The notes under the pieces were generated by a model. The model was given only the letters and a program-made list of their open reading frames with translations. It was not told the DNA's origin and ran no database searches. DNA of 64,000 nt from Amphibalanus amphitrite (lineage: Eukaryota > Arthropoda > Thecostraca > Balanomorpha > Balanidae), in contig NW_024881567.1 in the NCBI RefSeq assembly GCF_019059575.1, forward strand, positions 1,025,001 through 1,089,000. The letters are read 5' to 3'. The position numbers and the translations under genes are program-made. Of this stretch, positions 1 to 64,000 are shown one piece after another (position 1 is the stretch's first letter; every line of letters begins with the position of its first letter).

Positions 1-929
1 GACTCTATGGTTTTCTGACCATTCAGGATTTGCCAACAGCATAATCAGGGAATGGAATACGAAAGGATTGCGCTTTGTATCCGACTTGTTTGACCATAGA
101 ACCCGGAAGTTGCTCACAAGAGAAGAATTAAAGGAAAGATTTAATATAAAAATAGATTTCTTGAATTATGAAAGACTTGTGCAAAAACTGCCAGAGAACT
201 TGGTAAATAACGCTACCAACGACCTTAGCAGTCCTATCATACCTTATAAAATACAAGCAGTAATGCATGGAAAAGCATTTACGAAGCTTGCATATGAAGT
301 CCACCTAAAAGCAGCAACATCAAATTATAAGTATGTGAATCAACGAATTGAAAGCAAATGGGAAAATGATGTTGGACAATATGAGAACGGTTCGTTATTA
401 ACCATAATGAATGCCACGAAGTCAACATATCTTTTGTATTTCCATTATAAAATAATCAACAGAATTTATCCCACAAACAAATTGCTAGTATTTATGAGTA
501 TTGCAGAATCGAGTGATTGTTCTTTTTGCCAAAACGAGGTAGAAACTATCGCGCATCTTTTTTGGTATTGTCCAAAAACTCAATATTTTATTCGAAATAT
601 ACTTTCGCACATGAAAGAACATTATGAAAAAACAATCTGTGTAAATGAAATGAATTGGTTCTTCTTAACAGACCTTTCAAGCGTTGACGTTTTAGTCATC
701 ACCTTAGCCAAATATGTCATACATCAAGCACGAAAACAAAACAGCATTCCAACGTTAGCAGCAGTGATGAATGTACTGAAAGCGGAAGTGACAAAAGAAT
801 ACCACGGATGTAGATCTAATGGAAATGTGGATGCTTTTAGGAAGAAGTGGGGAAAGCTTGTGAAAATAATCGAAGGAGATACAGTTACGTGAACTTGTTT
901 TATTCCTACACCGTTCAAAAAAAAAAAAA
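1..929 (+). mobile_element. 3' end of a Tx1/L1-like LINE, cut by the window edge
   Basis: An open frame runs from base 2 to the stop at 890-892. A short 3' UTR follows, then an A12 run at about 918-929. A poly(A) tail straight after the reverse transcriptase frame is how a target-primed LINE insertion ends. The rest of the element lies outside the window. I see no target-site duplication because the 5' side is absent. Confidence 0.8.
2..892 (+). CDS. LINE ORF2 C-terminal region (reverse transcriptase tail with zinc-binding motif), partial
   Basis: The frame is open to the window edge, so the true start is upstream; the first codons shown are not an initiation site. About 297 residues are visible. 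The N-terminal part (FSDHSGFANSII, then SDLFDHRTRKLLTREELKER and NYERLVQKLP) matches the thumb and linker that follow the reverse transcriptase domain in Tx1/L1-clade LINEs. A zinc-binding motif CSFCQNEVETIAHLFWYCP lies near the middle (C-x2-C, then H and C). In the family this region helps bind RNA or DNA during target-primed reverse transcription. No stop or frameshift interrupts it. The clade call rests on general likeness, so a related clade is possible. Confidence 0.75.
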   Translation, partial: TLWFSDHSGFANSIIREWNTKGLRFVSDLFDHRTRKLLTREELKERFNIKIDFLNYERLVQKLPENLVNNATNDLSSPIIPYKIQAVMHGKAFTKLAYEVHLKAATSNYKYVNQRIESKWENDVGQYENGSLLTIMNATKSTYLLYFHYKIINRIYPTNKLLVFMSIAESSDCSFCQNEVETIAHLFWYCPKTQYFIRNILSHMKEHYEKTICVNEMNWFFLTDLSSVDVLVITLAKYVIHQARKQNSIPTLAAVMNVLKAEVTKEYHGCRSNGNVDAFRKKWGKLVKIIEGDTVT

Positions 930-1008
930 CGTTAAAAAGTGCTGCAAAGCATATGGAGACCTTCCTTAGCTGTTTTCTTTATAGCATGTAGCGTGTCTCG
1001 CCTGCGCG

Positions 1009-1102
1009 ACACACACACATACACACACACACACACACACACGGCACACACCTACACACACACGCACACACACTCACACACACCTACACCCCCCCACACA
1101 CA

Positions 1103-1156
<54 letters not shown>

Positions 1157-1265
1157 ACACACACACACGCACACGCACACGCACACACATACGCACAAGC
1201 ACCTAAACTGATACAAACACATTGCACAAGCACACCGACACATGCATATACGCACACAGTCACAA
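1009..1265. repeat. (CA)n/(TG)n microsatellite, imperfect
   Basis: About 250 bases of CA dinucleotides are interrupted by C-runs, CG and TA steps. It generates long meaningless reading frames of His-Thr and Cys-Val on both strands. Confidence 0.98.
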
Positions 1266-1940
1266 ACACAACCCAGTACAAACAGAAATGCCTACACATA
1301 CATAAATGCAATCATTCCGTTTCTTTAACAGTGTAGTTTATGTTGTCTGTTTAATTACTTGTTTGTTTGGTTGCTCTTTGCTCACCTAGGTTACTGTTTG
1401 TTGTGTTTGAACGGAAGATTGTTGAACGTTACTGTGTTTGAACGCCGGCCTGTGGCGGAGCCCTGAGTTTTGCCGAGCATTGGGCCCCCGCCCCTATGAC
1501 CCATCCGGGCCAACCTGGGTACCGGTCCCAATTGAAAGGGACCGGTCGGCCGCCCGGGCGGGCGGGGCGCCGGCCTGTCGAGTGTCGGGTCGGGTCGGCG
1601 CTCCCCTCGCCCGGGCGGTGGTTAGGGGGCACCCCCGGGAAAAATGATTTTCCGGGGGTGCGGGCGGGGGCCCGCGGCCCGTGATTCGTTACGCCAGCGA
1701 ACAATCGAAACGGAGGGAGCGGCGCCCGCTCACTGTCTTCGACAATCGAGTTTACTATGTTGTGCATGCTGTGTGTCCTGCTATGCATATGCTGACGATC
1801 TCAACCCCGGCCAGAAATAAGCGGTATATTACTGCACGCTGTTGCAGTTTGTGTCAGCGATTTGTGTTTGGTGATTGTGTTCTGTGCAATAAGCTGTGAA
1901 GTGTGCCGTGTCCAATAAACTTCAGCGAATGTGAAAAAAA
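1266..1940 (+). other. GC-rich hairpin block followed by a poly(A)-ended sequence
   Basis: Bases 1440-1690 are very GC-rich and hold inverted repeats, for example CCGGTCCC paired with GGGACCGG near 1522-1545, and a near-perfect stem GCACCCCCGG/CCGGGGGTGC near 1630-1662. From 1690 the composition returns to normal. An AATAAA polyadenylation signal lies at about 1912-1917, and A8 follows at about 1932-1939, exactly where the next repeat begins. This looks like the 3' end of a processed transcript or retroelement. No protein family was recognised. Confidence 0.4.
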
Positions 1941-2863
1941 ACATCTTCATTTTTAAAGCAATCAAGACGTAACAAAAAAAGGTTATACGTGATTCTACTT
2001 TGTCTATCAAATGGCCATCTCGGTTTTTTGAAAATGTTCGATTCTAGGACAATTTTTTTTCAAAAAACCGACTTTTTATGGGAACAAATTATAAAATCTT
2101 AAATTTTGAGTGTATCGAAAAAAACGGAATATATGTCAGAGAAGTGGTCTATGTGTACCTACATACCAATTTTTAGAAGAATCGGTTCAAAAATGTGGGA
2201 GTTATTCAAACTTTTATGACGTCACGACACACAAAAATTTTGAAAAATGAATTTTTTGGAAGTTCTAGACCTCGTACGGGAACAAAAATAGCACAATTCG
2301 ATTCGCCGTGAAAAACTGCATCAGATAGACACCTTAACAACCAACTACAAAATTTGACCTCACTTGACCTGACCTTGGCCTGACCTTGACCTGAAATTCA
2401 TCCAGAGGTGGTCCATATCACTTATTGAGTGTGCCTATTGAATTCTATGAGTAAAATGACCCATAAAACATGTGTCGCACATGCCCTTTTCTATATTTTG
2501 TTTTTGGTGACCTGACCTGACCTGACCTGACCTTGACCTTGACCTTTGAATGACATTGTATGCAACGAATATTGTCTTGGTAGTCTAAGAACACGTTTTG
2601 GGCAATCAGTCTCAGTCCATTCTTCGGCAGCTACGGTGCAAGGCCGATACTGTAGAAGCTTGCATTTTGTACCCTTGACCTGACCTCTGACTTACTTAAG
2701 CAAAAAAAAATTGGGCTCTTAAGATCTGCCTTGTTGAGAGCTTTCGATTGCCGTTTTCCCCGTCTTTCTACGACCAGCGGTTCGGAAGTTAGACAGGGGG
2801 GGGCAGAATCTGCCCCCCCCCCCAGCAGGGCGCGTATGGCTGAATAGCCCAGCGGGGCGCGGG
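1941..2863 (-). mobile_element. piggyBac-like non-autonomous element, truncated copy of the 60881-62056 family
   Basis: Read on the minus strand, it starts at TTAA (2864-2867) with CCCGCGCC and then a G-tract/CAGATTCTG/C-tract hairpin (about 2795-2822). It tracks the element at 60881-62056 through its TGACC-rich body, including the shared stretch around 2630-2690 versus 61060-61115. Similarity stops abruptly at 1941 against a poly(A) tail, so the other end is missing. No coding capacity. Confidence 0.75.
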
Positions 2864-2867
2864 TTAA

Positions 2868-4053
2868 CCCGCGCCCGGCTGGGGGTCCTGGATTTCCACG
2901 CCCTGCTGGGGGGGGGGTGTTTGAACACCCCCCCTTGTAACTCGGCTCCTGGGCCACGTAGCGATACGCAAAAGGCGGCGTTCGAAAGAGCGTCAAAAAT
3001 AATGACGAAATCACTTCGGTCAATTTTTTGGTCAGGTCAAAGGTCAGGTCACCAGAGGTCATTGAAGGCAAAATTTCGCCGATTTCCAGGTCGAATGTCA
3101 AAAATTTCCAATAAGCCAACGCATAACTCGGGAACCAATAGAGCTACAGCGCCGCGGAAAAGCGCATTCGATAGCCCTATTAACGCCCTTTCTGAGTAAT
3201 TCTCTCAGATTTGACCTAACTTCAACGGTTTTGCCTGCAGGGGGCAAAAACTGCAAAAATAGCCGATTTTTTCGGAAACAGTTTTTCTGCAATAACTTTT
3301 GACCCAGGCCTTGTACGAGCTTACTTCTACCGGCATCGTGTTCCTCTCGTCAAGACGCATCGAATGAACTATAACTTGACCTTGAAAGGTCAACTTGAAA
3401 ATTTGACCTCAGGTCAAGGTCATGACCTGACCGGAAAGGGTCATGTTGCATATCAGTCGATCCGTATCGTCGAGCTGAACACATCTAAGACGTTTTCATC
3501 GCTCTAGCATGCCTCTATTAAAAGTTATTTGCGAAACACTGTTAGATACCATTCGTGACCTAAGATGACCTCAGGGCATAAACAAGGGTCACGGACACCA
3601 TTTTCATGTTCTGTGTGTCTAAACCACTTGTAATTCGGTATTTGGGAGTGTTTATAATGTCTTTCGTCCAAAAGAGGCGCATTTCAATTTTCTCCCATTG
3701 ACTTATAATGGGGAGGTCGCAAAATTGACCTGACCTTAGGTCATCGATATCAAAATTCTGAGATATACATTTTGTACATGCTATTGCTCTTAGCAATCGC
3801 TGAAAGTTTCAAAGCGATTGGTCACTCGGTGTAGCTATGACAGACATTGAAATTTTATATGAGGTGAGGTCACTTCAAGTGACCTGGTGACCTGACCTTG
3901 AATGACCTTGGTCTGAAATTTTCACAACATGTGTAAAATTGATGTATGATAAGGTGTACCAAAAACGGCGGCGCTCCGCGCCGCCGTTTTTGAGATATTC
4001 GCGAAAAACCACAAGGGGGGGTGTTCAAACACCCCCCCCCAGCAGGGCGCGGG
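2868..4053 (+). mobile_element. piggyBac-like non-autonomous element, family A copy 1 (1186 bp)
   Basis: It is flanked by TTAA at 2864-2867 and 4054-4057. Its ends are CCCGCGCCCGGCTGGG and CCCAGCAGGGCGCGGG, an inverted repeat. TTAA target sites and terminal CCC/GGG are piggyBac hallmarks. Inside both ends lie G-tract/TGTTTGAACA/C-tract hairpins (about 2903-2935 and 4014-4040), and a GGCGGCGC stem lies near 3965-3993. The body is rich in TGACC/GGTCA. The copy at 13649-14834 has exactly the same length. No transposase frame is present. Confidence 0.85.
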
Positions 4054-4304
4054 TTAAATATATTCTGAATTCTGAATTCTGGATATCGGTCGCGTAGTGA
4101 TACATAATAACCAAGATTGACCATTGAAGATTTAGCGAGATTGATACATTTACATGAGCTATATTGAACGGCAGAGATGCATCTTTTCTGTGTAAGCATT
4201 GTCTAAATAGAGGATACTGCCTCGTTTGCATCACTTACATACATCCGTATTGACAGCGTCTGTCGCCGGTAACAGGCAAAGACGCGCGCGGCTGGTGTTA
4301 TTTT

Positions 4305-5307
4305 CAGGGTTTGGTGTTTGTATATTTGTTTATGAACAGTTCGTGAACAATGTTTGTTTGTTTATTTGATAGCTTACGAATTTTGGCATTCAAGATCACA
4401 TGTTCACCAACGATTCTCTGTTCATGAACAGTTCGTGAACGTTCATGAACGTTCATGAACAAGTCATCATTTCTTATATCTTTCTAGCAATTGTTATCAT
4501 ACGGTGCAGACATGAGTGCAGACATGTTTTACAGGTGAAAAATGCACCAGTCATATCTCAAGCACATGGAATCGTGATTCATAATTATTCTTGCAACGCT
4601 GAGGCTTAAATTGTGCATTAAAGACCTCGCATGACGTCATATAAGACGCTACTAAGGTTTGTTTATTCTGCACCAGAACAGAGGTGCAGTAGGAGCTTTT
4701 CGCTCATAACTTCCGATCAAATTGAGCTAGCGAGTCGGTTGAGCCATCACTTGACTCAGAAAGAACTGCCACATCGAATGATATGCAGCATGATATCCTC
4801 TATGTAGCTTTGTGACCCGAGTGGCTTTGACCCGACCTTGACCTGAGGTCAACATCCTAAAAAGACCTAATCCAAACAAAAAGTATATTATTTGACGCGC
4901 CTGGCCACGACGAGCACGATGGTGCCACAATCGCGGCTCTACCCCCAATTGTGGCCAAGTTATTTACTAAAAACCAAACCCTACTTTATGACACTTGACC
5001 TGACCTCAGGGGTCACCGGTTGGTGCAAGACCTTGAAATCGGATTTCAATCGCTTTGGTTCGTTAAGACGCACACGCTGGCTTTTTCCGCAAGGTTCTAT
5101 CTCAATTAGGAGCGAAATGGCTAAGGAGGGGGTATCATCTACCCCTCTTTACCGTGTTCGCGAACAGTTCATGAACGTTCGCGAACTGTTCGTTGTTTTT
5201 TTTTACCAAAATTTTACCGATGACGTCACTTGTTCGCGAACACATTTGTTCGTGAACAGTTTGTTTATGTTTGTTTATTTGAAAAATTAAACAAACACCA
5301 AACCCTG
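4305..5307. mobile_element. hAT-like non-autonomous element (1003 bp)
   Basis: The terminal inverted repeat CAGGGTTTGGTGTTTGT is present at both ends. It is flanked by a perfect 8-bp duplication GTTATTTT (4297-4304 and 5308-5315), the hAT signature. Clusters of 10-bp palindromes lie inside each end: GTTCATGAAC and GTTCGTGAAC near 4336-4462, and GTTCGCGAAC and relatives near 5156-5255. The middle (about 4800-5150) holds TGACC-rich sequence like the TTAA elements, possibly a captured or nested copy. No transposase. Confidence 0.9.
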
Positions 5308-5337
5308 GTTATTTTCATCAAACGCATTACGCCAAAC

Positions 5338-5481
5338 ATGGAGACTGCAACGCCGGGCGCCACGATAAATCCCGAACTTCTTTCAGCCGGCGCCGATCGA
5401 ATTTTCGATGCATGGAAAAAAGAACTGCACCAATGGGCTTCCATAGACACAGGGACAAGGAAAATAAGCGGAAGCGCTTGA
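5338..5481 (+). CDS. small ORF, 47 codons; possible exon or gag remnant
   Basis: An ATG at 5338 opens a 47-codon frame ending at 5481. The predicted peptide contains RIFDAWKKELHQW, loosely like the start of retrotransposon Gag proteins, where such a stretch precedes the capsid-like domain. It lies 23 bases after the hAT duplication and about 1.1 kb before the Ty3/gypsy pol at 6577. It could be the displaced gag start of that element, a host exon, or chance. I do not recognise it and make no functional claim. Confidence 0.2.
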   Translation: METATPGATINPELLSAGADRIFDAWKKELHQWASIDTGTRKISGSA

Positions 5482-5622
5482 TCTGTTTCTAGTGACACGC
5501 CTTAAATTGGTCACCGTGAATTCACCCACCCCGTTTCCCTGAAAATAGACGGTCAGATTCGCTCTAGATTCGCCAGAGACGGGATTGGGTCGCCGTTATT
5601 GCACCCGTTTTAGCGTATTTAA

Positions 5623-6119
5623 AGGGACTATCCCACCTTTAACATGGGGTTTGAGTTGAGATAGCCAAGTTTGCGGCGAGGTTCAGAAACCACTATCTAT
5701 CTAGGTTGCAACCCCCGCGGCCTCTTGGTGTTGAAGAAATTCGTTCCCTTCATTTGAAAATGGGCCTTGCACAAGGCCCTATCTTCAACATGGAGCGACC
5801 GTTAGTGTGACGTCACCTCGTTTAGTCATTCTGATTTAAATGGGTTTGTTCGTTGAAAAATCGCTTAAAACTTGGTCTGAACTTTGTTGTGGTGCCTACA
5901 GAGTAAAAAGAATCAGCTTTATGACAGTAATGCTGCCTGGGGAAGGAGGTAATTTTGGGCTGTGACGTCACATATTTGAATGTTTGTGTTTGGAATATGG
6001 GAAGCCTGAGATGTTTAATGAAAAATAAATGCCAGAAACGTGTTCCTGGTCATCCAATCTATAAAGTCGGGCACAATTTAACTGGTTTTAACAACATTTT
6101 AGAAGGTGGGATAGTCCCT
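5623..6119. mobile_element. TTAA-flanked MITE, family M1 copy 1 (497 bp)
   Basis: It is bounded by TTAA at 5619-5622 and 6120-6123, with terminal inverted repeat AGGGACTATCCCACCTT. A copy of identical length lies at 17199-17695. There the insertion sits inside a LINE ORF, and removing the element plus one TTAA restores the frame, which confirms the boundaries. It contains TGACGTCA cAMP-response-like palindromes. Non-coding. Confidence 0.9.
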
Positions 6120-6123
6120 TTAA

Positions 6124-6573
6124 GTGACCATCCCACCTTAACATTAGTTTTGAGTTGAGATAGCCAAATTGGTGGCCATGGCCTGAAAATACCGGTTTGG
6201 GCACTCACAACATCAAAAAATGCTTTAATTCGAAGATATGGAATTTCAAACTTGCAGTTTTCGGATTCTAAGGGGCTAATGCATTGGAATGCCCCCTTAT
6301 AATTTGTGACGTCAGCGGAGGTCTAACGATTCTAAATATTTTACTAAAACGTTTGGTAGCACACAGTGGTATATGCTGCTTTGCGCGCAACAAGTGCCGC
6401 ATTTTCAAATAAAGTCGCTAGGAACAGCGGAGATTCCAAAAAGTAAACAAAAATAAAAGTCTAATATCTTGAAAACTGGTGAATATTTTTCGATGAAATT
6501 TGGTAGATGTTCGTTTTCGCTCTTTCTAAACCGAGCGACATCACTTTCATGCCAATTCATTAACTTTTTTCAT
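6124..6573. mobile_element. TTAA MITE, family M2 copy 1, right end lost
   Basis: It begins directly after the TTAA shared with the preceding MITE (6120-6123), with TGACCATCCCACCTT. It matches the full copy at 30458-30923 until about 6570, where the last 20 or so bases are replaced by the start of the Ty3/gypsy fragment. Non-coding. Confidence 0.8.
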
Positions 6574-6576
6574 TAA

Positions 6577-9446
6577 GTCAGCAAGATCAGTGAAGGCGTG
6601 TTTGGAGAAACGGGGCTGATGAAGACTACTCCAATCACCATAAAGCTCGCTGAAGGCGCAGTGCCTAGCGCTGTGAATACAGCACGGAAAATTCCAATTC
6701 CTCTGTTAGAGGGAGTCAGGCGAGAATTGGAGCGCATGGAACAGCAAGGCATCGTGGAGACAGTGACCGAGCCCACTGACTGGTGCGCGCCTATGGTGCC
6801 GGTTCAAAAAGCCGACGACAGAGTGAGGATCACCGTTGACTACAAGAAACTGAATCAAGCCATCAAAAGAGAAGTGTACCCAATTCCAACACTGGAAGAT
6901 CTCACTTCAAAGTTCAACGGCGCGACTATGTTTTCAAAACTGGATGCCTCCTCAGGCTTCTTTCAACTGCCGCTTGACCCTGAAAGCTCACTGCTCACCA
7001 CCTTTATCACTCCTTTCGGACGCAAGGCCTTCACTAGACTGCCAATGGGCATAAGCCTGGGGCCCGAATGCTTTCAGCGGAAAATGCATGAGATGCTGAA
7101 AGACCTACCTGGCGTCCTGTGCTACATGGACGACATCGTATGCTACGGCGATGACAGCACACACGACGTCCGTCTGCAAGATGTCCTGAAGAGAATCGAA
7201 GAGTCAGGACTGCGATTAAACAAGAAGAAGTGCCAGCTGAAGCAAGAAGAAATCAAGTTCCTGGCCCCCTGGGTCTCCGGATCAGCAAGCACGGCATCCA
7301 GCCCGACGAAGAGAAGGTAGAAGCGATCACAAACCTCCCGGCTCCCAGAAACATTGAAGAGCTGCGGTCGCTCCTCGGCATGATCAACTATCTAGGCAGA
7401 TTCGTGCCTAACATCCAAGAAAACCTACGACCGCTCTATGATCTGCTAAAGAAAGATACTGCTTGGATGTGGACAGCGGCACAGCAGGATGCACTGGACA
7501 GAGTGAAGCATCTGCTGACATCAGCACCCGTGCTGGCCTTCTATGACCCGACAAAAGCAACCGTTGTCAGTGCCGATGCCAGCAGCTATGGTTTGGGAGG
7601 CTGTATACTACAAAGACATGGTAAGGAGCTCAAGCCAGTAGCATACTGCAGCAGAACGATGACAGAAACAGAGAGAAAATGGGCGCAGATAGAAAAAGAG
7701 CTTCTGGCGGCCACCTGGACTTGCGAGAAAATGCATATGTTTCTGGCGGGTTTGCCTGAGTTTGAGCTTCAGCTTGACCACAAGCCTCTGATTCCTCTAA
7801 TCAACTCGAGGAATCTGGTAGAGGCACCTCTCCGATGTCAGCGCCTCCTGATGCGACTGATGACGTACAATGCCCGCGCCAGCTACGTCCCAGGAAAACA
7901 GCATGTTCTTCCGGATTTTCTTTCAAGATTCCCAGATCGCACCAAGGAGGACGAAACAAGCTCCGTCATGGTCAGCGAGGTCCACCAGTACTGTGCAATG
8001 ATATACGAAGCGCTTCCAGCCACCCAGCAGCGTCTGAAAGAAATCAGCGAAGCCCAAGCAGCAGACAGCGTACTCCAACAAGTAGTGAGACAAACACTCA
8101 GCGGCTGGAAGGAAGGACTGAAGCACCACAGTCTTAGTGAATACTTTGCTGCAAGAGGACAGCTCACTGTTATCTACACCACATTCGGAAAGCTTCTGAT
8201 GCACGGCAGGCGTCTCGTGATTCCGCCAACGCTTCAGAAAGAGATGCTGCGACGTCTGCATGACGATGGACACTTTGGACTGCATAAGTCAAGAGAAAGA
8301 GCAGAACAATCTGTCTGGTGGCCTGAAATCAGCAATGATCTGAAGATCTATGTGACGCAGTGCTCCTTCTGCCAAATCAACTCACCCAAACAGCGCAAGG
8401 AGCCGCTCATCTCCATACCAGTTCCAGAGAAGCCGTGGTCCCACGTGGCAGCAGACATATGCCATTCTGGTGGTTCCATCTGGCTGGTAACCATCGACAT
8501 CTTCAGCAGATATTTGGAGATCCAGCGCCTTACCAATGTATGCAGCACAGGCGTGATAGCGTGTCTAAAAACACTGTTTAGTCAGCACGGGATTCCAGAT
8601 CTTCTGACAACCGACGGAGGTACACAGTTTACTTCTGCGGCATTCGAGGAGTTCAGGAAGTCCTACGGTTTTCAACATCGTGTGACTGATCCACACCACC
8701 CGTCGTCCAACGGAGCTGCTGAACGTGCGGTACGCACCGCTAAGTGGATCCTAAAGCAAAAAGACTGGCACTTGGCTCTCCTAAACTATAGAGCTACCCC
8801 CATAGAGGCTACTGGCTGTTCGCCTGCAAAACTGCTCATGGGACGCAACCTGCAAACTAGACTTCCGGTGGCACAAGCCGAGCAACATGAGTATCAAGCA
8901 GCTCGTGAGAAGGATGAAGAGGGGAAGAGGAAGATGGAAAAGTACTTCAACCAGCGGAATGGGGTTAGACTACTTCCAGATCTCAAGCCTGGTTACAATG
9001 TTCGCATGAAGACAGACAAAGAATCAGACTGGTCGGCGTCAGCGAAGGTTTTCAAGAAAGCAGGCCCAAGAAGCTACATAGTACAGAGCGGAGGAGCTAC
9101 TTACCGACGCAACCGTTGTCATCTAAAGCTCTGTGAGCATGAAGAGCCCAAGCACCAGCGCTCTCCGCCTCCAGCACCAGCCCGCGCTGCAACAAGATCG
9201 ATGAGCCCGGCACACCCACCAGCTCTGCTGCAGTCTCATCCGTCGCGTCGTGACCTGAAGGTTCCAGCACAAAGGGCACTCACTCCGCCGAGAAGCATCC
9301 AGACCAAAGAGACCAGACCTCCGAACGAAAGGCGGTCTTACACTCGGAGCAGAGCCGACAACAGGACAACGACTTCAGATGGTCATGAGGAGGTGAAATC
9401 GTCCTCTCCCAGAGTGACCCGCAGCGGAAGATGCTTCGGACCGTGA
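6577..9446 (+). pseudogene. Ty3/gypsy pol: reverse transcriptase, RNase H, integrase (5'-truncated, one frameshift)
   Basis: The open frame begins after a stop at 6574, with no start codon. Gag, protease and the first part of reverse transcriptase are missing. In order: the RT palm with FSKLDASSGFFQ and CYMDDIV (Y-M-D-D at 7123-7134); a frameshift near 7262 into the next frame; the RT connection and RNase H (VSADASSYGLGG, ERKWAQIEKELLA); an H-H-C-C zinc domain (HFGLH...CSFC, about 8270-8375); and the integrase core with Asp (AADICHSG), Asp (TTDGGTQFTS) and Glu (SSNGAAERAV). A basic, Pro/Ser/Arg-rich tail ends at 9446. In the family these enzymes copy and integrate the element. The frameshift and the lost 5' half make this copy dead. 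Confidence 0.92.
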
Positions 9447-9459
9447 CGTCCGTCTCGCC

Positions 9460-9471
9460 AAAGGAGGGAGA
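9460..9471 (+). other. polypurine tract of the Ty3/gypsy fragment
   Basis: AAAGGAGGGAGA lies immediately before the LTR start TG at 9472, the position where plus-strand DNA priming occurs in LTR retrotransposons. Confidence 0.7.
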
Positions 9472-9620
9472 TGTATCGTGGATCCGCCCTCCGGGCGGAG
9501 CCTCACGAAATAGTGTGAAACACGAAATAGCTCGTGATACTAAAATAATCTTACTTATGATGCATTCAGTAAATACAGTCTCGTCCCGATTCTCATAGCT
9601 GTTTATCACAACTTGATACA
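9472..9620 (+). repeat. 3' LTR of the Ty3/gypsy fragment (149 bp)
   Basis: It starts TGTATC and ends GATACA, a 6-bp terminal inverted repeat with the canonical TG...CA. It follows the polypurine tract and the pol stop by a few bases. No matching 5' LTR is present, so the left part of the element has been lost. Confidence 0.75.
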
Positions 9621-9949
9621 GGGTGCCTTTAGAAACACTGGTGTGGACCGTGTGTCTATCACAGACGGATGTGGAGCCATAGCAGCCAATCCCTCGTTGG
9701 CCGTTACTAGGGCCCTGAGCGGCCGGCGAGGTCTCTCAGAAACCGGCATTGGGCCTTTATGAAGATAATTGTGGCTACATAGGAGCCAATAACGTGCCCC
9801 CACAAGCCCTGTGGTGTCCTTTCGAGTTGAAGTGCGGCCAGCGCGAACCCTCTGCTACCAACTGGCGCCGTAGGGCCCCTCGGTTTTGAAGGAACCCTGA
9901 ACCCGAGAACGGGCACGTACCCCCTCGCTCCCTTGCTATGTCACTGAAT
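9621..9949. other. unassigned sequence between the LTR and the minisatellite
   Basis: No gene, terminal repeats or family likeness seen. The right part drifts into GGGGCCC-rich sequence like the minisatellite that follows. Confidence 0.4.
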
Positions 9950-11056
9950 CCAAGCGATTAGGGGCCCTTTAGGTAATCAGGGGCGTTTCAGATGACCAGG
10001 TGTTTTCAATTGATCAGGGGCCCACCAGGTAACCATGGGCCCCTCTGGTAACCAGGCGTTAAGTAACGAGGAACCCCATCAATAACCAGGGCCCCTCAGT
10101 AAACGGGGGCCACTCAGGTAAGTGTAGGAGTCCCGCAGAAGGGCCGGCAAGGTTTCTCAGGTCCGTTTTTTTGACAAGGCTCTTATTGACTCAGGTGCGA
10201 GCCCTTTGCCATCAGCAGGGGGCCCTTTCAAGCCTTTTGAGGGCCGTTTAACGTCTCTTGAGTTCCCATTGAGGCCTTCTAAGGGCCCTTTGAGCAGTCG
10301 AGGGGCCTTTGAGGCCTTTTGAGGGCCTCTTGACGTCAGCTGAGGACCGTTGGACGCCAGCTGAGGAACGTGTTTTTGGGCCTTCTGATGGCCATTAGAC
10401 GCCAATGGATGACCCTCTGACACCAACTGGGGCCCTCTGACACCAGCTAAGGGCACTTTAAGTTTGACGCTAGCTCAGGGCCCTCTGGCATTAGCTGGGG
10501 GGCCCTCTGACGCTAGCTCAAGGCCCTTTGACGCTCTTTAAGGCCTTCTGAGGGCCCTTGAGGTCTTCTAAGGGCCCCTTGAGGTTTTCTAAGGGCCCCT
10601 TGAGGCTTTTTGAGGGCCGCTTGACGCCAGCTGAGGACCGTTTGAGACCTTCTGATGGCCATTTGGCGCCAGCTGGGGGCCATCTGGCACCAGCTGGGGG
10701 CCCTCTGTCACCAGCAAAGGACTCTTTAGAGCCTTCGGAGAGCCGTTTGACGCAAGGGCATGGCCCTCTGACGCCAGCTCAGGGACCTTTGACACCCTTT
10801 AAGGCCTTCTGACGTCCGTTTGACGTTAGCTGAGGGCCCTTTGAGGCTATATGAGGGCCCTTTAAGGCCATCTGAGAGTCCTTTGAGGTCATCTGAGGGC
10901 TCCTTAAGGCCATCTGAGGGCCCTTTGACACCATCTAAGGGCCCTTTGACACCAGATGAGGGCCCTATGACGCTAACTGAGGGCCCTTCGAGGCCATCTG
11001 AGGGCCTTTTGAGACAATCTGAGGGCCCTTTAAGGCCATTTGAGGGCCCTTTGTAC
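9950..11056. repeat. 21-bp minisatellite (degenerate GGGCCC-rich array)
   Basis: The unit is close to TGAGGGCCCTTTGAGGCC plus three bases, often ATC or AGC. From about 10830 to 11050 successive units are almost all exactly 21 bases. The 9950-10200 part is looser. Because 21 is a multiple of 3, each strand carries a heptapeptide-repeat frame (EGPLRPS-like on plus). These frames have no start context or other support, so I treat them as by-products. Confidence 0.9.
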
Positions 11057-12109
11057 TCGGTCTTCGGTGGTCTAAGGATTAGTATAACTATTCTATTTGC
11101 GTCGGTTTGCGGGTTTTTTCAAGTGCTCAGTTTTTGCAGCGAGCTTTTTCTCTTAGGGCCTGCGAGATAGCCGCGGAACCACATATCTCTTAAGCATTGG
11201 CTTCAGTCACAGGAATGCGGCTGATTCACGTGACAAACTCGATGGCGGTCCCTCCATCCCGGAGAAATTCGCCGAGCCGGCGGCCGGCCGGCCGCCGTAA
11301 ATGCCCAGTCGGTGCAGGTGCTGCCACCTGCGCAGTCGGCCGGCCCGTGCGGCAGTGCGAGGTAGTTCCATCGGCGGCCGCTAGAGAGATATCGCTATGC
11401 GCGTCGCGTCTAACCTGACGAATCTACAAAAATTTAGATAACTTTAATAAGAGGGACGGCAAAGCCACAATTCCAACGCTGAATGTTGGGCAAAAGCAAA
11501 GGAAGCCAACACAGCCATCTGTATTTACTGTATTTACCCTTTTCAGTCAGCGATAAGCCCCAGCAATCGCACCGCTGCGAAACTCGCAAGCTGTTCACCG
11601 TGCAGGGTATTCCGTTATAACCACCCACCAGCTCACGAGACGCGGATGTTACCCTAGAATAGGTAGGACGCGAGAAACGAGTTGGGAAATTTAGGTAGAT
11701 GTTACACATTTCAAATTTGTGGGAAGTTCTACTTAAATTGCAAGCAATTCAATGACAATTTAGCAAAACCATCTGAGACAAAGGCACATTCAACAGTTCA
11801 TTGGTCGTTGTCTGATTTAAACGTCGGAAAATAACAAGTATTTCGCGGTATTTAGGCAAGTAAATGCCAAGTGTTTTAGAACAAGTTCTTTGCGGTATTT
11901 AGGCAAGTAAATACCAAGTACTTTGGCAGGTTTTCAGTACCTACATTAGCAAGTTTTCAGTACATTACCAAGTAGCAGGTGATACAGCAAGCTGGCAGGT
12001 ATTCTGGCAAGTTCAACAAGTTTTTCGCGAATATCTAAGCTTCTAGACGTCCGATCAACACGGGACGAACACCAATCGGTCCCAAATTTTCTCCTCAATC
12101 ATTTTATGG
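11057..12109. other. unassigned region with a GC patch and a local duplication
   Basis: A GC-rich patch at 11250-11390 contains a CGGCCGGCCGG palindrome. At 11840-11935 a segment of about 50 bases containing GCGGTATTTAGGCAAGTAAAT is present twice, followed by decayed GGCAAGTT/CAGTAC repeats up to 12020. No gene was recognised. Confidence 0.5.
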
Positions 12110-12147
12110 CCAACGCGACGCGTAGCGAGCCAAGATATCTTGTTAGA

Positions 12148-12248
12148 GGCCCATTTGAGGCGGCCTTCGGCCGCCTCAAATGGGCCCCTTCCTTCGAGTT
12201 GGGCCCCCCAACTCGAATGGGGGGGGCACGGGCCCGTGTGCCCCCCCT
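12148..12248. repeat. cluster of three consecutive GC hairpins
   Basis: Stem 1 is a perfect 18-bp inverted repeat (GGCCCATTTGAGGCGGCC, loop TTC). Stem 2 is TTCGAGTTGGG/CCCAACTCGAA with loop CCC. Stem 3 is a G-tract, CACGGGCCCGTG, then a C-tract. The order of a GC stem followed by a G-tract/C-tract stem resembles the 3' subterminal region of the TTAA elements in this window, but no TTAA/CCC end was found beside it. Confidence 0.7.
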
Positions 12249-13235
12249 TGTGTGCGCCCTTGCTGAAGTCGATATGATGTGATTTTATGCCCTCAGCTCG
12301 GTGCCAGTCATTGTGCTGTTATGTGCAGGTGTGTGCAGGTAGCCACTCCTCGCTCTCCTGCACGCCGTCAAGAGGACCAGCCCCGGACCTGCAAAAAACA
12401 TTACCAAGTTTATTAACACAATGCAACATGAAAACATTTCACTAGGCGATGGCAAGCAAACAATCAATGTCTCAAAAGTGACTTTTCTTTGACTGCCTTT
12501 TTTATGTGCTGACATGAAGTCTCAAAACATGTACCTATTTTATATTTATGTATTGGTTGCAGGCCTGACTCAGAATTCAGGTGAAATAAGCAAATAACAC
12601 AATTTATTTCGTTAATATTTTGAATTTGAGTCTGGCATTACTGTTCCATGCACAGTTGCGTCTGCGTATAAAATCATATGAAGCAAATGCATTAGGTAAA
12701 TAGTCTCAACAAACAGAAATTAGTAGTACCACAGGTGGTATAAATAGAAACCAATATATAGACAAGGACGACGAGCTTGTTTAGTTAGCAAATGTCAATT
12801 ACATAACTTTTACATAAACAAGAATGGGATTTTCAGCAATAAGCATGTCAGAAATTCTTTTAGATTCAAAATTTTCACCAAAAATTTGAAAGTTTAGATA
12901 CAGATGATAAAATGTGGCAACAACCAATATTGAAAAGAAGTAACAATAAGCTTCAACTCTGCACGCAAGATGTGCCAAAAAATTGGTGAGAAATCGCTCG
13001 TGCTGAATTTTGAAACACGAAAGCCCCTGACGCTTTGACAGTGTGTGATTTTTTTTTTTCCAGTGTGGGAGGTAAACATAGATTGATTTGTTATTTGATG
13101 CTATTTTATTTTACAAATAAGTAGTTATTTTCACAAAGTATTAATATTTATAGAAGCTAGCCACTTCCGAAAGAATTTACAACTATTCCAGCTCCTTCTC
13201 ATTATCTTTTCAACAATGCTAAGGCATTTTACAAC
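12249..13235. other. mostly AT-rich unassigned sequence
   Basis: No transposon ends or recognisable gene. On the minus strand a TTTTTGCAG acceptor-like site near 12390 precedes a short open stretch (about 12388-12285), which could be an exon. I found no homology cue for it. Confidence 0.4.
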
Positions 13236-13239
13236 TTAA

Positions 13240-15341
13240 CCGCGAGTTCCTGGGGGGGGGGGCGTTAAACGCCCCTACTTTTTTCGCCGGGCCATAGCAT
13301 AAAAACGGCGCGCCGCAGGCGCGCCAAATTTTTGGTACCTGTAGGGAATTTGTTGAAGTTTATTGTGACAAAGTTTCAAAAAAATCGGTTGGAATTTTTT
13401 TGAGATATCGAGGTTTTAGTGACGTCATGATTTTTGAGTTTTCGACCAAAAACGGTATATGTTCAAAAAATCATATAAAATCACAGAATAGACATACAGA
13501 CATGCCGTAAACGCCATTAGACTGCCAATACCATGAACAATCAAATGGCTATCTTCGATTATTGATTATCGTTCCGCATTTTCCAAAATCGTGAACTGAA
13601 TCTTGGCAATTTCTCGTGACTACTTCGCGACCATGATAGATGCATTAACCCGCGCCCTGCTGGGGGTCCTGGATTTCCACGCCCTGCTGGGGGGGGGGGG
13701 TGTTTGAACACCCCCCCTTGTAACTCGGCTCCTGGGCCACGTAGCGATACGCGGAAGGCGGCGTTCGAAAGAGCGTCAAAAATAATGACGAAATCACTTC
13801 GGTCAATTTTTTGGTCAGGTCAAAGGTCAGGTCACCAGAGGCCATTGAAGGCAAAATTTCGCCGATTTCCAGGTCGAATGTCGAAAATTTCCAAGAAGCC
13901 AACGCATAACTCGGGAACCAATAGAGCTACAGCGCCGCGGAAAAGCGCATTCGATAGCCCTATTAACGCCCTTTCTGAGCAATTCTCTCAGATTTGACCT
14001 AACGTCAACGGTTTTGCCTGCAGGGGGCAAAAACTGCAAAAATAGCCGATTTTTTCGGAAACAGTTTTTCTGCAATAACTTTTGACCCAAGCCTTGTACG
14101 AGCTTATTTTTACCGGCATCGTGTTCCTCTCGTCAAGACGCATCGAATGAACTATGACTTGACCTTGAAAGGTCAACTTGAAAATTTGACCTCAGGTCAA
14201 GGTCATGACCTGACCGGAAAGGGTCATGTTGCATATCAGTCGATCCATATCGTCGAGCTGAACACATCTAAGGCGTTTTCAGCGCTCTAGCATGCCTCTA
14301 TCAAAAGTTATTTGCGAAAAACTGTTAGATACCATTCGTGACCTAAGATGACCTCAGGGCATAAACAAGGGTCACGGACACCATTTTCAAGTTCGGTGTG
14401 TCTAAACCACTTGTAATTCGGTGTTTGGGAGTGTTTATAATGTCTTTCATCCAAAAGAGGCGCATTTCAATTTTCTCCCATTGACTTATAATGGGGAGGT
14501 CGCAAAATTGACCTAACCTTAGGTCATCGATATCAAAATTCTGAGATATACATTTTGTGCATGCTATTGCTCTTAGCAATCGCTGAAAGTTTCAAAGCGA
14601 TCGGTCACTCGGTGTAGCTATGACAGACATTGAAAGTTTTTATGAGGTGAGGTCACTTCAAGTGACCTGGTGACCTGACCTTGAATGACCTTGGTCTGAA
14701 ATTTTCACAACATGTGTAGAATTGATGTATGATAAGGTGTACCAAAAACGGCGGCGCTCCGCGCCGCCGTTTTTTAGATATTCGCGAAAAACCACAAGGG
14801 GGGGTGTTCAAACACCCCCCCAGCAGGGCGCGGGTTAAAGTCGAACTTTTTGAGCCAAACACGTACACATATGATAAAATGAATGTCAGCATCGTGTTCT
14901 ACGCCCCAAATTACACATAAAACGTGTGTCACAGGCTGCGAATATCAGTTTTGATTTTCGGGGATATGTGCGTACCCGGTTGACCTGACCTTGACCCTGA
15001 CCTATGCTTGACTGACCCCTACATGGAGCTGACACTCTTGTAGGCCTTATATGATTGATTGTGCACCGTTTTGACAGAGTTTATGACGAGAGGCGCCCAT
15101 TGCGAAGTCCTGAAGTCCATGCTACTAAAAGCCCGGTTTCAGGTGTTTGACCTGACCTTGACCCGACCTGTGACCTCAAAATTCAACTTTAAAGTCTCAT
15201 CTGAAGCGTCTCGTCGCGTTCTTTCGTTTGCCGCCTCGTGCGTTTCACTGCGCCTATTGGTTCTCGAGTTATCGGCTGGGGGCGTTTAACGCCCCCCCCC
15301 CCGCAAACGGTGGGTGGCGAAATACCCCAGCAACTGCCGGA
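13240..15341 (-). mobile_element. piggyBac-like element (outer), split by a nested family A copy
   Basis: TTAA at 13236-13239 and 15342-15345 flank degenerate ends, CCGCGAGTTCCTGGGG and the complement of CCCCAGCAACTGCCGGA. Subterminal G-tract/CGTTAAACG/C-tract hairpins occur at both sides (about 13253-13278 and 15277-15303), and a GGCGCGCC stem lies at 13305-13328. The 1186-bp element at 13649-14834 plus one TTAA interrupts it; without that it would be about 0.91 kb, like its relatives. The order of hairpin features suggests minus orientation. Confidence 0.7.
13649..14834 (+). mobile_element. piggyBac-like non-autonomous element, family A copy 2 (1186 bp)
   Basis: It is flanked by TTAA at 13645-13648 and 14835-14838, with ends CCCGCGCCCTGCTGGG and its exact complement. 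It is nearly identical to 2868-4053 along its whole length and is exactly as long, which suggests recent activity. It is inserted inside the older outer element. Confidence 0.92.
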
Positions 15342-15345
15342 TTAA

Positions 15346-15992
15346 TATGAGTTTATCACGCTCCCTTTGAAAGCCAAAAATGACAAAAAAAAAATGGTTA
15401 AGCCGGGTTGGACTGAAACGTGGCTGCTCTGCCTATGATACTCATGCTTATACAGTTGAATTGAATACCTGAGCTGAACTGCTGAAGCTGGTCATTCTTC
15501 ATGATCTCTGAGACAAGTGTGTGAATGCCACTTATGTGTATGCTTTTCCGATCTTCAAACACATAAAAAGTGATATTATTATAAAATAAACAATATTCAA
15601 ACTCTGTATAACAATACACGCAACGGCTGCGTTACAAAGGTGCCGTTACAAAGGGGTGCCGTTACAAAGGCTATACCCCGATCTACATCTACATCTACAC
15701 GCAACGGCTGGAAAACACTACGCCGGTGCGCCAGAATTGACAGCATCGCCTGAATCTCAGCGACCAATCAGCTTTCGACCATCCCAGTGACGTCATGTTG
15801 GCAGCATTTGGTAGCGATTTTCCGCTTATGGCCCGGTAAAGGGACGGACCCCCCCCTGATCAAAACGCTATATACTCTGTTTTACATGCAAATACTCGTA
15901 TAATGTGAGAACGAACTTCAGGGACACCCTGCACTGTATACTGGTGGTGTGTCCGGTGTGTCCAAGGCTATAGAACTCGGGTGTGCCGCCAG
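15346..15992. other. unassigned intronic sequence upstream of the host exon
   Basis: No transposon boundaries were recognised. A short CATCTA tandem lies near 15681-15698 and the phrase GTGCCGTTACAAAG repeats near 15630-15668. If the exon call that follows is right, this belongs to the preceding intron. Confidence 0.4.
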
Positions 15993-16127
15993 GTCTGCCG
16001 GAGCTGCGCCGGGCCATCTGCGACTTTCACCTACGACACGACCACATCCAGCTGGATGCCGATTACATGCTCGTCGGCCCCGGCTCCAAGGAGCTCCTTT
16101 ATCTAACCATGAGTGTCTTCAACGGAG
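15993..16127 (+). CDS. aminotransferase class I/II exon (PLP-dependent), partial host gene
   Basis: This 135-bp exon encodes 45 residues with the aminotransferase class I/II motifs GLPELRRAI (the usual 'G-x3-LR' of the substrate side) and VGPGSKELLYL (the loop that leads to the PLP-binding core). The donor GTCAGT lies at 16128. It leaves one base (G) of a split codon, which the exon at 56652 completes. The acceptor is taken as CCAG ending at 15992, phase 1, giving the expected Gly-Leu-Pro. The polypyrimidine tract there is weak, and an alternative acceptor after 15973 (phase 0) would add six residues. The enzyme family transfers amino groups between amino acids and 2-oxo acids. The exact substrate cannot be told, and the catalytic lysine lies in an exon not seen. 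Confidence 0.78.
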
Positions 16128-16854
16128 GTCAGTGCTTGGGGTACCTATTCCACATCAGATTGAAAGCAAATTGGCTGCTTTGTGCCAGGGGGTTACGGTT
16201 CTATGCTGCCACATAGGGAGGGCTCAGGAGACAGATGACGTCACGGGGTGTCAAGGTTTTGTGGATTTTTATGACTTTGTTGTGCAGTAAATTATCTTTT
16301 TTTAGGCTCTAAGGGAGCCTAAAGGTTAATATCAAACTGCCTTAGGGTATAAAATCCTCGGAAGATTAATATTGGCGAAGATTGGTAGACACCCGCTGAC
16401 GTCATCTGTCAAGGTCACCGATGTAAACAAACGGCTAACCATTCTACCTCCTATATACGGCCTTGCTTTGTGCCATTTCATCCAGGGTATATACAACATG
16501 AATTACGACGACGTATTTGGAACTGTCAGACGTGTCTCGAAGAGCTCCAATATTTTTGCGTGTATTAGCGTTTCCGAGTCATACCCTAACTCAATATGCA
16601 TATGAATTTGTTCCTAATTTCACGCAGATAAGTCTAGATGTATTTGCATTGACGATAGATAAAGTAGCTGACCAATATAAGCTTGCAAAGTTAAGGATTT
16701 TTTGGCCTAGTTATTTAAAAATTTACTTACTATCGGTGTCGAACAGCTCTCGATTTTTCACCGTCGGTCTCGCGCTGATCTTCAAGAAAGATCTTTGCGT
16801 TGCAATTGAGCCCGGAACTTGCCATTTGCAAAGGCAGACACCATCAAATCAAAG
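16128..16854. other. intronic sequence and probable LINE 5' leader
   Basis: No protein frame was recognised. The last part before the ATG at 16855 is probably the 5' UTR of the LINE that follows, but its 5' boundary could not be fixed. TGACGTCA-type sites occur near 16236 and 16399. Confidence 0.35.
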
Positions 16855-17198
16855 ATGAATGATTGTCAAGTCTCCATGAGTATGGCTGATCTGAGGAAAA
16901 TTATTAGCCTTGAAGTTGAAGAACGCGTCGCTTGTAAAGTCAAGGAGATCGCAGAACAGCTATCATCTGACATGAACGCTATGATGCGCGGTGTTTTTGA
17001 AGAAATGGAAAGGTTGGGGAAACGCCTTAAAGACATTGAAGTGAAATGTAACGCCCTTGAGGAAGGTTCGGCTCAACTAGCTCAAACAGTGAACAAGGAG
17101 GTGAAAAGGATCGAACCGAGCGCAACTGTAATCGAAGTTGAACCAAACGCCACAGAGCAGAGAAGTCAGCGGGGCAACGAAAAGGAGCCAAGCATTAA

Positions 17199-17695
17199 AG
17201 GGACTATCCCACCTTTAACATGGGGTTTGAGTTGAGATAGCCAAGTTTGCGGCGAGGTTCAGAAACCACTATCTATCTAGGTTGCAACCCCCGCGGCCTC
17301 TTGGTGTTGAAGAAATTCGTTCCCTTCATTTGAAAATGGGCCTTGTACAAGGCCCTATCTTCAACATGGAGCGACCGTTAGTGTGACGTCACCTCGTTTA
17401 GTCATTCTGATTTAAATGGGTTTGTTCGTTGAAAAATCGCTTAAAACTTGGTCTGAACTTTGTTGTGGTGCCTACAGAGTAAAAAGAATCAGCTTTATGA
17501 CAGTAATGTGGCCTGGGGAAGGAGGTAATTTTGGGCTGTGACGTCACATATTTGAAAGTTTGTGTTTGGAATATGGGAAGCCTAAGATGTTTAATGAAAA
17601 ATAAATGCCAGAACCGTGTTCCTGGTCATCCAATCTATAAAGTCGGGCACAATTTAACTGGTTTTAACAACATTTTAGAAGGTGGGATAGTCCCT
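17199..17695. mobile_element. TTAA MITE, family M1 copy 2 (497 bp), in LINE ORF1
   Basis: TTAA at 17195-17198 and 17696-17699; ends AGGGACTATCCCACCTT inverted. Same length as 5623-6119 with only a few differences. It splits LINE ORF1 at Ser-Ile-Lys, and excision with one TTAA restores the frame. Confidence 0.93.
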
Positions 17696-17827
17696 TTAAG
17701 ATGGATGCGGTCCCCTCAGAGTTAACATCCAGCAGTGACAGTGATTGGACTGTAGTCACGTCCAGACGCAAGAGAAAGGCCACAGGCTTAAGACCTCGTG
17801 GTGCACTGCTGCTCGGAGGTGACTATA

Positions 17828-18406
17828 GGCCTGTACACATTCAGCTGCTGTGCTGTTGCCAGCCAAAAATCACTCACACTATTGGCTGAAAAATTGATGA
17901 CGTTATGTTGCACATGCAACATGACGTCACCTCTCTGCTGCCGGCAGCATGGGCTGACGGGCTGTGCTGCTACGAGAAAGCAAGTGCAGAGATGCCGAGC
18001 CGTCAGCAAAAGCCATAAATGACGCATTTAGACACTGGTAGTGGCGCATGAAAGCAAATCACGTGCCAGATTTTTATTGAGCACTGCAGATAAATGAAAT
18101 TTGGACACCATGTTGGCGCTATTCACATATATTTGGTTTCATAATTAATTGTCGATACAAGAAAAATACTTATTACTTTCGCACATTGTCAGTAAATATT
18201 TTGATAATATATCTAACTGCTTAAGTATTGTATTGATAAAGAACATGAAGATGAGACGAAATATTTGTTTACAACGCCATATTTGTGAGCAGTCAGCCAG
18301 TGCTGACATTTCTCATCAACCAAATGTATACAGTTCCGTCAGCCAGAAGCGGTGGGCGGAGCCTATTTCAGCTGACAACAGCACAACAGCTGAATGTGTA
18401 CAGGCC
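17828..18406. mobile_element. TA-flanked MITE (579 bp), in LINE ORF1
   Basis: Inverted ends GGCCTGTACACATTCAGCTG, flanked by TA at 17826-17827 and 18407-18408. Removing it with one TA restores the LINE frame (Asp-Tyr-Asn-Val), which fixes both the boundaries and the 2-bp duplication. This suggests Tc1/mariner-type mobilisation. Non-coding. Confidence 0.88.
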
Positions 18407-18788
18407 TAATGTGCGTCGAGTCTCATACCCTGCCAGAGAAGAGTTCGAGTTTGAGGAATGTGTACACTTCTACTCCCAGACTAAGGCTACGATCAGTGAT
18501 GTTAGACACCATGTTGACGAACTTGTACGCATTAACAAGGCTAAGAAAACTGACATAGTTGTCATGACTGGCGAAGAAGATGTGCTCACACGAAGTACAG
18601 ATTACATCGTAGAAGAACTCGGTTTGCTCGTCTCTGAGGTCAAGAAGAACCCTCGAGTCGCTGATGTAGCGATCTGTTCGGTCATAGAGAGACGTGATGT
18701 CTGTCCCAGTATGACACGCAAAGTTCAGGAGCTGAATGACAGTATAAAACAGCTCGTCAAGTGTGAAGGTGCTAGATACTTGGAACTA

Positions 18789-20613
18789 CACCTTTTTACG
18801 GCCAAATATAGAAATAGTGCACACAGTTCAGAAATAGTGCAACCATTTCGACAGTTCGGCATAGTGCACCGCTTCTTGGGCCGAGTGCATGAAATTCAGT
18901 AATAGTGCACACGGCTCCGAAACAGTGCAAGCAATTTAAAAGAGAATGCATTCATTTTCAGTAGTTGCGATTTCAGTTTCGCCAGAGTGCATTGCTTCGT
19001 CATATGCATTGGTATTCGGCGTACCGCAGAGCAATTTAGTTAACCTTCAAGCGAATTCGGTGCCCCATCTAGAAAATATTTTTGACAACGCTCTTGCTGT
19101 TCATCAAGTGTAGCGTGGTGCTGTTCAAACAAGCTGCTAATGAAATTTTACTAAATTATTGAAATTTTACTGCTAATGAAAATTAATGAGATTTTAATGA
19201 ATGTAATGAAAAGGCCCAATTTAGGCGGCAGTGCACACATTTCAAAAATAGTGCAGGCGATTTCGACAGTACGGCATAGTGCATTGATATATTGAATCGC
19301 GGCACGATATTCGCCATATTGCAGCCATTTCGTCATAGTGCAGGTTTAAAGTGACCCAGGTTCAGGCATATTAGACATATCGCACATTATTCGTCAGATC
19401 GTTTCAATTTCGGGGTCCCGCATGTAATTTAGGCACTGTTCAGTAACACGGCATTGCATAAATAAGTAATAACAATTTTTATTTGACATTTCACGCTACC
19501 TGAGCCTCCAATGACACTCGTAGTCAGTCAGCAACGCAAAAAAGTCAAGTAGCCAGCTGCACTGCTCTGGATGCAAAAGGTAGAGGGTATTTAATGTTTC
19601 ATCTGGGTGCCTTAGCTTCAATCATATAAGACATAGTGCACATAATTCGTCGGGTGCTTATATATTCGGCATGAGCAATATTTTTTCGGCTTTGTTCAAT
19701 CAAATTCGCCATGATGCTGAAAGGCGATAACAAGAATCCATAGCATTTCTGATCTTTTTGAACCAGCAACGAAGTTATGCACCCGATTCAGAAGCCCTGA
19801 ATGCCACGTGACCGCCACTCGACCGTGTCACCGAGTTCTTAGAGCGAGACTAATGATAAGTTAATTCCTGAGAGCTGAAACTGCATTTGAGCAGGTTTTT
19901 GACCAAGATTCACGCTACTCTTGACAGGCAGATAGGGGCTTTCAAAAATATTTTCCCAATCCAGCAGCGAATTCACTTGAACATCGCCTAAATCGCTTTG
20001 CTGGACGCCGACTATCAGGCCACATGACGAAACCGTGCACTATGACGAAATTGAACCTACGGCTCATTGAATTTGAACGCACCATCTTCTAAATTGATTG
20101 CTCTTCATTTGAAACGTGTGCACTATTACCGAATATCATGCACTTGGCCGAACTAGAGGTGCACTATGCCGAACTGTCGAAATCGGTTGCACTATTATAC
20201 TGAACTGTGTGCACTATTTCTATATTTGGCCGTAAAAAGGTGTAGCGCATTTCACGTTCACGTGACATCCCACATTCTTCATTAGCTCCAGAGCTTTGCT
20301 GAGGGCTTAAGTTGCGTAGGAAGGTGAGATTTGTTTACATAATCGCTTATTTATACCGTGCTGGATTTATTTGAACGTTGCCGTAAGCACATGCCGTATG
20401 TCGAATTTGAATTAACCTGACGAATTATTATTTGCACTAAGTCCAATATGTCTAACCTGAGCCACTTTTATCTGCACTATGACGGAGTGGGGTGCACAAT
20501 GACGAATATCGTGCCGCGATTCAATATATGAAGGCACTATGCCGAACCGTCGAAATCACCTGCACTATTACTGAAATGTGTGCACTTCCGCCTAAATTGG
20601 GCGTAAAAAGGTG
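18789..20613. mobile_element. composite TA-flanked element with interleaved inverted repeats (1825 bp), in LINE ORF1
   Basis: Outer ends CACCTTTTTACG inverted, flanked by TA at 18787-18788 and 20614-20615; excision restores ORF1. Inside there are two inverted pairs. Pair 1 (CCAAATATAG...) is at 18789-18890 and 20155-20242, and the latter is also followed by TA. Pair 2 (CCCAATTTAGGCGG...) is at 19210-19385 and 20430-20613. They interleave as L1-L2-R1-R2. The motif ATAGTGCA/TGCACTAT occurs many times near the ends on both strands, like clustered transposase-binding sites. Non-coding. Confidence 0.8.
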
Positions 20614-20719
20614 TACGAGAGAGACTGATGGAATGCAAATATGGAGGGATCAACAAGACTGGCCTAAAGCTGACTGCAGAAGTGGCCAGAAATGTGGCTC
20701 AGCTAGTGCTCAGCGAAGT

Positions 20720-21288
20720 TCAGGGTTTTTTTTTAGAGTGAAACGAGGCAGTTCTAGAGCATCGGTAACTGGAACAGCAACAGAACAGAAGAAAAGTAAT
20801 GTTGGACTCCGTATTGGTCACGTTAACGCCAGATCTCTTTTCCCGTCTATTGATGATGTTGCGAGTATGCTAGGCACATGGTCATTAGATATTTTATGTG
20901 TTAGTGAAACCTGGCTGTCACCCCAAGTGAGCAATGACTTTTTGATATTCCCTGGCTACAACATAATTCGCCGTGACCGTGAGAGGGACGGAGCCAGCTT
21001 CAGAGGCGGTGGGGTGTGCATAATATACCGAGAGAGCCTTCGCGTTGAAACAATGTTGGTACCGACGAGCAGCCCCTCGTCACTGGAGTCGGCGTGGATC
21101 AGTGTCTGCTGCAAAAACACAGTGCTGGTTGGGGTGACTTACCGACCACCGAGCGCGTCAGATTCTGCAGCTCTGGACGAACTGCAGTCTCAGCTGGCTT
21201 ATGCCGTGGGTACCGGCAAGCCTATCTACGTGCTGGGAGACGTCAACTTTGACCTCCTCCGGCCGACTAAACCTGACGTTCGCAAGTA
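20720..21288 (+). pseudogene. LINE ORF2 first part: AP endonuclease, cut by a Tc1/mariner insertion
   Basis: The -1 frame relative to ORF1 is open through the end of ORF1. It encodes an apurinic-type endonuclease: IGHVNARSLFPSIDDV (N-terminal strand with Asn), LDILCVSETWLS (catalytic Glu in SETW), the segment with YNIIRRDRERDG and GGGVCIIY, YRPP, and VLGDVNFDLL (catalytic Asp and Asn). In the family it nicks the target DNA so that reverse transcription can start. The frame stops at 21288 in Tyr (TA|C), where the mariner element begins. It resumes in frame on the minus strand at 26676. It belongs to the CR1/L2/Jockey-type group; the exact clade is not settled. Confidence 0.85.
20726..20734 (+). 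promoter_or_regulatory. T9 run at the LINE ORF1/ORF2 overlap, candidate -1 frameshift site
   Basis: Nine T residues lie five codons before the ORF1 stop (20739). ORF2 is in the -1 frame relative to ORF1 and has no ATG near its start. The run contains the T TTT TTT slippery heptamer. Reinitiation, or simple homopolymer drift in a dead copy, are alternatives. Confidence 0.4.
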
Positions 21289-21529
21289 CTATTGAGCGCA
21301 GAATCCGCGCTCATACCGGGACCGAAGCGGGACAGGTCTGGTGTATCAGAGAGTGTACCGATAGTGCGCTGCGGAACAGTATCCCATCCAGGCGGCTGCT
21401 GTCTGGTGAACTTGGGTCAGCCGCCGCACGGAAGGCAGCCACCCCGGCCTCCCTCCCCGCGAGTGGGGGAGGGAGCCGGGGAAGGGGAGCGATTCATGCA
21501 GTCGCAGCCCGCGCGGAGTTAGTGCGGCA
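21289..21529 (+). mobile_element. Tc1/mariner-like end A (long terminal repeat region)
   Basis: It starts CTATTGAGCGCAGAATCC right after TA (21287-21288) inside the LINE endonuclease. It matches the end at 26679 for about 200 bases with indels. It is interrupted by a hAT element at 21538; sequence of the same element may continue from 24284, but no coding part is seen on this side. Confidence 0.75.
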
Positions 21530-21725
21530 GTGTGTACTAGAGGTGTCAATTTCAGAAATTTCTTGTCCGATGTCCGTCCAATGTCCAAAATCCTAGCTCA
21601 CTTTTGTCCGAAAAATGTCCAAGGCATGGATTTGTCCGAAAACTGTCCGAAAGCTGGATATGGAAAGAGAGGGTTGGGGAATTGATCTATAGGTTTATGT
21701 TTGTATGTACCACATGATAACTAAA

Positions 21726-22403
21726 CCAGTATAACGCCTTTTGGGGCGACTAACGGAGCGAGCGAGAGGGTGGGCCTCGCACGTGCGAAATCGCGAGGGG
21801 GTACCTCCAGCTGACTTGTGCACGGCACCCTACTAACCGGTATCTAGCGATGTGCCAAATTTGAGCACAATCGGCCCAGCCGCTCTCGAGATCTGGAAGC
21901 GGCACCCTGCACGTGCGCACGTGCAAAATGGGTCCCAACTGACTTGTGCACGGCACCCTACTAACCGGTCCCTAACCATGTACCAAATTTGAGCGCAATC
22001 GGTCCAGCCGTTCTCGAGATCTGGAATCGACCCCTGCACGTGCGCACGTGCAGCAGCACCCCAACTCTGGCACATAGATATGCATTGCCTAGTGGGTGCC
22101 TACCTACATGCCAACTTCCAGCGCAATCGGCCTAGTAGTTACCGAGATATTGCAACAATTACAAAAGTGACACCTCCTCGTTTTCCACGTGGCACGTGCA
22201 TAAGGGGTCACCCACATGCATCGGGAATAGTCCAATACTTGGTAGAAGGAATGAAGCTACCCTACAAAAATTACCGCGTGTAAATCGGTCAAGTGGTTGC
22301 TGAGATATAAGCGTCGCAAAAGCGTGACCACGGCCGCTCATACTCAGAAATTTCCGTTAACCTAAGGAAAGACTACGTGCTCGCTTCGCTCGCTCCGTAA
22401 TAA
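21726..22403 (+). repeat. dispersed repeat R, copy 1
   Basis: Left end near CCAGTATAACGCC, right end GCTCGCTCCGTAATA. Nearly identical to 62830-63512 (opposite strand) and related to 28371-29110. It carries two 18-bp palindromes TGCACGTGCGCACGTGCA (21908-21925 and 22035-22052), each following a CTCGAGATCTGGAA phrase and a tandem CAAATTTGAGC(A/G)CAATCGG unit. The family is unknown, and the ends do not form a clear inverted repeat. Confidence 0.75.
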
Positions 22404-22485
22404 CAGATCCGCCATCTGGTTTTGAGTGCAAAATTAAAAATATTGCAAACTAAAAATGTTGAAGCAATATCATATGCAGTAGGGA

Positions 22486-22724
22486 CAGGGGCGTCGACGC
22501 GTAAGGAAAACTGGTCCGACTTTTTCTCGGGGGGGCCCCCACCGGTGGGGGCCCCCAGGTGTCGAGGCGCAGCAGGGCCCCCGCGGTCTCTAGCAGGGCC
22601 CCTCGAGCCGCAGTAGGGCCCCCGCGGTCTGCAGCAGGGGCCCCCGCGAGCCACAGCAGGGCACCGCCTAGTCGAAAAAGTGGTCCGACTAGTCGGAAAA
22701 GTCGGACCGGTGTCGACGCCCCTG
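22486..22724. mobile_element. GC-rich hAT MITE (239 bp)
   Basis: Inverted ends CAGGGGCGTCGAC and an 8-bp duplication AGTAGGGA (22478-22485 and 22725-22732). Inside are a perfect 26-bp palindrome centred on ACCGGT (22531-22556) and about five tandem CAGCAGGGCCCCCGCGG-like units (22567-22670). Nested inside the larger hAT element. Confidence 0.9.
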
Positions 22725-24283
22725 AGTAGGGAATGGGCATTAGGGCAATAGGCCTAATCTGATATACAACACAAGAACAGCATATTGAGACAAGCCTATT
22801 CTGCTTCAAAATGTGCTACAGCCTACAACTGAAGCTGAGTAAGCAGGAATAATGCAAAACATTGCATATCCCTCCAACTCACAACTATTTTGAACTTGCG
22901 TTCTCAAATATTGACTTCATGCCACATCCCTTACACTAAGCCACTTGATGATGAATCAATACAGCAATAATGCAAGCAGCTAGTCACTTACAATAATGAT
23001 GCATATCTTCATCTTATATCGCACTGGTTGAGATGTAAAATAGAACTCTTCTTGCAAAAGCAAAATAGTTCATGTGAGAAGAAACATGTGAGATAGGTAC
23101 ATCTGGAAGAAACGTGCTCTTCACTGAGCCACACATCTCTGAATATCCAAAAGAATAAGCGATCACAAAAAATAAAAATACCTGCTATGATTTAACACAA
23201 ATTCACTGAAATTCACAAGCAAAAAGAAGTTGTATAAATCCTTGGTAGAATGAAAAACACATTTCATGCTACCATTCTCGGTAGCATGGAACATGGTATC
23301 GGGCTTTGAGTCGATGTGAAAGTAAATCAATAATATAACGTCATAATCATAGAATTTGTCCTATTGAAGTGCATTTACCATTAATTGTTTGATTTAAATT
23401 CAATATGTATTTAAAACTATCATAATTTTTCAAAAATAATGCAATTGTAAAGCAAAATTACTGTATTAATTGTTTTAGACGTCATTTTTTGTCTCCTCCG
23501 ATTCTAATCGGGAGGCCATCTTTCCTTAGGTGACGTTAATGACGCTTTCGCCGCATTTCATCACCTTTTGGTAATCATTTTATTGATAGGCTATCGGCAT
23601 ATTTTAATATTTTATGTAGCATTGTATTCGATATTTCGGCACGGATATTTTGGGGGGAAGGGGTAGAAGGGGATGACTTTTATGATAGGAGGTTCTAGGT
23701 AAGACTCTTGTGCTACTTGGCACACCTTGATACCTATTTGCAATTTTCTTCAGTCTCTTTTCTGTTAACTTTCCAGTGAGGCAAAACTATTTTTGGATTC
23801 CCTACTTTACTGCTTTGGTGTCTGGTGCTTCCCACAGGTCAATTTTATATCATATTCAATATTCATAACTGTGTTATCTAATGATGGGCTTGCTGACAAC
23901 AATGTCACATATTGGCTATTGCTACTTGTAAACACATTTTCAAGAGTTAAAAGTTGGCAGAGTACATGTGGGTATGTACCTACCTTATTTGACTCAGGGT
24001 TACCCGCTAAATGCAATCACGTTTATGTTCATTCTGCACTATGATTGTGAATGATGTATGAAGCACCTATTCCCTGCCAATTTTGATGACATGTTTTGCA
24101 ATTTGGATATTGATAATGGAAATAAGTTTGGTCTTTAACTTATTTAAGAAATTTGTAACTTTCAACTAGTTTTCCGAATATGTCCGATGTGTTTGTCACT
24201 TGTCCGTCCGATTTCCGAATCGGAATTCGGAAATTTTCGGAATTCCAAAATTTTCGGTTCCGATTGACACCTCTAGTGTGTAC

Positions 24284-24979
24284 TGTGTATATTGGGATGA
24301 TTTCTCAAGCAAAGTTTTGGGCTTGCTTGAAGTCCACTGATCACGGTGGCTGTTAGCGGGGAGCGGGCCCGGGGGGTATCAGCAGATAGCTGTTCCCCTA
24401 CACAGGCAGGCCACAGACATGTTGAAACGGTGTATTACTGTAATATGGCCGACCAGCCGGGGAAAGACCCCTTTCTGTAGGAATGCGATTAAAGAGGATT
24501 CTGTGTTTTAAGGTGTGCCGTTACGTAGTTTCGGATCGTCCTTAAATTCCTCGCCCTCTTTTCTCTCACCGCAACGTTTTATAGAAAAACTCCTGATGGT
24601 TTTGGCCTTGCTCCTTGCTCTTAACCTTGCTCTTCCAGACCATGAGCACGCTTTTTATTAACTATAAATGGAAGTTTGCCATGTTTCTCAAAAATGCTCA
24701 AGGTTAAAAAAAAATCCGTTCCTATCAAATAAGTACCGGAAGCACAAATCTCACCGGAAGTCTGAGCCGAACTATAAGCGAAAATGGCACAACTTCCCTA
24801 TGGCCACCGCCATTCTGTCTGAACTAGACTTTTTGTTTCTTCAAACTATATGGTAACATAACGTCAATGTGACATAACAATTCACATTTATTGGGCATGC
24901 GTCACGAATGCGTGCCCCTCGGTATTACCGTTATGAAAGTTGCCCGAATCGGCGCTTAAGAACTTTGCAATTTAAAAAT
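24284..24979. other. unassigned sequence between the hAT and piggyBac-like elements
   Basis: The first part is GC-rich and may be interior sequence of the Tc1/mariner copy A that the hAT interrupted. No protein frame recognised. One breakpoint of the inferred inversion should lie here. Confidence 0.3.
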
Positions 24980-24983
24980 TTAA

Positions 24984-25861
24984 CCCTCGCCCGTGGACGG
25001 CATTTCGCCATCCTTTCCAGTGGAGGGGGGGGGATACAACCCCTTCTGCCGTTTTGAAACGCGTCGTCGTAGAGCTTAGCGGAAAAACAGCGTATTGCTC
25101 TCGACGAGAGCTCGCGATTGCGCATATTACTTTTGACCATAGGTCAATATTTGACCTAGGTTTGGCAGGTTAAAGATCAAAGTTCGGGAAAATCGGCATT
25201 TTTAACTTTGCGCGCCTGTAGCGTCGCCGCTATGGCAGATATCGTCATGGAATTTTCACTATCGTATTTCTGGATGAATTTGGTGCATTTTGGTGTATAG
25301 TTTGTCACATTTTACGCGATAACTTCCGGGGCCACAGCGCCCGGAAGCCGGCGGGGTCCCGTTCGCGCCCCGGGTGGTCGAAAATGCCGTCTGACAGTTG
25401 GGGTCGGAAATGTAATCTAACCTGTCGGCGACTTCTCCTTGACCCTGAGACGCTCAATAAACCAAGTGCCCGAGCTTTATTTGGCCGTCAGATTCGAATT
25501 CAGGGCCAAAAATTACCGCCGGAAAGTCAAACTTCAAGAGGTTACCACAGGTCACTGACCTGAACTAGACCTGACCTGACCTTGACCCTACATAGGCCAA
25601 TGGAGGGTGTGTCAGTGCCATGTCAGTCACTTTTGACCCAAACAATGCCAAAGTGTAACCGATATCATCGTTAAAAGCACGAAAAACTACGATTTCGTGC
25701 AAAATCGGCCTGATCTTGTTACCTTTGTGACGTCATAGCTCTGTTACCTGACCTGACCCGGTCATTTTTTCGCCAAAAGTTGCGCAAAGGATGGTCCATA
25801 AGGTAGCCGGAAAGCTGGCGGCACTACGTGCCGCCTTTTTTCGCTATTCGTAAAAAACCTC
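24984..25861. mobile_element. piggyBac-like element, right end lost
   Basis: The left end is TTAA (24980-24983) then CCCTCGCCCG, with a G-tract near 25023. It has the TGACC-rich body and a GGCGGCACTACGTGCCGCC hairpin near 25817-25836, matching the 3' hairpin of its relatives. The final G-tract hairpin, GGG end and TTAA are missing; LINE sequence starts abruptly at 25862. Confidence 0.75.
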
Positions 25862-26676
25862 AGGATGGTGCAGGACGGACACGGAATGAGCCACTCACTA
25901 CACAGGACGGACGCGGGGGCAGAGGTTCGGAGCCTCTCCGCTCTGACTCAAGCTCTGCGGCGACATTCGGGCCCACAGCAGCGAAGTGGGCGTTCAGCCG
26001 GTCAGCCCACTGTACTGCCTCCACACCAGATCCTGTTTTTGCATTTTCCTGGCCTTTGGACGATATGAGAAACCTTTTGATGTCTTTCCACGATTCATTA
26101 CGTGACCGCCTGAAAGATGACAGGAAGAATGCCGTCCTTGCTCGACTGAACGCGCTTTTCACCTTGTTTCGACATGTACGATATAAATCTCTCAGCTCTT
26201 GTGACGGGTTGTAATGTAGAGCGATTCGTGCTAGGTCCCGTTCACGCATGATGGCCCTCAATTCCGCATTGTTCCTTAGCCAAGGACATGGCGGGTGTTT
26301 TGGTTTAATCGTAACCTTGGGCATATGCAAATCAATGAGTGGCGTCCATACTTCAAGCCATGCTCTCCATTTGGCTTGAGATCCTTGAGCATCTGTGACT
26401 GCTGTCCAATCAGCTAGGATCAGATCTAAACATAATGCGTCTGGCACCAGAGAACGCGTCGTTCTGATAGTGACACAGGGCCGCCGACGCCGTTCTCGCC
26501 CAATAAATGTCTCTGCGATGACTAGGTCGTGATCGGTCCAGTTGCAAGGAACCACTGCGACCGACTTGACGTCTGTAACATTTTTCACGATCAGGTGGTC
26601 AATAAGAGTGCCTGATTCTGGCCGGGTTGCCGTGCGTACGAGCTGCTGCAGACTGAGATCATCTAGTACCTGCATG
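25862..26676 (-). pseudogene. LINE ORF2 second part (end of endonuclease and linker), inverted relative to its first part
   Basis: The minus-strand frame starts at 26676, exactly at the LINE base that follows the TA where 21288 stops. It reads Tyr-MQVLDDLSLQQLV, then SGTLIDHLIV and DHDLVIAET (the end of the AP-endonuclease fold, with catalytic Asp-His). A basic linker with PWLRNNAELRAIMRERD and a helical segment up to AAVGPNVAAELE follow. It stops at 25862 against the piggyBac-like fragment, before the reverse transcriptase. The RT fragment at 32994 could be its continuation. No internal stop. Confidence 0.82.
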
Positions 26677-26917
26677 TACTATTGAGCGCAGAATCCGCGC
26701 TCATACCGGGACCGAGGCTGGACCACGGCGGGGCAGGCCTGGTGTGTCAGAGAGTGTACCGATTAGTGTGATGCGGCACAGTATCCTTTGAGGGTCACGG
26801 AATGACATGACCTGGCTGTTTCTGTTCCGAGTGGGGCGGAAAGCCGGGGAAGGAGAGCCGCAGTGTGCGGCCGCAGCCCGCGTGGAGTGTGTGCGGCTAG
26901 ACGTCGACGTGAGCGTG

Positions 26918-27137
26918 ATGGCACACCTCAGTGATCTTGACAAGGGCAGGCTCATCTTCCTTTTCGATCAAGGTCACTCTGTCAAGCAGGCGGCAGAGAT
27001 TCTCGGTGTAGCTCTAACTACTGCCAGACGGTGGAAACACCGTTATGAGCAGGAAGGGGAAAGGGGTTTGAAAGCGCGCTATGATAAGTGTGGAAGAAAA
27101 CGGAAGACGACGGAGGAGGAAGACAGGCGCATGGTGG
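26918..27137 (+). CDS. Tc1-like transposase exon: helix-turn-helix domain
   Basis: ATG at 26918 in a GC-rich leader. The product begins MAHLSDLDKGRLIFLFDQ and has a helix-turn-helix: QAAEILGVALTTARRWKHRY, followed by a GLKARYDKCGRKRKTTEEE basic/acidic stretch. This is the paired-like DNA-binding domain with which Tc1/mariner transposases bind their terminal repeats. A possible donor (GTGGAG|GTTCGT) lies at about 27137; beyond it the sequence turns AT-rich and non-coding. About 200 residues that would hold the second helix-turn-helix and the first catalytic Asp were not found, so the gene is probably defective or has exons I missed. Confidence 0.7.
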
Positions 27138-27229
27138 AGGTTCGTACTTTTCTTTTATTATTTGTTGCTGTTGTCTCTGCATTTCTAGGTCAAGACGAGC
27201 GTGTAGTATCAGATGACTAATCAGGCCAG

Positions 27230-27859
27230 CATAATGATAATATCGGGCCATAATGACTAATCGGGCAAGCATATAATTATAATATGTCGATTAAACAGCA
27301 TGTCTAATTGATTAAACGTGTCAAACTATTTAATGAGGTTAGTGCTTGTACGAGGAACATGTTTATAAATAGTAGAAAATGTAAAAGCACGGCCTTTTTT
27401 CCTCGATAATTACCAAAACTAATGCTGTACAAATATATACTTTACTTGACAGAATGTAATATTTATTTCGACCACAGGTCTTTTTCAAACATTTTCAAAT
27501 TAGAAAAGTGTCAAACTATTTATTTCAAGATAGGATTGATAATAATAGCGAGTATTTTTTTCGCATCTCGCTTAATGTCGCAAGAGCCACAGCTCAAACG
27601 TTTTATGCTCATGTTGAATGCTTGTAAAGTTTGTGAGACAAAATCGGAGCACATAAAAAATCGAACCAACTGAACAATGGTTGGCGGTTTCCTGCCCTCT
27701 GGGTGTCTAAGAGACAAAACCTAAGATAAACGTTTTATGGTCTTTGTGTAACAGGTCAAATGCCAGTAAACGTTGGATTGCACAAGTCATATCCAGGTAG
27801 ATATCGTTTTTGCCCAGCACGCCGTCTTCCCCGCACTCTTGCAAACGGTTCCATGTCAA
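27230..27859. other. AT-rich intronic sequence of the transposase gene
   Basis: No coding exon recognised. A short interval bounded by AACAG and GTAGAT (about 27755-27803) looks exon-like, but its translation shows no transposase similarity. Confidence 0.35.
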
Positions 27860-28096
27860 TTCCACCAGTGACATTTCAAGCAGGTCAAACCAGTGACAAC
27901 TACTCAACCAGAGACATTTCAATCAGTGACGACTCAACCAGTGACATCTGAACCAGTGACAACTGAACCAGTGATAACTCAACCATTGACAACTCAACCA
28001 GTAACAACTCAACCGGTGACAACTCAACCAGCGACATTTCAACCATTGACAACCAGTGACAACCAGTGACAACCAGTGACAACTCAACCAGTGTGC
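27860..28096. repeat. 15-bp minisatellite, ACCAGTGACAACTCA-like
   Basis: Around fifteen imperfect units of 12-15 bases (CAACCAGTGACAACT, with ATTTC and ATCTG variants). At 28132-28157 the complement TTGTCACTGGTTGAGTTG follows, so the array end can fold back. Confidence 0.9.
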
Positions 28097-28222
28097 TAAA
28101 TGCATTGGCTCTATTGTAACAAACCACGTTGGTTAAGTTGTCACTGGTTGAGTTGACTGTATATCCTTGTGAACATGTGCATTTTTTCATTGTTGTTAAA
28201 TATGTCTTTACTACTCCGGCAG

Positions 28223-28349
28223 GTTGTTTTTGCCCTCCGTGGAGGAAATGCGCCCCGACGAGGAACGACCCTGGACTCTAATGAAAGACAACGCCCCTAT
28301 CCACACAGCGAGGGCAGTCAAGCGGTGGTTCGAAGACCACGCAGACTCA
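28223..28349 (+). CDS. Tc1-like transposase exon: catalytic core with second Asp
   Basis: The acceptor is GGCAG at 28218-28222. The exon reads LFLPSVEEM, then WTLMKDNAPIHTARAVKRWF, the hallmark DNAPxHTA strand with the second catalytic Asp of DDE transposases. The donor GTAAGT starts at 28350, phase 0. The next exon at 32091 continues directly (VCAIPWPSMSPDL). The intervening 3.7-kb intron holds repeat R, fold-back repeats and two MITEs, which suggests insertions into an originally short intron. Confidence 0.78.
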
Positions 28350-28370
28350 GTAAGTGGCATCATAAACCTA

Positions 28371-29110
28371 CCAGTAAAACGCCTTTTGGGCGAAGAACGA
28401 GCGAGCGAGATAGTGAGCCCTGCTCGTGCGGAAGGGCGAGAGGGTACTTCCAACGGGCTTGTGCAAAGCACCCTTCTAACCGGTCACTAGCGGTGTACCA
28501 AATTTGAGCGCAATCGGCCCAGCCGTTCTCGAGATCTGGGAGCGCCTCCTGCACGTGCGCACGTGCAGTAGCACCTTAACCGCAACACATGGGAATGCAT
28601 TGCCTGGTGGGTGCCTACCTGTATGCCAAGTTTCAGCGAAATCGCCCCAGTAATTACCGAGTTAGTAAAATGGGAACAAATTTGACACCTCTTATTGTTG
28701 TATTTTGCACGTGCAATGGGGGCGACCCACATGCATCGAGAGTATCCTATTTTTGGTAGAAGGGATGCTGCTACCCTACAAAAATTACCACCAATCAATC
28801 GCCCAAGCGGCTGCTGAGATATGAGCCTCTCAAAATCACTACTTTTGCAAAACAGCTTGAACACCCTCGACTTTTCACGTGGCACGTGCCACGACGGTCA
28901 CTGAGATGCATCAAAAGTAGTCAATTACGGGGTAGAAGGGATGGGGCTACCCAGCAAAAAAGACCGCAGGCCAATCGGTCCAGCGGTTGCTGAGATATAA
29001 GCCTCTCAAAAGCGTTACAGGCCGGGCCGGGCCGGGCCGCTCATACTGAGATTTTCCCGTTATATTGAAAAGACTCACTTCGCTCGCTGCGCTCGCTCGC
29101 TCGTAATTAT
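28371..29110 (+). repeat. dispersed repeat R, copy 3 (diverged)
   Basis: It begins CCAGTAAAACGCCTTTTGGG and ends CTCGCTCGTAATTA. It shares the CTCGAGATCTGG phrase and one TGCACGTGCGCACGTGCA palindrome (28550-28567) with the other copies. A second copy of just its right end (ATATTGAAAAGACTT...CTCGTAATTAT) occurs at 30930-30984. Confidence 0.75.
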
Positions 29111-30450
29111 ATTATATATTAACACATGGTTTCCCGTGTGTAAATGGTTTTAACGCACGACGTGGATGGATTGGAGCACGAGTGTGTTAATGCACGAGTG
29201 AAACGAGTGCATTAACGCACGAGTGCTCCATTCCATCCACGAGTGCGTTAAAACCATTTATGCACGGAATCCATGTGTTAAACTAATTAATACATGCTTA
29301 ACGGTGCGAATTTAAATTAAAATTAATCTTAGTCCATGACATTAAAAGGGCCTTTTATGGGAATTCTTAGAAGAAAGTCAATGACCCTTCCGAAAAACTT
29401 CAGTCGAGAAATTCATCACTGCACGAGCGTGCACCAATTTAAATTGGTGCACGGCTACCTTCGAATTAACGCACGGTTAATCTCCAGTGAACGCACCGTA
29501 AAGTATGTATTAATTATACTTAATACACGGTTTCCCGTGCATAAATGGTTTTAACGCACGAGATGAGTGATTAGAGCACGAGTGTGTTAATGCACGAGTG
29601 AAACGAGTGCATTAACGCACGAGTGCTCTTATCACTCATCGAGTGTGTTAAAACTATTTATGCACAGGGAAACTGTGTATTGAAAATATTAATATATGCT
29701 TTAAGGTGCGATTCCAGGCAATCGCCATGCTAAACTAAAGGGCTTTTATTTTGGGGCCACAGGGGCTTGGTGTTTTAGGGATATAGAAAATTGTGAACGC
29801 ATGCTTACACGATAGCAGCACTCTGAACTGTTAAATTATGTTTGTGCATTAAGTGTATGGTTATGCGATAAATCATCTCATTATTGACGAAATTTGATAG
29901 TTCGAAAATATATCCATTTGTTTAATATAGGCGTGCGTTAATATATATTAACACATGGTTTCCCGTGTGTAAATGGTTTTAACGCACGACGTGGATGGAT
30001 TGGAGCACGAGTGTGCTAATGCACGAGTGAAACGAGTGCATTAATGCACAAGTGCTCCATTCCATCCACGAGTGCGTTAAAACCATTTATGCACGGAAAC
30101 CATGTGTTAAACTAATTAATACATGCTTCACGGTGCGAATTTGAATTAAAATTAAACTTAGTCCATGACACTAAAAGGGCCTTTTATGGGAATTCTTAGA
30201 ATAAAGTCAATGACCATTCCGAAAAACTTCAGTTGAGAAAGTCATCACTGCACGCGCGTGCACCAATTTAAATTGGTGCACGGCTACCTTCGAATTAACG
30301 CACGGTTAATCTCCAGTGAACGCACCGTAAAGTATGTATTAATTTCGATTAACGCACGCTGAATTTCATTAGAGCACGCTCGTGGCAATAACGCACTGGC
30401 TCTCCCAAATTCGACAACTTCGAATCCCCAGTGAACGCACCGCAAAGTAT
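29111..30450. repeat. fold-back repeat array (CACGAGTGAAACGAGTG family)
   Basis: Three long inverted-repeat units lie at about 29119-29281, 29520-29686 and 29940-30115. Each has arms that start near CATGGTTTCCCGTG and TGGTTTTAACGCACGA and a centre GCACGAGTGAAACGAGTGC. Units 1 and 3 with their right flanks (about 29119-29510 and 29944-30345) form a direct duplication with a period of about 825 bases. ATTTAAAT-centred palindromes (GTGCACCAATTTAAATTGG) lie in each flank. Non-coding. Confidence 0.85.
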
Positions 30451-30457
30451 GTATTAA

Positions 30458-30923
30458 AGGGACACTCCCACCTTAACATTAGTTTTGAGTTGAGATAGCC
30501 AAATTGGTGGCCATGGCCTGCAAATACCGGTTTGGGCACTCACAACATCGACAAATGCTTTAATTCGGAGATATGGAATTTCAAACTTGCAGTTTTCGGA
30601 TTCTAAGGGGCTAGTGCATTGGTATGCCCCCTTAGAATTTATGACGTCAGCGGAGATCTAACGATTTTTAAATCTTTACTAAAACGTTTGGTAGCACGCG
30701 GTGGTATATGCTGCTTTGCGCGCAACAAATGCCGCACTTTCAAATAAAGTCGCTAGGAACAGCGGAGATCCCAAAAAGTAAACAAAAGTAAAAGTCTAAT
30801 ATCTTGAAAACCAGTGAATATTTTTTGATGAAATTTGGTAGATATTCGTTTTCGCTCTTTCTGAACCGAGCGACATCACTTTCGTGCCAATTCATTAACT
30901 TTTTTGAAGGTGGGAGGGTCCCT
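30458..30923. mobile_element. TTAA MITE, family M2 copy 2 (466 bp)
   Basis: TTAA at 30454-30457 and 30924-30927, ends AGGGACACTCCCACCTT and AAGGTGGGAGGGTCCCT. Full-length version of the copy at 6124-6573. Confidence 0.9.
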
Positions 30924-31030
30924 TTAATATATATTGAAAAGACTTCGCTTCGCTCGCTGCGCTCGCTCGCTCGTAATTATGCCCGCAAACTCAAAACCCG
31001 CCTGCGAGGTCCAGTGTGGGGCGGCCTTAA

Positions 31031-31709
31031 AGGAAGACTGCCACCTTCAAAAAGTTTTCTCAGATCGGCCTATGATTTATTCCCTGGACAAAACAAAATT
31101 TTAGAATTCACCTGACAAAGTATCATCACGTGAATCGCGAAAAAAATTGTCGATTTTCATACAATTATCAATCGGTTAATGTGTAGCGACAATGTTTACA
31201 CATCACTAGACTTCAAGGTCATAAGATTATTACATTTTATTTAAAAAAGTAAGGTATTTTATGATTTACTAATATATGATTTCATGAGAAATTGGCCATG
31301 TTTAATTTATTTTGCATTTAAGTTCGTAAAACATTAAAAAAAATCATGGCTCATTTGGAATGGGTCTGGCCCATGTTAAACCCCATTTCCCACACTTTTT
31401 TGGAAAAAATGAACTACTGAATATATAAGTTTAACTTTTATTTTGACACTCCAAAATTCTTCTCTGATCTCGAAACAATCAAAGTTTTGACATATATTTA
31501 CCAAAAGATAAGAAAATTCATGTTTCAAAGTTATCGATAAACAGTAGAGATGTCGGTTTTCTTGGACTAAAAAAATGGCATCCAACTGAACTTTGGTCTC
31601 CGATTTCTCGCAAACGGGTTCGAATTTCGGAAAACCGACTTCAGTCTGGGACATAGGTGGCCCAGCTCTAGTGAAAACCGTTTTGTGGAAAAAAGGTGGC
31701 AGTCTACCT
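31031..31709. mobile_element. TTAA MITE, third family (679 bp)
   Basis: TTAA at 31027-31030 and 31710-31713. Ends AGGAAGACTGCCACCTT and AAGGTGGCAGTCTACCT, inverted with one or two differences. The CCACCTT motif links it to families M1 and M2. Confidence 0.85.
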
Positions 31710-31713
31710 TTAA

Positions 31714-32090
31714 GTTGTAGTATGGTTTAGCTAGGTGACCGGTGACCTGATGGCATTATTTAAAAAAATCTTGAGATGCTGTGTATTTATTTATCTGTTT
31801 ATTCATTTTCACCCCAACAGCAATGCATCCCAATTAGAGGAGGCGAGGCCTACGGCTATGTGCGGGAGGCCGCTTTGCCCCTGGTCGCCTCGTCCCCGCC
31901 TGTTATAAACTTGTTGAGATTACTTAAACAATTATTTAAAAAGTTCTTAAGATGCCTTACAAAATTGCTCAGTAATGATCAAACACTTTCCAACAGGTGT
32001 TATTCGTTGCACCATACAGCTTCATAGTCATGACCGATGTGTCAACCTATATCACGTTACAGTGAGTAATAAACATGGTTTTATTCGCAG
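31714..32090. other. rest of the transposase intron
   Basis: A GC-rich island at 31830-31910 follows an acceptor-like CCCCAACAG (31812-31820), but the translation does not resemble a transposase. Otherwise AT-rich. Confidence 0.3.
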
Positions 32091-32429
32091 GTTTGTGCCA
32101 TCCCCTGGCCCTCAATGAGCCCAGACCTGAACCCTATCGAAAATGTGTGGTCTCTAATGGTTCATGAGCTGGAGGAGGAGCTGCGCCAGCCGGCCCGGCA
32201 GCTCAACCAGGACGAGCTCTGGGCCTCCGTCTTGGCGAAATGGGAGGAGCTCCGCCGCCGCCCCGGCTACTTCCGGAGCCTGGTGGCCTCGATGAGGCAG
32301 CGGCTGGAGGCCGTGCTCCGAGGCAGCGGGCGGCCACACCTCCTACTAAACCGTTCTGTTTTTTTTTGTCATCTTATGTTAAAGAACAGTGTTTTGTTTA
32401 TAAATTTTACTTATGTTACCTACATGTGA
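32091..32429 (+). CDS. Tc1-like transposase exon: third catalytic residue and C terminus
   Basis: After the acceptor TTCGCAG (ending 32090) the frame reads VCAIPWPSMSPDLNPIENVW, which holds the conserved PDLNPIE with the catalytic Glu. A helical C-terminal region follows (ELWASVLAKWEELRRRPGYFRSLVASMRQRLEAV). The frame ends at 32427-32429. Joined to the previous exon, 36 residues separate the second Asp and the Glu, not the 34 of classic Tc1. The last part of the frame (about 20 hydrophobic residues after GRPHLLL) may be read-through or mis-spliced. Confidence 0.78.
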   Translation, partial: VCAIPWPSMSPDLNPIENVWSLMVHELEEELRQPARQLNQDELWASVLAKWEELRRRPGYFRSLVASMRQRLEAVLRGSGRPHLLLNRSVFFCHLMLKNSVLFINFTYVTYM

Positions 32430-32990
32430 TTAGTGTGCAAGATGTATATTAGTACAAATGTGACTCAGTGACAAGAGGCTGATGCCTGATTTTTTTTTCG
32501 TGATGTGATATTCAGGGGGCTTGAACCGTCTGAACTATTAGTGCGAGCTAGGAGTGCTATGATCAGCAGCACTTGTATATATCATCGCTGGATTATGTGC
32601 AGTGAGAATAGACTTGATTATTCAATCTTTTATCCGACAAACCCCAGGACTTCACTTGAAGAAATATATAGCTGACACTCTTGGCATGTCTTGTTTTATT
32701 ATTTGAAAAACTGTTAAGCTTCGTTTTTAGACGTAGGTGCTACTAGCATGTAGTCATTCCTCTATTGCAGTCATTTCCTCTAACATGAATCAGCCAACTC
32801 TAATTCATTGACAGCGAGAGTTTTATCAGCACCCAGGGCTTCGACAAATTTTGAATGACTCCGACTACTAATAAAACTGTTCACTCCGACCGACTACGGT
32901 TCCGGCTTCGACATCTTTTGCATTGAGGATTCCTAAAACGGTTGTGCAAAAGATGAAAAGGAAGATTGGTGCACAATGTGATACTTATTT
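32430..32990. other. unassigned sequence after the transposase
   Basis: AT-rich with no transposon end found; the right breakpoint of the inferred inversion should lie here. A GACTCCGACTACTAATAA / ACTCCGACCGACTACGG phrase repeats near 32850-32900. Confidence 0.3.
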
Positions 32991-32993
32991 TAA

Positions 32994-33347
32994 TTGTCGC
33001 CCGTGGAAAGGGCCGCGACTCTGCCAGAGCTGTCCGATGCTGTGCGGCGGATGTCCTCCTCCAGGGCGAGTGGCAGTGATGAGATTACTATCCAAATGAT
33101 ACGGATGACACTCCCTGTGATCGGCCCACAGCTGCTCCATGTGATCAACGCTTCTCTTGCATCAGGAGAGGTACCTGAGGAATGGAAGCTAGCATGCATT
33201 GCTCCGATTCACAAATGCGGTAAGATCGATGACCCTAACAACTATAGACCTGTCGCGGTGCTACCTACTGTCACTAAGATCACCGAGAGTATCGTCTGTG
33301 CACAACTTGTCGGTTACTTACTGACTCACGACACGGGCCGGATCTAA
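32994..33347 (+). pseudogene. LINE reverse transcriptase N-terminal fragment
   Basis: The frame carries RMSSSRASGSDEITIQMI, the 'K-x-G-D' start of LINE RT. It continues with VINASLASGEVPEEWKLACIAPIHKCGK and NYRPVAVLPTVTKITESI (RT motifs 0 to 2). No start codon is near, and the fragment ends at about 33345 where BEL/Pao sequence begins. The catalytic F-A-D-D block is absent. By content it follows directly on the linker that ends at 25862, so it may be the third piece of the same LINE, here back on the plus strand. Confidence 0.75.
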
Positions 33348-33380
33348 AGTAAAAACCGCGAAATAAAGTAGCGTACAAAG

Positions 33381-34579
33381 ATGGCAACTAAAGTAAAGCG
33401 CCGGCTTAAAGCAAAAGAATGCCAATTAAGTAGATCACTTAGTAGGCTAGAACAGCTTAGTGCACAAAACGAAGATGAAGGAAGCCTCAGTGAAGCATTA
33501 GCAGTCGTTGATCAGTCGAAGTCAATGGAAAGTCTGCAAGATGAGCTATTTGGTCTCATCCCAGAAGACGAAATCGAAAAAGAACTTGAAGCATGGACCG
33601 AACTGGAGGAGAGAAAGATACAGTTGATAAGTCAGACGAAGAGACTGATGAAGAAAGAGAGCGGAAGCCAAATCACTTCCGCTGAGACGGTGAAGGTTAC
33701 ACATCTGGAGCCCATTAAGATACCGAAGTTTAGTGGGCAGGCGGCTCAATACGGACAGTTCAGAGCGGCTTTCCAGGTGTGCGTAGATGAAAACAGACAG
33801 ATTTCAATGATGGAAAAAAATGACTCGACTGAGAGGGTACCTTGAGGGAGAAGCCCTTCAGGCTAAAGAAGGTCTCACCTTTTCGGAGAGTGACTACCAA
33901 GCTGCCCTGAAAATCCTAGACAAGAGATTTGGAGGTCATGATCGGCAAGTGAAAGAGCGTCTACGTGCGCTTCGCAGTCAGAACCCCATTGAGCCGGAAG
34001 ACGGCAACGCCATGCGAAGATTTGCAGACGTTTTGACGGCCACAAGTCCTCAGCTTGAAGAACATGGGAGATGAACACGAGGTCTTTTCTGAGACGCTTT
34101 TTGAAGATGTGTTCAGAAAATTGCTAGAACGCGACAGGCAAGGCTTCATCAGCGAATCGGTCAGAAATGGAGAAAAATGAACCTGATCAGCCTTGAACCA
34201 TGGCTCCAAGCGAGATCTGAAATAGCAAAACTGAGCTCCGATTTTTGTGGTCCGATCGGCCTCAGAGAACCTAACCGCACGCTCGGCGCTCGACACGCTG
34301 GCGGACCAAGTGAAAGTGAAAGTCGCGCCGGTAAGACGTTAAAAGACTGAGATGAAGAAACGTAAATGTGAGCTCTGTTCACAGGAAGCTCACAGTTTGG
34401 AGAAATGTCATCGGTTCAAGAACATGACTCCCGATGAACGCTGGGAGGCAGTAAAGAAGCAGAGACGGTGCTTTGGTTGTCTGGACAAGAACCACCACAC
34501 GGCGGAGTGTAATCGAGCCACTAGGTGCCAGTGTAACCGATTCCATCACCGTATGGTTAATGGTGGTCACGAATGCTAG
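33381..34579 (+). pseudogene. BEL/Pao Gag with zinc knuckles, frameshifted
   Basis: ATG at 33381 opens a charged, helical N terminus. LEPIKIPKFSGQAAQYGQFRAAFQ is the BEL Gag signature (DUF1759-like). A frameshift occurs near 33820, and the frame then reads RLRGYLEGEALQAKEGLTFSESDYQAALKILDKRFG, the rest of that domain. After further breaks near 34074 a Cys/His-rich segment at 34352-34579 (CELCSQEAHSLEKC, RRCFGCLDKNHHTAEC) forms the nucleic-acid-binding zinc knuckles typical of these Gags. It would package element RNA. At least two frameshifts make it non-functional. Confidence 0.8.
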
Positions 34580-34599
34580 TTCGGTCGGTCGGCGGTACA

Positions 34600-36087
34600 A
34601 ACAGGTGGACCTCTGGTAGCGAACTGTATTCGAAACGGTCATTCAGTACCGGCTTCAACATTGCTGCCAAATAAAAAGTCGACAGACAGCCCAAACCATT
34701 GGTCGAAAACAGCCAATCACGAACAGTTTGACAGCGCGACACGCCCGATAAGTTTCCATGCGCCCCACGGGACGACCGCGGCGGCCCGCTCAGGTCAGAC
34801 AGGGGGAGGGGTAATCACGGCACATGGGGTTACGCGGCCCGCTGAACTGAGGCGGGGAGGGGGAATCGCGACATACTCCCCACTCGAAATCTAGATAAAT
34901 TTCGAAAAACTAAACGTCTAGCGCATCAGACATCACAAAGAAACTAAACGTGACAGAGCACACAGATCAGAGCAGCACTTCGCGGCGACGGATCTCACAC
35001 TAGTGCGGCTCAGGCTGCCGCCTCCAGCAAGAAAAGCCGGCTGATCGGGCGGCGCGTCATCCGCCCACGCAAGTGAATGACGGCGGCTCTCGCGCGGCCG
35101 TCCGGCCCGGCCAGCAGTCTCTCCACCCGAGCTGCCGGCCACCGGCCGCGCGGTCCCTCGCCGTGCACGAGGACGACGTCACCGACGTGAGAGGCGTGCG
35201 ATTCGGCCGACCGCGAGGTGACGTGCTCCAGCCGCGCAGGGTGCTGAGATACTCGGCGCACCAACGCCGGGTCAGCTGGTTACACACCCGTTTCTGGTGC
35301 CGCCAGACCCTGCTGATAGAGGACTCTTTCAGCGTCGGGCACAGAACACCGTCTATGGTGGTTACCCCGAACAGTAGGTGGGCAGGGGTCAGTAGGTCTT
35401 CCCCATCACCCAAGGTGAGTGGGCGCAGATTGATAAAAAAATGCGAGCTCATAGAGTGTTGCAGACAGTCCATCGAAAGTCAGGTGGCACAAATGCAGAG
35501 TGACTCGCAGGGCCTTCTTGGTTACGCCCACCATTCTCTCCCAGAACCCGCCCCACCAGGGAGCGGCCTCCCGGATGAAGCGCCACGTAACGCACCTTGG
35601 CAGTATGTATGTATGTATGTATGTATGTATTGACGATCAAGAGCAATCCACAATCGGCGTGGCGATTACACTCGGCGTGGCGATTACACCGGCAGATGAC
35701 CTAACAGTGCACGGAAGGTTCTGGCGTTGTCGCTGTAGACGACGATTGGCATTCCTCGAAGCGCGAAGAATCTCCTCAGCGCCAGAACGAGATCGGCACT
35801 CGCCTGGGAACGAACCAGCTCAAGGTGCACGGCACGAGAGGTGGCACAGGTAACGAGCAACGCCCATACATTGGTGGCGCTGTTGTCGACAAACAGCGGG
35901 CCGAAGTAATCCACGCCGACCTTGGCGAATGGGCGTGCTGGCTGGGTCCGGAAGCTCGGCAGAGTCCTCTGGCGATCTGTAGGGTAAATCACGGTATCGC
36001 CTACATCGGCGGCATGAATCGACAGCGCGGCAAACAGGCGGGGAGGGGGAATCGCGACACACCGCCTGCTCTGCGCAACAATCAATG
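34600..36087 (-). mobile_element. second BEL/Pao relic, antisense inside the first
   Basis: Minus-strand frames encode BEL integrase: FAKVGVDYFGPLFV, WALLVTCATSRAVHLELV and YSDNARTF at 36085-35684. Next come APWWGGFWERM-type residues near 35580-35540 (another frame) and LTPAHLLFG at about 35400. A (TATG)n microsatellite (35601-35631) interrupts it. Gag, protease and RT are missing. The phrase TCGCGATTCCCCCTCCCCGC (minus strand) occurs at about 34876-34857 and again at 36058-36039; it may be an LTR start, but complete LTRs cannot be drawn. Confidence 0.7.
35601..35631. repeat. (GTAT)n microsatellite
   Basis: About seven GTAT units inside the antisense BEL/Pao integrase region. Confidence 0.95.
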
Positions 36088-36154
36088 ACCGAGCAAGTGG
36101 ACAAGCAGTGCAAGACCAGCCGAGAGGGCAACCTCTGGTTCAGCTGTCAATCAG

Positions 36155-37231
36155 TTCAGATTAGCTCTCAGAACGATTCCAGTCATCATCAGCCATAAAG
36201 GCCGGGAACTGCGTGCGACTGCGTTCCTTGACGGAGGCTCCGATACAAGCTACCTCAGATAAAGCGCGGCGGAGGCTTTGGGAATTTCGTCAGAAGTTGA
36301 GTCTCTTCAAATATCGACTCTTGGCGAAATGATCCAGTCTCTAAAAACACAGCATGCTGACATCACGATAAAAGATACAGAAGATGGTGCGCTGAACAAA
36401 CTCCACGTATGCACTCTGCCTTTAGTTTGCCGCGATCTAGAAGTGACCCGATGGCCGACAGAAAAGGAGCAATGGAATCACCTACGTGACGTTCCATTTC
36501 AAGAGAGTGGCGCCGAAGTCGATCTGCTGATCGGAAGCGACCAACCGGAACTGCACGAAGTTCTCAAGAGGCGGAGCGGGGGTACAGGGCGCCCCGTGGC
36601 GGACAGAACTCCGTTGGGATGGACCTGTGTCGGCCCCGTGGGCGGACGAGATCAGATGCCCGGTCAGACACGGACAGGCGGTCATGCCGTCACTGCTTCT
36701 GACGAACCTGGGCCCAATCTTACCAAACGCCGTGAATGCGCATTCACGGCATTTGGTAACATTCAGAACTATTCAACATTCATTTATTCTTTCTTTCAGG
36801 CAGCATCCATAATCACTCACGCAATAAAAATCATTGGACAAGATTAGCTAGATGTAAATATAAAGGATATGTTTGATATCGGCAGTGCCGTAAACTCCGG
36901 CCAGTGCTGCCAAATCCTATTCATGGCATTGGTAAGATTGGGCCCTGGGCTGGACAACATTCTTAAACAGTTTTGGGAGAATGACAGCTTGGAGGCAATG
37001 CCTCACTCCAATCTGCTGACAACGGAAGAAAAACGTGCAGTGAAGTGCGCCGAGGAAACAGTGCAGCTGAAGGATGGGAGGTATAAAGTTGGAGTGCCCT
37101 GGAAAGGTCAGACGCCCGCTCTCAAACAGATAAGCAGCAACAAAAAGGCCGCGCTGTCTAGGCTGCAGAGCTTAGAAGCTAGCATGCTGAAGAAACCAGA
37201 CTTGAGAGAGCATCATGATCCATCCAGCTGA
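36155..37231 (+). pseudogene. BEL/Pao aspartic protease (A17-like) and start of the RT region, broken
   Basis: The frame reads FRLALRTIPVII, then ATAFLDGGSDTSYL with the catalytic Asp. An in-frame stop follows at 36260-36262, then SAAEALGISSEVE. LRDVPFQESGAEVDLLIGSD and RTPLGWTCVGPVGG are characteristic BEL/Pao sequence after the protease. A MITE (36710-36945) interrupts it. After the MITE come FWENDSLEAM and TEEEKRAV-like residues, KVGVPWKG and ALSRLQSLEASM, which precede RT in this family. The frame ends at 37229-37231 and RT itself is absent. Confidence 0.78.
36710..36945. mobile_element. short inverted-repeat element (about 236 bp) in BEL/Pao
   Basis: Inverted ends GGGCCCAATCTTACCAA. Right inside the left end is a near-perfect 40-bp palindrome (36720-36760), built from TTACCAAACGCCGTGAATG and its complement. 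It separates two parts of the BEL protease/RT frame. The target duplication is unclear because GGGCCC is itself palindromic. Confidence 0.75.
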
Positions 37232-37291
37232 CCAGAGCGACCTCTAGTCGCGTCATCACCAGAATCGGACAAAGAAAAGAGGAAAGTAAAG

Positions 37292-38774
37292 ATGTCTTTC
37301 CCGGCTCAGCAGCTTCAAGCCGTCGTGGACGAAAACAAGTTCTCGTCGCTGAAGCGTCTGCTCAGAATCACAGCCTGGGTCACTCGGTTCACGGGGAATT
37401 GTCGGCTGGCTTGTCAGCAAAGGAAGAGTGGGCCACTGACAGCAGAAGAACTGCAAGAAACAGAGAGGTACTGGGTAAGAGTGACTCAACAGCAAGCCTT
37501 CCAGAAGGAGCTGACTGACCTGCAGAACCACCGAGTCGTGGATCGGTCAAGCAGTCTCATCAGTCTCATGCCGCAGCTCACAGAGGGCGGCGTACTCAGA
37601 GTGACTGGCCGTCTGCTCAACGCGGATATAGCAGATGATGCTAAATATCCGGTCATCCTGCCTCAGAAGAGTCACTTCACTCAACTGGTGATCAGAGACA
37701 CACACGAACGTCTAAAACACACAGGTGTTAACCACGTGCTCGCAGAAACAAGGCAAAGATACTGGATAGTGAACGGCCGGCAAGCTGTGAAGTCATGCGA
37801 CTTCCGCTGCAACTTCTGTCGGAAAAGACGGGTTTCACCAGGAGAGCAGGTCATGGCCCCGCTGCCGGAGTGTCGCCTGGGTAATGAAGCGCGTGCATTC
37901 GCCTGCTGTGTGGTCGACTTTGCTGGTCCCTATCTCACAACAGTGGCCCCCAGAACGACAGCAAAACGCTACCTGTGCCTGTTCACTTGCATGGCAACTC
38001 GTGCCGCTCATCTGGAGATGGTAGCTGATTTGACCGCTGACGCGTTCCTACTGGCTTTTTCTCGCATGGTAGCCAGAAGAGGCAACCCGAAGGTGCTCAT
38101 AAGTGACAATGGCAAGAACTTCGTAGGGGCCAGGCAGGAATTGCGCAGATTAGACGAAGCGAATCCTGAAATCGCATGCAAGCTTGGTCACGAAGGGGTA
38201 GAGTGTAAGCTAAATCCACCATCAGCTCTTCACCATGGAGGAGTGTTCGAGTCGATCATCAAGTCGGCCAAGAAGGCACTGAAAGTCGTCCTGGAGAAGG
38301 CATCAGTGACAGATGATGAACTTTCTACCACATTCACTGAAGTAGAAGGAATGCTGAACTACAGGCCTCTGACGTACTGCGGGGCGGATCCGAAGGACGA
38401 GCCGTGCCTGACCTTCAATCACTTTTTGATAGGCCAGATATGTAGTACTCTGGCTCCTGATATGACCGCACCGTCAGTCGGTGGCGCTATCTTCAAGAGT
38501 TCATCGCCAGGATATGGAAACGATTCCAGAGGGAACTGCTGCCCACTCTGTCACAGCGCCACAAGTGGTGAAAATAGATGTTGAAGTCGGAGACGTCATG
38601 CTGCTCCTCGAGCCCAACACACCCAGCGGAAAGTGGCTTCTTGTCATCGTAGAGGCCGTGCATCCTGGACAAGACGGACACGTCAGGGTAGTAGGCGTCG
38701 GAAGAGAAGGTCAAGTCTTGAGTAAACCTATCACAAAGCTGTGTCCATTGGACTGTCAAAGTGGAGGACCCTAG
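37292..38774 (+). pseudogene. BEL/Pao integrase with zinc domain, C-terminal frameshift
   Basis: The N-terminal part is the RNase H-to-integrase linker (LKRLLRITAWVTRF, GGVLRVTGRL). The zinc-binding domain has HERLKHTG and CDFRCNFCRKRR. The integrase core has VVDFAGPYL (Asp), KVLISDNGKNF (Asp) and HHGGVFESIIKSAKKAL (Glu). MLNYRPLTY follows. A frameshift near 38510 moves the DUF5641-like end into the next frame (KIDVEVGDVMLLLEPNTPSGKW...ITKLCPLD), which stops at 38774. All three catalytic positions look intact. The protein would insert element DNA into the genome, but this copy lacks RT. Confidence 0.85.
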
Positions 38775-38821
38775 ATCCTCCAAAGAGGAAGAAATGGACG
38801 GGCGCGGCATAATGGAGGTGG

Positions 38822-38824
<3 letters not shown>

Positions 38825-38918
<94 letters not shown>
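38825..38918. repeat. (GA)n microsatellite at a LINE 3' end
   Basis: About 47 GA units with one AA step. It begins exactly where the minus-strand LINE's 3' UTR ends (AAATAAATCAT followed by CT repeats on that strand), so it is probably the LINE's own 3' tail. Confidence 0.95.
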
Positions 38919-39183
38919 TGATTTATTTGAGCATCAATATTCACACTTGTCGAAACATTACGATTGGCGTAGAAGCGCTATGGCGCTTAAAACGAGACGC
39001 CGCTCGAAACACGTAGAAAGCAGACAATAACACTTCTAATCGAACACTACTAATCACTACTGATCTGAATCAAAATGTCAATATTAACATAGCGAAGTCG
39101 ACCCTGCCTTGGCCGAAGCGCCTGTCCCCGCCCCTACTCGTGCCATTGCTATGTATTCCGAAATGGAAGTGCTGCTCCTAGTT

Positions 39184-42100
39184 CTAGCAGGCAAATCTCC
39201 GCGTTTTGAGTATATAGCTCTGGACGGCCATGACGGTGTCATGGCGGGTAACCTTCATAACTCGCGAAGGCCCATTTAGCAGTGTTTCTATTTTCTTTTT
39301 CCGAGGAATGTTTTGAAAGTTCTCACTGAGAATTTCAGTTAACCTTTCGAACAATTCTTCTCGTTCTGTGCGAAAGAGTGGACAGATAAGGAGGAAATGC
39401 TCGTTGTTTTCTGCAGCAGCACCACATCTGCACTTGGCTGAATCACTTTTCCCCAATTTGAATCTGTGGTCATTAAGATCTGATGAATTAAGCCTGAGTC
39501 GGGTGTGAAGCCGGTTTCCAATTTTGGAACCTGTGCTTAGGTAGGAGCTAGGTGACATGTTTATACCGGCATATGCATACAGCCTCTTTTTGAAGAATTT
39601 TTGGCTGTGCTCGGCTCGTAAGTCGTTGGGTAGTTCGTTCCAGATTCTTGTTGTTGTTGGGATGATAGATCTCGCGTAGGAAGCTGAGCGGACTGCTGGG
39701 ATGGTGCGTTGAGTGGACTGTGTGCATCGCAGATTTCTCTCTATCTCTAGGTTTCTCGTTTTGGGTATGATGTCTTTTATAAAGTCCGGAACACGATCAT
39801 CTAATGCTATCTTGTGATAGAGTTGCACTTTGTGGGCCCGACGTCTGTCTACTAGTGAGGTCCAGCCCAGCTCTTTCCGGAGGCCCGCTGTAGACGTCCT
39901 TTGAGGTGTGTCAGTGATGAGGCGTGCCGCCCTGTTCTGTGCTTTCTCTAGTCGGGACTTGTCAAATGCTGTCAGATGGCAATCAAATATTGAGTCGCAG
40001 TAGTCGAGATGGGGCTGGACATACATTTGATAGATTTGAAGTAAGATTTGTCGTGGAAGTAGAGATGCTATTGGGAAGAGAGGACTCATCGTGCGGTAAA
40101 ATTTTGATAGGATGTTGTCGACGTGAGACTTGAATCTCAGATCAGTTGAGATTGTTACTCCAAGATGTTTGTGGGAATCGCGAATGGGAATCGGTGAACC
40201 GCCAAATTCCAGGCTTGGAATGTGTGTTTTTTTGTTACTAAGCGTTTGTTGGACTGTTTTTGTAGCATTAAATGTTATTATCCAGTCGTCTCCATAGCGT
40301 TTGATGCGATTTAAGTCGGTTTGCAGTGATTTTTCAACTTCATGAAAATTATTAACATTGTGACTGGCATGTAAGGAGCTGTCATCCGCAAAAAATAGCA
40401 TTTCATTGTTGGTAACGCTACTGAGCCCATTTAGATACATTATGGCCAGCAGTGGGCCTAGGATGGATCCCTGTGGCACTCCTGCGGATAACTCACGCTG
40501 GGTGGACGTAGTTTGGCCTAGCTGGACTACTTGTCTCCTGTCACTTAGATAAGAGTTTAGCCAATCAAGTTGTGCACCTCTTATACCAAATTCTTTATCA
40601 CATTTTGCTAGCAGTCCCTCATGCCAAATCTTTTCGAAATATCTTGATATATCCAGGTAAATGATTGTGTAATCCTCACCCGAGTCTATGGCTCTATATA
40701 ACCTGTGAGTTAGATAAGCAAGTTGGAGCTCTGTGTTGTGACCAGGGCGATAACCACTTTGTTTTTGTGTTCAGAGCGAATGACTGTGAATGTGCTCATA
40801 TATCTGAGCGAACATAAGTTTTTCGAATATTTTCGCTAGACACGGCAGTAAGCTTATTGGTCGATATGATGCAGCCTCAGATGGGGAGCCATTCCCTTTA
40901 AAAATTGGTTTAACTGTGGCTTTCTTCCACTGAGTTGGGTACCTGCCTTTTTGGACTGATTTGTTTAAAATTCTGGATAGAGGCTCAGCAATGTAAGCCG
41001 CTGACATTTTGATTAGTTTCGCCGGTACGCCGTCGGAGCCGGTGGCTTTAGACGAATCCAGCCCATTGATGGTCTTCAAAACATCCCGAGGTGTAATGGG
41101 AGAAAACTGGAAGGTGTGTTGAGTGCTGTTATATGATGATTTGTATTCGCGTACGAGTTGTAAGTGTTTATCTGTAATGTTTATTTCTGTCTGGGAGCAA
41201 AAGTACGAATTGAGGGCCTCGGCCTTGCGGTGGTCTTAACTTACAAGATCATTTTCGATAATCAGAGGAGCCATAATGGAGTTTTGCTTGAACCCTGTGA
41301 CGCTTTTCAGGATTTTGTGGTATTTGTGAGGGGTTTTCTTAGTAGTGACAAGTAGATGTACTTTGTGTTGAATGGTTTCATTTTTGAGTTTTCTATTAAG
41401 GCTGGTTACAAGGTTGCGCTGAGATCGCCAGATCGACCAATCTCTTTCTGAGTTGTGACGTTGAGCAAGCTTGAATAACCGGTCTCGTTTACGCATTTCG
41501 CGCCTCAGCTCTGCTGTTAGCCACGGTTTGTGATTGCGGATCTTTACGGTTTTCTTTGGTATGTGAGCTACTGCAGTATGCAAGATGGCTTCTGTTAACA
41601 TTTCAATTGCATCATCGGTGTCGGCATTTGTTATGGCGCTCCAGTCTATGTTTCTCAGTGTATTAATGAAACCGTCAACGTTGGTATTTGAGTAGTCCCA
41701 GCGGGTTGTTGTTACATGTCGGTCTGCGTCGATTTTCTGAAGAGACAAAGAAATAAGTAGAGGGAAATGGTCGATGTTTGAGAAAGCCGGTAAAACTCCT
41801 GAAGATTTAATAAGTTCGGTTCGGTCTACAAAAATCAAATCTCTAAGTTGTGGGTGTCCCCTTGTATGCGGGTTGCTGTGTTAATAACTTGAGTTAAGTT
41901 TGACGCTTCAGTGATATTTTTCAGTTTGTTTTCGAAAGTGGTGATGGGGGAGTGGTTGGGTGCATTACTAGGCAGCCAGCAGTTTCCAGCATTAAAATCG
42001 CCAACGAGGACCAGAAGATCGGGACTATGCTGTTTAGCTTCAAGGACACAGTCAGACAAGTAATCTAGGAATTGAGATTGTCGGTCGCTAGTGGTGTTCG

Positions 42101-42539
42101 GTGGAAGATAAACTGAGCAGAGCAGCAGCGTCGTTTTATGGAATTTGATTTTCACCCATAGGCCTATCTTTGATCTTTTATCTATCTTTTTACGGCCGAA
42201 CCCCCAGCGAAACCCTATATAGGGTTTCAAAGAGCTCACACTCAAGATGTGATATTTGCGAAAAGGTAGTGTGTCTCTGACATATACTGCAACTCCTCCG
42301 CCCAACCTTGTCTTGTTTTTTAGTAATGGTGCATGAAGACCTTTCAGAGAGTAAAGACTGGAATGTATAGTGGTGTCAAGTTTTGTTTCAGATAGTGCTA
42401 GTATGCTAATATCGTTAATGTCAACGTAGTTTTGAAGCTCCTGTAGCCTTTCGTTGGCAGTGATGGAGTTGATATTAATTGCGGAGATGTTAACACCATC
42501 GCTTCGGAGCGTACCAGTTACTGGTGGCATTGTGGGCAC
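39184..42539 (-). pseudogene. LINE ORF2: endonuclease plus reverse transcriptase, several frameshifts
   Basis: ATG-type start at 42539. The AP endonuclease (42539-41835) has ISAININSITANERL, ILALSETKLD (catalytic Glu), GGGVAVYVRD, YLPPN and VLVGDFNAG. A frameshift near 41837 is followed by the linker (DHFPLLIS, KPWLTAELRREMRKRDRLF). More breaks lie between 41236 and 41079. The RT start reads GLDSSKATGSDGVPAKLI, PTQWKKATVKPIFKG and YRPISLLP (41079-40771). After another break near 40770 comes MPQGSILGPL and FFADD (catalytic Asp pair at 40386-40381). The C-terminal domain holds KHLGVTIS, YVQPHLDYCDSIFD and a CRCGAAAENNEHFLLICP zinc motif, ending at 39184. Endonuclease and RT are both recognisable, but at least three frameshifts kill it. 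Confidence 0.88.
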
Positions 42540-43346
42540 GGGGAAGGCGCTTCGGCTGGCGGCGGGTGGTGAGAGAACAGTTTACATAAAACAATGTGCA
42601 ATGTGGGCTATGGCTAAAACTTTTGGCAGATGACACTGATTTTGAGAGATGAGCAAGTACAGGGACCCGCAGTTGCTTCTGTACACACTAGTATTTCAGC
42701 GTATTCTTTGCCTGTGGCACCGTTGGAGGCGAATTGGGAAACGATTGTGTGCTTATTAAAACCACCATCTGAAGGGCTTTAAACTGATGTGCTGCTCTCC
42801 TAATTCAGTGAACTTTTTATGGCTATATCAGCAAAACATTGTTTTCAGCGCTTTTTCCTGCCCCATTCCTTCTGAAACCTGGAACCGCTTATTCCATTCA
42901 CTCCTGCCATCTGACGATGGTCGTGCTGATTACAAGTTCCGGCGCTAGTTACTGCTCCAGTTTTGCACCCGGCACAAACTCAGGCGGCACCGGGCCGTGG
43001 CTCGACCATGGGGAGGGTCGGACCGAGCCGACTGCCTGGGGCGCGGTTAGATCGGACGCCCTGCTGGGGAAGGGGACGGGAGTGAGGGAGAGTGGAGGAG
43101 GTGGTCACGTGGTCCGTCTAAGCTCGCAGACGACCTGTCCTGCGCCCAGCTATGTTCCGTGATCCAAAATGGCACGAGAGCTGTGGAATGCTTGGAGGGG
43201 ACGCTTCGAAAGCGAACTTCAGCAGCACTAATTTACCTTATTCTGTGGAGATAAATTAATATTATCTTAATGCAGAAAAAATTGTTTGTCCAAGCTGTAT
43301 AAGCTGTATCTTTTTAAAAGTTGTAAATATAATTATTTTTAGGGAC
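42540..43346. other. upstream flank of the LINE, no gene seen
   Basis: The first part may be LINE 5' UTR. GTACAGGGACCCGCAGTTGC at about 42658 recurs inverted near 48016-48036. A GC-rich stretch at 42960-43150 has no recognised coding content. Confidence 0.35.
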
Positions 43347-43350
43347 TTAA

Positions 43351-44253
43351 CCCTCGCCCGCACATGGGGGGGGGGAGGGGGGTTGCCACCCCCAGGCAGT
43401 CTTTCTGCTCTGCACTCAACATTTTTAGAGCTAGAAAGCTGATTTTTCGTATAGCTGCTCGTCTATCCTTTCTTGATGTCCACTGAAAATTTCAAGTTTC
43501 TGTGATTTTTGGTTTCGGAGATATGACCTTGTTTTCAGGTCATGTCATGACCCAAATGGCCAATTCTCAACATCTTGCGTTTGCCATGGGCCTTGTGAGC
43601 TTTTGACACCCTGATTTCGGCCTTTTTTGCCAGTCTTACCTCCCACCTATCATGGAACATGTTGTTCGACGATGTACAGGGGTCAAGGTCAGGGTCAAGG
43701 TCAACCTAGGTCATCTAAGATAATTGCGTTTTAGGCAAGCTGAATTTACTTTTTGTGAAGTTTTTTGACTGCATTTTTGGTAAAAGCTTCTCAGATCATG
43801 ATTTCATGTGATATGGACCCAAAAACAATCGGTGCACACATCAGTATACACACAGACACACACAGACATACAAACACATATAATTGACCTTGACCTAACT
43901 TGACCTGAAATGACCTCAGCAGCAAAATTCTGGTCGGATAGTGTGACAAAGAGGTTCTAGCTGGCTTGGCACCAGAAAACAGCATCGTCATCGGTATTTG
44001 ATAAGCAGCGCACCTGATATCCAACGGTGACCCAAAACAGCAACATTTTTTAGTTTGACCTGACCTGGAAGGTCAATGACTGACCTGAGAAGGTAAAACT
44101 GGGTATCATTGGATTCGTCTCTTCCCAAAGAATCTTTTTGGTCTTTACTGCTAAGCTCTATCTCCAACAGGAACGAAATGGCGCGGGGGGGGGTGGCAAC
44201 CCCCCCCCCCCATGTGCGTTCTAGGATGGGAAAATGGCATGTGCGGGCGAGGG
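43351..44253. mobile_element. piggyBac-like non-autonomous element (903 bp)
   Basis: TTAA at 43347-43350 and 44254-44257. A perfect 16-bp terminal inverted repeat CCCTCGCCCGCACATG. Subterminal G-tract/TTGCCA/C-tract hairpins are mirrored at the two ends (about 43366-43393 and 44183-44211). TGACC/GGTCA runs lie in the body. No transposase. Confidence 0.92.
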
Positions 44254-44345
44254 TTAAAGGTTTCGTATACACAGTGAATTGTGTTACAATAAGCCGTTTC
44301 GCTGTTATGGTTACTAACTGAAGAGTTATCCTTTTTTTCTCACAG

Positions 44346-44703
44346 GGAATGACAATACAATAACAATACGAATAAAACCAGACGTTTCGCACAAAAAAGT
44401 GCCTCCGTCAGTGGCAAAAAATAAGTAATTAGGCATACATGTTTTCTTTCGATAAAATCGATGAAGTAGTTATCTTTATTTTTTTTTTAAGATATATTTT
44501 CAGCAGTTTTTAAGCACATCATGGAAGCTTATAAACATTTGTGTATTTTATCGGCAACCCGGCTGGCCAGACCGAGACGGTGCCGCATTTAGTTCTCATC
44601 GATGTTAAACCTATACACTCATTTTTCTCCACTGACGAAGGCACGTTGTTGTCCGAAACGTTTGATTTTATTCGCATTGTTTTTATATTGTCATTGTCCG
44701 TGA
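44346..44703. repeat. inverted pair with hammerhead-ribozyme-like core (CTGACGA...GAAAC)
   Basis: The left arm, read on the minus strand (44415-44346), has CACTGACGGAGGCAC, T6, GTGCGAAACGT. The right arm (44630-44690, plus) has CACTGACGAAGGCACG then GTCCGAAACGTTTG. Both then continue with TTTTATTCG and an AT-rich stretch. CTGANGA and GAAAC around a short stem are the conserved hammerhead boxes, and such motifs are known in Penelope-like elements. The left arm has an extra G, and stem III is not convincing. No Penelope RT or GIY-YIG frame is nearby. Confidence 0.4.
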
Positions 44704-44783
44704 GTAAAAAAAATCATATGGACTGGTCTCAGTTCATATTGAAATTGTTGCACATTCATCAACACAGATAAAATGAATATTAG

Positions 44784-45772
44784 CCCTCACCACACATATA
44801 AGTAGAGGTAAGTAGACCGCGCCCCCTGTTTTTCACCAATAAATCGCGGCAAAGCGAAGGATTGCGACGATTCTTTGGTGCCCTGGAGTTAATCAATTTT
44901 ACAACCTCCCGGAAAATTAAATAGCCCTTATCATTTTTGCGTCTTGTCTGAGAATTTTAAATCCCTGAACCAAATTACCTTTAACCTGTGATTATTTTTC
45001 CCAAGATCATGTCAGGCCAGAATAGCAATTGAAAGTCAGCGCACATCTTCTGTGTGTTTCCATAGTCGTTTCGTGATTAGCAACGTGACAACATGTGAAA
45101 TATGCTATCTAATGTTTGTCTCATTGATTGTTGTGGGTGCCAAGGTCACGTGAAACTCAGGTTAAGGTAATTTACTTGAAATGATCTCGGTTAACTTCCT
45201 TAAATTTACACCTTTTTACTGTGGTTTTTAGGAAGTGTTGGTTTGAAATTTAGCACCCATTTTAGCATTTGAAAACTGGGCATACTTAGGTATCAGTTAT
45301 AGTGCCTATGCAATATGTTGCAAGGCTGTAAGTGCTCGTTAACATTAGCCGGCAGAACGTCTAATGGGTGATCTGGCGTGACCCGTCCTACCCCAAATGC
45401 TTTGATACATGTCTTTGATCAAAGCAAGTGCAAATTCGGAGTCAGAAGCAAGCCAAGTCTCAGCAAACTTCACCTGTAGAAATTCTAGCAGGACCCAATT
45501 TTCCGTGCTTTTGGGTTATTAACCTGATCTGGGAGGTCAACCAGTGACCTAGGATCTCAGCATTGACCAGAACATAAAAATAATTGGCTTTTTCTCGTCA
45601 GCGATGACCAGGACCCTCAAATCATCGGATTTCTCTCGTCACGAGCAGCTCGCTCTTTTTTATTTTTCAGCGAAGCTCTGGCTCTTTTTATCAAGGGCCG
45701 AATGGCTGAGGGTTGTTTCTACGCCCCTCCGCTACAGGTAAGACGCTGAAAAAATGCCTAAATAGGTGAGGG
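44784..45772. mobile_element. piggyBac-like element, degraded (989 bp)
   Basis: The left flank is TTAG (44780-44783, one change from TTAA), the right flank TTAA (45773-45776). Ends CCCTCACC and GGTGAGGG. The TGACCTAGG and AGGTCA motifs persist, but the G-tract hairpins have decayed, so this is an older copy. Confidence 0.75.
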
Positions 45773-45942
45773 TTAAATATCAATTGGTTTTTAAGTGCCG
45801 AAGCCCGAAGCACTTTAATTTACTTCGATAGCAGTTTTTAAGACCAACGAGCTCGAATACTATAAATTCTTGAACAATGTAAGCGCCTTTTATAATGAAC
45901 AGACAAATAACTTTAACAAATCAAGGTTGAGAGCCCCAAATA

Positions 45943-46805
45943 GGGGAGACTGAGGTAAGATGAGCCAAGGGGCAAGTTTAGCCACCCCATGTTTATCAGC
46001 TCCTATGGCGCTAACTGACTTGAGCTTCCATGTGCCGTTCGCTTACGATGCTGCAGTCTTTCAAGTGAGACGGCAACGTTCTCACGCTCAGCACCCGGTA
46101 ACATGTGGTATCGCCCCTGATAACTAAGACATGTTTTGCCTTTAAAATGAGATGGTTGTTATCTGCGGTGTATGGTTATTTTCCTTAGCGGGTGTCATAA
46201 ATCGAAAATGGCCACGGGTGGGGCAAGATGAGCAATTTTCACCTGGGGGAAGATGAGCCGAATAAGCCATTGTCTCCGCTGTCGACAGCCAAACTGAGCT
46301 GTGCTTGTTTCTGCTGAATAGAAATGGTAGGAAATAGTTTTTCTTTGTTGATTACACAAGTTGTAAGTGATTTGCAGATTATCTGAAGGATAAAATGATT
46401 TCTTCCTTGATAGAAAACTTCACGAGTTATTGGAAGGCTTAAAACAGTCACTTTTTGATGGAGGAAAAAAACTTTGCCATAAGTATGTATGCCATGGAGT
46501 AAATAAAAGAGCCCACTCTTCGCCGCGCCCGGGAAAAGAAGAGGTTCGCTTTTTCTATCCATGCTCAACTTTCCCCACGACGTGTCTCAACTTACCCCGC
46601 CCATGGGGTAAGATGAGCAACGTGCAAGATGATTTTTGACGTAGCCTTTCAGTACAAAAATAAGCGGTATGAAACATTTCTGGCCACCATTACATGCGCA
46701 AATGACCACTCTGTCCGCCCAACCCGTAAACGCAGAAAAATGATCAGTTAGTTAGCCTGTAGCTTACGAAAAACAAAAAGCGGCTCAACTTACCTCATTC
46801 TTCCC
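45943..46805. mobile_element. TA-flanked element with GTAAGATGAGC repeats (863 bp)
   Basis: Ends GGGGAGACTGAGGTAAGATG and, inverted at the right, GGGAAGAATGAGGTAAGTTG (about 24 bp with four differences), flanked by TA at 45941-45942 and 46806-46807. GGGG(T/C/A)AAGATGAGC occurs repeatedly inside, in both orientations. No transposase was recognised; the superfamily is uncertain. Confidence 0.75.
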
Positions 46806-46807
46806 TA

Positions 46808-48172
46808 CGTTACACAATTGAGGGCATTTTTTAGGCCATCACAGTATTTGTCAACAATTGTTGTTTGGGGGACTGGGGAGGGTGGTCACTGGCTCATAAA
46901 CTGTCCCCCCCCCAAAAAAAAGAAAACGAAACCGATCATCCGCGAAAAGAACTATTGAGCTCGAACCAAGGTGACGAATCGATTTAAAGGTAGGTATGCA
47001 GGATGACTAACGATGCCACTTTTTGACATCTTGTGTCAAATAAATTCCATCATCTGGATAGCACGTCAACATTCTATTTGACATTTTACAACAAACGTAT
47101 ACTATTTGGCGCGGCTAGCCTCATAAATGTTCTGAAACTAAAACCGTTTCTTCGCAATTAACTCGGACCACGTCATCCCAGCTTATGCACGACAAAAATA
47201 AAATAATGCTTCAGGATCACTGGCCTGAATTCCAATGCTTAAAGTTTACTCAAAACCGGTGTGGTTAATAAGGAAAGGATTGGTGAGTGGGTTGAAAAAA
47301 CCTCACCCTCCACCCCCCCCCCTCCTTCTTCTGGAAACATAAGTAATCGAAAGATCTGGCGATGGTTTATCCAACTCCTCTGCCGCCGCGCTGCGAGGCC
47401 TCGATTCGTTCGGTATGTGGCTTCCTGAGCGGTCCTCCCTGGAGGCAAGGTGAAAGGTCATGGCCTGTATCAGAAATTTATACGTTGCTGAATATGTTTT
47501 ATAGTTCTTCCAAGGCCTTGGACACCGTTTTATTATATCGGAGAAGCATTGCACTTACTTGTCAATCAATACATTTAAAGAAAACTTGATCATAAACTTA
47601 TACTGCGGCAATTGTAGTTCTGCTTACGGTTGTCTCTTTATGATACGGGCCACCACCACCTCCACTGCGCTGGAGCTCAGGCGTTCTACCCCTCCCCGCT
47701 ACGGACCGGCCCTCGGGCTAGGTGTGTTAGTACTGAGCGCAAACCTGTAGTAGTCACGTGACTTTCATTCACGTAGCGGGAACGGAAGCTATAGGCGATA
47801 CCAAGGACGGGCTCTGGGGAGGCAACCGGCGCGGAAAAATAGCACGGTTGTAGTTTTGGAAGAATATTTGTTGCGGTAAGAGGAATTATACAAAACATAC
47901 GTACTAGGAGCAAACATGTGTTATTCCTCCATACTTTGCGCTACATTTCCTTTCTCCAATGGCCAGTACTTAGCAAATAATAGCACAATTCTAAATTGGT
48001 AATATATGTGTACAGTAGCAACTGCGGGTCCCTGTACATCCGCATATGTCTCTATGCGTCTCTATCTCTATTTTGTCTCTATGCGTCAAGAAAGCGGAGA
48101 TGATAGACATTGATAGTTCCGAAAACGTTAAAGCATATAAAAAATGACTACGACGACTGGGCACAGCTATCG
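46808..48172. other. unassigned intronic sequence
   Basis: No transposon boundary or gene recognised over about 1.36 kb. C-runs occur at 46904-46913 and 47312-47323. A TCTCTATGCGTC phrase repeats near 48050-48090. Confidence 0.35.
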
Positions 48173-48176
48173 TTAA

Positions 48177-49060
48177 CCCTCGCATGTGTAGGGGGGGGGT
48201 CGGATGGACCCCCCCCCATGGTTTTTCGCGAATAACTCGCGTAAAAAGCGGCCGATCGCGACGAAACTTTCAGTACCCTCGCATTGATCAATTTTACACC
48301 TACCCTGAAAATTTCATGACCCTGACCCAAATGACCTTTGACCTGTGACCTCTTTTCCGAGACCATGTTTGGCCGGAATCGCGATTTCGCGTATGTCGGC
48401 TCGCACTAGCCGCGTGTTTGCAAGCTTTTCGTGGTTTCAAACGTTTAAACATGTGATTTGATGTTACTCCCGTGTGTGTCAAGGTCACCCGAAGGTCAGG
48501 TCAGGTCATTGACCTTTGGTGACCTCGGGTGACCTCGGTTCACTTTTTCGAGTTTTACATGTTTCTAGGATAGTTTTTGGAGCTGAATTCGAATTTAGCA
48601 ACCATTTGAACATTTACGAAGTAGTTTTGGTGACTTCGTAACATGTTACGAAGCTGTCAGAGGCGGTTGACACGTACTACGAATACCCGTCACGACGCCT
48701 ACTGGTTGACCTGACCTGACCTGACCCGACCTGGTCTAAATGCTTCAAGACATCATCTGTGATCAAAACTAACACGATATTCGTGATCAGCACCCCGAAA
48801 AACCCCTTAGCAGCCACACTTTACGACTTTCTAACAGGTCCCGATTTTCCCGGTTTTCGGGTCATTGACCTGACCTGGAAGGTCAACCAATGACCTAGGA
48901 CCTTAAAATTGGGTATCATCGGCTTCCTCTCGTCACGGGCAACACGCTGGTTTTTTCCGCGAAGCTCTAGCTCGATCAGGGGCCAAACGGCAAGGGGGGG
49001 GGTCCAACCGACCCCCCCCCTACACATTAGAAGCTGGCAAACGCCGCACACATGCGAGGG
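48177..49060. mobile_element. piggyBac-like non-autonomous element (884 bp)
   Basis: TTAA at 48173-48176 and 49061-49064. A perfect 13-bp terminal inverted repeat CCCTCGCATGTGT. Subterminal hairpins: a G-tract, then TCGGATGGA (left) mirrored as TCCAACCGA (right), then a C-tract (48191-48219 and 48994-49020). AGGTCA/TGACCT runs at 48495-48540 and 48707-48735. Confidence 0.92.
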
Positions 49061-49064
49061 TTAA

Positions 49065-49487
49065 CTCGTGCATCGTTGTCAGGTGGGAAATCATATCACA
49101 CTGAGCACAAGACAATATATGATGGGCAATATGCAATATACACAAGGTCATGTAAGGTGATTCGGTTATGTTAAACACTGGACGCATGTACGGCCGGCGC
49201 TGTGCGAACCGGCACCGGAAACCCAGCCCCAGCCGGGAGGACGGGGGGGGGGGGGTGCCGGCCCGTCTGGGAGGTGGGGTGTCACTACTCACAGCGTAGG
49301 CCCGGCTCGCCTAACGGTCACCGCCCGGGAATCGTTCCCTGTCGACACGCCCACTGTCGGAGACTGCGGGGTGAGCAGCTGATTGATGAGGTGTTGCCTG
49401 AGTCCGAGTATTTGCGCAGCTGCGCAAACCGTCCATTATAATGCCTTCGATGGTCGGCTGGTTAGCTCAGCGGCGGGGGCCGTCCCC
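49065..49487. other. GC-rich stretch with no gene recognised
   Basis: It contains a G11 run near 49244-49254. It may be 3' flank of the minus-strand ORF1 fragment that follows. Confidence 0.3.
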
Positions 49488-50030
49488 TCAGTCGCCCCGA
49501 CCGGCGGGGGACCTCCCGCGGCGGCGCTCGGTCACCCACGCGTTGATGGCGTCAGAGGCCTGCCAGGCGGGCCCCGACCCGCGGCGCGCCGAGCGGGCTG
49601 GCTCGGTCTCCCGTGGTCGGAGTTCCCGGAAAGCTTCGGCTCCCACGATATCTTCAAGGTCAGCTGGCTCTTTGATTGAGACTGCAATGTCTCCCTCTGT
49701 CTTCTTCACGCGCACACAGCCGTTGGTCGTGTAGGCGGCCCACAGTGACTTTCGTTTCCGGAGCTGCTTTGCCAAGAAGAATAGCTGCTGGTTCTTAGCT
49801 GTAAGGCACTCTGACACAAAGATGCGGCTAATTACTGACCGGGTCAGCACCGGATGGCCACCCACCTTTTCAGCCGTCAGCTCCTTTCGCTTATCGAATA
49901 GTTTTTGTCGAGCGTTTGTTGTGGCGAATTTGGCGAGGATCGGCCGTACCTTGCCTGGCTGTGGACGTCCAAGGCGGTGGGACCGGTCCAGGCTGTCGGC
50001 CGCTGAAACCATCGTATAATGCCAGGACAC
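49488..50030 (-). pseudogene. LINE ORF1-like fragment (RNA-binding protein)
   Basis: The minus-strand frame contains DSLDRSHRLGRPQPGKVRPILAKF, the R-x-H-R-x-G-x-P-x-P stretch that opens the RRM-like region of many LINE ORF1 proteins. It continues with ARQKLFDKRKEL, FVSECLTAKNQQLFFLAKQLRK and WAAYTTNGCVRVK, the matching strand-helix pattern. After about residue 130 the frame becomes low-complexity and Arg-rich. In the family it coats element RNA. It could be the displaced ORF1 of the minus-strand LINE at 38825-42539, from which several later insertions separate it, or a fragment of another LINE. The start codon is uncertain. Confidence 0.6.
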
Positions 50031-50321
50031 GAGGAAAATGAAATCTGGTAAAAAATTTGAGGTCAGCGAGTAAAATGGGAGCTTTCGAAAGAGTCAAGAG
50101 GAAAAGGACTGCGATTCGTTGTGAACGAAAAACATTGACTTATTTGCCTGCCTGCCTGAATATATCTTTTTGTACATAAACTGTCATCTTCAATTTTAAC
50201 GACTTATTATGCACGCTCAAACACTTAATATATATTTTTTGCTTTTTCGTCATTTTTCGATAAAGAATGAGCAAAGGCTATTTCATCATCACTACAACTA
50301 ACAATGTACACTACTAACAAT
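50031..50321. other. flank of the Ty3/gypsy insertion
   Basis: AT-rich with no gene. The last four bases, CAAT (50318-50321), are the left copy of the insertion-site duplication. Confidence 0.5.
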
Positions 50322-50579
50322 TGTTAGGCCACAGGCAGCGTATCCATCAGTCGTGTATTGGTGCTCAATACAGGCATTGCACCAGCAGCAGCAGCACCAG
50401 CGGCAGCACCCGCGCGTGGCGGCTCCCCGGTCCAGAATGACCGCCCGCCCGGGGCCGTGGCGCGACCTCGCGCCGCCGCGCCGGTCGCAGTGGCGCGCTC
50501 AGCGAGAGGCTGCTCAGAGGCGCACCCAGCGGGAGGTGGCGCCACACTAGCCCAGAACATGTACGGAAATAACCCAACA
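50322..50579 (-). repeat. 3' LTR of the Ty3/gypsy element (258 bp)
   Basis: Reads TGTTAGGC...CCCAACA on plus, with the short inverted ends TGTT/AACA. GC-rich with a CAGCAGCAG stretch. Identical to 56268-56525 as far as I can compare. Confidence 0.95.
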
Positions 50580-50591
50580 CACCTCCCCCCA
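50580..50591 (-). other. polypurine tract of the Ty3/gypsy element
   Basis: On the minus strand GGGGGGAGGTG lies directly before the 3' LTR, as needed for plus-strand priming. Confidence 0.7.
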
Positions 50592-51086
50592 TAAAGCTTT
50601 GGCATACAAGCTGCGAATAAAACATGCACAGTCTGAAAATACACTCTTGCGTACTGTTCGCTCTCCACTTAACTAACTTAACATTTATACGTATTGCATA
50701 TAATTACTGGACTGAACCGCGACAGCCGACAGTAAATGACAATTTAATCGAAGGTCCCGGCATCGACGAATCGAGTAGCATCGGGCCTCGTTAATCGGCC
50801 TCGCCACTCGGGATAGCGTCCGCTGACGCCTATAGCGCTGCCGCAGAATGCTGAGCCGCGTTGGGAGCCTCCGTCCGGACCTGCGGTTCGTCCACTGCAG
50901 CGAGCCCGTGGCCGAGTGAACAGCCGCATCAGCACGTCAGGGTCGTCTGGCGCGTGACGCGGCTCATGCCTGGCGGTATGCGAAATATCAGCGTATCAAA
51001 ACACGTACAACATTTAATACATGGACAATAACTTTTTTGTAACACTTGGATCGCATTGCAATAATCTTGAGCTCTAAAATCGATTC

Positions 51087-54000
51087 TTAGCTAGGGTATC
51101 TCACTGGTGGCTTTGACACCCGTCCAGACTGTGTCACATATCCGACCGGTGACTGTAACGGCCGATCTATGCCTGTCTTACTGGACACTCTTAAGAAAAT
51201 GGGAGGTGGTATACTCTCCTTAGATATGATGTCGGTGTCTGGCGGCGTGTGCACCGTGTCCTCTGGCTTCCTCTCTCGTCGGTCGTATGTAGCTGGTTCT
51301 TCTGCAGCATCGTCTCTCTTCCGCACCTTGACAGGTTTCAGGTGATTGTGATGGACGTTGACTTCTTTCCCTCCTGGCATGCTGACTCTGTATGTCACTC
51401 CTTCGGCATGATGTTCCTGCCTCTGCAAGACAGTTGCTGGTCCTTTATATCGCAAGGCTAGCTTGCGCTTGCCACCAACGTTACTGGTGTGGTCCAACAG
51501 CCATACCCTCTGACCTATCTCGTACTGTATTTCCCTCGTAGATTTCTCGTGCGTCTCCGACATGTAACGAGCGGCCTTGCCGATGTTCTCCTCGACCTTG
51601 TCAAAGGCGTGTCTAAGCTGACGCAATTTGTTTTCGACATAAGTGTCGACAATCGACACTTTGCCTTCCACGCCAAACATTTCGTCGACTGGAAGGCGGG
51701 CCTCACGTCCGTGCACCAGGAAGAATGGCGTAAACCCGGTAACCGAATGTTTTGACGTGTTGTAGGCGAAGGTGAGAGACGCCAAGTGATCGTCCCAGTC
51801 GGACCCGCATGGTTTCAAGAATTTTGACGACATGTCTTTGAGCGTGCGGTTAAATCGTTCTACCATACCGTCGCTCTCCGGTCGTTATGGTGACGTTCTA
51901 GTCTTCACGATACCCAACCGCCTACACAAGGACTGGAAGACGGCCGATTCAAATTGTCGACCTTGGTCACTATGGAGCCTTTCAGGAACGCCTTGCCGTA
52001 GAACCATGTCCAGTAAACAATCGGACACCGTCTCGGCCGTCTGGTTGGGCATGGCGTAAGTGTAGACATACTTGGTGAAGTAGTCCATCACCACCAGGGC
52101 ATACCTGTTTCCGCGTACTGACATCGGCATCTCGGTAATGTCAATTGCGACTCTCTCGAATGGTCTTGAATAGGCGTCGGTGCGAAGAGAGGCCTGTAAC
52201 CGTGGTGTTGGTCTGCTTCGGCGCTGGCAGGCTTCACACGTTTCGCAGTGATGGACCACGTCCTTTCCCATCCCGGGCCAGAAGAACCTGGCCGCTACTT
52301 TCTCAAGCGTGCGGTTGGTGCCCAGATGTCCTGCCGTCTTGTCGTCGTGCAGCATGCTCAGAACTGTTTCCCGATACGTGCGGGGCAGGAGAATGACTAG
52401 ACAGTCTCTTTCTTGGTGTTTCAGTTTCATGACGCCTTGTTCTATCGTCAGCTGGTCGAACAATCGAGCCATTATTCTAAGGTTTCGATTTCGTTTTCGA
52501 ATTTCCTTCTTCGGAGGGAGTCGTCCTGTCATCAACCACTCCTTCACCTCTCCAAGAATGGGGTCAAGGTCCTGCTCACGTCTGAGCTTTTCCGTGTTCA
52601 TCGCGTCTGTCACAGCCTCGTGGTCTGCGGTCATGGCTTCTTCGACCTCAGGATGAAAATCGGCGTTCTGTCGTGACATGGCATCGGCGTTGCCATTGTC
52701 ACTGCCCTTTCGGTACTGAACGTCAAAGTCGTATGTGCTGAGTTCGATTGCCCATCTGCCACGTCGCCCCGTGGCGTCTCCGTCGACATTGATCGAGCGG
52801 GGAATGTTCTTGAGCGGTTTGTGGTCCGTCATCACCGTGAACGTTGTGGCAGCCAAATATGGGCGAAAATGTCTAATAGCCCATACAATTGCCCAAAGTT
52901 CTTTATCATACGTCGGCCATCGACGTTCACTCTTGTTGAGCACCTTGCTGGCGTAGGCGATCACCCTCTCATCGCCGTTGATGGTCTCCGTCAACACCGC
53001 TCCGACTGCAGTATTGGAGGCGTCGGTTGCAACCTTGAACTCGCCCTTGCAGGTTGGCAGGGTGAGGATTGGCGCCGACGTCAGCTTCGTTTTAGTGCTT
53101 TCAAAGCTTTCCACCAGCTCTTCAGTCCATTCTACAGTACCCTTTTTCTCAGCAGCTTCTCTGATGGGTCGCACGAGGTCAGAATAGTTGGGCACGAATC
53201 GCGAGTAGTATCCTGCGAGCCCTAGAAAACTCTTCAGCTCTTCGGCTTTCTGTGGTCGAGGCCAGTGACGCACCTTCTCTATGTTTGCTGGGTCTGGCTC
53301 CACACCGCTCTTCCCCACCTTGTGTCCGAGGAATACTACCTCGTCGCGGGCTAGACAGCACTTCCTTGGCTTTAGTTTCATCCCTGCTGTCCTGATCCTT
53401 TGGAAGACCTCCTCCAGGTTCTTGAGATGATCGTCTTGATCCTTTCCGAAGACAATAATGTCGTCTATGTACACCAGGCAGCTTTTTGAGTCCATTCCAG
53501 CCAGCACTAGTTCCATCAGTCGTTGGAACGTGGCTCCAGCGTTCTTGAGGCCGAAAGGCATAGACCGGAAGTGGTGCAGGCCCTTTCCCGTGCTGAAAGC
53601 GGTTTTCTCTCGGTCTTTTTCAGCGACATCAACCTGCCAGTAGCCTGAGGCCATGTCGAGGGTGGAGAACAGGCTTGCCCCCGCGAGGCTGTCGAGGTTG
53701 TCATCCACCCTCGGGAGAGGGACTGGCAGACTTTGGGTGACAGAGTTCACTGCTCGAAGATCGACGCAGAATCTGAAACTGCCGTCTTTTTTCTTGGCCA
53801 GAACGATGGGTGAGCACCAAGGGCTGGAACTCTCCTCGATTATTCCCTCTTTCAACATCTTTTCCTTTTGTCTTTCCACCTCTTCTCTTAGTTTCATTGG
53901 GATCCGTCGTGGCCTTTGTCGGATCGGAGCCGCGCCTCCAGTTTCGATGTGATGTTGTAGAAGCTTTGTTTTTCCAATGTCGGACTCTCCTGTGCTGAAG

Positions 54001-55823
54001 ATATCCTGGTATCGTGACACAAGTTGTGTTAGCGAGGTCTTGCCACTCTCTGAAAGGGCAGTAGACTCGAGTTTTAGTTCGCTTAAGAGATCATCGAGCG
54101 TCCCTGCACTGAGTTCAGCTGAAGCCGCTGAAGAGCTCGGGACGTCGTACATACCCTTGCCATTTTCTTGAATAGAGTACAGTGTACCGATTTCTGTGCC
54201 TGGAGGGATCGTTACTGCTTTGCCCCCGATGTTGGCGACCTGAATCGGCACGGTTGCCTCGCTCGTCACTTCTGTAACTAAACGAGGGACCCTCCACTCT
54301 TGGCTGCTCTCAACTGAGTGAGGTTCTAGAACACCCTCCCAAGTGGCTTCTTTAGTGATTTTAACGCCTCCATCTGGGATCTCGACCTCGGCCTGAACGA
54401 GGGTCTGAGACCTAGCGGGGATGGTGACTGAGGCACAAGTGACCACCCTTGCTCGTAGCGGTCGTAACTCAGAATATGTTGGTAAAGGAATCTCGACGTT
54501 CCCCACTCTGAAAACCCCTGCCCTGTCATCTAGCACTGTTTTGTGCTGGCAGCAGAAGTCTCGGCCGAGAACGACCTGGTAGATCAAGCCTGGAATGACC
54601 AACATAGGCTGGATGAACTGCGAGGTTTGTATCGAGAACGACACTTCTGCTTGTGTGGTGACCTGTATTTTCTGCCCGTTTGCCTGCGTTATTGTTCCAA
54701 AATTTCCTTTGTGGGACGCTCCTTTCTGTACAGCCGCTCGGGCGAATTCTTGTCCAATCATTGACGCATCGGCTCCGGAATCAACGAGGGCCCATACACT
54801 GCGTCCTTCGACTTCGATTTTGATCACTGAAGCGCGTTTGGGGCTTGCTTCTTGACCAGGCACTGCTGTAGTGTTCCCAACAGCGCCAGAATTATCGCGT
54901 GCGGGGCTCGAGGGAGCGATGCCCCCTGCTGCGACTGGCGTTCTCCAACATTCGTGAAGCGCGTGGCCGTGCCTTCCGCAACCCTGGTAGGGAATACCGG
55001 GCGGAATCGCGCTCGGTGCTGCCCTCGGGGCAACGGACCGTGTTGTCCGTTTCTGTCGGTTTGAAAACCGCGGACAATCGCGTTTGAAATGGGTGGTATC
55101 GCCACACAGGTAACAAACGCCTCGTTTACTGTCGGTTGGTTTGCAGTGCTCGGTCACCTGGACTTTCATTTCATTCAACTCACTCCGGAGTTCTCCAAGG
55201 ATGGTCAGAATATCTGGTGCCTGTCCACCCTCAATGGGTTGCGTTTCTTTAGCCGAAATTGCCACCGTCGTGTCATGACCAGCGGACGCCCGCATAACGG
55301 CGAGAGTGAGGTCCTTTTCCCAAAGTCTTTGGACGACTTCCTCCGCTTTTTGAAGCGACAGCACAGTGTGGTCATTGTGCAGCTTCTCTTGAAGCTTAAG
55401 ATCGCTCAGACCACACAGGAAGTGATCTAGCGCTATATGATCCACCTGTTCACTGGATAACCCCGGGTGTGCCAGGCTTGTGAGTTTTCGGACGCGATCA
55501 GCGAATGATTCTATATTCTCTTCAGGCAGTTGACGGATAAAACGCAACTTTGCCCGAGCCCGTCGCGTGTCGCAGCTAGATCCAAATTTATTTTGTAGGG
55601 CCCCCTTAAGTTCCTTGTAGTCGCTCCTGGCTCCTTTGTCCAAGTTCCCACAAACGTCCAAAGCAGCACCATCCAGCAAGTCGAGCAGGGCAGTTGCTAG
55701 TTTTGTCTTCTCCAAGTCACCAAAACGCGTCTCAAAACGGAAAATCCACGTTTCCCAATTTTCCTCCTCGCGTCCGCTAAATTTTGTTGTGCTGTGAATT
55801 TTTGAGTACAGTTCGTTCGACAT
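51087..55823 (-). pseudogene. Ty3/gypsy Gag-Pol polyprotein, one in-frame stop
   Basis: ATG at 55823 (MSNELYSKIH); the frame runs 1578 codons plus stop, broken only by TAA at 51885-51887 (residue 1313). Domains in order: capsid-like Gag (about 1-200); zinc knuckle CYLCGDTTHFKRDC (237-250); a second Cys/His cluster (about 281-292); protease with VDSGAD (about 347); RT with STLDMASGY and VYIDDI (about 785); RNase H with ATDASN (about 931); H-H-C-C zinc domain (1159-1199); integrase with Asp in AIDITEM (about 1228) and HSDQG (about 1286). The stop falls where this family usually has Tyr, before the catalytic Glu in GMVERFNRTL. The last part (from 51866) holds that motif and the C-terminal domain. 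Gag and Pol share one frame, so no frameshift signal is needed. Confidence 0.93.
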
Positions 55824-55849
55824 TTTGGGCAGTGTATGAACGACGACTA

Positions 55850-56030
55850 ATAAATATGATCGTATCGTCCAACGATACGGTATGCAATGACCAACGGGTA
55901 ATTTGAAAATCGTGTCGTGCAACGACAACGCTATATAGCCCTATGATCGTATCGCCCAACGATACGTTATGCAATGACAAAACCAGATAATTTGAAAATC
56001 GTGTCTTAAACGACCACGCTATCTGTGCTT
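55850..56030 (-). repeat. tandem duplication in the Ty3/gypsy 5' leader
   Basis: Two copies of a unit of about 85 bases, near 55858-55940 and 55943-56025. Each holds a GATCGTATCG / CGATACG inverted repeat and GCAATGAC, AATTTGAAAATCGTGTC. They lie in the untranslated leader between the primer-binding site and the gag ATG, where packaging or translation signals would be expected. Confidence 0.85.
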
Positions 56031-56249
56031 TATGAGCTGTAGGCGCTGCCAGTGCCTCAGCGTGATTTAATATTTGCCTAACATAATCGACCTGAAATCA
56101 GCAAAATCTGGGTCGAGAACGACTGCACCTTTTCCAAATTTCAGGTCGTAGGCTAAGAGCTCATCTATCGTAAATCGATAGCATAAGAGCTGCTAAAACG
56201 GTTATTGTTTAAACAAGCATAACTCAAAAGTAGGGAGCGTAAATGAGCT

Positions 56250-56267
56250 TACCTTGACCGCGCCAAA
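56250..56267 (-). other. putative primer-binding site
   Basis: On the minus strand TT then TGGCGCGGTCAAGG follows the 5' LTR. TGG matches the complement of the CCA end of a tRNA. I could not assign the tRNA. Confidence 0.55.
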
Positions 56268-56525
56268 TGTTAGGCCACAGGCAGCGTATCCATCAGTCGT
56301 GTATTGGTGCTCAATACAGGCATTGCACCAGCAGCAGCAGCACCAGCGGCAGCACCCGCGCGTGGCGGCTCCCCGGTCCAGAATGACCGCCCGCCCGGGG
56401 CCGTGGCGCGACCTCGCGCCGCCGCGCCGGTCGCAGTGGCGCGCTCAGCGAGAGGCTGCTCAGAGGCGCACCCAGCGGGAGGTGGCGCCACACTAGCCCA
56501 GAACATGTACGGAAATAACCCAACA
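56268..56525 (-). repeat. 5' LTR of the Ty3/gypsy element (258 bp)
   Basis: Identical to 50322-50579. It serves as promoter for minus-strand transcription of the element. The right flank CAAT is the target duplication. Confidence 0.95.
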
Positions 56526-56651
56526 CAATGATCATCCCAGCCATCAACCATATATGTTCTCAGCGGAGGCACTGCCCACTGGTGGTGGTGACTTTTTATT
56601 AGACCTAGTGTACACTGTACAAACATTGATCAGGTGGACATGTGTTCACAG

Positions 56652-56843
56652 ACCTGATACTGGTAGCACCTGCCTGGACAACATATGAGCCTCAAAGCCG
56701 TCTGGCTGGCAAGGTGGCCACCGTTATCCAGACCGGCTCCGAGACCCACTTCAAAGTGACGTCGGATCACCTGGAGACGCTGTTCAAGTCCAGGCGCATG
56801 CTGCCGCACAGAATGATGGTACTCACCAATCCGGGAAATCCCA
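56652..56843 (+). CDS. aminotransferase class I/II exon, next after 15993-16127
   Basis: This 192-bp exon follows acceptor TTCACAG (ends 56651) and precedes donor GTAAGT (56844). Phase 1 on both sides, and its first two bases complete the Asp codon split at 16127. It encodes DLILVAPAWTTYEPQSRL (the aromatic residue stacking on PLP lies in this strand-loop in class I enzymes). GKVATVIQTG and a helix (HLETLFKSRR) follow, then MMVLTNPGNP, the conserved N-P-x-N-P whose Asn contacts the cofactor. The next codon starts with A, compatible with the usual Thr of NPTG. The cofactor lysine exon was not found in the remaining 7 kb, so another long intron follows. Confidence 0.85.
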
Positions 56844-56869
56844 GTAAGTTTCTAAGAGCAGCACCCTAA

Positions 56870-58435
56870 TCCTACCCTGAAACTACTGGGCCGATCGTAA
56901 AATTCAAACGGCATCTGATAGCCCCGGAAAAATTGTCGAGCGAAACCTAATGTCATTGACCTCGAGGTCACCGATGACGATGACGATAATGTCATTGAGA
57001 AGCTTCTCACATACCAGTGGGGCAAACTGTGGTCAAATCTTCCATTTTTGGAAGCCTTTCATTTTTGGAAGGACCTTCCATAAATGGGTATGCATTTTCC
57101 AAACATGGAAGGCTTCCGAAATTGGAAGGCCTAATCTCCGTGTTCCCAACTGTGATTCCCATCCTTTGATTTAAGTTACGGCCTTTTTAAATGTGTAACA
57201 TTAATAGTTGATTTTGCCATTTATGATCATTGATATAAGGAGAAGCAGCAGTGCTAGTGTTGGTAATACAGGCATGCTATGTCAATGTACATAGTGATAT
57301 AATAGCATGATGTCCTGGTGCACTGCTCTCTTTTTCTACTTCTAGAGGACACATAGAAATTCAGAAGAGAAAACAGCTGGTCAATAACCAACCAGGAGGA
57401 ACACTCCTATAGTCCTGACAAAAAAAAGGTTTACATTAAACTTACTACCCCTCATATAAATTGAAGATTCATGCTCCTTCGATAGAAAGTAACACGAAAA
57501 ACAGCGTACCAACGCCTATTTAATTCGTCACATATTCCGGGAAAACATTGAAAAATGACGAGACTTCCACCCAAATGTTTAGCAAAAGCCTTAAATATTT
57601 GAAATCAACCACGCAATATGCTAATAAATGCAGAAAACAGCAACAAATACATGTTTTACTCGCCACTACCCTCCCGGGACCCCCGCACACACTGATGAAC
57701 TACTCTAGCAAGTTTAAGCCCAATATCTTCAAAAATAGCCAAGTTATTTGCATTATTGTAAAAAACTTACAATTATATATTTTTTCAAGACCATTTTTCA
57801 GTACGTTTTTGACATCGTACAGCAACATAAATGGCACTATCGTGTTCCTGAGCTCAAACTGCATCTGATAGCCACTTTTTTTTGTTAAATGTCATTTTCA
57901 AAATTTAACCTTTTCTGACCTGAAAGTAACCTGACCTCCGGTAAATTCAGCTGAAAATGACCTCAAATGACGCAGACGACATTGTTTTCGAAATCTACGA
58001 GTAAAATGGACCATAAAACATGCGTCACGTGACCAATTTATTATATACAATTTTCGTGACCTAGGATGACCTGGCCTTGAACTGAAAAAAAAATCGAAGT
58101 AAAAGTTCGCTACCCTCAGGGTATCTAAGGCATATATCTAGGAGTGCGCAAACCAAAAATGAGCCTGATTGGACTTGTCAGCCGGCGGTCAGATCCTAAA
58201 TTGTGAACAAGCAAAAATGCAGACAATTTTTACTTTGACCTGACCTGTGACGTCATTAGTGACCTCGAAGTCTATGAAAATAGGTTTCGTTCGACAATTT
58301 TCCCAGGGCTATCAGTTGCCGTTTGAATTTTGACGCTCAGCCCAGTAGTTTCGGAGATAGGACGGGGGCTCTGGAGAGCCCCCCCCCCCCCCCCCCGTCA
58401 CTCGCGTTATGGAAAATACCCCAGACATGCGCGGG
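56870..58435. mobile_element. TTAA element(s) of the piggyBac-like group, left end lost
   Basis: The right end is GCGCGGG then TTAA (58436-58439), after a C17-type run (58380-58396) and TGACC-rich sequence. The left part (56875-56985) is an inverted copy of 58265-58370 (AAACTACTGGGC, ATTCAAACGGCA, GATAGCCC), but lacks TTAA and CCC. A third partial match lies near 57845-57880, so more than one element may be fused. At 57035-57135, TTCCATTTTTGGAAG-type short palindromes cluster. Confidence 0.6.
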
Positions 58436-58599
58436 TTAATAAGTTCGAGCACAGCTCTTCATCAGAATACAAAGTCAAAAATGTCACGATAAAAATCCAA
58501 TCTTTGACTGCATAACTCATTGCAAAAATATTTCCCGCCATACATTTTCACCGACGACCGATTGGACACCGACTGGTCTGCGAAACAGCGCCTCGTCTA

Positions 58600-58781
58600 A
58601 AGGCCGTAGTGTAACACGGCCTTTAGACGAATTTTGGCCACAACCCTGTCGCCGAATCACGTCGTCTGGTCTGCGAAATGCCAAGACCGTGGAAGAAAGA
58701 TCCCGAATCGGTCCGTGACATAGGATGACTTGCATATTCGTGCACATTCGTGTACCAAAATTCGGCAGTGTAACACAGCCT
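58600..58781. mobile_element. short TTAA MITE fragment, GTGTAACAC family
   Basis: Left side GGCCGTAGTGTAACACGGCC inside a TCGTCTAAAGG palindrome; right end CAGTGTAACACAGCC then TTAA (58782-58785), shared with the next element. Its interior (TGGTCTGCGAAATGCCAAGACCGTGG) recurs in that element at 59178-59205. Confidence 0.6.
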
Positions 58782-58785
58782 TTAA

Positions 58786-59290
58786 GGCTGTGTTACACTG
58801 CCGAATTTTGGCCACGACCCTGTCGCCGAATCACGTCGTGTAGGAAATCGGCGAACAGTTAGTGCCAAGGTGCTGCCGACTATTCGCCACAGATTCGCCA
58901 TTCATTCGTGATGCTCGCCGAATCATGGATCAACCTCGAGCCGCGTACGATTAGGGGGGGGGGGGCTTTAGAGGAGGCCCTGATCTGTTGCGAATAGTCG
59001 GCGATCCTTGGCAACAAGTCGACGCACGCAGCGACACGTCGGCGGTGACTCGGCGACTGTTTGGCGATCATGTTCGTTTATTATAAATTCGGTGAGCGGC
59101 CACGAAATTTTCATTTTTCATGAAATATTCGTGGCGGTTGTGACGAACCGTATAAAAGTCGCGCGGTGGACACCGACTGGTCTGCGAAATGCCAAGACCG
59201 TGGAAGAAAGATCCCGAATCGGTCCGGACATAGGGTGACTTGCATCTTCGTGCACATTCGTGTACCAAAATTCGGCAGTGTAACAAGGGC
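58786..59290. mobile_element. TTAA MITE, GGCTGTGTTACACTG family (505 bp)
   Basis: Left TTAA 58782-58785, right TTAA 59291-59294. Ends GGCTGTGTTACACTGCCGAA and TTCGGCAGTGTAACAAGGGC, inverted with three differences. The interior has several short GTCGGCGA/TCGCCGA inverted motifs and a G13 run at 58953-58965. Non-coding. Confidence 0.8.
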
Positions 59291-59294
59291 TTAA

Positions 59295-59930
59295 CATACC
59301 CACTGGGTGGGCAAATGCCCAACCAGTCACCACAATTGCCCACCCAGTGGCGTCGATTTGCCCACCCAGAAGCAAATGCAAAAATAAAGGTCCGGCCAGA
59401 CGTCCGGTAGGTACTACCAGTTCGGTTTCCCGGGGAAAAAAAACTTGCTAGCAGCCAGTGCCCCAGCCTCCAATCACTGCAGTGCAAGTTATTTTTTACA
59501 ATGGATGCATCTGAATGCAGGGGCGGTACTCGGTAGCAGACTTGGCGTTTGGGGGTGGGGGCAACTTGGCAACTTTGCCAACCCTCGGAGGGGGGGGGGA
59601 GGGGCGGTGCTAGCTTACAGGGGCCCCTTGCCATAGCGGCCTCAAAGGCCCGTATGGAACCCCAGAGGCCGATGTGGGCTCTCAGAGGCCAGTGCGTGGC
59701 GCCTATAGGTGTAAGTCATGAGTCTCCAGCCAGAGAACAAAATAGGGCCATCAGTGGCCGCACAGCTAGAAATTTTAGCACCCCATGTCAAAAAATTGAC
59801 ACCCCGGCACCAATTTAAGGAGTCGCGCTGCCACAATCGGGTTTGAAGGCTCCCATAATTGGGTCCCTGGCACCCATATTAGGTTCGAAATGTCACGTGA
59901 CGGGGGTGCCATGGACCCTTAAAGTGCGAT
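59295..59930. other. unassigned; GGGTGGGCAA and G-run rich
   Basis: CCCACTGGGTGGGCAAAT phrases repeat at 59300-59375. A G-rich block lies at 59550-59605. AGAGGCC(A/G)-spaced repeats lie at 59640-59700. No gene recognised. Confidence 0.4.
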
Positions 59931-59934
59931 TTAA

Positions 59935-60876
59935 CCCTAGAACGCCTAGGGGGGGTTGTATCAACCCCCCCCCTGAGGTTTTTTCGGAGTGCACGCTAAA
60001 CGGCTTGTCGTAGCGGTCTGAAATTTTCAATACCCTCTGGGGCAACCTTTGCGCATCTTTTGCCGAAAAAAAATTGATCGGGTCATGTCAGGTCACGGAG
60101 TTATGACGTCATAAGAGGTACGGCCTCCGGCCGACAGTTACCAAACGTGTGCGCCGAATCCCTAGGTTTTCTGCCGGTGATATCCACATTGTTTGATGGA
60201 TCATGATGAAACTTCCCATGCATGTTGGGGCAAGCATTGGCTATCGTGTGGTGCAAGAAAATTGACCGGGTCAGGTCAGGTCACGGAGCTATGACGTCAC
60301 AAGAGGAACAGCGTCCGGTACTATTTTTGAAAAGCGCCCGAACCACTATTTTGCTAATTCTTGTCACCTCAATGGGAATATGCAGCAATATTAGCTTCTA
60401 TAGGGAGCAAATGGACCTCCCAAATCCAAAAATACAATCAGATTTCAAAAATTTAAATTTTGATTTTTTCGAATTTCTGCCGCCGACTGTGACCTTGCCG
60501 ACTTCCGGCGCTCCCAACGCGCCATTTTTAGAGCTAGGGAAACGAAATACATACCAAACGATAGAGAATTGATCAAGGAACACGATAGTGAAGGTTTCAA
60601 GTCGATATCTCCCACCGTTTTGCCGCAATCGCCGCGGAAAGTTGAAAAAGTTTGATTTTTTCGGAAAATTTGACCTTTGACCGGTCATAAGTAGGTCAAA
60701 TGTTGACCTAGGACCAAAAAATATACCACCAATCGCGAGATCTCGTTGAGAGCAATCCGTTGGTTTTTTCCGCTAAGCTCTACGACCTTCCGTTTCGAAA
60801 CGCCAGGGGAGGGGTCGTAACAACCCCCCCCCCCCTGGTCGTTCGTGTTATGAGAAATGGCCTGGTCGTGCGAGGG
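59935..60876. mobile_element. piggyBac-like element, CCCTAGAACG end (942 bp)
   Basis: TTAA at 59931-59934 and 60877-60880. The left end CCCTAGAACGCC resembles the start of the canonical piggyBac terminal repeat; the right end is CGTGCGAGGG. Hairpins G-tract/TTGTATCAA/C-tract (59948-59972) and G-tract/TCGTAACAA/C-tract (60807-60837). It shares its right TTAA with the next element. Confidence 0.82.
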
Positions 60877-60880
60877 TTAA

Positions 60881-62056
60881 CCCGCGCGGGGCTGGGGTCT
60901 CCAGCCGAACGCGCGGGGCTGGGGGGGGGGTAAATTTTACCCCCCCTGTTATCTCCCGAACTAACGGTCCGATTTGGAAAATTCAAACGCCAATCGAAAG
61001 CTCTCATCACGAACTACTAAAAACATGTACTTAATTTAAAGTTTGAGGTCAAGGTCAAGGTCAGGTCAAGGGTACAAATTGCAAGTTTCTACAGTATCGG
61101 CCTTGCACCGTAGTTGCCGAAGAATGGAGTCATGGACTGAGACTGATCGCCCAAAACGTGTTCTTAGGCTACCAAGACAATATTCGTTGCATACAATATC
61201 ATTCAGAGGTCAAGGTCAAGGTCAGGTCAGGTCAGGTCACGTCACCAAAGAACAAAATATAGAAAAGGGCATGTGCGACACATGTTTTATGGGTCACTTT
61301 ACTCATAGAATTCAATAGGCACACTCAATAAGTGATATGGACCACCTCTGGATGAATTTCAGGTCGAGGTCAGGTCAAGGTCAGGTCAAGTGAGGTCAAA
61401 TTTTGAAGTTGGTTGTTAAGGCCTAAAAAGGTGTCTATCTGATGCAGTTTTTCACGGCAAATCGAATGGTGCTATTTTTGTTTCCGTACGATTTCTAGAA
61501 CTTCCAAGAAAGTCATTTTTCAAAAATTTTGTGTGTCGTGACGTCATAAAATTTTGAATAACTCCCACATTTTTGAACCGATTCTTCTAAAATTTGGTAT
61601 GTAGGTGCACATAGACCACTTCTCTGACATATATTCCGGTTTTTTCGATAGACTCAAAATTTTGGATTTTATAATGATTTTCCCAAAAAAGTCAGTTTTT
61701 TGAAAAAAAATTAGGCCAAAATCCAAGATTTTCAAAAAACCGAGATAGCCATTTGATAGACAAAGTAAAATTACGTATAACCTTTTTTGTTACGTCTTGA
61801 TTCCTTTAAAAATGAAGATGTTAGCGGCGTTTGAACTTTTGCCGTTTTTGAGGCGAAAATGACGAACATGACGTCACTAAAACGTCAATTTCTCAAAAAT
61901 TTTCCGACGGATTTCGCTCAAATTTTCAGGGAACGTGTCAAATTGATGTAAGAAAAGGTACTGAAAGTTTGGCGGCGCTGCGCGCCGCCGTTTTTCAGAT
62001 ATCGCAAAAATTCGCGAGGGGGGGTAAAATTTACCCCCCCCCCAGCCCCGCGCGGG
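60881..62056 (+). mobile_element. piggyBac-like element, family B (1176 bp)
   Basis: TTAA at 60877-60880 (shared) and 62057-62060. Ends CCCGCGCGGGGCTGGG and CCCAGCCCCGCGCGGG, inverted. G-tract/TAAATTTTA/C-tract hairpins at both ends, and a GGCGGCGC stem at 61971-61993. Repeated AGGTCA hexamers at 61046-61070 and 61206-61245. The copy at 1941-2863 is its inverted, truncated relative nearly 60 kb away. Confidence 0.9.
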
Positions 62057-62060
62057 TTAA

Positions 62061-62829
62061 ATACCAAAAAAGGTGCCCGACACCGAAATCTGTACTTACC
62101 TGGCTCCTTTGAAGATGAGAGGCCGGGGGTTTCCAGACACCCTTGCACTGTGACGTCATTGAATCAAGGGAGTCATAGCACCTTTTTTCGAGAGTCTGAC
62201 TCCCTTCAGGGTGTCCTGAAGAGAGTGGGACACCAGTTTCAGGGCAACCAACTCCCTGTTCGTGACGTAATGGTATCGGACTCCCTTCAAGCGTATGCGA
62301 CGGGTGTTGGCGTGCTGACTCCCTTGAAGGTATCAGTGGACCCGCTAATTGGTATTTGAAGCAGAGGCGTTTCCAGGTTTGACCAAATGGGCGGTCTCAC
62401 TTATTTTAGTCGGGTTCACTGTAAAACTATGCATTTCAGAGCCCATGAGACCTCTTTTTGTGATAATTTATAATATTTTGTCTCGATCACCACGTCTCGA
62501 TCCGCCTCTGCGCCGTTGCCGACAAAGGAGCCAGGCTCCCTTGTGACGTCATGATCACGCGGCGACGCGCACGTCGCCATTTCCGGTTGAGGTGCTCGCG
62601 TGGTGTGTTGTGAGTGTGACTGCACAGTGCACTCCGTGATAGTCTGGCGATTCCTTTGAAGAGAAGCACACTGGAGAAACTTAGTCTGAGGTAAGTTTTA
62701 CCTATTTCAGCATTCAATGCTATGAATAGCACATATAAATTCAGTAGATAATGGACGATGAATCCCGAAAGATGTGCTGTGCTCTGCTAATTGTTTAACA
62801 TCCTGTATATGTGGACCTATATACCTGGA
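62061..62829. other. unassigned sequence with GACTCCCTTCA repeats
   Basis: CTGACTCCCTTCAGG-like phrases recur at about 62195, 62275 and 62318. CCTGGCTCCTTTG near 62100 recurs inverted near 62525. A donor-like CTGAG|GTAAGT lies at 62685-62696, but no coding content supports an exon. Confidence 0.35.
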
Positions 62830-63512
62830 TTATTACGGAGCGAGCGAAGCGAGCGGAGTCTTACGTAGAATAACGGAAATTTCTGAGTATGAGCGGCCGG
62901 CCGGCCGTGGTCACGCTTTTGCGAGGCTTATATCTCAGCAACCACTTGACCGATTTACATGCGGTAATTTTTGTGGGGTAGCTTCATTCCTTCTACCAAG
63001 TATTGGACTATTCCCGATGCATGTGGGTGACCCCTTATGCACGTGCCACGTGCAAAACGAAGAGGTGTCACTTTTGTAATTGTTGCAATATCTCGGTAAC
63101 TACTTGGCCGATTGCGCTGAAAGTTGGCATGTAGGTAGGCACCCACTAGGCACTGCATATCCATGTGCCAGAGTTGGGGTGCTGCTGCACGTGCGCACGT
63201 GCAGGGGTCGTTTCCAGATCTCGAGAGCGGCTGGACCGATGGCGCTCAAATTTGGTACATGGTTAGGGACCGGTTAGTAGGGTGCCGTGCAAAAGTCAGT
63301 TGGGACCCATTTTGCACGTGCGCACGTGCAGGGTGCCGCTTCCAGATCTCGAGAACGGCTGGGCCGATTGTGCTCAAATTTGGCACATCGCTAGAGACCG
63401 GTTAGTAGGGTGCCGTGCACAAGTCAGCTGGAGGTACCCCCTCGAAATTTCGCACGTGCAAGGCTCACCCTCTCGCTCGCTCCGTTAGTCGCCCCAAAAG
63501 GCGCTATACTGG
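62830..63512 (-). repeat. dispersed repeat R, copy 2
   Basis: Nearly identical to 21726-22403 in opposite orientation, with TGCACGTGCGCACGTGCA at 63186-63203 and 63313-63330. It begins TTATTACGGAGCGAGCGAAG and ends GGCGCTATACTGG. Confidence 0.85.
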
Positions 63513-64000
63513 TGTCAGATACATGCCATTGATTTCGAAGTCGGATTTTTCCCGGTACATAAGAATAAGAAAGGCACACATATCTTTTCAGCATAAAGCG
63601 AACACTGTTTTCATTTGTTTTCATTGTCCTGGTATTTTTGGAATGCGCAACAAAAAGGTGATCTCGATGTTTTTTAACAAAGCGCTGGATAATGCGGGTT
63701 CTAACGATCTTTCGACGAAAGCCTTTATATACAGGGACAAGCCCTTCAATGAACTGACAAATTAACGAGCATATATGAATTTGCTAGCTCAGCAAAAAAC
63801 TAGGTATTAAATAAAAAACTAATTAAAATGCCAAGTAAAATGTTGTCAACTATCTCTATCTATCCGTGATCCTACCGTGATCCGTGATCCTCTACTATCC
63901 TACCGTGAACTCCCAGTTTTTTTTTTCTTATCAGCCTACCCCTAATCCATTGCCACGCAGTGGTACTATTCCCCACCACCAAGGCAACGGTTTAACTAGG
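63513..64000. other. unassigned sequence to the window end
   Basis: No gene or transposon end recognised. CCGTGATCC/CCTACCGTGA phrases repeat at 63865-63910, and a T9 run lies at 63919. Confidence 0.35.

Follow-up and report, generated by a model that had tools for sequence, protein, structure and literature searches.

The window analysed here, a stretch of 64,000 nucleotides (C70:1025001–1089000) of the 807.6 Mb genome of Amphibalanus amphitrite, contains TTAA-flanked elements that very probably belong, together with autonomous copies elsewhere in the genome, to the T. ni-type piggyBac transposons, their subterminal palindromes likely being docked by the C-terminal cross-brace zinc finger (CRD) of their own transposases. 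Each palindrome consists of a G-run, a triplet, a centre of 3–4 bp, the complementary triplet and a C-run, and lies immediately inward of each TTAA-flanked terminal inverted repeat (TIR). The arrangement is a G-tract, family-rich variant of the already known piggyBac end architecture.

G/C palindromes in the window and in the genome

The blocks of G-run, core and C-run were recovered by a pattern scan of the window, and the elements to which they belong are compiled in Table 1. On both strands, 16 of the 41 TTAACC anchors possess a block (G≥5, core, C≥4) within 80 nt, and all 16 of these ends carry it at one of two distances from the TTAA, 16–19 nt (7 ends) or 43–46 nt (9 ends). A TTAACC end adjoins 13 of the 15 strict blocks (G≥5...C≥5) on the plus strand, and the zone counted as near such ends makes up just 5.7% of the window. 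The strict block at 15278 adjoins a mutated end, TTAATCC at 15345, and that at 12219 is located away from any element end. The complete elements have TTAA at both ends and a terminal CCC...GGG inverted repeat, both features of the piggyBac superfamily; exceptions to the CCC are the mutated end just mentioned and the short end of the autonomous lineage A (TTAACCTT). Rfam yielded no match at gathering scores over the whole window. A preliminary description of this DNA had reported at least eight elements, starting at position 1941, with TTAA flanks and hairpins of G7–12 and C7–12. Nine clear elements plus two degenerate ends (24980 and 45776) were counted, and the flanks and G/C blocks were confirmed, but the given run lengths are too narrow, since arms of 5–18 occur in the window scans. 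No element end lies at position 1941; the element placed there is recognisable solely through its long end at 2867.

Table 1. Elements and element ends with G/C palindromes. Positions of window elements refer to the window. Pairing, obtained from TTAA-anchored pairing; reading, added by reading all TTAACC/GGTTAA sites.
Feature	Location	Strand	Ends, palindromes and cores	Source
Long-end G/C palindrome, element end at 2867	2796..2823	-	core CAGATTCTG read inward; left end not found	reading
F1 element, 1194 bp	2864..4057	-	long end 2864, palindrome 2908-2934; short end 4057, palindrome 4015-4040; core TGTTTGAACA at both	pairing
GAGTTGCT-family element, split by nested F1 element	13236..15345	+	short end 13236, palindrome 13252-13275; long end 15345 (mutated), palindrome 15278-15302; core CGTTAAACG	reading
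F1 element, 1194 bp, nested in GAGTTGCT-family element	13645..14838	-	long end 13645, palindrome 13689-13717; short end 14838, palindrome 14798-14821	pairing
Degenerate long end TTAACCCTCGCCCGTGGA...	24980..25043	+	G9-ATACAA-C4 at 25025-25043	reading
Element, 911 bp	43347..44257	+	short end 43347, palindrome 43366-43393; long end 44257, palindrome 44185-44211; core TTGCCA, other copies TGGTTGCCA	pairing
Degenerate end	45776			reading
Element, 892 bp	48173..49064	+	short end 48173, core TCGGATGGA at 48191-48217; long end 49064, core TCGGTTGGA at 48994-49020	pairing
Long end	58364..58439	-	palindrome 58364-58396, core CTCTCCAGAG; opposite end not located	reading
Non-autonomous copy of autonomous family B, 950 bp	59931..60880	+	short end core TTGTATCAA at 59949-59973; long end core TTGTTACGA at 60811-60835	reading
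Element, 1184 bp, abutting 59931..60880 (TTAA common to both)	60877..62060	-	long end 60877, palindrome 60921-60946; short end 62060, palindrome 62018-62043; core TAAATTTTA	pairing
Long end of L071	4127		TTAACCCGCGCCCCGTT..., core CCATTTTGG	
Lineage A	C33, C431		G-palindrome at both ends	
Lineage B	C44, C1173		G-palindrome at both ends	
Lineage B, further copy	C171		one end with damaged TTAA, other end cut off by locus edge	
Lineage C	C778		both ends; TTAA of short end damaged	
Lineage D	C412, C1318		long end only	
Lineage E			short end only	
Lineage F	C702		both ends, TTAA damaged	

Genome-wide, the pattern TTAACCC-N{6,22}-G6-N{4,16}-C6 gives 18,401 forward matches versus 3 for the reversed pattern, in line with the earlier statement that these are not random G-runs. 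The count for the reverse strand (60,477; control 0) was set aside, as overlapping matches list the same end repeatedly and thereby inflate it. The first 100 matches listed were reduced to 85 by dropping 15 overlapping repeats, and 30 distinct cores were found among them, some being variants of one family. Because the search pattern fixes the runs and leaves the core free, palindromy of the core constitutes an independent test. In the 25 of the 30 cores with a length of 8–11 bp, related cores being counted separately, 60 of 75 outer pairs are complementary, compared with a chance expectation of 21.6 (letters shuffled) or 26.0 (3′ halves swapped); none of 20,000 trials reached 60. Exceptions with at most one complementary pair out of three are CCTCAGGAG, AGTAAATTTTA and AGTTTTTG (3 of the 25). 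The proposed difference of cores between families is thus borne out in the form of family-specific palindromes. The G-run varies in length from 6 to 17, G7 being commonest (19 of the 85 sampled matches), and run lengths differ copy by copy inside one family. The preliminary description had regarded G/C runs varying as slippage noise as an argument against a selected signal; the run lengths do look like such noise, but the cores do not.

Asymmetry and kinship of the two ends

Fifty-nine unique ends were collected from 285.6 kb of sequence, comprising the window plus 56 further loci (15 overlapping loci dropped). Their distances from the TTAA fall into two peaks of 14–19 nt (29 ends) and 43–46 nt (28 ends), with single ends at 63 and 79 nt. 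Thirty of the loci (15 after removal of overlaps) had been picked by the short-end pattern, whereas the window was not so selected. Across 16 families or subfamilies, the distance at the long end exceeds that at the short end by 25 (1), 26 (3), 27 (11) or 28 bp (1), the D pair being taken from two loci, F being included with damaged ends and the C short end being entered in the intact TTAA form of another copy. Moreover, the 8 bp preceding the G-run agree between the ends at 105 of 128 positions versus 46.3 by permutation. The offset together with the matching 8 bp implies that the inner TIR plus the palindrome is repeated in the long end. Where a transposase gene is present, each short end found is 5′ and each long end found 3′ of it; in T. 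ni piggyBac, the LE likewise lies 5′ of the gene.

This asymmetry was missed by the preliminary description: one end carries an insert of ~27 bp in which the inner TIR occurs a second time.

According to the available text of PMC7351741, T. ni piggyBac has the ends LE35 and RE63, with bp 34–63 of RE nearly identical to bp 7–35 of LE, its palindrome at bp 17–33 is bound by a CRD dimer, and the wild-type transposase requires the unlike LE/RE pair for full transposition; the asymmetric layout is termed enigmatic there. The elements described here share with it the TTAA flanks, the CCC ends, the DDE_Tnp_1_7 transposase and the Cys/His pattern of the CRD. They also conform to the T. ni type in having a palindromic internal repeat on both ends, comparable to the palindromic 19-bp internal repeat reported for T. 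ni piggyBac, and an asymmetric offset, 25–28 bp in the 16 families as against 28 bp calculated from LE35/RE63. Given a 13-bp TIR and G7, the GGGG-9-CCCC block corresponds by arithmetic to bp 17–33. Unlike in T. ni piggyBac, the arms are G- and C-runs of variable length, the centre of the palindrome, fixed in T. ni piggyBac, shifts relative to the TIR as the G-run varies from 6 to 17, and many families with different half-sites and very many ends coexist in one genome.

The outer bases of the cores agree between the two ends at 90 of 102 positions in 17 end pairs, 16 of which each originate from one element and one (D) from two loci. After near-duplicates had been dropped (14 of the 17 pairs retained), 74 of 84 outer bases agree versus 31.3 when permuted, and none of 20,000 trials reached 74. 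Left and right cores therefore covary as the preliminary description had anticipated, although this covariation is weak evidence taken alone, given the common ancestry of terminal inverted repeats. The further claim of the same core at the opposite end holds for most of the outer triplets, but the match is exact in only 8 of the 17 pairs, the central bases differing in the other 9. By reading, inversion of the short-end core plus a single change gives the long-end core in A and F, as a palindrome read by a two-fold symmetric dimer would allow.

Autonomous lineages and their zinc fingers

PF13843 has at least 116 matches in the genome, and six T. ni-type transposase lineages (A–F) were found with G-palindrome ends facing the gene. 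An end is present on each side of the transposase gene in A, B, C and F (the C short end and F with damaged TTAA), and the Pfam domain DDE_Tnp_1_7 was found in A, B, C and E, the lineages tested. Membership of the window elements in piggyBac is thus corroborated by autonomous copies in the same genome whose ends are of this kind, and the search for an autonomous transposase with identical termini led to family B, whose ends are those of window element 59931–60880 except for run lengths and one base of a C-run. A search with protein B recovered copies and relatives counted as T. ni-type with 33–100% identity, including in addition one remnant piece with 30%; the other matches, among those listed, have 26–28% identity. 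The top-scoring transposase loci were rejected as the source of the window elements: those of them with both ends located have different TIRs that lack G-palindromes.

Compared with solved structures, A and B are closest to T. ni piggyBac (pdb-code: 6x67; E 1.3e-56 and 1.9e-76, respectively), and the alignment runs through the CRD with the Cys/His positions aligned to the end. The second match, piggyBat (pdb-code: 9c0f), scores lower and its alignment ends before the CRD; by this comparison, A and B do not have a piggyBat-like CRD. The Cys/His pattern CxxC..CxxC-x4-CxxH..CxxC is common to all six CRDs in an alignment in which D and F are present as C-terminal pieces. Among A, B, C and E, Pfam recorded no zf-Tnp_2; the domain came up only, and just under its cut-off, in the non-G lineage L057. 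L057 is one of six lineages (L031, L032, L035-38/43, L041, the L044 group and L057) that have a different C-terminal pattern; both ends of each were located, and neither end contains a G-palindrome within its first 100 bp. Among lineages with located ends, G-palindromes thus go along with a CRD of the T. ni type (6 of 6 versus 0 of 6). L031, the one non-G lineage compared with solved structures, matches piggyBat best. A palindrome centred at bp 24.5 is present on one end each of L031 and L057, and the remaining 10 of the 12 ends of these lineages are no better than shuffles in palindromes. In the T. ni-type remnant L076 (C53), no recognisable G end was detected in 5.6 kb.

The available text on piggyBat of Myotis lucifugus (PMC11707139) likewise describes subterminal imperfect palindromes, one of which was shown to be bound by a CRD dimer. 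However, piggyBat has a different CRD fold and its palindrome is repeated on the left end only; it resembles non-G lineages such as L031.

Proposed recognition by the transposase and alternative explanations

Based on these data, recognition by the transposase is the likeliest cause of the blocks, ahead of a hairpin or a quadruplex. We propose that the CRD of the matching transposase dimerises on the palindrome, which at the short, gene-5′ end (LE) would lie directly behind the TIR. The repeat of the inner TIR and palindrome ~27 bp further in, at the long end 3′ of the gene (RE), might offer a site for a second transposase dimer, and the two unlike ends would synapse via this extra dimer site, presumably in a tetrameric assembly. 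The outer triplet beside the G/C arms may act as the family-specific half-site and the centre as a spacer, while the run lengths would be a product of slippage. A CRD/half-site code is suggested by the half-sites of the lineages, TTG in B and C, CCA in A and E, TC in F and CG in D. CRD identities, however, do not sort by half-site: F and C are 52% identical despite different triplets, A and E 44% with the shared CCA, and D and E 46% with differing triplets. Regarding the earlier alternative of a selected structure or a recognition code, the latter, read by the transposase, fits best, and the structures are disfavoured by unmatched arm lengths, by families with a single G-run and by centres that drift while the half-sites stay.

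A DNA or RNA hairpin or cruciform, in which the G and C arms form a stem closed by the core and the folded end is recognised or aids excision or replication, is possible but improbable, and explains less than recognition by the transposase. All six window ends folded as single-stranded DNA have paired G/C arms, three with z below -3, and core changes between families are compensating; the other three folds have z of only -0.87 to -1.54. The arms are not matched in length: with the 15 overlapping loci dropped, G-run and C-run lengths correlate negatively if at all (Spearman -0.34, p 0.058, n = 32 for short ends; -0.43, p 0.012, n = 34 for long ends). A stem requires pairing only, yet the half-site is common to both ends, for which ancestry may account in part, and the position and ~27-bp offset equal the known protein-bound layout.

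We consider it highly improbable that the blocks are recognised as G-quadruplexes or i-motifs by a protein of the host or of the element, in the way that Lia3p acts on A5G5 tracts in Tetrahymena. Each end counted does have a long G-run, and the available text of PMC6547420 provides a precedent linking G-tracts with a domesticated piggyBac transposase, the A5G5 tracts of the Lia3p/Tpb2p system being arranged as inverted repeats near the cut sites of the piggyBac-derived enzyme. However, those tracts are outside the deleted DNA, that text describes no palindrome, and the elements reported here, unlike the Tetrahymena system, encode their own transposase. By reading, four G-runs are not present in all families, and some, e.g. 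at the B short end, have a single one, although quadruplexes formed between strands are still conceivable; moreover, a quadruplex requires neither the C-run nor a palindromic core. An origin without selection, in which slippage homopolymers in ordinary TIRs have ends alike through shared ancestry alone, is consistent with run lengths varying between copies of one family and with TIRs common to both ends, but hardly conceivable in view of the core palindromy (60/75 versus 22–26), the spacing peaks and 25–28 bp offsets across divergent families and the centres that differ where the half-sites stay the same.

Among the papers containing any of four TIR words of these elements, none has a title on transposons. 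The coral CMITEs are comparable as TTAA elements tied to piggyBac with an interior more alike than the TIRs across families; they differ in their size of about 100 bp and an estimated number of about 1600 copies, and no G-palindrome is described in the available text (PMC2872659). Rather tentatively, the barnacle elements might be regarded as a natural library of a palindrome code, in which T. ni-type CRDs have diversified, each reading at either end a triplet of its own, and small elements retain a shared interior, swap the terminal recognition module and so parasitise different transposases. The offset of 25–28 bp kept in 16 families or subfamilies despite sequence divergence provides evolutionary support for the two-dimer model put forward in PMC7351741. 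The many half-sites and transposases offer ready-made pairs for learning how the CRD chooses its DNA, and may possibly be of use for gene-insertion tools without mutual interference.

Interior of the element ends

In the short ends of the TTAA-flanked piggyBac-type elements, the G-run/core/C-run palindrome lies 16–19 nt from the TTAA in the window. Of 30 short ends, 16 have a GGTTTTT motif no more than 20 nt inward of this palindrome, as against none of the 34 long ends (palindrome at 43–46 nt).

Deeper inside the short end, several families carry a second palindrome, GGCGGCGCGCAGCGCCGCC or, in another family, GGCGCGCCGCAGGCGCGCC, and words such as AAACTTTCAGTACC are common to several families. 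In the long ends, AGGTCA words, some of them repeated or everted, are found tens of nucleotides inward of the palindrome in many of the families listed; these words are similar to nuclear-receptor half-sites.

Lineages without G-palindrome ends

The transposase lineages L031 and L057 of the same genome each possess, at one end only, a palindrome that is not of the G type and has its centre at bp 24.5, and their cysteine-rich domains are devoid of the Trichoplusia ni-type pattern. For L031, the one of the two covered by the comparison with solved structures, the best match is piggyBat.

Other repeats and abutting elements

The two 505-bp elements share the 75 bases at each terminus, and their TIR (TTAAAGGGACTATCCCACCTT) is unlike that of the G-palindrome elements; similar ends were also detected at 30454 and 31027. 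Four of the retroelement reading frames were subjected to a Pfam test.

Features of the window (window coordinates)
Feature	Position	Source
Interior of short end, examples from many families	62060 inward; 4057 inward	
505-bp elements, TTAA at flanks	5619-6123; 17195-17699	
Repeated TTAA-rich block, many internal inverted repeats	29119-30342	
Retroelement reading frames	6577-9446; 37232-38584; 39184-42581; 51087-55940	
RNase H and integrase	7155-9446	Pfam
Integrase	37232-38584	Pfam
Reverse transcriptase	39184-40770	Pfam
Gag to integrase	51885-55940	Pfam
Adjoining elements, single common TTAA	2864-2867	
Adjoining elements, single common TTAA	60877-60880	

The sharing of one TTAA between abutting neighbours looks as though one element had inserted at the target site of the other.
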